Assembly (NCBI GenBank): GCA_002189035.1
Contig: CM007989.1
Coordinates: 8,103,501 to 8,167,500 of the forward strand
Direction of reading: 5' to 3'
Origin: Utricularia gibba
Taxonomy: Eukaryota > Streptophyta > Magnoliopsida > Lamiales > Lentibulariaceae
DNA length: 64,000 nt
Shown: positions 1-64,000 of the stretch, in pieces
Position numbering within the stretch: position 1 is the stretch's first letter
Layout: each line of letters starts with the position of its first letter
Program-made: the position numbers and the translations under genes
The notes under the pieces: model-generated
The model's input: the letters and a program-made list of their open reading frames with translations, nothing else
Told to the model about the DNA's origin: nothing
Databases searched by the model: none

Positions 1-888
1 CCCACCGTTGATCAATTTTTCGATGGCTTGCTTTCTCCCGAAATAACCGATTTGCATGATGCAAAACAGTGCCATTGCTCCTCTTTCAAGCTCCCCTGAT
101 GTCAAGTAGCCTATTATATCTGAGATGCAGCCACTTAATACCAATTCATCAACTAAGGGGCTTCTAATGGCCTTGATCAATGAAGAAAGGACTAGCAACG
201 AGCAGCATGATCCCATGGAAACCAAAGCCTTCAAGCTTCCTCCACGGAGAACTGATCCCACAAACACATCCTTGTTGTAAAGAACAAGCTCTTTTATCGT
301 GACTGCGGCTTTTTCTCGAACAGCTTGTGAGAGAGAATGATTTCGAAGAACCACTTCCAGCTCCGTGAAGATCCTTGATTTCAGCAGCAAATCCTGAAAC
401 TCTATGTCGAAACCCCGTGAAAGCCTTTCTAGAAGAACTGACAGCTTCTCCAACAATTTGTCTTCCTCCGCAGGAGTTGGCTTCACCTCCAAAGCGCGCA
501 GAATCTCCTTCATACAGAGCAACAGCTGTCGATCAATCAACACTTGCATCTCAGATTCAATATCTGAAACGAGCCGCGAAAGCTCAAGGGTCTTGATACG
601 ACAACCCAGGAAGGAAACAAGTCCGCGTATTTGCGGCTTTGAGTTATGCAGCTCCTCAACCGAATCTGCCAAGTGGCGGACACGGGTTGCGAAAGAAAGA
701 AGACGTGGGTTCGAGGAGATCATCACGTCTGAAGCCGTTCTGAGCTCCAAAACTGCTTTCATGGCAAGCGAGTCGAAACCGCCACTGAGGTGAAAATCGT
801 GAGAAATTCGGTACACTCCACACAGAATCTCGAATAAAAGTTGATGATGACTCTCTAGTTTTTCATGCTCTCTTTCTCCCTCGGCCAT
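1..888 (-). CDS. ARM-repeat superfamily protein, N-terminal part (cut by window edge)
   Basis: One open frame of 296 codons runs on the minus strand from an ATG at 888 to the window start without a stop, so the 3' part is missing. The product is Leu-rich and almost entirely helical in character. Its second half has short repeated helical blocks with patterns such as REKAAVTIKELV and SGELERGAMALFCIMQIG, typical of armadillo repeats in plant U-box/ARM proteins. No U-box is seen in the visible part. No signal peptide or membrane segment is evident. The start lies head to head with the acid phosphatase gene at 1654, and the shared upstream region carries several TGGGCC-type motifs. Function cannot be assigned beyond the fold; a scaffold or ubiquitin-related role would be a guess. 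Confidence 0.7.
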   Translation of the reverse strand, partial: MAEGEREHEKLESHHQLLFEILCGVYRISHDFHLSGGFDSLAMKAVLELRTASDVMISSNPRLLSFATRVRHLADSVEELHNSKPQIRGLVSFLGCRIKTLELSRLVSDIESEMQVLIDRQLLLCMKEILRALEVKPTPAEEDKLLEKLSVLLERLSRGFDIEFQDLLLKSRIFTELEVVLRNHSLSQAVREKAAVTIKELVLYNKDVFVGSVLRGGSLKALVSMGSCCSLLVLSSLIKAIRSPLVDELVLSGCISDIIGYLTSGELERGAMALFCIMQIGYFGRKQAIEKLINGG

Positions 889-1653
889 GGCGTCGAGCTC
901 CTCAAGGAAGAAGAAAAACGAGTGGAGCCGACGGGTCAGTGACGGCCATTCCTAGAGGTGAACGAATTTTAGGAATATACGTAAGATCTATTAGCCGCCG
1001 ACGAGTAGTCCTTCGGGCCCCACCACGGGCAGTTTTATATTTTTTGGGCCGGTCCGGGCTACTAATATTGGGCCCATTGGGCTCTGTCATTTGAGTGGCA
1101 TGAAGATAAGTGATGGGCCCAGGTCCTCAATCAGGGAGGAGAGCCCAATACAATAATGAGCTGAGTAAAAAAAAAAAAAAGTAAATATTGATATTTCAGT
1201 GTTGTCGTTAGGGGGGAAGGCTCATCATCGCCAATTGCCAGTGGGACGGCGTTACACGTATGTGGTGTTCAATCATTCTGTGGCTTGCTTCACTTTGAAC
1301 CCAAATTTTGGTGGGTTTGATTCAGTTTTAGGTGAGATCACCTACTTCAGCTCTGTAGCTGTTGTGTGACATCATTGTAGGAAGAATTAGTATGTTTTTT
1401 GGTGACTTAGTTGTTTATCGGCAACATGTGAATCTTTTTTCAGATTTTTGGGTTGAAGGATAAGGTATGAATTTAAAAAAACGTCTCTGTGCGATGAGTA
1501 TAGCTTGTCTTGGTGTAGATTTATAGTATGAATGTTTTGAGTCAAATTTAGATTTCCCGGTGATTGAGAAGTTGCGCTTGTATCAGCTTTCTCCTTGAAC
1601 TCAAGTGGCTCGTTATCGATTTGCGCCAAGAAAGCAAGTGGAAGGGCTCAGTG
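889..1653. promoter_or_regulatory. Divergent intergenic region between the ARM gene and PAP26, with site II-like motifs
   Basis: About 765 bp separate two head-to-head start codons. Between roughly 1010 and 1145 there are repeated TGGGCC/TGGGCT motifs in both orientations, the pattern of plant site II elements (TGGGCY) bound by TCP factors in promoters of housekeeping genes. A short A run follows at 1167-1180. The part closer to PAP26 probably contains its 5' UTR. No TATA box is convincing. Confidence 0.5.
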
Positions 1654-4177
1654 ATGATTGAACTACTGGTTTTTTCGTTTACTCTACTGGCCCATGTCAA
1701 CAATGGTTACGCTGGAGTGACTAGCACCTTTGTCCGCACAGTGTGGCCGTCTGATGACATTCCTCTGGACAATGAAGTTTTCAGAGTCCCTGAAGGTTAC
1801 AATGCACCCCAGCAAGTAAGCATGCTTATCATTTTCTTATATAATCTCCAAGCAGCTACATAAATCTTGTTGGTTTTGCATTGTCTTTAGTTTCTATGTG
1901 TCCAAAAACGGACAGGGATTATGATATGTAATTGTTTTTTTTTGTTTCTTTATTTGTAATTTCTAGCATGTGTAACATCAAAGCCCTGTTACGGTCATGA
2001 ATTCATAAGTTCTATCCCATCATGCATTCGTCAGGTTCATATTACACAGGGAGATTATGATGGGAAGGCTGTTATAATCTCATGGGTAACCCCTGATGAA
2101 CCCGGTTCAAACAAAGTTCTCTATGGATTGTCCGATGGAGAATATGAGTTCACTGCCGAAGGCACAGTCCAGAACTACACATTTTATCAGTATAAGTCTG
2201 GATATATTCATGAGTGCCGTGTTGATGGCCTTCAGGTAACGAACTATATGATGTGAGATGTATGAGTGACAGTTAACATTGGATTCCATAACATAAGATT
2301 GCCACAGAGTTTTGCTGTTGCTGTTTTTTTTTTCCCCGTGTGGGGAGAATCAACATTTCTTTTTTTTTTTTTTTGCAGTATGAAACAAAGTATTACTACA
2401 AAATTGGGGATGGCGATTCTGCTCGGACATTTTGGTTTCAAACACCTCCCAAGGTTGATCCAGATGCTTCTTACGTTTTTGGAATTATTGGTGAGCCCCT
2501 TCACTAGCTTAATTTCTTCTTGCCTGACATTTCTAGTGGTGAGCATTCTGCAAGCGTGTGCAAACCATGTAATCAATTACAATGGCTACCTGTTGATATC
2601 AACGATGATCTTGAGTTGTTACTCATTTTTTTTGTTATTAAGATTAATATAGATTATAGCACATAACTGTCTTTTAAACATTTTTGTAGGTGATCTTGGT
2701 CAAACATTTAATTCTCTATCAACTCTAGAGCATTATATGGAGACCGGAGCGCAAACTCTTCTCTTTGTTGGAGATCTTTCATATGCTGATAATTATGGAA
2801 ATAACGATGTGGGTGTACGTTGGGACTCTTGGGGTCGTTTTATTGAAAGAAGTGCTGCATACCAACCTTGGATATGGACAGCTGGAAACCATGAATTAGA
2901 TTTTTTCCCACATATGGTATTTGTTGCTCGTCAATATGAACTTAGACATTTCCTCTTGATTATGTTATTTGATGCTGTCATCTTCTCCCACATTTCTACA
3001 GGGAGAGGTTACACCTTTCAGAAACTACCTTCACAGATATCCCACTCCTTACCTGGATAGTGGAAGCACCAGTCCTCTCTGGTATGCAGTGAGGCGGGCA
3101 TCAGCTCATATTATTGTGCTATCCAGCTACTCTCCATTTGGTAATTTTTTTTTCTCTTTATTTCTGTAAAAAATTATTTTGCCGCCGATTAGCAATTTAC
3201 ACATGCTAGCTTGAATGAGTGTTATTTCTCCCCTTATATCTGTAACGCATTGCACATGTACTTTATCATTTTGTCAGTGAAGTATACACCTCAATGGAGG
3301 TGGCTTCAAGAAGAGTTGAAGAATGTCAACCGGGAGAAGACTCCTTGGCTGATTGTGTTAATGCATGTACCGCTTTACAACAGCAATGATGCTCACTTTC
3401 TGGAGGGGAAAGCATGAGAGTTGTGTTTGAAAGCTGGTTTTGCTACTATAAAGTTGATGTTATTTTTGCTGGCCATGTCCATGCTTACGAACGATCAGTA
3501 AGGCTGACCCCTCAAGTTTTCTATTCTAATGTTTTTCCAAGTCATAGATTTACGAAATATGCAATGCTTCTTGTGTCAGTATCGAATCTCAAACATAAAG
3601 TTCAATGAATCTTCAAATCCGGTTCCTGACAAATCAGCTCCAGTCTATATTACTGTTGGAGATGGAGGAAACCAGGAGGGTCTTGCTGAAAGGCAAGTTA
3701 ACATTTTTTACTTCATAAGTTCCCTATTCCTTGTCTTTGGGAGGAGTCAGATTTCTCCAATTCTTGTGCAGATTTCGAGACCCGCAACCGGAATTCTCTG
3801 CCTTTCGTGAAGCCAGCTATGGGCATTCCACCTTGGAGATAATAAACAGGACTCACGCCCTTTACCATTGGAATAGAAATGATGATGGAACGAGGGTGCC
3901 AACAGATTCATTCATCATACACAACCAGCACTGGTATGCACCCAAAACCATTCTTCTTTGAACAGTAAGTATATCCAGAACATTCAAATCAGGCATCTTG
4001 CGATGCAATCAGGAACGACAGCTCTGCCAGGTTTCATCGGCTCGCTCATTGCATGCTGACATTGTTTTTGGACCGTGATGTTGGTGCAGGGGAAAGAACC
4101 GCCGAAGAAGAAAGCTGGAAAGGAAGCACCTCCTCCACTCAGTCATTACCGGCTCTGCTCAAAGCCATGGACTCTGA
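1654..4177 (+). CDS. PAP26: Purple acid phosphatase, PAP26-like (frame broken in exon 6)
   Basis: Exons: 1654-1815, 2035-2235, 2379-2490, 2690-2916, 3002-3140, 3278-3497, 3580-3692, 3772-3933, 4090-4177; about 474 residues once the break is bridged. This is a secreted or vacuolar metallophosphoesterase that frees phosphate from organic esters. A signal peptide covers residues 1-20. All metal-ligand blocks are present: GDLG (about 159), GDLSYAD (186), GNHE (224), VLMHVPLY and GHVHAYER. The frame breaks in exon 6 at 3405-3408, where GAGGGGAAAGC reads into a stop; one more G would restore EGESMR, the usual family sequence, and make the exon phases close. Intron 7 starts with GC (AG|GCAAGT at 3693), required by phase. 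The start was chosen for the clean signal peptide; an in-frame upstream ATG at 1564 is less likely. PAP26 is the major phosphate-starvation acid phosphatase of Arabidopsis. Confidence 0.9.
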
Positions 4178-4347
4178 GCAGAGTATGAATGTGAACAAAT
4201 ATACATCGGCCCAAGTGTTCAAGCAACTCACTGTGCAATGGAGGTGCAGGAAATCTCCCAAGCCACATAAGCTTTTTTATTTTCATGCTCTATCTTGTTA
4301 ATACAAGAGACAAATAGCCTTTTAAAGGTGGTTTGATTGTGTTAAAG

Positions 4348-4353
4348 AATAAA
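4348..4353 (+). terminator. Candidate poly(A) signal of the PAP26-like gene
   Basis: AATAAA lies 171 bp after the stop codon, in a T-rich stretch. Position fits a plant near-upstream element. Confidence 0.4.
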
Positions 4354-4870
4354 AGAGCATGTTTGGTAGGCCAATTAAAAATTATTATGATTTCAATTAT
4401 TTGAGTTTAGTTAAACCGTAAGCAGTATTTATTTATGATAGAGTGTTCGATAAATAGAGTGTTTGATAATTGTTTAAAAATGAAAATTTCTCGATAAATG
4501 ATTTAAGTAGAAAAATTCATTTAAATATGAGTTTTGTGGGGATTATATAAATTTATTTATTTATTAAAATCATTGTATTAAAATATTTTGATTTCCAAAA
4601 AAAAGTCACTTCTCAAATGTGGCATAAGATTATGGGAGTTTCTGGCTTAGGGTTTAATAGTCAAACCAAATGCAAAAAAAAAAAAAAAGTTTTTTCCGTT
4701 AAAAAAACAATTTTTTATTATTTTCTTAAAAAGAGAACCGTTTGATTCGGCAACCCCGGCCCGGCCCGAGTAAAGCGCTGCCCTACCCGGTGTGCGATCT
4801 CAAGGCAGGTTTTGCAGTGTGTACTAAACATCACAAGAATTCACGTTACGCGCTGGAGGGAAAGGCACTG
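4354..4870. other. AT-rich intergenic DNA before NAA35
   Basis: Very AT-rich, with A and T runs near 4673-4735. The phrase at 4356-4480 (gtgtttgataat and similar, repeated with variation) looks like decayed mobile-element DNA, but no terminal repeats are clear. The last 100 bp are the likely 5' UTR of the next gene. Confidence 0.35.
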
Positions 4871-7800
4871 ATGGAGGGAAGAGAAGGTGAAACTCCGTTC
4901 ACTTCTTCGATTCCTTCCGGGAGCGACACCGTTTGGGTTGATGTTTCCTCTCTTCTCCGGCGGGCTTGTGATGGTGATGACTGTCCTCTGATTTGCAGTT
5001 CTCGATTGTTGTTACTTTTTTCGTATATATGATACTGTTTTCATTCGGATTGGATGATTGAGATAGTGTATAGCGGGCATTGTTGGTTTAATTTGATGAA
5101 CTCAGTGAAGTTGGTATAATTCGTTTTTATCTGAACGAACTCGTTAAGTAGCAATTTAGTTGGGTTTGATCTCGAGTGGAAATTTACGAGCATCATAGGG
5201 GATGTGATTTCCATAATGTGGATTGTTTCCTTAAATGAAGCTATTTTTTTGAAAATGCCATACCTGAAAGATTCAACCTAATGACATAATTTTCTGTGCT
5301 TTCTATATGAATGACGTGGTTGGTAATTGTCTCTTTTGCTTCTTATTGGTCTGTTGCTTGATGATAACAAGATGTAATTGTTGAAATATCTCAGTGAATT
5401 ACTAGATGGTACCTTACGTCTGCAGATATATTTTCCAAAAGTACTGCTGCATTTACCATTCACATTACGCACTGTCTAATATGTATGCTAGTTCAGGGAT
5501 CATGTTTCTTTTTCCATGTTTCATGCTAATTCAGTATAACATACAAATGCCTTTTTTTCGTGTAATTTCTCTAGATCTTCAAACTGATGAGCTCATAACA
5601 GGCGAGAACTTTAATCTTTTTGCAGCCATGTCAGCTTTAGAGGTATGACCCTTTCATTTTCAATTTTTTTCTGCATTCAGATAATGCTAGCTACAGTTGA
5701 TTTAAAAAAAAAGGCTATACGGAGTTAAATGTGAACGTTCTAATTTGCTTGGAAAGCAAGAACTCATGCCATTGATATTGAAGATACAACTTCATAGCAG
5801 GATTCCATGCAGAAAAGTGAAAATAAGCAGTGTTATGAACTTCTCCACGCCAAGCTAACTAATTTGATGTTATTTTCGCGGACGTTCATAGTTATTCTGT
5901 TTGGATTGGATAATTTTTAGGGGTTTTTTAATATTCTCATGGGATTTAAATTGGCTTGAATAGATCATGGACCCAAAGATGGATTCTGGCATTGTTTCAA
6001 CATATTGTTCAGTGGATGAAGCCATTGAAAATGGTGCTGCCCCTGTTCCATTGAGCTTTGATAGAACACTGGATGTTCAGCGTGTCATTGATATAGTGGA
6101 TCATCTTCTGGTTTGTGAGGTAACGTACATTCACCGTTGGCTAGAACCATTACTTGCAAGACTGGAACTAACTGAACTGCTTGCCGCCCTTCTTTTCTAC
6201 CCCTTTTCAGGCAACTTGGCATAAAGGAGGACCACTAGCACAAACTGTTTTCTCTTGCATCTACCTTATGAGACCTGAAAGAACATCATCTCATTCTCTC
6301 CTAAATTCCTTCTGCCGAGGTATTCGGGTGACCTGCAATGCTGTTGTTTCAGCTGTTTCAGATGCACGGACCAATGAAGTAAAGTACTTAATAGCAGACC
6401 TGCTTTCCTCATTTGCTTGCTTTAGTAAGAGTATGATGATCACTTCCTTTATTTAATGATGTTCTTCCACAGAAATACAGAATTAAAAACTATGGGTTCT
6501 GCTCCGTTGATTAATTGAAAATCATATTATGAGATTTTGTGTACTATGACTATATGATTGAAATGTGTACACTGTTTCTTCAATCTAGAAGGTGTGCATA
6601 AGTATGAAGTGCCCCACTTTTCTTCAATCTTTTTATTTCCACATCAATGTCTCTTGAAAACCCCAAGCTCTTGTATGTGGTTGTGTTAGATGTATAACTG
6701 GAACTAGTAATGTTGCGTTGTAACATATTCATTTAAAACATCAGTCTGATCACTTCCATTATACTCCACTTCAAACAGTGGCTGGCAATAGACTTTATTC
6801 ACCTCTTGATTTTTAGCTTCCTTAATAAAAATTATGCCAACTTTGCTAGCAAATAAATCAACTAGCATCAAAGTTTTGTTTCTCCGAGGATACTTTTCCT
6901 CATACATGTATTTAACATTTATTTAATCAGCAAAACACATGTTTTTTAGGAAGAGGACCTTTTCACAATGGCATATGGTCTACCGTTAAAGGCTGAGGGT
7001 GATGAAAAATGCTTATCCATTCTGCAAGCAGTGGAGGAGACGATTTATCGCCAGTTGAAGGCCAGCAAATCACCTTTTTCCAAGAAGAGGGTTATGTATG
7101 GTACGTAGTCCAGGCATGTTGCATCTCCACTAAATAGGCTCATTTAATGTGAACATTAGAATTGTCATGAAATCAACCATTTTTATGGCAAGCTTGTGTA
7201 CAACATTGGGTATTATGATTTCAGTTACTCCTAAAAATATGCATGTTTGAATCTGATTTCAAGCTCTTATGATCATTCTGTTCTGTGAGGCTTTTCCATG
7301 TAAGTTCTATTTCTATAATTTATTCATTTTCAGTATTTCTCTATCATGAAAGCTGTTCTGCCCCCATTTTTATGTAGTTACTTGCATTGCTTCCCAGTGC
7401 TTGAAGTATCTACTCTCGATGGCCTTTTTTATTCTTTTATTTTGTTGACAACTACTTAATTTAAACTTGCTGGTTACATTACCGATCTTTATGCAGATGT
7501 AGAACCTTTACAGATGGATCTGTATCTTGAAGAAGGTCTTTGCAAATCTATTTTATGCCGCTTACGTTTTCGTAAGGTCCTGCCATTTAATATTTCGAAT
7601 GCAAGTTTTTTTTAAGATAGTGTTTCTCTTTTTTTAGATCATATTCCCTAGATTATCTTCATGACTTGTTGCTTGGCTTATCTTTTTTTCTGTTGCTACT
7701 AGAAATGAATTGTTTCCATCTGAAGTTTAGCATGTCTTTGCTCACAGCACTTCTATCATGTGCTAACTTGTATGCGGAGACCTCAAGGCAGAGGGCTGGA

Positions 7801-10800
7801 GTTGGCTAAGAAGCATATCACTTCCTGTTTATCTGAGCTTGAGTCAATGCTTAAGTCCGAAGATTTTTTGAGCTCCAACTTCTCTCATCAAAATATGGAA
7901 AGTAGAAAAGAGGATAAAACAACTGCATCTGGTTGTCTTCCTGTTGGCTTTGATCCTACACTTAACAGCCGGTCAGCAGCCCCAACCCCACCCCGTGCTG
8001 TTAAACTGCTGAGCTGGAAAATGGTTAGTTTCGTGGAACCAATTTAGGAAATTACGCGATTGGGATTTTGAGCTGAAGAATCATGTTAACTTACCTTGCA
8101 ACAGGCCATACAATATTTCCAAAAGCTTCTGCATGATTTAAATATTGTATGCTCCTGTTCTTTGGATCCTACTCTCGAAGGCGTTTTGCATTTTGTGGCT
8201 GACTTTCAGAAGTCTCAACCAGATTTGGTATCTCGAGCTCATATCCAGGTTAATCTAAGCTCTGTCTCCTTGCTCGATGCTTTCAATTTTCTCAAGGATG
8301 ACTGACCGAACATCAACAAAAGTAAAAGCTAAATGCTTGCCCACTTAGAAGTGATTTCGAATCACTGACACAAGGCTCTGCCTCTAAACAATCGATCCAA
8401 CTTTGCCTGGTTTAGAGGCCATCTTTTTGTGTAGTGTTATAATCTTCTCTTGTTTTCTCATTTCTAGTGTGTCATTTTCCTAAAATTTTATTTGATCCTT
8501 TTTTTCATTAATAATTTTCAATGTTCTCAGTACTCCCACTATGTCACTTTAACTTAGACTAGAATGAATAATCAGTTTTGAGGAAGATTAAAATGAACAT
8601 AGAGAGCTATGGCTATTGGAGCCATGGTGTTGCTCATGAATTACATTCTGCTTTTTGTTTGGGGTATCTCATGAAGCTTTGAGTTTCGAATGTTTTTGAA
8701 AGTCTTTGGTGCCTTATGCCAATTACTATAATACTGATGACAACTTGACAGCTTCTGTTGGTACAAGATGGGAAGCTCTATGGACGTGAATCTATGTTTT
8801 CTGTTATTTGCAATGCTGCCCTCCTACCGGATTGGGCTAAAGGTCATGATATCCAGAGGAATGAATCCGTTAAACACTTAGTGCAGGTGCAGTGCACAAA
8901 TCTTTTTACTGGATTTGAACTCCTATTTTTTGTGTTTGAGCTTGGCTAAAACACAGTTGGTGGGGGACTTTTCCTTCCAAATCAACAATTTAATTCAGTA
9001 AGTGTCTCATTGTGTTTGAAACTGAAATCTGATGAAGTTCATGTTTTGTGAAATGCAGCTGTTAATCGGTATGCTAAGAATCCTCTGCACAAATGTTGCA
9101 TGGCAACGACGTAAACTTGGGAAAATATTACAGGATTGGCGCATAATTTTTCTTCAGGTCACATTTTTGCAATTTTATGTTCCAATTACATCATAGTTCA
9201 CATCTAGGAAAACATTTCTAATCATATACAAATTTGTAAACAGCTGGACCTAGCTTTCAGAAGGGATCTTGGGATACCACCAGCACTTCAACTAATGAAG
9301 TATGTCCCTATGAATTTTATGAACACTTCATCACCTTTAACATGAATACTTTTGATGCTCTCATAATAAGAACAAAATATATTCCGACGAGCATGAAAAA
9401 AAGGCATTTAAAATAAAATAAGGCCTTTTCAGTTTACAATTGTCAATTTTCTTTTTTCCTTTTATCTTGGAAATTTCAGCTCTTCGTAATCCATGTTAGC
9501 AGACTCTTTCTGTAATCCATTCCTTTCATTGCCTATAGACTCTTTGTATGAAGATTTGCAAGCACATCCTCATATGGGTGGATCAGCAAACATATTGGGT
9601 AGCGCTGCGTTTCCTCTTGTTAGGTTTTGAGTTAGAGCTTTATTCGTCTAGTGAATATTGCATGGTGTATTGGTACATTCATATCATCCTCATCAAACTT
9701 GCTGAGAAAACACAACTTAAAATGATGCTGGGCGCTGAGACTTGTGAGCCATTCTTTCTTTCCTCAGTTCTTTTATATATTTTATGTTGTTTTAAGATGA
9801 ATGAACGGTGTTTATACCAATCTATTGTCATTTTGTGCTGCCTCTGAAACAGATCCTCGAAAACCAAAGGAGAAGAGAGATTTGGTCAAATTTTCAGGGA
9901 AGGACCATCATGTCTACCCCGTGGTTTTATTGCTACAGTGTTATATTCATGTAGCAGAAGGTCTCATGAGGGTAAACCAACTCGCAGTGCTCATGTTTTT
10001 ACATTTTGATCCCAAGACTCTTCCTGACAAGCTTTGATATGTCGGGAATGCAGATTATCATCTGGAGTAGTTTAATTCTGAAGAGCATGCACATTTTTGG
10101 TTATCTACCTGCACCTAAGATCCCTCATTTTTCAATATTTCAGATGCTTGCTTCCTTGAGGAACGAAAACAAAATGTTCCTTTGTTTCGGCCCATTCAAC
10201 AGCGAAAGGGAGGTACTCTCTTCTCTATCTGAAACATTGCCATATATTGGCGCTTAGAACATCCTTCAGTCTTTGAGGCCGAATGGAAAATGAACTCCTC
10301 CCTCCCTAAGAATCGATAACCCATTTGATCCAGTACTCCTATCATGATACTTACAATATTCTGTGGTTTCCCCAGAGATTCATGCAACACTTTGAAATGC
10401 TACAAAAGGCTTGCCTTCCTGATCATGCATCATACTTTTCGTTCACGGAGTCAACCGCTCATGCTCGCTTCAGTGTAAGCAACTATGAAGTCCCCTTATT
10501 TTTTTTCAAGCAAACATTTAGCTATGAAAACTTGCTCCACGTTGTGTGTCCCTGAGCCTTGCCTGCAAACAATTTACAAATTGTTTCATTTCGGCAGACT
10601 GCATCTACTTATAGCTGCTTCAGAGATGCTCAGAGGATCGCCAAGGATTTGCGAGGTTATTTTTCGAGCGATCCCGATAAAATGGCAGAGATACGGCAGT
10701 TAGAGCAGGTGGCGGAACACAACAACGTGGCCCTAAACCTGCTTTGCCGGTTAGGGACTCTCGAACCATCGCTTAAAGTTTCATTCGAATTCACGCACCA

Positions 10801-10837
10801 TCCACACTTCGCGACTGCTTCTGTGAAGAGGTCTTGA
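4871..10837 (+). CDS. NAA35: N-alpha-acetyltransferase 35, NatC auxiliary subunit (MAK10)
   Basis: Exons: 4871-4973, 5575-5642, 5964-6119, 6211-6378, 6950-7100, 7497-7576, 7748-8023, 8105-8248, 8752-8886, 9059-9157, 9244-9299, 9539-9743, 9853-9971, 10144-10212, 10376-10474, 10598-10837; about 722 residues, close to the 725 of human NAA35. The product anchors the NatC complex that acetylates N termini of Met-hydrophobic type. Family blocks are clear: [20 protein letters not shown] near residue 45, [46 protein letters not shown]-like [13 protein letters not shown], and a C-terminal [14 protein letters not shown]. In exon 11 the strong donor AA|GTATGT does not match the phase of exon 12. One extra G in GGG at 9271-9273 fixes the phase and turns the exon end into [10 protein letters not shown], so a lost base is inferred. 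In Arabidopsis, MAK10 loss impairs photosynthesis. An ATG at 4742 lies in frame upstream but gives no family-like residues. Confidence 0.9.
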
Positions 10838-12222
10838 TGCCTCAAGAATTTTGATGCCCTTCCTTGGAATTGTAGTATCCTTCCCGTCCATTTCATCCTC
10901 AGATGTATAGATGTCTTTGATCTCGGGGAGTCGATTGCTCCGGTGGTACGTTTCTCTGTAAAGGGTGTTGCAACTCGTTTGTATCGGTTCTTTCGTTTGC
11001 TTCTCTGGTGGCGATTACTTCAGTGCGTTGGGTTTGCAGCGCCGCCGTGTCTGATTATGAGCCGTCTGGTCGAAACCCTAGGAAAGAGAATTAAGGGGAT
11101 TTTTCTTTTGTTGACAAAATTTTGAATGTTGATTTTATTCCTTTAATATGAATAATGGTTTGGGTATTTTTGTTCTGGTATTTTCCCTAACGTGTTGAAT
11201 GTATCAAAGAAGAGGTTTTTAAATGCGGCTGTTTTCGACTTTTCGCCCGTGGTGAATTTCAAAGTCAAACTTGACAGTTTGGCCGAATGTTGATCAACGG
11301 AAGAGAAGAAATGGTAAATAGATTCAATTTTGGAGGGCTTTTTCTTCGCATCATAACCTGAAAACACTATTTTTTTTTTTTGAATTAGATGACTTGTTTG
11401 TTGAGAAGTGGGTTGACAGATGTGAGCTGGAGATAAAGCAGATAGGAAGAGATAGATGGAACAAAAGACATGAATGAGTAGTGAAGAGAGACATTGACCT
11501 CGATGGGAAGCTGTACTTTACCGTTGTCCTTTAATGGCTATCATTAGTATTTATGCCCAGTAAAAAGAAGTCGACCGACGGGACAAAGTGATCTAAGGAT
11601 ACGACTCTAGTTGTAGAGGAGGGCGATTCTTGCATCTCTACAAGGAACCCACTGAGAAAAGGGAATTCCACCATAACCCCTTTTTTCGCCCACGTTTTGT
11701 GGCTGAAGATCTGACGTTTTTTGGGCGCTTTCATCTGGGTGTGTTTCTTTTGGCCCTGTTTATTCTGGTAATCGTTTCATTTCTCGTGGTTTTTGAGCTC
11801 AAGCTCTTGGTGGGTGATTTTCGTATCCGTTGGGATCATATGGGTCCGTTGTGATCTGATTTGGGACTAAGTTGTGGGTTTTGCATGTTTTGATTGAATT
11901 TTATACTACTTGCTTAAATATGTCTTCTTGCTTCTTATTCGCTATGGTGGACGAGTAGGCATAGTCTGTTCGCTTGATGTTGTTTGGAGATCTGAACAGT
12001 ATTTTGTCAATCCTAAAATGAAACTAGCAATTCAGAGGAATTTTGTAAATTATCTTAGTATGCTCTTAATGAGCTACTTAATGTTCTTGGATGGATTTCG
12101 TTCCATGTAGATCCGCAGTCTTAGATCTATTTACCATCTCTTTATTGCCTTTTTCTGGTAACGCGATTCATGATGCAGACTGGGAAATTTACTGCTTAAC
12201 CTTTACAAATTGTTCGTAGAGA
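10838..12222. other. Intergenic region: NAA35 3' UTR and ANTH-gene 5' leader
   Basis: The first 280 bp are T-rich 3' UTR. No gene-like coding signal is seen in 11100-11640. From about 11640 on, T-rich DNA and a good acceptor just before the ATG (tcgtag at 12215-12220) suggest that the following gene has a spliced 5' leader. Confidence 0.4.
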
Positions 12223-15200
12223 ATGTCAAGTGGAGGCACACAGAACGGGTTGCGGAAAACTCTTGGAGCTCTGAAGGACAGCACCACTGTCAATCTAGCA
12301 AAAATAAACAGCGAGTACAAGGTATGGTTTGGCTTTGACTGATGTGTAACATTCCTTTTGTCGTAGATAGATACATGTGCTCTTTTGTATGAAAACAGTG
12401 AGTTGGTTACTCAGTATTCCGATCCTGTACCTTTGTGGAATATAATCCACCTTGAGTGAGTAGAGCCAAGGCAGAAGAGGGATGGTCCTAAGTGGAGCAG
12501 GCCCTCGTCACATGGATAATATTAACCAGTGCATTTTCAGGAGTTGGATATTGCAATTGTCAAGGCTACGAATCATGAGGAAAGACCAGCAAAAGAGAGG
12601 CATATTAGAGGTCCGCATATCAAAATTGATTATGTTGCACATTCTTTTCATGTATGATAAACAAATCTCTTCTTCCTAATTTGCAGCTGTACTGGCTGCC
12701 GTGTCTGCTACTAGGCCTAGAGCTGATGTTTCTTATTGTATACATGCACTAGCTAGACGACTCTCGAGGACTCATAACTGGGCGGTATGTCATGTGTTGG
12801 AACCCCTTTGCTAGTATATAATGCCAGTTTTTCTAGCATTTTGAGTGCTGGATGAATTTGATTCACATTCATCTCAAATCACTGTCTTTTTACTGCACAT
12901 CGATGCATTCTTTTCATTTTCCCACTCTATAGGTTGCCTTGAAAAGTTTGGTTGTGATACATCGTGCACTGAGAGAGGTGGACCTCTCCTTCCAGGAAGA
13001 GCTAGTCAACTATTCAAGGAGCATGGGCCATATGCTTAACATGGCTCATTTCAAGGATGATTCTAGCCCTGATGGTACGAAATTTATATTTTAGTAGCTT
13101 TAGGGACGTGTACAGTCACAACAGTCGGTTGTTAATTCCATTGTCTATCCAGCTTGGGACTATTCTACTTGGGTGCGCTCTTATGCGTTGTTTTTGGAGG
13201 AAAGGTTGGAATGCTTCAGAGTCTTGAAGTACGACATAGAGAAGGATCATGCAGTGAGATCTTCTTTTCTGGTTTTCTCGTACTAAACTATGATTTTAGA
13301 TGCATGTTTTAGCCGCATCTAAAACCTAAATTTTGATACAGAGAACGAAAGACCTGGACACTCCACATTTGCTTGAGCAATTACCTGCGCTGCAGCAACT
13401 TCTCTACCGTGTAGTTGGCTGTCAGGTAGTGTCTGCTCTACGAAAGAGATGAATAAAAAATGACTCACTCAACCCACGTTTACCTGACTTTTGTGATACA
13501 ACATGCAGCCACAAGGAGCAGCAGCTCGTAATGTAGTCATTCGGGTAGCACTATCCCTGGTGCGTTATTCATTGCTTAAAATGATTTATACATGGAAATC
13601 GTTATCAAAAGGAAGTGTTGTATTTCTCATTAACCATTTCATATGATCGTCTTCATGATTTCCTGCAGGTTGCTTCTGAGAGCATCAAGATTTACAGTGC
13701 AATTAGTGATGGAAATGTCAATCTCGTTGATAAGGTAGTAAGATTAGCTACATTTTTTTTTATTGATTCAGCTTCAGTTCTGTCTCAGAAGCTAATATGA
13801 ATATGGTGGACATGTGCATATTCATACCGACTACATTCTTTTTGCTATGGTAGTTCTTTGAGATGAAAAGTTCTGATGCGCTTAAGGCAATGGATATCTA
13901 TCGGAGAGCTGGCCTGCAGGTGCTCATGCTGTAACATATCATGATTTTTCTATTCTCTTAGATGAATTTCTATGGATTATATGCAAAAAATATGTAGGCA
14001 GAGAGACTTTCTGACTTCAATGAGATGATCAGAAATATTGTTGACATAGGACGTGGAGAAAGGTTCATGAAGATTGAACAGGTTAGTACTTCCACAGAAA
14101 ATACTCATTGCTCGGTATGTTTCTTACTCTCTGTTAAACTATGAAGCCACCCGCTTCATTTTTGCAAGCTATGGAAGAGTATGTACGAGAGGCACCACGC
14201 ACCTCCGCTGCTCTCAAGGATCTGGTACTTGCATCTCAATCTTGTTTTCTGAATTCTAACTTTTAGGAGGCTAGACTATGATGAGCAAGGGCTACAATGC
14301 TCTGCCCCAGGGTGTGTGCAACAGAATGATTCACTTTTTTTTGTGAAACAGGCTGCGGAAAATAAGCCAAAAGAAATTCTGGCAATAGAGGCACCTGCTC
14401 CAGATGCAGAACCAGCTCCAGAGAAAGAAGTGCGTCCACCATCCCCACCTCTGCCGAACCCAGAACCTGAACCTCAAGCTGTTGAACCGATCAAAGAAGA
14501 AACATCTGCTCCTGATTTACTGGTAAATCCTACATCATTGAATCCTCGTTCAGACGTTATGTGTCGTTTTTGGAGCTTATGGCTTGGTGGAGTTCATCTG
14601 CATGCAGGGTCTGAAGGAGCCTTCACCAGCGGCCTTGGAATTAGACGAGAAGAATGCGATGGCTTTAGCCATTGTTCCAGTTGGTAAAAATAGATTCCCT
14701 GCCATGGGAGTTTGATAGTCCAGTTAGCCAATTGCGCCATTAATGATCCATGATCCTTTTCTTGTAGAACATCCAAATTCTGCTCAACCAAGTCTTGCAT
14801 CCGGAGCCACTGGCTGGGAACTAGCCCTTGTCTCTGCACCGACAGCAAATGAAGGTTCAGCTGCTACCAGGAAATTGGTACAAATCCTTCAGCTTGATGT
14901 GACTCTTCTTGCCCTGCATTTTACTCCCTGGCACGGTAACTAAGCATCCATCTCTCTCTTTTCTTGCTACAAGGCTGGAGGGCTCGACAAACTCACACTA
15001 GACAGCCTCTATGACGATGCTATTCAAAGAAATAACCAAACCTCAAATCCATGGGAGCAAGCTTCAATGGGCAACACCTTCACACCTCAAAGCGCACCCC
15101 ATATGTTCTACACTTCCAACACCATGGCCGCTCCACATCCTATGCAGATGGCTGCTATTTCCAACCAACAGCATGGCTTCATTTACCCGCAGCATCCACA

Positions 15201-15315
15201 GATGATGATGATGAATCCACACAATCCATTCGGAAATCCGTTCTCTGCCCCTGGCCAGCCCCATGCTTCCGCCATGCCGGTTCATGGCTACAATCCGTAT
15301 CCTGGCTTCATTTAG
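12223..15315 (+). CDS. ANTH-domain clathrin assembly protein (AP180/CALM family)
   Basis: Exons: 12223-12321, 12541-12610, 12687-12784, 12933-13074, 13153-13253, 13342-13425, 13509-13559, 13669-13734, 13854-13919, 13998-14081, 14147-14224, 14352-14522, 14608-14683, 14768-14877, 14974-15315; 545 residues, all phases consistent. The N-terminal ANTH domain (about 25-290) binds PIP2 and builds clathrin coats at the plasma membrane or trans-Golgi. Typical blocks are [47 protein letters not shown] and [18 protein letters not shown] Pro/Glu-rich linker follows, with APDLL near 370, then an Ala/Gln/Met-rich tail with two NPF motifs (NPFGNPF) for EH-domain partners. Length and order match Arabidopsis At5g35200 (544 residues as I recall). 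It lies on the same strand as NAA35 and converges with NOT10. Confidence 0.93.
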
Positions 15316-15476
15316 TGGATTGGAGTGTTATATTTTTTTTCTTGAGCATAGTAGACATGCATACATGGTGGGCGCATCTAGATCATGATTTGCGAAATCC
15401 TTGAGGTAGATGATTGTAACATAATGTGTTGCTGCGGTATGGAGCTTCAAGAATACACAAGATTGATTCATTCATG

Positions 15477-15482
15477 AATAAA
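15477..15482 (+). terminator. Candidate poly(A) signal of the ANTH gene
   Basis: AATAAA 162 bp after the stop codon. Confidence 0.4.
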
Positions 15483-16964
15483 AACTAGTCATTTGTTTGC
15501 TTCTTGAACGCCGGGTTGATTGATTCATACATTTGCAAGTATGTTGTATTCGACAGGGTAGCCATCTTTCAGGAAAGAATCTAACCCCATGGTTTTTACT
15601 ACTTTTCTGCCTTTCTTGCTGTTCACATTCATGAATTTGAAGGTCAAGAGTCTGTTCAAGAACCATTCCAGGCCAAGTTTTGGCTTCTGGATCTTGGCGG
15701 TTAGTTGAGTCCATTTGAATCCAGATCCATGTCTGCACTGCCCTCGGCAAGGATATGAGCCGCAGCTGCTGAATGTTTATCTGCAGATGATACGGTTTCT
15801 TCTGTTTCTTCTGTTTCTTCTGTTTCTTCTGTTTATTTGTACTCTTTAATCTGTTCAGGGCGAGGCAGTGCGGGCGGTTATAAGTGATGCATGGGAAGTC
15901 TTCTTTCCTTCCTTGCCTAGCCATTGTGCATGTGGTAGTTCCCACAAATGCAGCAAGTTGAGGATGGCGTTCGACACAACCAATAGATTTTGATGAGAAC
16001 CTTCTGCACCATTAAACACATTAACGACAAGGGTTGCCGAGGATCCACTGTTGAAGTTAGCGCTTCTCAAGAGCGCCTGCCTGCTTTCTGTGCCTTGGGG
16101 TGCATTCACTCTCTGGGCTGCACCACTAACGGTTTGGGCTGGGTAGATTAGTACATCTGGGCTAGTCCGGATTGATTGTATGGGCCAGGCCATGATGATA
16201 GTGTGTGGTGGGCCGAATATCAGATTTAGACTTGGCCGATGGTGGGCTTTGTCGAATAAAGGATGTGGGCTGAGCCGAATCGACGGTACGGACACCTTGG
16301 GCCCCACATCTATTGAAAGTTAGGAATATACGATGATATGTTTAATAAATGAGTTCGTATTATTTAAATTTATAAAAAAAAACATACATTTCATAAAAAA
16401 TATATACTTATAAACATTTATAAAAAAAAACTGCTGAATAAAGATCTTATGAGGATTTAGAAAAATCTATTCATGGAATAGGTTAATATGAAGTAGTAGA
16501 TAGAAATTTTATACAAGTTTAGAAAAAAACCCGCATGTTTACCAAAACAACGTACCTTGATTCCTAAACCTACCTACTAAACATGACCTATAAAGAGTAT
16601 GCTTCATTCCATGGAAAAAAAAAAAAAAGAGTAGCTCTTTAGACAAGAGGCTTCAGCAACTAGACAAGAATGATTCATAAAACATGGCTGGCTCGACTCC
16701 AGCTCAGGTCATTGTCTTCCTTCACCTTTAAGAAGTTGAAGAAGGAACAGCAACACCAACCAGAAAGCCTACTTGAAATGAAACAGGCAGAGGGGCTAAA
16801 TCGAACAAAAACTTATTCTCCAAGTCAAACTGTTTATAATGGCACACACCCTCCTTCAGAGGGATTTTGGATCTGCCGATTCTAACCGGTACATGGAGTA
16901 GCAGCGGCCGACGACACCGATGCATGAGTCATTGAAACGAGATGCGGCTGCTCAGGGTCTACAA
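15483..16964. other. Intergenic region between the convergent ANTH and NOT10 genes
   Basis: Nearly 1.5 kb without a recognisable gene. It holds the 9-bp repeat, a cluster of TGGGC motifs at 16130-16310 and an AT-rich stretch at 16330-16660. A minus-strand frame (15855-16307, 150 codons) covers the motif cluster; I do not recognise its product. The last 300 bp are probably NOT10 3' UTR. Confidence 0.4.
15796..15831. repeat. Four perfect 9-bp units (TTTCTTCTG)
   Basis: TTTCTTCTG is repeated four times without a mismatch between the convergent ANTH and NOT10 genes. It gives the minus-strand frame a run of Lys/Gln codons, which explains the spurious ORF here. Confidence 0.9.
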
Positions 16965-19900
16965 CTAGTTGATGGGAAGATACCTGATAGGTCCATGCTG
17001 TTTCAGCTTCATGAGAGCATCTTGTATCTTGCCACACTTGAGATCCAAGTAAATGGCGGTAACAATGACTCGTGGGCTGTTGGGCATATCTGCCAGTGCC
17101 TTCATTGCAAGAACGTGTGCACGCTCAAGGTCGCCGAGGAACGCAATGTTGACAGCATAGTTTGCACAGAAGATTGCATGTGCCTCTTCTGGACTGGGGA
17201 ACCAACTCTCCCGTGGTTCATTGGCTACAGTTGCAGGATTTGAAGTTGATGATTCCAAGTCATTTGAATCTTCGCTGTCAACGAACTTCTCAGCCATCCA
17301 CTTCTCTGACAACCATTTTTCGCAGTCATCTCGGGTGCGTGGAAGTTCAACATTGTTCCCATCAGATATATATGTCATCATATAGTTAGCGGCTTCGGTT
17401 GGTCTATTCAGAAGGCATAAAGCTTCCGCTGCGTACATGTTTCCCATAAACATGTACATTTTGGAGCACTCTGGAAGTTCCAATAAAGACTTTGCTCTTA
17501 AAAGTGCCTCCAAAGGATTGCCTAATCCCAGCTCCACATAAGCCAAATCAGCTAGCACGGCTTGCGTAACTAATTGGATCTCCTTCAAACGAATATACTC
17601 ATAGTCAGAGATAGAATTCTGAAAGGATGAGGCCTGGTTGATTGTCTTGTCCTCCTTCACCTCCCCGTTTGAGTTGCTTTTACGTGAACTGGATTCCAAT
17701 GGCAATTCCTTGAGATCATCACCAATGGCTTTGCTGATGTCAGTACCCAGCGGTTGTCGTTCAGAGCTTGGTTTTAGAACAGATCTTGAAAATTTTGCCT
17801 CCGAAGACTCTAACAAAAACAAAGCATTGAGAAGACAGCGGCGGGCACAAGACAGTGATAGATCAGACTGTTTCACACCCCGAGAAAGGAATCATTCCTT
17901 TCAACATTTTTTTTCTGGCCATTGGGCAAAATCCCAGATATGAAAGCAAGCTGCCTCCATTTTCCTTTTCCAACTGGACGGACGTCAATAAATCTTTCAT
18001 TTGCAAAGCAGTTGGGTGTAATCAATCCTTTCTCTAGGGCCATCAGACAACATTCAGCAATTCTTAGCCACAAAAGAGGCCTGTTGTAAAATACCAAACT
18101 GGCTTTCCGGAAGCAGCGAGCAGCTTCATCAGGTCTACCACATGCCAAAGAATGAAGACCACAATTATATGATATCAGAAGAGATTTATCCTGAGAGATA
18201 GCAAGGAGCTTTTGAGGTTTGTCCCTCTGACGTGGGCTGTTCCTCAAGGCTTTGGAGAAAAATATGCCTGATACGTGATGCTTCCCTAGTTGGTGATAGA
18301 TGCACCCAAGATCATTGTAGTACATGCTTAAAATTCCAAGCTCTGTGGGGTTCATCGATGCCATAAGAAGTTTTATTGCCTTACGATAGTTCCTGCGGGC
18401 AAACTCAAGCTCTGATTTCAAATAAAAAGCTACAGGATTATCTTTCCCCCGAGATAAGTTCATGGCCATCTTGACTTCACGCTTAGCTGCCCTAAAATTC
18501 CGAGTGAGAAGGAAAAGGCGAACCTTGTAAAGATGCAGTCTAAGCCTCATATCACTGAGCGATGCGGAGTCCTCTGCTTGGCTTCTTGTGGGGCCGTTAC
18601 AAGATGAAATTGTGGAGCCTCCCTTAGGATCCTTCCCAGTAATGTCCAGTGAGGATAACAGCTGCAATGGTTCATCTTCAAGCTCTTCCTCCAGTAAACT
18701 CCTGCTTAAAGAATTTTCTAACGAGCTAGAGGAAAGGACTTGTTCAGAATGCGGTGAATCAGGAATAGGTCCGGAGTTTGATACAGAAGCAGTATTCGAT
18801 ATGAAATACGATTTCTGTGCGAACAAGGCATTATCTCCCTGATTTGAGAAATTAACGACACAAAACGCTTTCTCCATATAGTTCAGAACATCCTGAGACA
18901 AAAAAAAAAAAAAAATCAAATAAATATATCATGACACCACAAATCTAACACATGGCAAAAATGAAATTCCCCAATGTCATCAACTTCTATTTAATTGTTT
19001 GGACATGTAATGGCTAGGCATTTTTTCATCCGGGCAAAAGGCCACGATGAACAACTAATCATGCTACATGCTCGAAATAAACGTCATGTTGCACAATGAC
19101 CCCTCACGTGACATAGAAAATTCCAACCTGAGACTCCTCTTCCTCCGAAGGGAACATAAATTAAAAATGTGAGACGAGAATTAGATTTCATTCATGTGAC
19201 CAAATCTGTTTCAATAGATGCCAGTTGAAAATCAAAACCAACACCACAAGACTCGCAACTTACAGCACATCTCGATGCATTTTGGCAAATCAATGCGACA
19301 TCCAGCAGCAAAAGGCATATCCGAAGTGCTGTCCCCTGCACCATGAGAATGTCAGGCAAGGGATACCCAAACTCAAGATTCACCACTTTTGATCAGAAAA
19401 TTAACATGAAAATACCTCATCAATAGGTTCGATGTTCTGATACAATGCATCCAAAAATAAGAAGGATTTTGAATACTCATGAAGATGAAACCATGTAACA
19501 GCCTGCAAATGGAACCCATCCACACAGTGTAAGAACCATGACTCAAAGAGTAGGATAAAGAACCAGGGGTAAAAAATACATACAATGTTGAACATTATGG
19601 CAGTATCGATCCCATTGCTATAAATGGGCGATGGACAACAAATCTGATCTAAAACATTAGAATCCCCCTTGGTATTATCTATAGGCTTTTTCCCGTCGCT
19701 GTTACCAGCATCCACGTGCTCTCCATGTGTATGCACAAGCTCATCTGTCCTTTTCTGAAACACAATAACTTTATTATTAAATGATAAATCTGATGCATTG
19801 TCACTGAAAAGGTGAACAAAGTCAAAATATATGCATTCGCATCCATATACAATACTGAAACTTACATGAAACCAAAGAGAGATGTGGATAAATTCGTTAG

Positions 19901-21130
19901 AAAAGATGTTCACTAGAATTTATTGAAGCAAACATGAACAGATGACAGCATAGGTTCGCAACTCAGAAATACTGACTAACAATCCAAGGCCACTCAATTT
20001 TATGGGAGTCTTTCATATCTTCTGTTCAGCACACACATTGATCTAGGCTATGGTTAGTATTTAGCAATAATTCCAGCCATACGAGTACCATGAGCAACGA
20101 TAGCAATATGGTAAAAAGTGAGTGGGCAATGGATAACCCTAATGTATTGGAAGCATTTAAATGCACCTTGATCTTTTCGAGTGCTTCAATCAGCTTCTTT
20201 GGATTTGAACAGCCATCTTGAAAGCTTTCAGCTAGGACAATGTTATGATGCACCTGATGTTTATATACATAAAAAGGGATGCGTGCGGGTTAGACTAGCA
20301 TGAAATGCAATTTTCAATTTATGAATGACAGTAAAATTGCTCTAGACGGTAGAATCTACTATTATACATATACCCACATGTTGGGGTCAATGACGAAAAA
20401 GGACCTGATCCAAAAAGATGGGAATAAACAAACTACACAACTGCAAAATATCGGCAAAAATTTTCAAGAACTATCCAGGTCCTTATGCCAACTTAAGATT
20501 GGGCCAACAAAAAAAATCTGTCTTGCTTTTCAAGTTCTACACTCCAAAGGTAAATGTAAAATCCCTACAATCTTCCTTGTTAAATGTAAAACATTTAAGC
20601 ATAGCTGATCATTTGCAGAGCAGGATATTGATCATATAACCTAGTAAACGGATCATGAAAACAGAAAACTACCATAGATTCGATGTCCAACCCTTTAGAA
20701 GTAGAATATTAAAAAGAGGGGAAAAACGTAAGTAATTAAACATTGTTTCCTGGAACATAATCCAAGTCGAACGAAGGTCCCTCTTTTGCACATCCTAATA
20801 TTGCTTCATAATGGCTATACAATTCATGCAACCGAACAGCACCAGCGCAAAGAAAAACAGAAAATTTTCACCCAGTAAATACAGTCATACAGGTTAAATT
20901 CAAAAACACTGCAGGTCATCAATAATTACCTTTGGATCGTCTTCTTTCTGCTGTAATAATTGATTCAAAATTCTCAGAGAGTCCACGTGCTTTCCAGACT
21001 GAAAAAGTAAAGCCGCCTCTTTTGCCAACCCCGCGGAAACGGACAAAGAACCATCATCCTCCGTCGTCGCAGCAACCACTACCGACCCATCCTTGGAAGC
21101 AACTGACAATGCCGAAGACGGTGAATCCAT
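16965..21130 (-). CDS. NOT10: CCR4-NOT complex subunit 10 homologue, TPR protein (frame broken in last exon)
   Basis: Exons in transcript order: 20930-21130, 20167-20253, 19584-19754, 19416-19502, 19264-19335, 16965-18892; about 848 residues once the break is bridged. It is a helical TPR scaffold of the CCR4-NOT deadenylase complex, which shortens mRNA tails. TPR-like blocks include GLAKEAALLFQSGKHVDSLR near residue 35, MYYNDLGCIYHQLGKHHVSG, SYNCGLHSLACGRPDEAARC and, at the C terminus, FCANYAVNIAFLGDLERAHV. The large last exon shifts frame between 17873 and 17886. Frame 1 ends in FLGV-stop and the next frame opens a few codons earlier and continues with KQSDLSLSCARRC. The overlap contains GGGG (17876-17882 region); one extra G joins the two, and the gap is far too small for an intron. 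The gene converges with the ANTH gene, and its homologues are close neighbours in Arabidopsis too (recalled). Confidence 0.88.
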
Positions 21131-21716
21131 TATAGTCCAGATCCTCTATCTAGAAAAGAACCCCCCTTAGCACCGCGGAACGACCCTCAGCAACTAAAAA
21201 CTTCAAAACTCTCAAACAAATCTCCAGTGCCTTGAATTGAAGCTCACATGCCCATCACCGCACGTGAAGCATTTCTGGAAACCTAAATACGGAAGCAGAG
21301 AAAGAAGAGGAGGACTAGTATCAGTTCAATTGCACTGAAGCGTAGTTCAATTCCAATCCATACCGCCGATTCTGAGAGACGGAGATTAGACAGACTAGGA
21401 AATGGGGGAAAACGTAGATGTAGCAACCCGGTTTTGCACTCGGGGCTATCTACATGTTCTTGAACCGGAAACCGCGAGTCGAACCGCCACCAATCGACCG
21501 TCAACCCATCCACTATTTCGAATTAAAATACATATTTTTTATTTGATATATGCTTAATATTATTAGATTTACAAAAAAATTACAATACTTTCTTTAATGA
21601 ATTTAATAATTTCTTAAAATAAATTAAAATACACATACCCCCAATTTATAGAAGAGGGTATTTAATGGTTATATTTGTATTTATAACCTAATGTGTTGCT
21701 ATGAGCCTTGAGATTC
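21131..21716. other. NOT10 promoter and downstream region of the galactosyltransferase
   Basis: The NOT10 5' leader occupies about 21131-21300. From 21520 the DNA is AT-rich and is the 3' flank of the next minus-strand gene. No other gene signal is seen. Confidence 0.4.
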
Positions 21717-24219
21717 TCATAACCGGATCTCCACACCGTGGAATCTCTCATCTTCACGGGGCATCTCCGCGAGGTTCAGCGTCACCAAACCAGAAGCTGC
21801 ATCGTACTGAAAGTCCACCGCTTTGCCTCCCAACGTGCACTTTCTCGGTTTAAGAGATGAGTAAGCACCGAGGAGGCCGCACCCCTTCACTTGCAGGGAT
21901 ACGACTGCCGCACCCTCTTCTTCATTCTTGGCGTCGTACCGAAGGTCTTCGATGGCGCCGCCGGCGTTGTACATCTGGATGAGGCCGAAGGGGGCGAAGC
22001 TGCAGCCTGGTGCTAGTTGCTTGATCGGAGTGACGGTGAAAAACTCGTGCTCCAACACCTTCAGGGAGATGGGGAGGACGGCGCTGTCTGGGAGAGTGAT
22101 GACCTCGCCGCTTCTGTGGGAGTAGAGGGCGACACTGAGGTCCCAGTTGGAGTCGGGAGCAGCGTCTCCGATGAGATGCACATCACGGCCTCTGATGTGG
22201 CCTGTAAGTGCCCCGGAGTTGGTTTCGTGGAAGGTGTTCTTCCTCTCGATGCTGTTCCATGCCGCCCCTTGGCAATTGTACACTGCTAGAGCCCCTGTGT
22301 GCTTGTTCATGTTCCATATCTTCAGCAAACTAGAGAGCAGTATATACAGTTAGCATCATCTTGCATTCACGCATCACTTGGAAGGAAAAGTGCTCACCTG
22401 ACACCATCTCTGGCTGGATCAGAGAAGAGGCAATCCGCGGTGGGTCTGCCGGGAAGACGGGCCCGGAGGATGGAACCATCGGGGAGAACAAGCTTCCTCA
22501 ACAGATCAAAGTTGTGTTTTCCAGGTGCGTCACTGTTGCACAGAATGCAGTAATCATCAGAGTAGCTATGATATCATACAACGCTCATGGTGTTAAGAGG
22601 AAGGATTTCTTGCCTAACGTAAACAGGGCCACCACTGATAGCTCGAGCAGAGGCATGGTACTCTGCTGCAGGATGGAGAGAATGGAACATATCCCAGTCT
22701 GGCAACATCACTTCCCCAAGGAAAATGCTGTTGTATGAAACGGAAGCGATGTGGATTGTGTGCGACATGGGGTCTCTCGGATAAAAATCATCAGATGCCC
22801 TTACAATCCCAGTTTGTTTTGAGCTGTTTCAATCAATACCCATATAAGCAAATCCGGACTATAGCTGTGAGAAGCAGGACACAAGTAACCAAGACTTACC
22901 AGTAGAGGGACTCAAGGTTATGGCTCATGCAAGCGATGCAACCATTATCAGGGAAGTTTCTAGCAACAGAGGCATCAAGGGCCTGGTGATACTGTCTTGT
23001 TAAAGTTACTCCGCCACCAAGGCCAGCTCCAAGAGTTTCCAATATGCACTGTACATCAACCTTCACACCATCAATACCTGCAGAAGCCAAGTAGCTGTGC
23101 AACTCATTGTAGAACTTGTAGGCATTTTTGGGGTTCACTAGCCCCAATCCTTGAATGGCTAGAGCATCGGTTTTCCACCCTGGTTCATTTGCCATCACCC
23201 TTTTGGAATCTGAGGATACTGCATAGCGGATCCATAATCCTCCATCTCCTTCACACCTGGCCTTACTCCACCCCAGTAACCAGTTATCGCGTGCCACACG
23301 TAAACATACTTCAATCCATACTTCTCCTTAGCAATGCTTGCAATGTTCTTGATTCCTAGAGAAGGGTCTTCTTTCTTTTGAAATTTGGAATTCTCCTTGA
23401 TCCCCGTCAGCCTCAATAAGCCTGGCTGATCAACATCTCCATTTAAGAGCTTTTTATCTAGTGACTTTTCATCCGATCCCACTGATTGCCAGCCATCGTC
23501 GATGATGGCAAACTTGGGTGGCGTTCTTGCTGCGTTAAGGCTCTCGAGACCAGCTTCCACTCCTTCTTGAGACACCTCTTGGTAGAAAGCATCCCATGTG
23601 CACCACCCGAAGTAATCAACAATCCCTGGAAGTTTCTTATCGCTCCTCAGCCTGAACGTCCCGAGATGCAATTTCACGGCCTTCATCGCCTCATGAATCG
23701 TGGAGTAAGGATCTGTTCCAGCGCTGATATACACGGAGTGCGTGAAAGAGGACGCCTTTACATTAGCGTCTCCACTTTGGAGGCACAATTCGAGCTCATC
23801 CCTGTCGTTTCCTTGTAGACAAGCCTTGAAAGGCCCTTCGATCAGAGGCAAAAACACTGTGTAAACAGTTTTGTTATCCTCTTCATCAGCGCCGGTTTCC
23901 AAATCAGATCCCTGTCTCGATTCCACGAGCAGAAACTGTGTTTCGAATGGGATGTCTCGTCCCTTAGTCCCCATTTTCTGAGCCATCCACCATAACTTAA
24001 ACCTGAAACAAGCTAAAAATCTCACATTCCTGAGATGTCCCAGAGGAACGACGTGACTGTTGCTGTCTTGGTCAAAAATTGCACCCAGAAAGACCCTTCA
24101 ACAGGACCCTCCGCTGCGCCGGAAGCCGCGATCACATTATCAGGAACATGAGTGAGTACTGTATTGCCTTTCACCACAAGCTTCTTCTCCGCGATCCGAA
24201 CCGCAGGCGTGATTGTCAT
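21717..24219 (-). CDS. Galactinol-sucrose galactosyltransferase (raffinose synthase) family protein, GH36; two frame breaks
   Basis: Exons in transcript order: 22900-24219, 22614-22823, 22398-22532, 21717-22329; about 759 residues after bridging. Members move galactose from galactinol to sucrose or act as alkaline alpha-galactosidases in the cytosol. The family blocks are present: [28 protein letters not shown], the nucleophile block KVDVQ (Asp about 389), RASDDFYP with the acid/base Asp, and SGGPVYVSD. Two breaks occur. At 24088-24092 SFWVQF replaces the expected SFLGAIF frame (one base short). At about 23203-23206 CCAAAAGGGTGATG lacks one G before VMANEPGWK. Intron 2 uses a GC donor (AG|GCAAGA at 22613), required by phase. 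A 219-bp intron interrupts the 5' UTR. The closest relatives are the RFS2/DIN10 type. Two breaks could mean a pseudogene, but all exon junctions and catalytic residues are intact. Confidence 0.88.
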
Positions 24220-24258
24220 TGGTCGTTGTTTCCAAAAATCGGGCCTAACTTCACTTCT

Positions 24259-24477
24259 CTGCAAAATCCAGTACAAAAAACATAAAACCCATTTCCCAAT
24301 ACCTCAAAACCAATAAAAAGCCGCCATTTATTGAAGACAAACCTAGAACAAACCTTCCCTCAAAATCAGTAAAACAACCCAAGCGTCCCACCATCATCGG
24401 GCGAAGCCCAGAACATAACTTTCTCAGAAAAGACTCCCCGAATTGATGAATCAAGAAACAAACAACAAAAGACGTAC
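24259..24477 (-). other. 5' UTR intron of the galactosyltransferase gene
   Basis: Donor AAG|GTACGT at 24477 and acceptor TTTTGCAG ending at 24259 frame a 219-bp intron 39 bp before the start codon. Leader introns are common in this family. Confidence 0.6.
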
Positions 24478-24581
24478 CTTGTAAGCGAAAACGCGTTTAG
24501 TTGAAGAAAACGAGAGATTTCTGTTATCCAATAAGGAACGTAAACGAAAGGATGGTCCTGTGTAACCTCCCAGAATCCGAG

Positions 24582-24590
24582 AATTTATAG
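24582..24590 (-). promoter_or_regulatory. TATA box of the galactosyltransferase gene
   Basis: CTATAAATT on the minus strand, about 105 bp upstream of the leader intron. It puts transcription start near 24555. Confidence 0.6.
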
Positions 24591-24701
24591 GTGGGAGAGA
24601 GCGCGATAAAACCACCATTGTTGGTACAAAGTCAGGAGCTGTGCTCTCCCTCTTACAGCTCCAGTCTCATTACGGAAGCCGCATCAACCCAAGATAGCGC
24701 T

Positions 24702-24712
24702 GGCACGTCGGA
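24702..24712 (-). promoter_or_regulatory. Overlapping DRE/CRT and ABRE-like core motifs
   Basis: Minus strand reads TCCGACGTGCC: CCGAC (DRE/CRT core) overlaps ACGTG (ABRE core), about 115 bp upstream of the TATA box. Raffinose-pathway genes are known cold and drought targets, so the site is plausible but based on short motifs only. Confidence 0.4.
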
Positions 24713-24719
24713 TCCACGC

Positions 24720-25397
24720 CATGAACGCCACCCACCTCATTCCCCCCCATTTGTGAGGTTAGCGAGCCTTTATCATGCGTAAGAGAGACTCTTCCCTCGT
24801 CATCCATGCTGACATTGAAAATTAAACGTTCAAAACGTTTGATTATCCAGAATCACTTTTGTGATTTCTTTCTTTAAAAAAATTCTAAATTTTAATAGCA
24901 AAACTTTTATTTTATTGGAATCATTTCTATTTTGGAAAATTGCACCCACCTTTGCTAATAATAATAATAATAATAATGTGTTCCAGTGATTTGACCAATT
25001 TTTTAAATGTGTCTATGTATCCACCTACTATCCGTATTTACTGCTTTTTATTGGTGCACCACCCGTCATCTTGGAGCAGAGGGTATTTTTGTCATTTTGC
25101 CAGCTGACGTGTTTCCACGTCGATGCAGCCTTTTTTGCATCCTCCCGGACTCCCGTGTCCGATTTGTCGACTTGAAGAAACGTGTCCAATTTATCGACAC
25201 GCCTCCTACCTACCTAGAACCCCAACACTTTTCATGGATATTAACCTTTTCCAGCAACTACGAGAAGGAAGTCCAGCCCATCTAGGAAGAGAGCGAGCAG
25301 AATGCCCCACCCAATGTGCCCTGCTACTCACCACGTCTCCCTCACCGGGATACAAATCTTGCCATTAAACACATACACACACACACTGCATTGTCAC
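24720..25397. other. Intergenic region between the galactosyltransferase and DAYSLEEPER-like genes
   Basis: No gene is seen. It contains an AT-rich stretch (24830-24980), a TAA trinucleotide repeat at 24956-24977, and from 25370 a short CA run next to the following stop codon. Confidence 0.5.
24956..24977. repeat. TAA microsatellite
   Basis: Seven uninterrupted TAA units and a partial one. Confidence 0.85.
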
Positions 25398-27530
25398 TTA
25401 AATCGGATTTTCCATCTTCAGAACCGGGGATGCTGACGGCTCCGCCTTCTTCTCCGCGTTGAGCAGCCAGTCCTTGGCACACACGAGCGCCTCCACCGTC
25501 TCCGGCCGCAACGAGCACCTGTAGCTGTCCATTTCCTTGCGCACGGTGTCGAACACGGACTCGGGAGGGACGGAGCACACCGGAATCGACAGGATGTCTC
25601 GCGCCATTTTCGACAGAGTTGGGTACTTGGTCTTGTTCAACTTCCACCACCCTATCACGTCGAAGTTAGGCACACGGGGCAGGAGGGATTCCTCCAGGTA
25701 CTGGTCTAACTCCGACCTTGCAAGTTGGCTTGTGGTTTCCATGATGTACACTTCGAAATCCTGGAGCCCGCCGCCGTTGCTCTTGGCCCCCGTTGTTGGG
25801 TCCTCCGACCTGATGGAAGAATCCTCGCCAGTTGCTTCATCGGCATAGGCAGGAGTAAGGGGCAGAGGCAACGCCACATATTCCAGGAAGAGTTCGTGGA
25901 TTCCTTCGTCGACCACCTTCACGTAGGAGGTGGCTTCTTCACCGTAGATCTTTGAGAAACTGAACTCCACCAGCTTCATCTTGAACCGGGGATCCATGAC
26001 AACAGCGATAGCCAGTATGAAACAGCAGCTCTTGAAGTACGCATCGAATTTCTCCTGCATGAACTTCGCCAGGTTGCTTGTGAAAGCATCCTCGCTACCT
26101 GTGGCACGTCCCAACTCCAACTGAAACTTCCATACTTCGTGGAAGAATGTGTTGGTAGTCGGAACTTCTGATGTTGCCAACAGATTGGCCATGCCGAAGA
26201 GGGGCGCCAGAAAGGTCTTTGCCAGGGTTTCTACTTGCTTCCACTCCTCCTCGGTCAGGGCATCATTGTAATCTGGATCCTTGGTGTCAAGGCAGGAGAA
26301 CACTTGCTTTAGCTCTGAAGCAGCCAGCAACATTTCATAGGTTGTGTTCCAATGAGCGCTGTCATCGATAGCAAGATTCCTCGAGCTCGGTACTTGTAGC
26401 TGCTGTTTCAGCTCAGTGAACTTCTCCTCACGAGACTCCGAGGTTTTGACGTACTTGACGCTGTCTCTAACCTTCTTGACAATACCCTGAACCGATGCTA
26501 AGGATTCTTCAACCATGCTGCTGGTGGAACGGGCCAAACAATTTCCAAGCAACAACTGGCCACCAAGAACCATGGGGTTCTTGACTGATAGCAGTGCTCT
26601 CAGATTGTCGATGGATGCATCAGCCAGAGGCTGATTAATAGTGACTGAGAACAGCTTACCATCCATATTCCAGTCTGATAAACAAGCAGCAACCGAATGG
26701 CTGAAAGCAGTATCGGATTCTGGATGAGGCTCCATAATCACATTAAGAAGTTTGCGATGTAGATTCCATTCATTGTCAATGAACTGCCCTGTGACGAACA
26801 TGTACCCATTAGTTTGAGATGAAGACCACAAATCTAATGTGAGACAGATTCGCCCAGGAACACCCTCCATAACCTTCTGAATGCTCTGCTTCTCTCTCAA
26901 GTAAGTTGCAACACAGTCTCCCTGTACAGTATTGAAGCTCACCATATCAAACCGAGGCTGTAAACTCTGAGTAAACTCCACAAATGCAGGATGCTCAACA
27001 ATGTGAAGAGGATAATCGTGCATGATAATCATCTTAGCAATCTTGTGTCTGCTGCTATCGGCATCAAAGGAGAGGAACGGCACAGGAGGTGTACGGAACC
27101 GCTTCTTTGGCACAGTCGCAAGAATACCAATCTTCGAAGGTGCACTATATGTACTCATTTGGTATTTCTCCTGATTACGTTGGACAACGGGACATGTGCC
27201 CTTGGCAATATGCCGTTTCAGATGGCTGGTACCAGCAACTTTAGACCCAGTGCTGTAAGCAAACGACTGCTTGCATTGCTTGCAACAGGCCTTCCGAATT
27301 CCAGGGGCAACATTTTCAATGGTAAAATGCTCCCAAACTACAGACTTCTTCTTCCTACGCTTTGTGGGAACTTCGTTTTCCATACCAATCGGTGTTGCTG
27401 TCTCCAGCGGGATGGGTTCTTCCATGGGCACGATGTCAAGTTGCATATCCCCATCCTTAAAATCTGCCTCCTCCATGGAAACCACGAGCTCAGTACCAAC
27501 AGCAGATTCAGGGTTTTCCATCTCCATCAT
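25398..27530 (-). CDS. Zinc-finger BED, hAT-transposase-derived protein, DAYSLEEPER-like
   Basis: A single exon of 710 codons with no break. An acidic N terminus leads to a basic TKRRKKKS block, then a BED zinc finger (WEHFTIENV, CCKQC at 82-86, HLKRHIAKGTC at 103-113). A long hAT-like core follows, with LTLDLWSS, NEWNLHRKLLNV and SVKYVKTSESREEKFTELKQ. The hAT C-terminal dimerisation region comes last (LDQYLEESLLPR, WWKLNKTKYPTLSKMARDIL, SVPPESVF, LRPETVEALVCAKDWL). Size and order match Arabidopsis DAYSLEEPER (696 residues), a domesticated transposase that binds DNA as a regulator and is essential for normal growth. No terminal inverted repeats or target duplication are seen nearby, which supports a host gene. 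A leader intron of about 1 kb is likely (27552-28515, acceptor clear, donor tentative). Confidence 0.9.
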   Translation of the reverse strand: MMEMENPESAVGTELVVSMEEADFKDGDMQLDIVPMEEPIPLETATPIGMENEVPTKRRKKKSVVWEHFTIENVAPGIRKACCKQCKQSFAYSTGSKVAGTSHLKRHIAKGTCPVVQRNQEKYQMSTYSAPSKIGILATVPKKRFRTPPVPFLSFDADSSRHKIAKMIIMHDYPLHIVEHPAFVEFTQSLQPRFDMVSFNTVQGDCVATYLREKQSIQKVMEGVPGRICLTLDLWSSSQTNGYMFVTGQFIDNEWNLHRKLLNVIMEPHPESDTAFSHSVAACLSDWNMDGKLFSVTINQPLADASIDNLRALLSVKNPMVLGGQLLLGNCLARSTSSMVEESLASVQGIVKKVRDSVKYVKTSESREEKFTELKQQLQVPSSRNLAIDDSAHWNTTYEMLLAASELKQVFSCLDTKDPDYNDALTEEEWKQVETLAKTFLAPLFGMANLLATSEVPTTNTFFHEVWKFQLELGRATGSEDAFTSNLAKFMQEKFDAYFKSCCFILAIAVVMDPRFKMKLVEFSFSKIYGEEATSYVKVVDEGIHELFLEYVALPLPLTPAYADEATGEDSSIRSEDPTTGAKSNGGGLQDFEVYIMETTSQLARSELDQYLEESLLPRVPNFDVIGWWKLNKTKYPTLSKMARDILSIPVCSVPPESVFDTVRKEMDSYRCSLRPETVEALVCAKDWLLNAEKKAEPSASPVLKMENPI

Positions 27531-28620
27531 GACAAACTACTAAAAATTTCTCTGCAAAACACAAACGCCCTGGGTTTAAAAAACATCCTGACTGATGATA
27601 ACCGGGAAAAACGAAAGAGTAGAAAGACACGTCGCTTTTCATTCCAGGAATTAACAAGGCCTAAACCCACATAAACAACAACTCGGAAAACAATTTCCCA
27701 GAAACCTCAAAAGTCCTGACCACTGAGGATCTGGGTCAGAGGGCAAGGACCCTTCAACGGGCCAAACCCGGAAACTCGACGCGCAGTTTGCAGGAAGAGA
27801 TGCCCATACAATTCAGAGCTGTAACCTTTTAATCGTAAGGCAATTGGGCCAAGAAACAGAAGAACAAGAACTCAGGACCACCGAACGCCCACCGAAAAAT
27901 AAGGAGGTCAACGATCCACATCTAAGTATGATATTACAAAAGCAACCCACACCCAATTTTCCCCCGAATATTAATAAATATTAATTACTGGACCCAGTGG
28001 ACCAGCAACTACCAAAAACAAAAAATGAGTTAACAACTCTGCACCACGAAAAAAGGGGAAAACAGATCTATCTAAAAACATGGGCTGCAAGCAAGTAGAA
28101 ATTTTCCGAAAGCCCATATCGAAATCAACACCGCCCAGAAACTTGAACAGAAGAAAGAACATGTAACGAAGAAGCCTATTTAAACCGGCTAACTTGAAAA
28201 CAATGAAACGTGAACTTATACCGCCAATCCCACAGAAAAGATGTCTGGCCTTGAGAGGAAAAAATGCCCATCTGGAACTAAAGGAACCGAATTTTAATTT
28301 CACGCAACCGGACGACATAGCAAACATGAGATCCATCAAGCAAAACTCAGTAAAACAAGCAAATAGATCCATCGTAATTAGACCACTCCAATTTCACCAA
28401 GAAATACGCAGAACAAAAAGCCCTCGCCAAAAAAAGGACATCCACGAAAACGACCGCCCCCTGTAGAAACAAAAAATCTCCGGAACACAGCCAGAGAAAC
28501 CCTAACTCGCCATACCAGCGGAAGAAAAAACAGAGATCGGATCAGATCCCGACAAGCGCCACCGCGGGAGCAAGAAGTCCGGCGAATCTCCCCCGTTACA
28601 GATCTAGGTTTCCGATGAGG
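27531..28620 (-). promoter_or_regulatory. Probable spliced 5' leader and promoter of the DAYSLEEPER-like gene
   Basis: Acceptor TTTTGCAG|AGAAATTT ends at 27552, 22 bp before the ATG. GC-richer DNA with a first-exon look lies at 28516-28610, with a candidate donor CTG|GTATGG at 28515. The donor is tentative. No coding gene is seen on the other strand. Confidence 0.45.
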
Positions 28621-28639
28621 AAGACGAATTGGGCTTGGG

Positions 28640-31240
28640 ATTGGACCTTGAATTAATTTTCCTTTTTCTTGTGTTGGTGGGTTTGAATTTGGTTGGCGAT
28701 AAGGGTTTATTTACTTCTGGTGTTGGGGCGGGCGGGTATCAAAATTTTGTAAAACCAAATTGGATATGGACTTTCAGGTCCGGTCCGGTCCATCCAAAAT
28801 CCACTGACTCGCGCGTGCCTTTTCATTTGGGCATCGACCAATCACCTAAATAGTCCACTAAAAATAATTAGGCGAAAAATATTTACTTAATTTCCGATTT
28901 TCTTTTTATAAAGAAATATATGGTCCATAACAATTTTAAAAATTAGTATCTGTTTAGTATACTTTCTTGATAATCATTTTTAGGAAAGTTATTTTGAAAA
29001 AAATAGAAGTTAAGAATTTTCAATTTCTACAAAAATGAGAAATAATTCCAATTTCAAAATTTTTTGAAGCAGAATTCATCAAATTTCATTATCCATGCTA
29101 TACTCATATAATATTATCTGCTTCAATCACTCAATTCACATAGTTTTACATTCTCTACTTTCGAATACAAAATTTCATACAAAATTAATAAAAAAATTTT
29201 ATTTAATAGATTTTATTTTTCATTTATAATCAATGTAATATACCATCATTATCACATGAGTCTTACATTCTCCATCTATTAGATACTAAGCATCCTTATT
29301 GAGTGTCCCTTATACTACCTTTGGTATAATAAAACTATTTTAAAATCATTTTTCAAAAAAACCGAATTTATTCCAAAAAGATATTTTATCATTATGTACA
29401 TTATTTTTTAATTTTTTTTGTTGTATTGTATTGGAAAAATTATGAATACTTTCTAAAGTTGACTTGTGGCAGCATATTTTGTATATAATTAATAAGATTT
29501 TGGTTCTAGTAAATGATGTCTCATAATCCAATTTTATTTAAAAAATAATAATGAATGAGATGACATTCTTTTAGGATAATATTTAATTTAGGTAAATACT
29601 ATTTTAATAATTTCACTTTTTCAATATTTTGTTACTCACCAGAAATTTAGATGTAAGGTATGAGATGAATGTGAAAATTAAGTCTTGTTAGTGCAATTCC
29701 AATAAAATATCTCTAAATAAGAGTTTTATTTTGTAATAATCACAATTTAGAGGGATAGATTTGCAAATTTAGTCACGGTCACTTTATCTCTCACATACTA
29801 AAACATAAAAGTTACCTTGAAAGTGATTACTTTTTCACACACTGCAAAAAAAAAGGTTAGATTTCTAAATTATTTCAGAAGGCAGTCCAAATTTGGTAAT
29901 AGATTGTTGCAAAAGGAGCATTTCAAAATTTCTGATTTTTTATGATATATGTATAACACAAAATTTTAATTTGTCTATTTTTTAAAGGGAAACATTACTA
30001 GGCACAATTTTACAATCTCGGATTGATTTCTTCTTTCTCTTTTATACACTAAGTAAAAAATTAAAATCGAAGTTATTTCTTTTTTTCACACATATATCAC
30101 ATGATATATTAAATTTCAAAGTCACGAGGTCCAATTGGGTAGCAAGCAAAGAAGTAAATATGGGCAAGTGGTGTCGCGCAATTGCCCCTCATTAACTTCT
30201 GGGAAGGGACCATTCTCATCCTCCCTGTCCTCCCAACGCCGCGCACCCATCACACCACATTCAAAGGCCTTCTCTCCACGCCACCCGATCCAGATTCTGG
30301 AACGCCAACCATATGCTGCACGGCTATAACTCTGCTGCAACTCCTTAACAGTCTGAACCACCGGCTAGTTCCAACTCAACCGGTTCTGTTCTGCAGTGTC
30401 CGGGTCACCCTCCTGCTGATCTGATCCCATGTTGTTCGATGGCTGCAACTTGATGAGAGTGTTGCTCGAGCTGGAAACTTTAAAATATGTTTCTGATGTG
30501 TTGTACTTTGGTATCCTCACTGCCTACTGCATATAGGTAGATTGTTTTGTCGATTCCTTTTGTCCCTACTGATCCAAAGTTTTACTTTTTGACAAACCAG
30601 CTGATCATCGCGATTGACCCTTCTTGCAATTAGTGACATGGGGGGCTTTTTCTGCATAAAAGGTTGGGTTTTGGGAGTTCAGAAGCACAGACAAGAGCTT
30701 GGAGTGAAATTTGAACAGGCACAGGTTGTAAGAGAGGGGCAGTGGAGCGGATAAGTGTGTGGTGAAGAAAGCGGGACAAAAGGGGGAGTGCTGGATGGGT
30801 CACCCTCTTCACATGTCTCCCATGTGGATCGGGTCGCACACTTCTCGTGCCTGAAAGCAAACTACTCCATGGTTTGTAATGGCGTGGCTGGTTTGACCCA
30901 CCAATCGCCGTTGGTCTAGAAATCAGTTCATCGACTGTAAGAATATTTCTCAGCATGCATTGCGTGTGTTTTGGAATCATATTACAGAACACTCGTTTAG
31001 TTGCAAGATCTTTTGTGTTTCTTGGTAATTGAGATCCAATCCGATCCAATTAGGAATGGTTTGGAGTCACCCAGATCGGCAGCCCGAACATTGACAGTGG
31101 ACCATGACCACACTGGTGGGGCACTGGTTGGAGCCGCACTGCAGAGGCTCGGGTTGGGGTAATAATGTCGTGGAAGATGAAATGGTAGTCCAGGTTTGGA
31201 ATAGGGCGATATTCCTCTCGGGATTGGTGGACAGGCTCTC
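28640..31240. other. Gene-poor AT-rich DNA upstream of MIR396
   Basis: 28860-30120 is extremely AT-rich with many A and T runs, no open frame of note and no clear terminal repeats. 30120-31240 is of normal composition, again with no recognised gene; it may carry regulatory DNA for MIR396. Confidence 0.5.
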
Positions 31241-31249
31241 CCCTTCTCC

Positions 31250-31257
31250 TATAAATA
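31250..31257 (+). promoter_or_regulatory. TATA box of the MIR396 gene
   Basis: TATAAATA in a C/T-rich setting, 189 bp upstream of the mature miR396. Transcription would begin near 31280, usual for a Pol II pri-miRNA. Confidence 0.65.
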
Positions 31258-31419
31258 CTCCCCCTTTCTCCAAAACCTACACCATGCACTCATCTTCCTC
31301 CGCCTCACCTGCAAATTTCCATGGTGACATGTGTGCTTCTTCAACGGTGCGTCTCATACCATACCATCATCTCCTTCTTCCAAGAAGCAGAAGAAGAACC
31401 AGTAGGGTTTTGTTGACGA

Positions 31420-31545
31420 GTGGCCCATCTTCTTATTCTTCCACAGCTTTCTTGAACTGCAGGTGTACGGATTCCCGACACCAGAAACTTCCCTCTGCAG
31501 TTCAATAAAGCTGTGGGACGACAAGGAGAAGGTCAGATGCTTTTT
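31420..31545 (+). ncRNA. MIR396: MIR396 precursor hairpin (miR396a-type)
   Basis: The 5' arm at 31439-31459 is identical to mature miR396a as I know it (it begins TTCCACAGCT and ends TTGAACTG, 21 nt). The 3' arm at 31500-31520 begins GTTCAATAAAGCTG, like miR396-3p, and pairs with the 5' arm with one G-U wobble and one C-A mismatch. CTGCAG palindromic ends extend the stem, enclosing a loop of about 30-40 nt, and CTTCTT / AAGGAG pair at the base. The precursor sits 160 nt after the expected start from the TATA box. miR396 cuts mRNAs of growth-regulating factors (GRFs) and so limits cell proliferation in leaves and other organs. The plus-strand open frame over this region (31104-31508) is incidental. 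Confidence 0.93.
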
Positions 31546-34500
31546 TCCAGATCTGATGGAACCATTCTCTTCTTTCGCGCATCATCAATCAAATTCGTGG
31601 ATCTTCATTCCAAATCCCAATTCTCTTCTCCTTCTTTTTGTTTTTTTGAAAATTGTGTCTGTGTTGATCCCATTTGTCTTATCATCTGCACCACACACGG
31701 AAAGATAAGAAAGAAGAGATTTTTTTCCCTACTTTTGTTCTTGTCTCCCATGACTTGGATTGATCTCCTTTGGCAGCCAACAGTTTGATTCCGCATTGCA
31801 AACCCTAAACCAGTTCGTCTCAAGCCTTCCCACTCCGATCCATATTGCCCTCGAATCGAACCAGACGAAGGTTTTCCCAAGATCCCCGAAATCAGATACA
31901 AAACCCCAATTCGCAAATTGCTCATGATACATCAACAGGAGGAAGAAGAAGAAAAGCACATTGATTGATGATGTGCTCCTTTAATTTGTGATTATTGCAC
32001 TTGGTTCTGTACAGCTGGAATTTGAATACACCAGGGCAGCCCAATAGGCTTCTATCAATTCTCATATTATTTATTCGAAATTTTTTATTATTATTAGTGT
32101 GTGAAATTACATGTGAGTCCCCGAATCTGGGTAGAAGACAATGTTTACTACCTACTACATGGACCACCATGTTTGCATTTGGCCCTCTCTTATTCAACAG
32201 CCACACCCCCCCCCCCCCCCCCCCCCCAACAAATACCATTATTGTTCTCAACTCAAACGAGTGTTCCCCAGGGGTCACGTGGACCATCAGCCCTACTGCC
32301 CATATAGGTGAACATGTAAATTGGAAATCTTGTTATAGTGTGATATTTGTATGAAAAAATGACCATTATTAATGTTCATTTTTTGTCTTAGAGAAGATAA
32401 CCGTAGGTCTGAGGTAGGGATAATTTTGTCTATACACTCGCACTCTCCATGGGCATAATTGTCAATTGACCCTATCGCAATTGTGGATACAATTAACTAC
32501 ACAATTGGATGTGACGGAATTCTCAATTTTAAATATTTTTTAATGAAAATATTAAATGATATTTCGTGAAATGAAGCTGGTAAATTGGATTTTTTTACTC
32601 CTTTTTTTTTAAAAAATGTTTTCATCTCGGGAAAGAAAAAAGGTACACTGGAGGTGCAGAGAAAGCAGAAATTGAGACAACTAGGGTTTCACAATTACCC
32701 TATGACTTCATGTGATGGGGTTAAACAGAACCCTCGCAACCAACAGAAGCAACTTCCTCACATGCAATTTCATGATCGGTTTGCGATTTTACGATATTGT
32801 TCGTTGTGAATATAAATCAATCTTTCATGGTTTTATATAAGAAATCTGTGCATGTGTGCATGATATGATACCCATGATTCCCGGTTGGTGTCACGCAGAT
32901 GAAGCCATTATCTCTTCCCCGTTGAGTGTTTGCAGAATCCGAATTCTGTTAAAACAAGACATATATTTCCTTTCACGATTGATGGGAGGAAAACCAGAAG
33001 CAGAGGCGCGCAGCAGAACCCAAGAACCAGCTAGGGTTTTCTTCGCCTAATCGACGAGGACGAGGACGAGGGAGGCGACGGGACCCCAGTACTGTTCCCC
33101 ACCGCGTTGGGACGAAACCCAGTTGGCATTCCCCGTCCCCATCCCTCAGTTCGTCCCGTGCTCCCGATCCGATTGTACGAAAAGGCGGTGGCCGCATTCC
33201 ATCATTACATCGCCCGTGCATCGCCCCTCTTCCCTTCAACAACGTGGGTAAGAGTGTCGCGACGCGTTTCGAATTATCTATTAGAAATATTATTTTAAAA
33301 AATACTTTAATAATATTGGCCCGAATACCTTGATTTCTGTTTGGGCCTGAGCTGCAGGTCTGAAATTAGCCCCAATATGGGCCTTGGCCCAGAAACATAT
33401 ATTTTAATTTGTATTCAATTTTCCGTTAAAAATACTTTTTATACAATTAAAAATGAAAATAAGTTATGGTCTATAAATGGATTTTGTTTTTCAAAATTTT
33501 TTCAATACTCACCATATTTTTACATCATATTATCCGTTTTGAACATTTAATTATATTTTTATGTTTTTTATTTTATTGAATACTTTATCCTGTCGGTAAA
33601 TGATGTGGGGATAATTATACCATTAATTGGACGCACAATTAATTAAAAAAAGAAACATATATTTTTATTTTTTTCTTCATTAATTAATGATGGGAGTAAA
33701 AGCTAAGCTCCACGTGACGGGGAGTGTGACAAAAGTGTCATCCCCGGGTCCCACCCCAACACTGTGGAGAAGGCTGACGTGGCCACCCGCTGACATTTTC
33801 GCATTTTAATATTTTGATATTATTTATTGGGACATGATTATATTAATCAACCTGCTTAAACAAAAAGAGACAACGTAGCCTGTATTAATCATTATCCAAT
33901 CCAGAAAAAGAGGCGCCATGAAAAGTGTTTTCATTAATTTTTATCCTATAAATTTAATTAAAAATACGAAAATTGTTTTTTTTGTGATAATATTCTTATT
34001 TTTTTTAGGGAAAAAAATATCCTATTATTGTGCATGATAAAAGTAATGAAAAAGAAAAAGAAAAAGAAGGTGATGGGAGATGGGTACTGTTTTTGGATGT
34101 CGGGAGGCAAAGCCGCCGGCGCCATTACCTGAGATCGATTGATTTCCACCACTCAAATTCGAAGCGGTCTGGGTATCGTGTCACGCTATTCTATTGCTGC
34201 ATTTACCGTCTGCTTTCCGACTTTTTATTGGTCTACGGTGGCACCATTTTCAAATGTCTGGCTTAGGTACTGCGAATTTTAGTCTTACCCTTTGTTTGAA
34301 ATAGGAAATTCGTCATTAATCCGGCGTCAACTTTCAAGTGGCGCAGCTCTTGATATATCTTAGGTGGGTATCTTTCCTGGAACATGCCTTTTTGTTGTCT
34401 TGTGTTGATACTCAACAGCTTGGGTCCTGTTTGTCTGCATGCTGCCTGCGGAGTTCTCTTGCAAGGGTATGCTTTCGTGTTTATGGTGTGTTCTTTGGAT

Positions 34501-34793
34501 TTCTGGATGAGTATGCATTTCCGGATCACGCCTGATTTTGATGCCCAAGAAGGAAACTTTTTGTTTGTATGCGTGTTCGTATTTGGCGTTCTGTTGTACT
34601 TTGTATGAACTGATCGAAAAAAGGAACCCTTTGCTCGTTGGTTCCTGTGGGTGCGTAATTGTCATTGTTGTTGATCATCATATATTTCATTACGCTTTCT
34701 GTTGGGTACGTCTTTTGAATCGTGGCTTTCCTTCTTCCGTTTTTCATCTTGCAGTTGTGTGACTGGGGCGGGAATGAGCATTTTTTATAAAAA
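31546..34793. other. Intergenic region between MIR396 and CIPK
   Basis: 31550-31990 is likely the rest of the pri-miRNA transcript. It is followed by the poly-C tract, AT-rich DNA and a GC-richer island at 32990-33250 with an AGGGTTTT telo-box-like motif. TGGGCC motifs lie at 33316-33390. No gene is recognised. 34270-34790 is probably the CIPK leader, with an acceptor (cttgcag) about 40 bp before the ATG. Confidence 0.45.
32206..32227. repeat. Poly-C tract, 22 bases
   Basis: An uninterrupted run of 22 C on the plus strand in intergenic DNA. Its true length is uncertain because homopolymers in this assembly look unreliable. Confidence 0.85.
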
Positions 34794-38290
<3,497 letters not shown>

Positions 38291-38395
38291 TACTCTTGTG
38301 AATAGCATGAAAGAGATCAGTCTGCCAAGCAAGATCCTGTACTTCAGGTGTTGTTTAGACGATGCTCTAGCTTATCATGTAGTATACGTTATAAT

Positions 38396-38401
38396 AATAA
38401 A
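38396..38401 (+). terminator. Candidate poly(A) signal of the CIPK gene
   Basis: AATAAA 106 bp after the stop, inside the 365-bp spacer shared with the convergent gene. Confidence 0.4.
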
Positions 38402-38655
38402 GAAAAGCCACTACTGAAACATGCTTGTTTTATTGTTTTGATGCATTGACAACAAAAAGCAAAGAAACCATCTGAGTTCTTGAATTCCTTCATGTACAAA
38501 CGAAGGTTGTCTTCACAACCACTTATGATTCTGATTCCGAGTCATTTTCGCCTCAGACAAAAAATCATCACATACAAAAGCACAGGGATATACCAAACTG
38601 TTAGAAACTTGAATGCTGTTACTTGTCAACAAGAGGTTGTCTGACGTAAGTAACA

Positions 38656-39336
38656 TCAATCGTATAATCCCTCTTGGTCCCAAATGTCAACAAGACAATC
38701 AACCATTTCCTGGGGTACATGAAGAGTGGGAAACAATAATTCGATGAATCATGTTAATTGGGTGGGAGTTTAGTAACTCACCGAGAGAGGAACATTAGCT
38801 CTCTGTTGAAATTGTTTGCTGAGCCCTGAGAAGGTCCCATAGCTTTTAACCCCACTAAAATCATAAAAAAACTGCCTTAAAACATTGAATTGCATGAAAT
38901 ACACGAATTATGAGAGAATCTACTTTGTACTAGACCATGGTCTTGGATACGTGTGCAGGAGGGCCAGGAAAATGGAAGTACCTGAGCAATGGTAGCTTAG
39001 TTTGTCCTTGTTTCTGAGATTCCTCCTCGTGCTTGGCCCACTGATGCCTGCTTTGGTTCCAGAGAAGTAGCCCTGCAAGCACAGAAACAAAAAAGATGCG
39101 TTTCGTTTTCGGGTCAAAATCATCAGCCGAAGGATACAGAAACACATGACCGTCCGAATGGAGCAACTAAACTTGCCATGATTTACAAAGTTGGAAATGT
39201 CGTTTCCAATGCCATTGCATCTGGAATTGGATCGTTTGAATCTCTGATCGTTTACTTCAAAAAATGAAGAGTTTCTGGAACTCCAGGAATCATCTGAACT
39301 CTCTAGTCCTAGTTGATTGCGACTTCTCCCTTCCAT
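38656..39336 (-). CDS. Gag1-like clamp (DUF4050) domain protein
   Basis: Exons in transcript order: 39177-39336, 38982-39072, 38782-38854, 38656-38709; 125 residues from the ATG at 39336. The family signature is clear: NFVNHGLLLWNQSRHQW at about 49-65 and the C terminus EMVDCLVDIWDQEGLYD. The cellular role of plant members is not known to me. Intron 1 has a GC donor (CATG|GCAAGT at 39176), needed to join FVNH to GLLLW in phase. The frame stays open upstream of the ATG to about 39371 (SCIASCLRSQ), and a possible acceptor lies just before it. A further 5' exon with the true start is therefore possible; homologues often begin with a short Cys-rich segment. It is tail to tail with CIPK. Confidence 0.85.
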
Positions 39337-40236
39337 TTGGGAACGAAGACAGGACGCAATACAACTTCTGCTCAGATCCCAAAAAGAAAAGCAAAAATCC
39401 CAATGTGATAATCCATCTGTATTAGTTCTTATTTGTATCTTCCTAGTTCTTATGCATTCCCTGAGTCAAGAACGCAAAAACGACTCTCCATGACTCTTAT
39501 GCCTCAAAAAGTATCAACGACAACAAAGTTGAAGTTTTTCAGGGGCCTTAAAACATAAATCTGCACCAACAAACAGAAAAACGCTACATCAAAATTCTGA
39601 CTTTGCACTCCTTGTGCCCCCGATTTCCCCACTATTCCGTAGGAAATTTTAGGTTCAAACTATGAAAGTAAAACAAGAAAACATACCCCAACCAATCAAA
39701 AAAATGATAGATCACAGAAATGAAAGAACCGCAAGGCTTCATATATCTGATCAAATTCAAACCCGGCTCATGCTACTTCTCTGCCCTGACCTGAATCCAA
39801 AAAAATAATTTCATCAGAATTAAAGCAGTTTCATGGACGCCTGAATCAAACCTCAACTTCTGCAAAACGAGAGAAAGGTGGCATGCCTGTGGGTTGAAAC
39901 GATGATGTTCATCAACAAAAAGATGGGTTTTTGAAAGCTCAAGAACGGGTTGTTTCTGGAAACGCTTTCAGCGAAAAATAAGCAGGCCGTTGGATATATT
40001 ACAAAAAGGGCTGTTTATTCAAAGTGATGTGATGGAATACAGAATACCAAACAACATCAGAAGAAAAGAGGAACAAGCATCTTGGCATAAACCCATCCAA
40101 TGACCTCTCTAATCTTTTTCACCCTCTTCAAAATCGTTTATCATATGCTTCTTGATCTCAGTCTTCATTTTAAATTTCTCCAGAGAAAAGTCTTCACCTT
40201 GGAGTTCAGATAACAAGAATACGAAACATTTCTTTT

Positions 40237-40254
40237 CTCTCTCTCTCTCTCTCT
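40237..40254. repeat. CT microsatellite, nine units
   Basis: (CT)9 upstream of the minus-strand DUF4050 gene, read as GA on its sense strand; it may lie in its promoter or leader. Confidence 0.8.
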
Positions 40255-41377
40255 ATCTTCTTTTTGTTCATCAGACAAGACAGCATTTTCACTTACGGAT
40301 GAGTGCGTTCAAGTATTTAACGGATCGGGGTCCATATCCTACTAAATATAAATCAAAGCAAACCTTCCGATCAACCATTTAACAGCCATTTCCTGATCCG
40401 CAATCTCCCCTCTCTTCACTTCCTTCTCTCAAACCCTTCCCCTGGTCTCCGGCAAGAGAAGAAGTATAAGAAAACTCTTGCGATCACCATTATTCCGGCG
40501 AGGACCAAGAAAATGCCGCCGAAACCAATTTTACTGGACACGATTAAAACGACAACGATGCCGCACCGGAAACCAAACAGTTTACCGGGAATAAATTCCT
40601 TCGATGGCCCAACCCAAATTGTGAAAAAAGATTCATCGGCGCAATCAGGCACCACAAAAGGCCATAGCCCAATTCGGTTAATTGGGTCCACTGTTCAATG
40701 TATTTAGACCCAGGCCCAACCCAACTTGTGAAATACCCATTCCCATAATGTGTTGATTATCCTACTGTTGGAAATAAAATAATTGTGATTGAAAATCGAG
40801 GTTTTATTTATCTTTTAAAAAAGCATTTTTCAATATTCCATGTTCTTACCTTCAAAACAGATACATTATTATTTTACATTTACTAAATTTTTCCAAATCC
40901 GAAATCTGAAATTTTTCCAAATTTTCTTGATGGTGATAGGATAAAATAAATTTAATTTAATTAGATTGAAATAAATGTGATGTAAATACATTTAAATTTA
41001 TAAAATAAGTAGGATATAATTTATAATCATTGTATTAATCCCCTGAATGAATCAAGGGAATGGAATGGGACAAAAGGCAGTGGGGGTGGGTGGAGGCCGG
41101 AGCTGGGTTCCCAATGTCGCCGTCGTTTTCAGGTCACTCAGAATCAGATCCCAACTCCGGCATTTAGTTACAGTGGACTACTGCTACTGCTCCTCCCCGG
41201 TTATCAGAACCCGGATCCGTTTAGGCCCACCGGGTAACACAGATAAGGCCCGGCTTGGGTTGTCCTCATCGGAAGGGAACCGCCAACGGCCCCCGCCCGG
41301 CCCCTCCACGTGACCAACTTGGCCCTCCCTGATGCCACTCCATACGAGAGTTAGGGTTTGGGAGGAGCTCCAAACTC

Positions 41378-41403
41378 CAAACCAAACCAAACCAAACCAA
41401 ACC
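41378..41403. repeat. Five-unit pentanucleotide repeat (AAACC)
   Basis: Direct repeats of AAACC, followed by GATCA repeats and GA-rich DNA. It resembles a promoter/leader region, but no gene follows within 1 kb. Confidence 0.75.
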
Positions 41404-43090
41404 GTGTGAGATGATCAGATCAGATCAGAACAGCGAGAGAGAAAGAGAGAGAGCATCCATTTCCTCATTCATTCCCTTGTCGGCATTGCTGTGGAGCAGG
41501 CAGCAGGATGCACGGTGGCATCGGGAAACGTGCACCTCTTCTTTTTTCTTTTTTTTTTAAATTAAAAAGGTACAAATGATTAATGGATCCGACCCGGTTT
41601 GTTTATAAAAAGCACAGTTTTATTATCAAATTTATTTTTTATTTTATAAAAAAAACATTTTTTTTTATAGAAATGCTACTAAACATAGGTCAAGTATTTA
41701 AGCAAAATAATTCAACTAATCTCATTTACACATCATTTTCATTAGAAGTAGATAACGCAAAGTCGCAAAATTCAATAATAATTAAATATTATGGAGGAGA
41801 AAAAGGCATGATTGATGACAACCATAAGGATGGATGACCATATATTATGGAATTAGAGAATATCATGATCATTCTTAAAATTTTTGGTATTTTGTAGTAT
41901 CCATATCAAATAAATTTTTTATGAAATCAATATTCTAATCTTTCAAATAATTCGATGTTCAATACGAGATACAAATGAGTATCTTTCCTCAATCGACACC
42001 CACAAAACTTTGGTTTTGAATGAATATCAAATGAAAAAAGTGATAAAGAATGCAATAATTTGATGAAATTGAAGGGAAAAGTATAATATATCACATTATT
42101 TTGTCTTGTTACCTTCATTTTTCAATTTCTAAATAAATAAATTAATCAGGAGAACCAAGTCTGGGTTCCAGCTCCACCTTAGTTGTCAATTGATAATGAT
42201 CTCTAGGGGTGTTTTAGTAATTACACATCGAAAATCCTTCACCATTTCAACCTTAATTAGATTAGGAATAATAAACTTTTATTTTTCTGGAATAATTTTT
42301 TTTAGAAATAGAATCCAATGGTTTGAAGTTGTGGGAGAAATGGTAATTATGAGATAATGTGGGGTCTAAAACAAATTAAAATTTATTTATGGACGCGTCA
42401 TCGATATTCTGATAATAAATATGAAAATAAAGAGGGACTGGACAGAAAATTCGGTGACCACCGAATATTTGGAAGCATTCAAGATTTTTGATGCCTGTGT
42501 TTTTTATTTTATTATTATTATTATTTTGAATTAGTTAATTTCGAATAAATAAATATATATTTCATTTAATTAATAATTAATTGTTGGATAACATAATTTT
42601 GTAGTTTTTATGGGCAAGTACAGCTGCTGGTCGGGCAGCCCGCCTCCAAAATAATTCAAGAATGGATTTATGGAGGACTTTTTTTCAAATTCGGGCGATT
42701 TTGAAATTTGTTTTGAATGTTGGGAGGAATCTGTAAAAACTACTTTTTGAATGGAAAGGATTTTAGTGGACGAAACTGAAAAGTTAAAAAGAATTGGGGT
42801 AAAAAGGTAATAAAGGGAGAAGGTGGGGGTGCGGCGGGAATTAATGCACGGGATGAGGTGAAGTATGAATAAAAAATAATAAGAAAAGAAAGCTGGGGAC
42901 TGATTGAGGTGGGAAGGGAACTCCGCCGCTGCTGCTGCTAGGCATTTGGTTTTATGCATTCGCACGTTTCTTCCACTTTCCATTTTCTATCAGTTTCTCG
43001 TCCCCAGATCTCCCACATTTCCATTTGGGCATCTGGGTTATATTAAAAGCTCGATCTTTTTTCTTGTTTTTGTTGTTGAGGGGCGTGTAG

Positions 43091-43108
43091 ATGACTCTGC
43101 TGCTGTGA
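43091..43108 (+). other. Minimal upstream ORF before LRX
   Basis: ATG-ACT-CTG-CTG-CTG-TGA ends two bases before the main ATG. If transcribed it could lower or reshape initiation; this is inference. Confidence 0.3.
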
Positions 43109-43109
43109 A

Positions 43110-45076
43110 ATGAAGATTCATAATTACATTTGCTGTTTGGGGGTTGGGTTTCTATTGCTGCTCGCTTTTCTGTCGAGCGGGGAAGCTTTGGAGGTGAAGG
43201 TCAGCGGCAATGGTGGCCCACTCACGGCGGAGGAGGTACGGTATATAAAGCGGAGGCAGCTACTTTACTACTTGGATGAATTTGGGGACAGGGGGGGATG
43301 TTTCTGTTGATTCTTCTCTCTGGTTCGAGAATCAGAGGCTTCGATCTGCATACACTGCTTTGCAGGCGTGGAAGAAGGCTATTCTTTCAGATCCTTATAA
43401 TCTTACTGAGAATTGGGTCGGATCCGATGTGTGCAACTATACAGGAGTTTTCTGCGCTCCGGCGCTTGATGACCCGTCGGTGCGTACGGTCGCCGGGATC
43501 GATCTCAACCACGGTAACATTGCTGGGTATCTGCCGGAGGAGTTGGGCCTTCTCGTAGATCTCGGGCTTTTCCACATCAATAGCAACAGGTTTTGCGGCA
43601 CGCTTCCTGAGAAGTTCAGGAACTTGAAGGTACTGTTTGAGTTGGACTTGAGCAACAACAGGTTCGCCGGGAAGTTCCCTCGCGTCGTTTTGAGTCTTCC
43701 GAAGCTGATTTATTTAGATATTCGGTTTAATGAGTTTGAAGGAGCTGTTCCCCCGGAGCTTTTTGATAAGCCCACCCTGGATGCCATTTTTATCAACCAC
43801 AACTGGTTCAATTCTCCGCTCCCGGATAATTTGGGAAACTCGCCGGTCTCGGTGATTGTGACGGCGGGAAATGGGTTCCACGGCTGCCTTCCGGCGAGCG
43901 TGGGTAATATGTCGAGACTGAATGAGATTATATTGATGGAAAGTGGGTTGATGTCTTGCTTGCCGCCGGAGATCGGGCTGCTGAAGAATGTGACTGTGTT
44001 TGACGCTAGTTTTAACAAGCTGGTGGGGCCGTTGCCGGAGGCAATCGGTGGAATGGTGAGCTTGGAGCAGTTGAACGTGGCTTATAATTTGCTGTCGGGG
44101 GAGATTCCTGAGAGTATTTGTCAACTTCCCAAGCTCCTGAATTTCACTTTCTCCAATAACTTTTTCACCGGGGAGCCGCCGGTTTGCTTGGCCCTTCCTT
44201 CCGTTAATGATCGACAGAATTGCCTGCCGGAACGGCCGGCGCAGAGGTCCGCGTCGCAGTGCAAGGCGGTTTTGTCTAGGAGGATACATTGTGGCGCTTT
44301 CAAGTGCAAGCGGTTTATTCCCCGTTATCCCCTGCCGGCGCCGGTTTTATCACCACCACCACCATCACATTCACCACCACCACCATCACCTCCTCCGCCG
44401 GTTTATTCACCACCACCACCATCACCTCCACCGCCGGTTTATTCACCACCACCACCATCACCTCCACCGCCAGTTTATTCACCACCACCACCATCACCTC
44501 CACCGCCAGTTTATTCACCACCACCGCCGGTTTATTCACCACCACCACCTCCCCGCCTGTTTATTCACCACCACCACCTCCCCGCCTCCGCCGGTTTATT
44601 CACCACCACCACCATCACCTCCTCCGCCGGTTTATTCACCACCACCGCCGGTTCTATCTCCACCACCTCCTCCTCCGGTGCATTCGCCTCCACCGCCAAT
44701 TTATTCACCACCCCCACCGTCTCCATCCCCTCCACCGCCCCCACCACCTCCGACCCCAGTCTATTATTTCAGCTCGCCACCACCTCCCCCACCTTTTCCC
44801 TCACCGCCTCCTCCGTCACCGATCTATTCATATTCATCACCACCACCACCGGTTCATTCTCCTCCGCATCCTTGTGTAGAACACCCGCCGCCACCACCAC
44901 CTCCGCCCGTCATTTATAAGCCTCCGCCTTCGCCGTCACCACCACCACCATATTTGTATTACTCTCCTCCGCCACCATCTCCAACGCCTCCACCGCCAAC
45001 TCCAATATTCGTGGGGCCGCTGCCTCCTGTCATCGGAGTATCCTATGCTTCTCCTCCTCCACCGCCCTTCTATTAA
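43110..45076 (+). CDS. Leucine-rich repeat extensin-like protein (LRX), three frame breaks
   Basis: Intronless; about 655 residues when bridged. LRX proteins sit in the cell wall and bind RALF peptides, linking wall state to FERONIA-type receptors. A signal peptide covers residues 1-26. The N-terminal block LTAEEVRYIKRRQLLYYLDE is followed by WVGSDVCNYTGVFC, about ten LRRs, and a Cys-rich hinge. The extensin part is Pro-rich, built of SPPPPSPPPPVY repeats, and ends in PPPPPFY. Three breaks need bridging. In the G7 run at 43291-43297 the frame changes between DEFGDRG and GDVSVD; the expected length is 9 or 6 G. At 44551-44554 and at 44580-44583, CCTCCCCGCCT lacks one C each time, so the frame slips out of and back into Pro-Val-Tyr repeats. 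The frames used are consistent with these three events in order. No intron could explain them. Tyr in VYSPPP is the crosslinking residue of extensins. Confidence 0.9.
44401..44508 (+). repeat. 36-bp tandem repeats in the extensin region
   Basis: Three near-identical 36-bp units coding VYSPPPPSPPPP, with decayed copies on both sides (about 44340-44960). Unequal pairing or slippage can change copy number and also hampers assembly. Confidence 0.85.
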
Positions 45077-45407
45077 TTTACTTGAATGCTTCCCTCTAAA
45101 CCAATACGGAAACAGAGTACAGGACACCGATTTTCAGGCGAGGCTTCTGTGTATTCATAATACTTGCCACGATTCTCATCAGATGATGAATGCAGAAACT
45201 AGAGAAAACAAAAGCCTATGTTCAGGATTGGACTCAACGCCGATATCAAGGGTCCATTGTTTTAGTTGCTTTTGTTGTAGAAAATGCAAGATAGCCAGCA
45301 GCAGCAGCAGTGGATGGAAGAGCATTGGCATGTTTTGGGTTGGGATTCTAGAGTAGTAGAATCAATCAAGACTTGAAATTTGTTATGGACCCTTTTTCAG
45401 TTTGTGA

Positions 45408-45413
45408 AATAAA
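45408..45413 (+). terminator. Candidate poly(A) signal of LRX
   Basis: AATAAA 332 bp after the stop codon. Confidence 0.35.
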
Positions 45414-46147
45414 ACCAGATTTTACAGTTTTTAACCTTCTTCATCTTTGACCTCCTAATATGGAACTTTGATCTGGGGTTATTCAGGTCAGAGTTTCTGA
45501 CCTTTCACAGAAGAAGATGAACTGAGATTAAAACTAAAGATCCCATTTTTTGTTTGCTCTCAAAGGGGAAAAACCACAATTTTTGTCCCATTGACATGTG
45601 CTTCCCTTAAAAGAGACGAAGACCAAAATTGTTAATACAAACTTTGAGATGATGACCCGACAGACCCTACTGCGAATGCACCGGCTACAAGATGAACAGT
45701 TGAAAACCCCTCAAATAAAGAAGAAAAGGAGAAACTTGTTGAAGACATGGGCTTTATTTTGTCTCTACTCACCGAAATTTCTAAATTGTTCGCATATTTA
45801 ACTGTAGACTTGTGTGCCTCTATATCTGCTTTCTAGTTTTTACGGTCCAACAGCGAGAATGCGCTGTTGAGCTGACGATTAATCAGTTTCTACAGTTTTT
45901 GCGTTCCCGATCAGGTCTGTTGTCATTAATTGCTGAATCGAACATTTTAAGATCAGTGGAGTTCTGAGTTTGTGGGTTTTGTTTCCTTTGATGTGTTTCT
46001 TTGTGGGTATCGCCAAGTCAACTTTGGCGACACTTGTTTACTGGATCTGGGGTTCCGGAGGGTTCATGTTTCTGAGAATTTAGTGATTTTGCTTATTTTT
46101 GTTGTCTGATTGGCGGGTAAAGAAATCGAGCGGAGTTTGGGGTGGAA
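45414..46147. other. Intergenic region between LRX and AGD14
   Basis: No gene is seen. The final 250 bp are T-rich and likely the AGD14 leader. Confidence 0.4.
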
Positions 46148-49100
46148 ATGGCGAATCGAGCTAGAGAAGATGATAAGAACGAGAAGATCATAAGGAATCT
46201 TTTGAAGCTCCCTGAGAACCGCCGGTGTATAAACTGCAACAGCTTGGTATGCGTCAATTCAGCTTTTTTTCATCTCGTGTATTGAATTCAAAAGTGCCCA
46301 CCTGAATTGTATCAACCATTTCATTGTTCATATGCAACATGCTAGAAGGTTAATTGTGATGAACACTCTTGAATCCCTGCCTTGAAATGCGATTGACAAC
46401 AACCTGGAAGCTGCCATTGCCTGTTAATTATCTTCAATGTTTTCTAGGCTCAACTCATTTCTTTTCTGTCTCAATACCAGGGGCCTCAATATGTATGCAC
46501 AAATTTCTCAACCTTCATTTGCACCACATGCAGTGGGATACAGTGAGTAAAGCAGAGTTCATTTTTTCTTTTTCCCCCTGAATATTCAGCTGTATGGTAA
46601 ATACATATTGAAGCTATATTGCTTGCTTTTTACTTGTGATTAATGGCAGTCGAGAATTTACACATCGGGTGAAGTCGGTATCCATGGCTAAATTCACTTC
46701 TCTTGAAGTCAGTGCCCTTCAGGGAGGGGGGAATGCGGTATGTGGAGAAACTTGAATTTTAAGCACTACCCACATTCTGTTTCAGTGGCTGGCCTTACTG
46801 GCTTATCTCATGTTTGCTAGAGTGCTAGAGAAATATACCTCAAGGAGTGGGATCCTCAACGAAATTCACTTCCTGATGGGAGGTAGATATTTATGCTATG
46901 AGAATTGCTGGTTGAAAATTCTTTTTTTTTTGGACCAGAGTTATGGATTCTTTAATATCTTAACCTCACAGAAATGTTGAACGGCTACGTGATTTCATCA
47001 AGCATGTCTATGTAGATAGAAGGTTTACTGGTGAGCGAATCCTGGATAAGCCTCCTAGGGATAAAATGGCAGGGGTGGGAACTTGCAATCAACCATCTCA
47101 TGTTCATATTTAAATTTTTACGTGCATTCTGGATTCATTGTTGTTTCTGTTACTAATCTGCAGGGAGAAACTGAGGGCTTCAATGGAAACAGAGGAGTAG
47201 ACACATATCAAGGTGGCTCACGGAGTCCCTCTTATGATAATAAGTTTGAACAGCGTCATGGGGATCGGCCAAGTTCTGGTGGAAGAAGTCCTGAAAATTG
47301 GCAAAGCAGAGACTACCGAAGAACTCCTGGCAATACTGAAGTTGTCAATGACTGGAGACGGGAAGATAGGTTTGGAAATGGTAGGAGGTCTGGTAGAAGT
47401 TCAGATGATGAGCTGAAGGTTGATGGTCAATCTCCTGGTCGTCTTAAAGATCCTGAATTGCCTAGTTCCCCTGAAGTTCGCCCTGTTCGTGATATTTTGA
47501 GGGATAATGTATTACCACTACGGGTTATTGAGCCTCCAAATGTTGCTTCGGGGAAGTCAACGGATGGTTCAATGCGCACTCAGGTATATTTTCCTAATAT
47601 GTTTTTCATTGTATTTTCTTTCTGAATCAGCATTGCCTTCATGAGAAGTCATAAGCAATTTCTTGTTGAGACATCTTTTTCAACTACCCCTGGTGATGCT
47701 TTTTTCCATGCGGGGCTGCTCATATTTCCTTTTCAGTATACACTTGATTCAAATATTTGGATGAAACTGTATCTTGTCACCTAGCTGACCTGCATATCCT
47801 TTTTTCACCAGAGAATTGCATCATCCAGCAGTATAGCATCTTCTGATGGTAATCCTTCCGAGACTAAAGTGGATGTACCATTTATTGACTTTGATTCAGC
47901 TCCTGTGGTGACTGCCCCACAAATCCACCAGACTGTTGCAAATGAATCTTCAATCCAACATACAACATCTAGTAACAATGACTGGGCAAATTTCGACTCA
48001 ATGACCGGAGCTAAATTGCAAAGTACATCATCCAACCCATTGGAGTCTATGCTATCAGAGTTTCCCATTTCAACATCAACATCTCCTTCGCCAGGCCTTC
48101 CTGCAGTGACCAGTGTCCCACCATATGGAAGTGCGAATGCACCATCAGTACTTCCCCCTGTTACAAATCCTTCATCAGTAGGGGCACAACCTCAATTCAA
48201 TAATACTCAATCAATTTATGGGACAAATTCTGCCATCTCTGCGAGTAGGCCCCAGAATTCTGTCTTGCCTGGGTACAAGGGGCAGCCCCTTCCTCAAACA
48301 GTTGCACACGCTACTGGTTTGTATCCAAGTAGTAAGGTATCCAGTTGACAGGGCTCTAATGTCTTCTATCATTTTCTGTGATGAACGAATAAATTTACAG
48401 TCTTCAACAGGCATTGAATCCCCAGGCCCAAATGGTCCAGCAACCTCCTCGTCCATCAGTTTTCCCAGGAGCCTCAAATGAATCAAGCAATACCATGGGC
48501 GACTCTCATGGATCAGCTCTAGGGTCTTCGCTGGAATCTAATTCAAGCGGAAGAAAAGCACTACCTGAGGATTTGTTTTCAATGAATTATGCCTACCGTC
48601 CATCACCAGCTTCTGGCTGGTATCCTATTCCTGGATCCCCATATATTCCTGGGATGCCTTTGCAGTATAGCACTCCGGTGGCACCACTGGTAATGCCTTC
48701 ATATTTAATTCTTTCTGTTTGCTAATTGAGTTACCCCACTAGCTTGGTTGATCAGCATTCTCTCAATAGGCTGTAGGTATCATGAACTTTTCTAGGATAG
48801 TTGATCATTTAAACATTATGCATGTTTGTTGTACAAATACATATTTGCTGGTTCATTTTTCATTATCTTTCTCTGGGAAGCCGCTGCGGTGCTGCTTTCA
48901 GGCTATGATTCTTGTGTTGATAGGCACTGTATTAACTTTTCTTTTCCAATTGCAGCATGTACACAATATCCCAGCGCCAGCAAGGTCAAGAAATCCTTTT
49001 GAGGTTGGCAATGAACCATCACAAGCCCATGCTTCAACGGTTTGCTTCTTTTTTTTTTCAATATTCACCATTGAGCTTTCTACATTGTTTTCCATCATTC

Positions 49101-49760
49101 ATCCTAGCTATATAGTATATATAATGCTTGAAACATGGCATGACTTGTAGACTTGTACTACTGTTGATGAGGACCATGGTAATCTCTTGCTAAAACGAAC
49201 CTGGGAATATGCCCACACAACAATTATTCTGAATAACTGAGTCTGTCTGGACTAGCAGCCTGCTGACATCTCTTAACTCTTTGTTTCTTGCTGAATGCCT
49301 CTTAAAATGCAGTTTCCTTCAGTGGCATCTTTGCAAGGCGCATTGCCAGAAATGGCCAACCTTGGGATACCGCATGCTCCCGGCCATATACCGCCTCAGC
49401 ATAACACCATGCCAATGCCGAGCCAAACACCCTTCTATCCAACATCAGCCCCTCAAAGTAACAAAATCATCTCAATCTTTGGAATGCCGCAACATTACAT
49501 ATTTCATCTTATGCCGGTTATTCAACAGGTTCAATCATGGGACAAGGCACATTCAGCGGTGCAGCAGCCAGGTGATGTATAGATTTTTTTACTGATCCTA
49601 CTGGTAAAAGTCTGAATTTGAACATATGAAACTACCCTTTTGCAGGCCTCAAGTTCCCTCCAGCTTCGGCTCCGGTTTCCCATCCCTGAACCCACATCTT
49701 CAGCATGCAACTCATCCTGCTTCAAGCAGTTTCACTTCTGGTGGAAACCCCTTCGGCTGA
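46148..49760 (+). CDS. AGD14: ArfGAP domain protein, AGD14-like
   Basis: Exons: 46148-46246, 46481-46542, 46650-46737, 46821-46882, 46972-47074, 47164-47583, 47812-48336, 48411-48689, 48956-49039, 49313-49457, 49529-49571, 49646-49760; 674 residues. The N-terminal ArfGAP domain speeds GTP hydrolysis by ARF GTPases on vesicles. Its zinc finger is C27-x2-C30-x16-C47-x2-C50, followed by GIHREFTHRVKSVSM with the arginine finger. The remaining 530 residues are low-complexity (Ser, Pro, Gln, Asn) with SPSYDNKFEQRHGDRPSSGGRS near 150 and a tail ending in SGGNPFG. This layout is that of plant AGD14/AGD15 (AGD14 is 649 residues as I recall). Exon 8 begins at 48411 rather than at the nearer acceptor 48401 because only that choice keeps the frame. 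NPF-like tails may contact EH or clathrin adaptors; this is inference. Confidence 0.9.
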
Positions 49761-50041
49761 TGGCAGGGAGCAACAGCAAAGCGTGTCTCACCAATCTCAC
49801 TCAACTCATCATCCACAACAACTTGGTGTGTATACCTCATACCTGCTGCGCCTCAGTGTAATTCAAGAAGAAGCTTCAAAGATGTGAACATGGAGTCCAT
49901 GAGGTTAGGTTTCAGTAATTTTTTTTTTCTTTTTTGGGTTGATTCGTTTTTCTGCGTCTGTTATAGTGTGGAATCCTGGGTTTCATTTTTCTCTGTTATC
50001 ACCAGCTTGTAACATCATCACCTGAATTGCTGCCTTGTTGC

Positions 50042-50047
50042 AATAAA
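50042..50047 (+). terminator. Candidate poly(A) signal of AGD14
   Basis: AATAAA 282 bp after the stop codon, at the border to AT-rich intergenic DNA. Confidence 0.35.
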
Positions 50048-51936
50048 AATAGCACTTTCTAAGAATGTTAAAAAATAGGTATAATTAAATCATTTTGTTC
50101 AATTATAATGGATTTCATTTTTGAATAATCTGAAATTTTTAATGTTCAAAAATATAAAAATATTTTTTATATTTAAAAAAATCTAGCTTTTTTGAAAAAT
50201 TAAAATATGAATATTGGATATTCAAAACTATGTAGATATAGTTACTATATTTAATATCATAATCAAATTTAAACATATAATAATAATGAGATATATATTC
50301 AACCAAAATGCGATCTTAAGTTGCTAATGAGGATGGTGATCATCCAAGAGAAACATAATCTTGATACTTATCTATCTATTTAGTATTAAATAGATAGATA
50401 ATGTTAGGCTCCCCTATAAAATAGGTTGGAAAAGTAAATGTACTTAAAACTAGAGATTGATATAATTTTGTACGATATATTTTTTTCAAAAAAAAAATTA
50501 TGAGAATTTAATATTCAAGTATTATACAAAAGCAACTTACAAAAATGGAAATATTATGAGAGGGGGATACCACAAAAATATTCCACCTAAGGAAACCTTG
50601 AGTCAACTATAATAATTAATGTCATTAATTAAAGAAAACACGTCATTAAGTCCATAATGACATGGTTTGAATGGCCAGCTCAGCACGTTAAATTAATCAT
50701 ATTTTTTCACAAACGTGACCATAAAACCAAGAAACATCATTATGGTGTCTAAAGTTACTACAAAGTTGTAATAATAATAAATATTGAATTTAATATTTAA
50801 GCCGACCTAAAATTGTGGGCCACGACTTCTGGGGGCCCCATTAAAAAATAATAATAATTCCACAATAATCCACGCCAGAGGCATCCCCGGTAAACGTGAA
50901 TAAAAACGAGGGGGGAGAGTAAGATGCATGGCTCTTGACTTGGGGAGTAGCTTTTTGGTCTATGGAATGGACGGAGGATCTTCTCGGTTGACTTCTTTTC
51001 AGAATTCCTGGATCTATGCTAGAGCAAGGGGGAAGCTATAATTCTTCATGAAAGTAAAATAAAAAGTCAAGTTGTATGGGCTAGGGCGGAAAGAGAAAGA
51101 GAAGAAAGCGACTTCGAGCTTCTGGGACGCTGAGAATTGTGATTGCTCATGTTGGCTAAAGAGTGGGTGTAGGGGGGCTTCAGGAATCAACCTTGTGAGC
51201 TCAACTACCGAGAAAAGGTGTTTTATAGGCATCTGGCATTTGGATGTTTCACTTTTGTTATCTTGATGTTGTTGAAGGGTGTGTGGGGTTCTGTTTTTGT
51301 TTCTTTTTTTTGCTTTTAGAGAGTGGACCATTTAAATGTTCGGTAGTGGTGGAGGAACTGGGTTTGGGAACTTTTTTTCTATTTTCCACTTGGTGGAACT
51401 AATTTTTACGAGGACACAGAGGATGGATGCTGAGTTATGGCTTCATCAAATGCCTATTTAGTGATCATTTTTGTCTGTACTGCCACTTTTTGGCAAGGTG
51501 GTTTGAGCTGTTGTTGATATTGGTTGCTATTTGCTTGTAAGTGTTTCTGTATTTGCCACGCTTCTTTGTTAGGCTGGTATTGGGGGGCACAATTGTTATC
51601 ATGCTTCTCGTGATCGAGCTGTCCTGTTATTACAATGTTCCATTCTTCTCTTATTGTTGTTGTTGATCAACCATTCCCTTGTTAGTATCCTTAATTTACC
51701 TTTTCTCCACTATCCGATGCCAGCAGAATTCCCTTTGGAAGCTGGAAGCTCTTTTTGTTTTTTTCACATCCCTCTTCTAAGTCTCTCTGACTTGCGAAGT
51801 GCTTTGATTTTCATTCTTCATGCTGATCATTACACCTTCGATACATTGGGATGACAAAAATTTCTTTCTTATAGAGGAGTGTTTAATGGAGAAAGTGCTC
51901 AGAAATATTTTCTGCACTATTCATAGGTAGCTCAGG
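50048..51936. other. Intergenic region between AGD14 and MRS2
   Basis: 50050-50870 is strongly AT-rich and contains a perfect hairpin. From 50880 to 51936 composition is normal and probably includes the MRS2 promoter and a spliced leader (acceptor-like sequence about 51934). No coding gene is recognised. Confidence 0.4.
50368..50401. repeat. Perfect 15-bp inverted repeat with a 4-nt loop
   Basis: TTATCTATCTATTTA and its exact reverse complement flank GTAT. AT-rich, intergenic; may be the core of a small inverted-repeat element. Confidence 0.8.
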
Positions 51937-54649
51937 ATGTCTGGTCGAGAAGGTGGCTATGTGGTTCCATTAGGCGTTAATAATGATGTCACAGGATTCA
52001 CAAAAAAGGGCGGTGATTCAAGAAGCTGGATTACTATTGATTCTTCAGGCCAAGAGAGGTTGCTAGATGTAAATAAGTATGCCATTATGCACCGTGTGCA
52101 TATACATGCACGTGATCTTAGAATCCTCGACCCTTTTCTATCGTACCCCTCCACCATCCTTGGACGAGATAGAGCAATTGTTCTCAATTTAGAGGTTAGT
52201 TTTTTGTATTATTCATTTTTGTTGTTGTTGTTGTTTAAGTTCTTAGAGCACTTTTACTTTGCACAGTCGATTCCTGGCGCGACATTTGTCAAGGAACCTT
52301 TTTTAAGAAATATAAGAGTTATTTTGAACCAAGTTTACATTTCTACATGGTTATATCCAGATTTGCTCACCCTCCTTAAGGTTCTCAAATTCCCTTTTTT
52401 TTGTTGTTTTTGTTCCCATGCAGCATATAAAGGCTATTGTCACAGCTCATGAGGTCAGTTAATGCCTAATTATGTTCTTATATATTGCAGGTGAGTTTGT
52501 TCTGTAATCTTGTTGTAGCATTGCTGATATGCTTGAGTTATTGGTGAAGAAGATAACTCTGAATTTCCTTTTTCCTATGGTCCAATAGTTGTTTTAAAAT
52601 TCTTGGATGACTTGCATGACATCAAGAATGTTACTATTACATTCCTTAACTTGCAGTCCCTTCTTTTAGTACTGAGAATGATTAAGGTTGTTGTTTTCGG
52701 TACGTTATCTGGTTTTACATTATTGAAAATACAGTTTTCAGCCTGCTGTACCAGAATATTTCTTTCACTTGTATTTTCCATGTGTAGATTATTTGAAGGG
52801 CACAGTACTTTAGTTCTTGTTTCTTCTCGTTTCTGGATGGAATGTTGAAATTGTGCAATGCTACATATTATCATACACTAGAACATGAAAGCAGTGCTGG
52901 TTTAACAGGTGTTACTAAGAGATCCGTTTGATGATGATGTCATTCCTGTAGTCGAGGACCTTCGAAGACGGTTGAAACCACTGTTGAACCATGAAAATAG
53001 CTCAGATAGCAATTTCACTTTGCACAATGATGCTGATGCAGCAGAAGAAGGTGGTATTCCTTTGACTTCTTATCTTCCATGCATGTTGTGGAGATCACTC
53101 TGCAGTTCTGGGACCACCCCTTAACTACAATGCTTGCTGTAACCTTAGTTTCATATGCATATCCTAATTGTTTTGAAAAAACATCTATCGTGCAAACAGA
53201 TTCTCCATTTGAATTTCGGGCCCTTGAGATAGCTCTGGAAGCAATTTGCAGTTATTTATCTGCCCGCACAACAGAACTAGAGTCAGCTGTTTACCCAGCT
53301 CTAGATATGCTCACATCAAGGGTTCATTTTTTTTAGATCTATACACGAAATTTATCAACTCTTGTGGGGTGTTAATGATTTTTTCTTCTTCTCTTGTGCA
53401 GGTCAGTAGCCGTAATTTAGATCGTATCCGAAAATTAAAGAGTCAAATGACAAGGTTAACTGCCCGTGTGCAAAAGGTGCTGATACTCTCCAGTTATGAC
53501 ATGGCTGTTAGTTTATCAAATTATGGATTCAGGAGGCTTTTTCCTCTATGTTTCATCTTGAGACCTCACATGTTTTCCCAAGCTAGATTCTATGTTGATA
53601 AAATCTAACCATGCAGAGTCTGCCCATAGACTTTCTTGATACCAGGAGCATCATATCCTTATGGCTAGTTACAGGTTTGTTGTGGTCATAGTTGTTTTAT
53701 CTCATCACCTTGATGCAGGTAAGAGATGAGTTAGAGCAGCTTTTGGATGATGACGATGACATGGCAGACCTTTACTTGTCCAGGAAAATTCCTGGCGCAT
53801 CACCTTTGAGTACGACAGGTGCTGCTAAATGGTCTCTTTCTTCACCTAATACTGCATCTAAGATATCCCGAGCTAGCCGGGCAAGTGTGACAGCAGGTCA
53901 TGAGGGTGAAAATGATGTTGAGGAACTTGAGATGCTGCTTGAGGTACAATGAATCCTATCAGATGTTTTCAAAGAAAAAGGAAAATGCATTGAGTAGTTT
54001 CTTTGCAGGCTTATTTCATGCAAATAGATGGCACACTCAACAAACTGAATACGGTATGTGAATCATGATCCTTGATTCCCAGAAGCATATAGCCTTCAAA
54101 CCTGCATACCATGTCCTGATTTCACTGATTTTGCATCTTCCAGCTTCGAGAATACATTGATAACACTGAAGATTACATCAACATTCAGGTACGTAAGTCG
54201 AGATACTCTGGTTAAAGTTCTAGCATTTTCATAACTGACAACCTGATCCATAACCCTGCAGCTTGACAATCACCGGAACCAGCTGATTCAGGTCTGGATC
54301 TTGCATTATCCACCCTCTTTCTACATATCATTGAGTAGGATGGGATGCTGAACGCCCTCTCTCTCTGCAGTTAGAGCTGATTCTCAGCGCTGCAACCTTG
54401 AGTTTATCGGTGTATGCATTGGTGGCTGGAATTTTTGGCATGAATATTCCGTATACTTGGAACGATGACCATGCGTACATTTTCAAATGGGTGAGCCAGA
54501 GTCCATCTCTTTCTGATCTTTCATCAAAACACTGGAGCTAATTTTCCAGGATTTCTGCTCAGGTCGTCATCCTTACAGGAGGTGTCTGCTTGCTCGTTTT
54601 TTCCCTCATCCTGATCTGGGCTCGGCAAAAGAAACTCATTGGCGCATGA
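51937..54649 (+). CDS. Magnesium transporter, CorA/MRS2/MGT family (MRS2-7/MRS2-2 type)
   Basis: Exons: 51937-52194, 52424-52453, 52909-53050, 53200-53321, 53402-53476, 53719-53943, 54009-54053, 54144-54188, 54262-54291, 54371-54490, 54563-54649; 392 residues, all in phase. These proteins form pentameric Mg channels in plasma or internal membranes. A soluble helical domain contains ARDLRILDP and [17 protein letters not shown] near 60-85, [35 protein letters not shown] and [16 protein letters not shown]. Two C-terminal membrane helices follow (about 327-346 and 364-385), with the invariant Mg-selective GMN at 347-349. [10 protein letters not shown] and the total length fit the Arabidopsis MRS2-7/MRS2-2 group. 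Whether it is plasma-membrane or ER located cannot be read from the sequence. Confidence 0.93.
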
Positions 54650-54724
54650 ATTACTGAGGCTGAGGCAGCTTGAGTCTTCTAGTTTCTTTTTCCTTCTGTT
54701 TCACCTTTTCCACTTGTTGATGCA

Positions 54725-54730
54725 AATAAA
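54725..54730 (+). terminator. Candidate poly(A) signal of MRS2
   Basis: AATAAA 76 bp after the stop codon. Confidence 0.4.
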
Positions 54731-55136
54731 ACTAGCTGCATCGTTAGTTCCCCCTCCGCCGCTTCTGTTCAGTGTACGTGATACTGATGGGTGTACGTTA
54801 ATACTAGTTTCGTACATCTTGCTTTCATGTGTATTCATCGCCACCGCCGCACCGGTAACACGAAAAGCTGCCGGCGTAGTTCAGCACCGCGCCGGAATAT
54901 TCCATGGAATAGTTCAACTCAAATTCTGTCCAAGCTACGCAAACATTAGAAAGTACTATATTACCCCCCTTATAGAGATATTAAAGCTTTATTTATTTAT
55001 TTATTTGTTCACCTGAGAAAATAGAGGGAATCCATCTGAAGCTAGGGATTCATTTTCTTGCCTCTCTGGGTTGCCGAGTGCCCGGAATCTTCGACTGGCT
55101 AAATTTTTGGGCTTTTGAGGTAATTGGTAGGGGGAA
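54731..55136. other. Spacer between MRS2 and the Alba gene
   Basis: A short spacer with the MRS2 3' UTR, a TTTA run at about 54988-55007, and the Alba leader. No other gene. Confidence 0.4.
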
Positions 55137-56389
55137 ATGGAGGAAATCACTGAGGGGGTGGCGAATGTCAACATCTCCGGAGATTCACAGAGAAACAGAA
55201 TCCAGGTTTCCAATACCAAGAAGCCTCTATTCTTCTACGTTAATCTCTCCAAGGTATCGTTTTTTTTTTATTCTGAGTGTTTGCCTTATTCCCTTTGTGC
55301 ACAATTAGTTTCGGAAACAGTGTATTGTGAAGTGCATAAGGGTTTGAATCAGACAATGAATTGGGAACTGATATCTGGATACATTGGAAATGGCAGAGGT
55401 ATATGCAGCAGCATAATGAGGTGGAGCTTTCCGCCCTTGGAATGGGTACGTACATGTTTTATTCTAGGGTTGTGTGTCGTCCCTAATCCCTATAGGTAAA
55501 TTTGGATTATTTGCGAGGTTAATTGTTTTTCCAGAAGTAGTTTTTTGTTCGGCTCTCTGGTTGTGGGAAACTTTTAAATGATGAAAAAAAAACATTGAAT
55601 TGAGTGCATTTTGAATAGCTTTGTAAGTTTCCCCTATACTGCGGTAGTAGCTTAATGTTCGATTAATATGACGATATAGCTTAATCTTGATGGAAGTGTA
55701 TGAGAGTTTCGCTTTGCTTATTGCTGTCTAGGAAAGCCTAGTTCTTGGCTGAATGCCGAGAGTCCAAAGTGGGAAAAGCTTGTTTGCTACTGTATTATTT
55801 TTGTGTCTGAATTGAATCGAGTTCTCAATCATCCTGAGGCATTTTTATGTACATTTTTATTGCTTATTTCTGATGCTTTTCGTTATGTTACTGGTATAGC
55901 TATTTCTACCGTTGTGAGTATTGCTGAGATCTTGAAGAATAATGGGTTTGCCGTCGAGAAGAGTAATGCTCTCTTCCTTCACTCTCATTCTTATTATACA
56001 AACAGTGAAAACGCTAAGTAATTAGATGGTGCATCCTGTATACTTACAGTAAAAACATTGCGATATTGCAGAAATTATGACCTCAACTGTTGAAATCAGA
56101 GATGGGCCCAGAGGAAGACCCATCTCAAAAGCCAAAGTAAGTTTTTCAGTGAATATCCTCCATAAACTGTTTCTTTTGTTCTATTTCTATTCTGCTTGCT
56201 CCTCTTGAGTTATCGATCCATTAGGCATTCGTTCCGTATATTACACCAACCGTGCCGTATTGCCTATCACCTTACTATGGCCTTATCATTTACTAGATTG
56301 AGATTGTGCTTGGGAAGACTGAGAAGTTCGATGAACTTATGGCTGCCGCTGCAGAGGAGAGGCCTGGAAATGATGATGAGCAGAGCTAG
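55137..56389 (+). CDS. Alba-domain DNA/RNA-binding protein
   Basis: Exons: 55137-55253, 55397-55445, 55900-55962, 56072-56136, 56297-56389; 128 residues. A single Alba domain fills the protein. Blocks in order are NRIQVSNTKKPLFFYVNLSK (residues 20-39), RYMQQHNEVELSALGMAIST, VVSIAEILKNNGFAVEKKIM, RDGPRGRPISKAKIEIVLGK and an acidic tail. Small plant Alba proteins bind RNA or RNA-DNA hybrids, and Arabidopsis members stabilise R-loops or mRNAs. The closest relative I recall is At2g34160. Exon 3 ends inside a codon (A|AA) that restores the Lys pair before IMTSTV. Confidence 0.9.
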
Positions 56390-57198
56390 AACTCTTCCTC
56401 ATCTCATTGTTTTTATGTTCTTTTCGAGTCTAAAGTCAGTTTTGTTATTGTCGGAGTTTGCTGCATGGTAAAGATCCTTTACCGTACATTTTCATGTTGA
56501 ACCAATATGAACTCAAATCTAGTGTCAGATGGGAAGATTATGCTTAGCAGACTAGATTTCAAATTATTTCTTTCTTACCCAGACAAGTATTGACGATTAT
56601 ACAAGTTGTCTCGCTCTCTACACACGTTTATTGTGTTCTAGTTCTGAAATTTTAATCAAATGTCCGTGTAGAGCTTATTTTTTCAGCATGCTTTGATGAC
56701 AGAAGTGGAAGAGACAGACTCTTCATCTTAGATGCTTTTTCACATTTTCAATGTCTTGTTTTTCTTACATTGAATCTCGCTCAAGGAATCCAAGTTTGCT
56801 TTTTGCTAGAGATTTCCAACTCAAAATTTAATTTTTAGATTTCCCAAAATCTAGTCTTCTACTTACCTTGACACGTGACACGATCTACTAAATCCATTAA
56901 TAATTCAGACACGAAATCGAAACTATGAACTAGAGAAAGGGGTACTTTTGTAATTTGAGGAATCCAGTTGAGCCAGAGGCCAATGCTTGGAAGGAAAGAG
57001 GCAGAGCAGCTGCCATTCAGGAGGTCATTTGTGTGGATAAGAATAAATAGTGATCGTCCTTTTGGAGTCAGGCGACTTGTATGGGGAAGATGGTGATGAA
57101 TTGAAATTGGATCGTGTACGGGAAATCCAGCGCCAACTTTCATCGGTTTTGACCCCCAATTTTGTTCTTTATTTACACTCTTCTTGCTTGCACTCAAC
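56390..57198. other. Intergenic region between Alba and HO1
   Basis: 3' UTR of Alba up to about 56600, then AT-rich DNA. The HO1 promoter is upstream of about 57150. No further gene is seen. Confidence 0.4.
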
Positions 57199-57243
57199 AT
57201 GAGTTTCAGTTTCGCCCGTTTCCTTTCCCTAGAGCGAAGCTAG
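57199..57243 (+). other. Upstream ORF of 14 codons before HO1
   Basis: ATG at 57199 to TAG at 57241-57243, in a different frame, 32 bp before the HO1 start. It matters only if transcription starts upstream of it. Confidence 0.35.
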
Positions 57244-57275
57244 TGTTTCAAGGTCCAGTTTTTATAGTTGAAGAA

Positions 57276-58829
57276 ATGGCTTCTCTACCTCCCACTTCGA
57301 GTCCCTTCACCCTTTCGACGGAGCGTCAATTGTCGCCCTTGAAAGTGCATAAAAGCCTCACCTTTCCATCACCCATGTCGACTTTCTCCCCAAGGAAACT
57401 GAGGATGGTTGTGGTTTCTGCAACTACTGCTGCTGATAAGCCCAAGAAGAGGTATCCTGGTGAGGCGAAGGGTTTTGTGGAGGAGATGAGGTTTGTAGCC
57501 ATGAACTTGCACACAAAAGATCAAGCCAAGGAAGGGAAGAAGGAAACTGTGGGGCAGCCCTTTGCTAAGTGGGAGCCAAGTATCGAAGGGTACTTGAAGT
57601 TTTTAGTGGATAGTGAATTGGTCTATGATACTCTTGAGAGAATTGTTGACATGTCCCCTGAATGTGAGTAGCTATACCCAATTTTTCCATCTATGCTTTT
57701 ATGTACTTTGGATGTATTGTCCTGCATGCGTAGATGGCTATGACCTTTGATCCTGCACTTATAGGCTATTACATGTGACATTTGGTAGGGTAGTACTCTT
57801 TCCGGAGTGCCCCTTTTCTTTTGTGATTTTATAATCGCTGCTCCAAGTTCTGGGACATTAGTCTCAGGCGGTGAGGTGAAAACAAGAGAAGGTCTAGACA
57901 TAAGTTTCTCTTTATCTAACTTCAAATCATTGTATTAAGTCTTAGTTAACTGTTTTTTTTTTTTTTTTTCTTGTGGAATTCCTTCATGGCATGATTAGTC
58001 TAGCCTCATTGAACTCCATGCTACAGATGCTGAGTTTCGGAGCACGGGTCTTGAGAGATCAGAAGCCCTGGTTAAGGACTTGGAATGGTTTAGCCAGAAG
58101 GGTCATGGCATTCCTGAACCATCTCAAGCCTCCATTGACTATGCACAGTACCTTAAGGAGTTATCTGAGAATGATTCTCCAGCCTTTGTCTGTCATTTTT
58201 ACAACACATATTTTGCTCACTCTGCTGGTGGCCGGATGATTGGTAGAAAGGTAATTTTGTATGATTCAGACCTCTCATTCTTGTGAGCATGCATACATAC
58301 AAGTTATACACCCTGTTGAGTCTTCCTTTTTTGCATACTGTTGCAACATACGTAGACACTCATTGAAGCAATTAGTTGCAGTGAGTGAGCCAGTTTTTGA
58401 TGGATGTTGGGAACCTTCGTGTAGTCTGTCAAATGAGATTACCTCTGTTCCCTTGATGGGATTAGGAATGATTCAAGTCTTTGGATGCTAAAAGAAAAGC
58501 AGAATAAACAAAAGTATTGGATTATTTGTGTTGTTGACATGTACCAGGTGGCTGAGAAGCTCTTAAGTGGCAAAGAACTAGAGTTCTACAAATGGGAAGG
58601 TGATCTCTCCCAACTCCTGCAACAAGTTCGTGATAAGTTGAATCGGGTGGCTGAAGTACGAACTTCATTTCTATTCCTCCAAAACTTTCCATTCAGATGT
58701 GTTTGGTGTTTTAACAGATTGTACTGTGTGATACAGGGGTGGACCAGAGAGGAGAAGGACCACTGCTTGGAAGAAACTGAGAAATCCTTCATGTTTTCTG
58801 GGCAGATTCTTCGATTGATATTGTCCTAA
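57276..58829 (+). CDS. HO1: Heme oxygenase 1, plastid
   Basis: Exons: 57276-57663, 58027-58250, 58548-58655, 58737-58829; 270 residues. The enzyme opens heme to biliverdin IXalpha, CO and iron in plastids, the first step to the phytochrome chromophore. A Ser/Thr-rich transit peptide covers about residues 1-50. The catalytic domain has [20 protein letters not shown] with the proximal heme ligand His79, [40 protein letters not shown] (distal helix glycines) and the end [19 protein letters not shown]. It is an HO1/HY1-type (active) member: the heme-ligand His, absent in HO2, is present. Exon 1 ends in T|GTGAGT and joins AT to give Tyr. It stands tail to tail with PERK, with 162 bp between the stops. 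Confidence 0.95.
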
Positions 58830-58991
58830 ACACATGTAACTGCTATCTCCGTATCCAAAATAAATTCCATTGCCACGCACATTAGCAGCACAATCTAGAA
58901 ACCAACCATCTCAGAGTGATTAATCAAAGTAAGAAACCATTCATTGTGTAGACGTTTTGGAACAGTAATAAAAGAATCAATCAGCCATCAA

Positions 58992-61869
58992 TCAGTTAGC
59001 TGCCTTCTCCGTTCGCTTCCCCTCGCTGCTGGATCCAGACGGGTTCAGACCGTACTCGCTCGTCGGATTGCTGTACTGATCACTGCTTCCATATTCATGG
59101 CTTCCCAACGCCACCCTCCTGAACTTCTGCAAGTCTTCGTTGTATTGGGGGGCATCATAGTCTGAGCTTCCGTACGAACTGTACAAGGTGCTCTGACCCG
59201 GACGGATTCCTTCGTTCAGTGCGGATAGGGAGACGTCGCCTTCTAAGGCTCTCACAACCTGTGCAGAAAAACAGTGTCAGGGAACTGTCTTCTCCGATGG
59301 GGAGAACACCTCAGAGGGTAATACATGATACCTGACTCAGCCGCGGCCGCCTCCTTGCTGAGTGCCGGACACAGGCAGCTGCACAAGCCACCATGCGGGC
59401 CATCTCGTTGTGGTTGTAGTTGTTTCCTAGACGTTGATAAGCGAGAGCATCGAAGTTCCCTTCATCAAGTGCTCGTGTAAGCAAAGGCCTAGCCTGCAGA
59501 ACAGATGCATTCCCTTCTCAACAAACCAGTGGAAGAGTTTGTAGTACGTAGAGAATCATCAAAAAGGTTATGGACACGGAAACACACCCAATCCACTAAG
59601 CTATCATCCATGTAAGACTGAGTCGAGTCGACGGGGCGACGGCCAGTAATCAACTCGAGAAGCACCACACCGAATGAGAACACATCGGACTTATCCGTCA
59701 GTTTCCCAGAAGATGCATACTCAGGAGCTAAATATCTAAGTAACAAACGAACATTGAGAAACATGTGCATCCAAGAACTTGAGCTAAGAAATATTGAAGC
59801 AGGTATATCGAACACAAATTCCTCACCCAAAAGTTCCCATCACTCGGGTAGATATGTGAGTATTTAAATCAGAAGAAGATTTTGCCAGTCCAAAATCTGC
59901 AACCTGAGGAAATAAATGATGCTTGATGGTATCGTAGAAGACACAAAGACATGCATCAGACATGCAACCTCGGTGGAAACCTCACCTTGGCTTCAAAGTT
60001 GAAGTCTAAAAGGATGTTAGATGCCTTGATATCTCTATGAATGATTTTTGGATGGCCTGCTCACCAACGACAAATGCAAAACTGAGTTTGGATATAGCAT
60101 GGCATCACTACTAAATATAACCAGTGTGGACATACAATCTTCATGCAGATAAGCGAGTCCTCTTGCAGAACCTAGAGCAATCTTCACTCGTGTTGGCCAA
60201 TCCATTGCAGGTCTTCCCTTTCCTGCAAAAGAGTACCATGTTAGATGCTTCTGATCTTCGGATCCTCCTAAAGAACCAGGTATCTTCATTTTTAGCAGTG
60301 GATTAAACAAAAAAGGACAAGTGAACTGAGCACTAACCATGCAGATGGAATTCCAGCGTGTTGTTCGGAACAAACTCATATACAAGCATTCTCTGGCTTC
60401 CCGAGATGCAATATCCAACTAGTGATACAAGATGCCTATGGTGCACTCTGCTGATGATCTCAACCTCGGCCTGGAACTCACGTTCCCCTTGTCCACTTCC
60501 AGCTTTTAGTTGCTTAACTGCAACCACTTCACCATTTGGAAGCATTCCCTTGTGTACATATCCAAAACCACCTTGCCCGAGGAGGTTTGCATTTGAAAAT
60601 CCATCTGTAGCCACTTCGAGTTCTTCATATGTGAATGTACTCTTTGAAAAGCCTAAAGCCATGCCGGGTGATGGTGGTGGGGGTGGCAGACGGCCTTCCA
60701 CCCCAGAGTAATTTGAAGCAGAACCTCCACTGCTGTTCAAGAAGGGAGGAGGGGGAGGAGAAATCTGGGATGAGGCGGCCTTGATGCCCCTCCAGGTGGG
60801 GGAGATAACTTAGGAGGAGCCATCACCATGTGATCAGGTGGCTGTGGCACGTTATGCTGCCAATTTTGTACTGGAGCACCATATGACTCAACTGGAAGAC
60901 ACAGAAAAAACATAAAATACATCTTGCTCTAACAATTTTTTGGAAAAAAAGATCACACCAATCAGAAAATTGACGGTTCCTTTTAAATTTCTAGCGTTAA
61001 TGGCCTAGTGAATCAAAAGAAGTTCCTTTTTTTCATCCTCCAAGTTTTCTCGAACAGCTAATCACATGAGTCCCCTTCTCCTCCTAGAATCGCTAATGCA
61101 CATAACATCTCAAGTTAAAAAAATGAATCTTTTTCAATATGTAAACCATACTTAACACTCCATCAGAGAACAAAAATTCAGAAAACGGGAGATCAGCTTA
61201 TAATGTAGAAGAATAGAATCAACCAATATGATCAAAGACAGGATTTCGAGTTTAAATCTAGTTAAAATCGGAACCTTTAGGCCCAGGTGGTGGAGGGGTG
61301 ATGTAGTACTCTGATGCTGGTCTTTTTCGCTTCTTCTTGCAGCAAAGAAAAAACACTGTCAAAATTAGCAGAATTGCAACACCTCCGACGGCTACACCCA
61401 CCACCAACCCCGTCGATATTCCTGAGGAATCGCCAGAGGAAGTTGGGGATCCTCTAGTTCCAGATGGCGACGGAGGAGAAACAGTTCTCGTTGGCGACGG
61501 CGGCGAGCCCCTACCGGAGGGCGTTCTAGGGGCAGGCGGCGACCCACCTCCAGAAGAATGTGTAGGGGGCGGAGGAACAACGGATCCAGACGGAGGGATA
61601 GCGCTCGGAGGGGACGAGGAATTGACTGGAGGCGGAGCCGGAGACGGGGGAGAAGGCAATGGAGGCGCCGGCGGAGATACTACAACTGATGGAGGCGGAG
61701 AAGACTCCGGCGGAGGGGCACCAGTTGGAGGGGCAGAGTTCGCCGCAGGCGGCGCGGCCAGCGGCGGAAGCACGACCCCCGGAGCAGGCGGCGTGGAGGC
61801 TACAGGTGGAGGAGCAGTATTATTGGCAGCCGGCAATGGTGGGGACGCTACCGGCGCCGGCGATGACAT
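58992..61869 (-). CDS. Proline-rich extensin-like receptor kinase (PERK), one frame break
   Basis: Exons in transcript order: 61275-61869, 60338-60891, 60136-60222, 59986-60056, 59827-59903, 59588-59735, 59332-59493, 58992-59258; about 653 residues once bridged. A Pro/Ser-rich extracellular part (1-150) contacts pectin in known members; there is no classical signal peptide, as usual for PERKs. A transmembrane helix spans about 153-176, followed by a basic stop-transfer CCKKKRKR. The kinase domain has [29 protein letters not shown] and DFGLAK. Exon 2 breaks between 60740 and 60790. The first frame runs GGASRPPHP and then stops, and the second carries [14 protein letters not shown]. One more C in CATCCCAG (60767-60769) gives [12 protein letters not shown], the likely original. 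The exon lengths fit exactly one lost base. The gene would otherwise be called as two pieces. Confidence 0.9.
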
Positions 61870-62273
61870 TCTCCAGAACCCTTGCACTATCAGACCAAAT
61901 TGGGAGTACTGAGTTTTCCAGAAGCCGCCGAAAATTCTCACTTTACACCTCCGACGGAGAGAGAGAAATGACGAAGCAATGGGATGGAAAGCACTCCTTT
62001 TTTCCTTCACACCAATTTAAAAAATAAAAAATTTATCTTCTAAATTCTATTAAAATTAAGAATATCCACCTGCACCAACCCTAGAGGATTACCCCCCACG
62101 CGTAATTAGGCTGTAAATGAGGGGGGGATTAAATCAAATAGACTTCCCTACAATTTAATACCATTTCTTAATACGCACGTGACGCTGTCGTAGGAAGCAT
62201 GTGCGGGGCCAGAAATGAAATTATTCGTAACCACAGGGGAGAAAGTATAAATAATTAGTTTAAAATTTACTAC
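61870..62273. other. PERK promoter region and 3' flank of the NHL-type gene
   Basis: 61870-62010 continues the PERK frame upstream without family features and is taken as leader. The rest is AT-rich with no gene. Confidence 0.4.
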
Positions 62274-63247
62274 CTATGCGTAGTGGCAGGAGCTGCCCAG
62301 AAATTTAACGTGTCGACCGAGTCGGGGATCAACGAAGAACGTGCACGCGACGCGCCGCCTGTGTTTGGCCCTGAGCAAGCTTCCCAATATATTCCCACAT
62401 GATTCGATCTCAAGTTGCAGCTCCATCGGAATGCCGCGATTCCGGTCGAGGGGCTCTGTGACTGCCCCGTAGAGCGGGACCCCTTTCCCTACGAAGGTCA
62501 CCCACGACCTCCGCTCGCTCTTCCTCGGCTGGTAGTATCTGTGCATCTGCACAGAAAACTGCAATTCGGTGTTGCTGGAATGGGAAAAGGAGAGGAATTC
62601 TTCGTTAAACCTGGCCGTTTGCTATGGTGACTTGGGAGAAGAGGAGGTTGGCGTACGGACTGCTCACGTGAATCCCGTAAAACGTCGCCGTATTGGACAC
62701 GGTGAGGTTCGCCGAGCAGTTCACCCAAATCAGCCATGTCGGGACTCCCGATCGATCAGACCCCCGCCCCATGTCTATTCTGTTCATCACCAGGCTCTGC
62801 GGAAGCGCCAGAGCCACCAACACATTACCCATACATTGCAGAGACAGGATCGATCACCAGATGGAATGCCGAGGATGGTACCTTGAGGGAGACGCGAGGT
62901 TTGAAAGGCATAGCGGCGGCCCAGAGGACGACGAAGGCCGCGAGAACAGTGAGGACGAGAGTCAATACAATGTACAGAAACCGGGCCGATCGAATCGAAT
63001 ACGCATCGTCCTGCGCCTCCTCCGCGACGATCTCGCAGTAGTGCTTGTTCCATCGGGCGCGACGGTGGTCGGAGAGGCGGGTGAAGTTGGTGGACGCCGG
63101 CGAACTACGCGGAACCGAAGGAGAGTCGGAAGGACTGCTGCTGCGATCGGAGGAGACCTTGTCGTCGCTCTCGTCCTGGGAGTTTGAGTCGCGCGACGGA
63201 CTCTCCACGTAGTAGTTCTTGGGAGACGAGGAGGCGTCGGATTCCAT
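62274..63247 (-). CDS. LEA-2/NHL-type single-pass membrane protein
   Basis: Exons in transcript order: 62882-63247, 62611-62796, 62274-62546; 274 residues. A Ser/Asp-rich cytosolic N terminus starts with the family signature YYVESPSRDS (12-21) and is followed by one membrane helix (about 89-112). An LEA-2-like beta domain comes next, with SDRSGVPTWL, NTATFYGIHVSSPYANLLFS, QMHRYYQPRKSERR and GKGVPLYGA. It fits the plant group of NDR1/HIN1-like proteins whose homologues contain YYVQSPSRDS. Function is not established; membrane-associated stress or defence roles are reported for relatives. Intron 2 is only 64 bp, close to the lower limit for plants. It is supported by phase and by joining ANGQ to MHRYYQPRKS. 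The frame is unbroken. Confidence 0.85.
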
Positions 63248-63885
63248 TACCGGAGTTAACACATATTTACCATGGTGATTAATTGCTAATTAAACCTCCC
63301 TCCATATAACCCTACCTGATCCAAGTATTAAGGCAAGTCGGTTAATTCGGGAGAGACGAGAAAAACTCGTTCCTACCAACTTTTTTAATACATTATATTT
63401 ATGTTCAAAATAATAATAATTTAATTTAGATTTTCTTCAATTGAACATATTTGTCTGAGGTATAATTTTTTAATTAACTTTTTATTTAATATTAGAATGA
63501 ATATTCAAAAAAATGATAATTTTTAATTTATATATATTACAAAAATCAGAATAATATAATTCATTTATAAAATTGACTATTTTTTTCAAGCAATATCTAA
63601 CATATGACCAAATTTCTAACTCATACTAAAAACATTTGTGAAATGTTATAATTCACTTTGAAAATTCAGATATTAAAACGTCAAAATTAGGAAATATTCA
63701 ATTAAAAAAGGACTGTCGAAAAAGCAGCTGCTCATAGAATGGAAGTGAATGGTTCGGAGTTGCCTGCAGAGCGCATGGCATTGCAAAGACGACAGACGAT
63801 ATTCTCAAGTGTTCAATCGCATTCAAATACGCTGCCGACGCTTGAGTTCAGTTTGAACAGCTTATTCAGGGACGGAAATGCCGGC
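63248..63885. other. AT-rich spacer between the NHL-type gene and aspartate aminotransferase
   Basis: 63380-63700 is very AT-rich. 63700-63885 is probably the 3' UTR of the following minus-strand gene. No other gene is seen. Confidence 0.45.
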
Positions 63886-63970
63886 TTACGCCACACTTGT
63901 GACAGCAGCGTGTATGGCTTCCACGAGATGCGGGATCTTCTCTGTGCTCAGACCTGCCATGCTGATTCTC
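63886..63970 (-). CDS. Aspartate aminotransferase, last exon only
   Basis: One 85-bp exon with 27 residues RISMAGLSTEK...AIHAAVTSVA and a stop; the rest of the gene lies beyond the window. The pattern RISMAGLS...PHL.EAIHAAVT is the C-terminal small domain of plant aspartate aminotransferases, best matching the plastid type as I recall it. The enzyme exchanges amino groups between aspartate and 2-oxoglutarate through PLP. A pyrimidine-rich acceptor (TTCTCCTTCTCC, then CAG at 63971-63973) precedes it, with a phase-2 junction (GG|G AGA) fitting DGRISMAG. Confidence 0.65.
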
Positions 63971-64000
63971 CTGGAACCGGATGGAGAAGGAGAAGAAATG

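Follow-up and report, generated by a model that had tools for sequence, protein, structure and literature searches.

The closest described parallel to the frame breaks studied here lies in PacBio-only assemblies made without short-read polishing, where single-base, run-associated deletions are spread over the whole genome and give rise to false frameshifts and false pseudogenes. Short indels are the known PacBio error profile: in a PacBio-only E. coli assembly at 110x, 1489 small indels were counted before Quiver and 237 after (PMC4046830), and a Quiver-polished PacBio assembly retained 205 residual indels, nearly all of them in G or C homopolymers (PMC4832174). Another PacBio study reported its residual deletions at A/T runs (PMC6005640), so the platform alone does not fix the base bias. 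Nanopore assemblies are alike in that homopolymer-length errors fragment their genes (Kastor, PMC12007338; Polypolish, PMC8812927), but they come from another platform; there, correction cut the pseudogene rate from 23.3 to 5.6%.

The carnivorous bladderwort Utricularia gibba has a PacBio assembly (PMC10663240), with a mean base coverage of ~34x (PMC8333044). Truncated genes of the RdDM pathway have been described in this plant (PMC8333044), which by inference is the same species as ours, and the assembly is probably the same too. A key difference is that the DCL3 truncation is backed by transcripts and 5' RACE; given these checks, it is not explained by a homopolymer artefact on present evidence (PMC8333044).

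Here we analysed a window of 64,000 nucleotides (C1:8103501-8167500, forward strand) from an assembly of 100.09 Mb in 516 contigs, in which six genes lose their reading frame at nine sites. We conclude that these breaks are almost certainly consensus errors of a long-read assembly, not broken genes.

Results

Nine frame breaks in six genes

The window genes were aligned to PDB relatives or to copies from the same genome with a purpose-built frame-aware protein-to-DNA aligner. An earlier note on this DNA had listed nine frame breaks in six genes, eight of them fitting the loss of one base. All nine are present in the letters as given and eight are indeed net -1, the sole exception being a run of seven G in the LRX gene:

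3400..3416, + strand: net -1 break in PAP26 (purple acid phosphatase), with GGGG at 3405-3408; alignment to PDB chains
9262..9275, + strand: net -1 break in a short exon of NAA35 (NatC auxiliary subunit), at GGG 9271-9273 (or 9263-9265)
17878..17884, - strand: net -1 break in NOT10 (CCR4-NOT subunit), with GGGG at 17881-17878; alignment to the C413 homeologue
23196..23203, - strand: second net -1 break in raffinose synthase (galactosyltransferase), GGG 23200-23198; alignment to the C413 homeologue
24092..24096, - strand: first net -1 break in raffinose synthase, GGG 24096-24094; alignment to the C413 homeologue
43291..43297, + strand: G7 break in LRX (leucine-rich repeat extensin), best fit net -2; alignment to the C411 paralogue
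44551..44554, + strand: net -1 break at CCCC in the SPPPP repeats of LRX; three-frame reading
44580..44583, + strand: net -1 break at CCCC in the SPPPP repeats of LRX; three-frame reading
60762..60769, - strand: net -1 break in PERK (proline-rich receptor-like kinase), with CCC at 60769-60767; alignment to the C413 homeologue

Alignment confirmed the breaks of PAP26, NOT10, raffinose synthase (both sites), PERK and LRX G7, while that of NAA35 was established from exon phase and Pfam continuity and the two LRX CCCC sites from frame reading. Against plant purple acid phosphatase chains (PDB 1xzw and 8brn), PAP26 scores 278 when a frame change is allowed and 178 when it is not. With the C413 homeologue as reference, the step in NOT10 falls at 17884-17883, adjoining the GGGG (score 2525, versus 1363 without the frame change), and the step in PERK falls at 60766-60762, adjoining the CCC (768 versus 639). 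The earlier note had left PERK between a CCC and a GGGG region; the alignment bears out the CCC at 60769-60767 and not the GGGG near 60790. Both raffinose synthase breaks were placed against an intact homeologous frame of 472 aa on C413, which runs across the two sites.

In NAA35, the two halves match the Pfam family TPR_NAA35 at positions 89-128 and then, in the next frame, at 136-197, and the PDB NAA35 protein aligns across the joint. Read from the sequence, the exon at 9244-9300 joins its neighbours in phase at both ends only when a frame change is placed within it; of its two GGG runs, the one at 9271-9273 is the likeliest site. LRX is read in frames 2, 1 and 0, in that order, across the two CCCC sites, and in the LRX homeologue the frame continues through the SPPPP repeat region up to the stop. 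The G7 run of LRX, previously considered ambiguous, appears by comparison with the length of the paralogue to be two bases short rather than one; a one-base loss does not fit there, and a net +1 is a possible alternative.

The statement that the other genes of the window are free of breaks holds for the four that were inspected by eye, namely CIPK, an ANTH gene, a heme oxygenase and a 712-aa BED reading frame, none of which shows a break. The window also contains an unbroken run of 22 C (32206-32227), one of many G/C runs of at least 20 in the assembly, the true length of which is doubtful.

A homeologous block on C413

The segment C413:476-554 kb is homeologous to window positions 11-24 kb and 43-62 kb, at ~80% identity, and can serve within the assembly as a reference for gene models. 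NOT10 on C413 is open at the site where the window copy breaks and has a break of its own at C413:543016-543020, where the window copy in turn stays in frame. PERK behaves the same way: its C413 copy is open at the site of the window break and broken at C413:476733, where the window copy is open. If all of these breaks were real, no intact copy of either pair would exist. The LRX homeologue is also broken, within the G-rich stretch of G7.

Frame breaks across the genome

We searched the whole assembly for genes of the GRAS, KCS and HSP70 families and found many that are split at a single point that leaves no space for an intron. The change is almost always net -1 at the 24 junction loci of these families, other kinds being few. 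In the intronless GRAS genes, 20 breaks occur in 47.3 kb of coding matches, or ~1 per 2.4 kb, and the rate in the window is similar (nine breaks in an estimated ~25 kb of coding sequence), and here, as for the G7 site, the earlier note needs correction: the window is no exceptional stretch. CCT, raffinose synthase and RPB2 genes were also searched and were kept out of the rate, since with introns present their junctions are ambiguous. The density exceeds that of the E. coli assembly after Quiver (237 indels) and is nearer its pre-Quiver state (1489; PMC4046830).

The association with runs was measured on the 32 events that have a defined interval, five of them from the window, with intact coding regions of the families concerned serving as the null. 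Runs of at least three G or C are touched by 24 of the 32 events (6.7 expected), runs of at least four by 13 (1.7 expected, p ~0.0005) and runs of at least five by seven (0.4 expected). Events at A/T runs are at expectation, with no enrichment, and some breaks fall outside runs. The breaks are independent of gene function: GRAS, HSP70 and KCS genes and the genes of the window are all affected.

Several candidates were set aside. Six GRAS paralogues are broken at profile positions 131-141, which could have been a common biological feature; four of these breaks coincide with or adjoin C runs (L010, L011, L012 and L014), L009 lies at a GGGG, and L013, which resembles an intron donor, was left out. 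In our own informal reading, the clustering would simply arise where a conserved Gly-Pro-Pro is encoded by C-rich codons. Two net +1 calls (L025 and L031) fall where the sequence looks intronic and were excluded from the count.

A minority of the breaks outside the window may be real pseudogenes. Ketoacyl-CoA synthase (KCS) genes lie in tandem on C413 at 4.94-5.00 Mb; some members of this cluster are partial or carry internal stops, and it probably includes true pseudogenes. An HSP70 gene shows an identical net -1 break outside any run in two contigs (L028, C241:17540-18040; L029, C304:2236020-2236520); the gene may be a true pseudogene, or both contigs may share an error.

Redundant contigs

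Some loci are represented by two contigs, and their comparison offers a way to gauge the consensus error of the assembly without reads. Between C241 and C304 there are zero substitutions over 13.5 kb, and nine runs differ in length by one base (C5/C4, C4/C3, G2/G3, G3/G4 and C1/C2, plus four in A or T runs); neither contig is the shorter throughout, each being so at some of the nine. In the second pair, C316 and C412, the 9.6 kb compared contain seven substitutions along with 13 gaps, C316 being the shorter in 13 of 13. Here a GRAS gene that C412 carries as an open frame of 615 aa is split into 229 + 412 aa on C316, where it resumes at once in the next frame; the split is due to one C fewer, CCC on C316 versus CCCC on C412. 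This has the same anatomy as the breaks of the window, here with its control. Since seven substitutions also separate these two contigs, part of the gaps between them may reflect allelic differences. For window positions 1-20000 and 43001-63000, a DNA search for a second contig of the same locus found only homeologues.

Organelle contigs

On the plastid contig C516, eight reading frames (named by inspection as rpoB, rpoC2, rpoC1 exon, atpA, atpI, rps2, psbB and petB; ~14.5 kb) contain no break; at the nuclear rate, adjusted for the lower number of G/C runs, an estimated ~5 would be expected. Under-calling should become rarer where coverage is very high, and the plastid result would agree with this, plastid coverage being assumed to be high. 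The mitochondrial COX1 on C515 (L087) reads LLLLCCSALVEVG and has the Cys-Cys state, which every Utricularia examined shares with one section of Genlisea (PMC11688529). This cox1 frame continues into a reading frame whose LAGLIDADG-like motif recalls those of group I introns.

Discussion

The earlier note had proposed under-called G/C homopolymers as the cause of the window breaks, and three lines of evidence now speak for it: breaks of the same kind across the genome, the disagreement of redundant contigs, and the state of the homeologues and plastid genes. For the nine sites of the window this support is statistical; direct evidence comes only from the redundant contigs. In the proposed mechanism, the consensus at short G or C runs would often be one base shorter than the molecule, and the loss of one base inside a coding exon would shift the frame while leaving the flanking sequence conserved. 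The plant's own genes would then be intact.

The origin of the data would agree with this. The assembly is most likely the PacBio assembly of Utricularia gibba, to which the Cys-Cys state of COX1 and the ~100 Mb of sequence point, and the published one reportedly amounts to ~102 Mb in 518 contigs. We infer that the platform was PacBio CLR, and modest coverage would presumably be the cause of the under-calling. The lengths of contigs C1, C2, C409, C505 and C507 (8500000, 6192500, 2492500, 3452500 and 642500 bases) are each exactly divisible by 2500, a pattern suggesting that their ends were cut or were polished in chunks.

Real decay, in which independent -1 mutations create pseudogenes, would match gene loss in a shrinking genome: much DNA has been lost in Utricularia, and a few broken members with several stops (in the KCS cluster on C413 and among GRAS and HSP70 copies) may be truly dead. 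As an explanation of the window breaks we nevertheless consider it very unlikely. Decay would be expected to bring stops, larger indels and +1 shifts as well, all of which are rare here. The proteins are conserved outside their breaks, unrelated conserved genes are hit at one rate, and redundant contigs disagree at exactly such sites. Moreover, NOT10 and PERK each have breaks in both homeologous copies, at sites that do not match, and decay would leave the plant with no working copy of the pair. True pseudogenes are recognised by lost constraint, by further disabling changes and by being a dispensable or duplicate copy; what we found instead are conserved flanks and, for NOT10 and PERK, pairs in which both members are broken.

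A slimmer chance falls to allelic or somatic variation in the length of G/C runs, which would make the shorter form real in some molecules. C316 and C412, with substitutions as well as indels, do point to two haplotypes in places, but nine run-length differences with no substitution in 13.5 kb, as between C241 and C304, are not what haplotype divergence would give. An altered Utricularia cytochrome oxidase has been proposed to raise reactive oxygen, with deletion-biased repair (PMC11688529). That part of the G/C-run deletions should be real, in a lineage that loses bases from G/C runs so fast that many genes are broken in allelic or somatic forms, seems to us just as improbable. Programmed -1 ribosomal frameshifting or transcript slippage could restore the frame, net -1 being a direction that a ribosomal -1 shift can restore, but the probability is close to negligible, as an in-frame X XXY YYZ heptamer is absent at the six window sites tested and the break sites differ between homeologues.

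Under-calling of G/C runs in the consensus would have consequences for how gene content is read in this plant. With breaks as dense as ~1 per 2.4 kb of coding sequence, many of the long genes would seem disrupted, and claims of gene loss or truncation made from this assembly alone are suspect.
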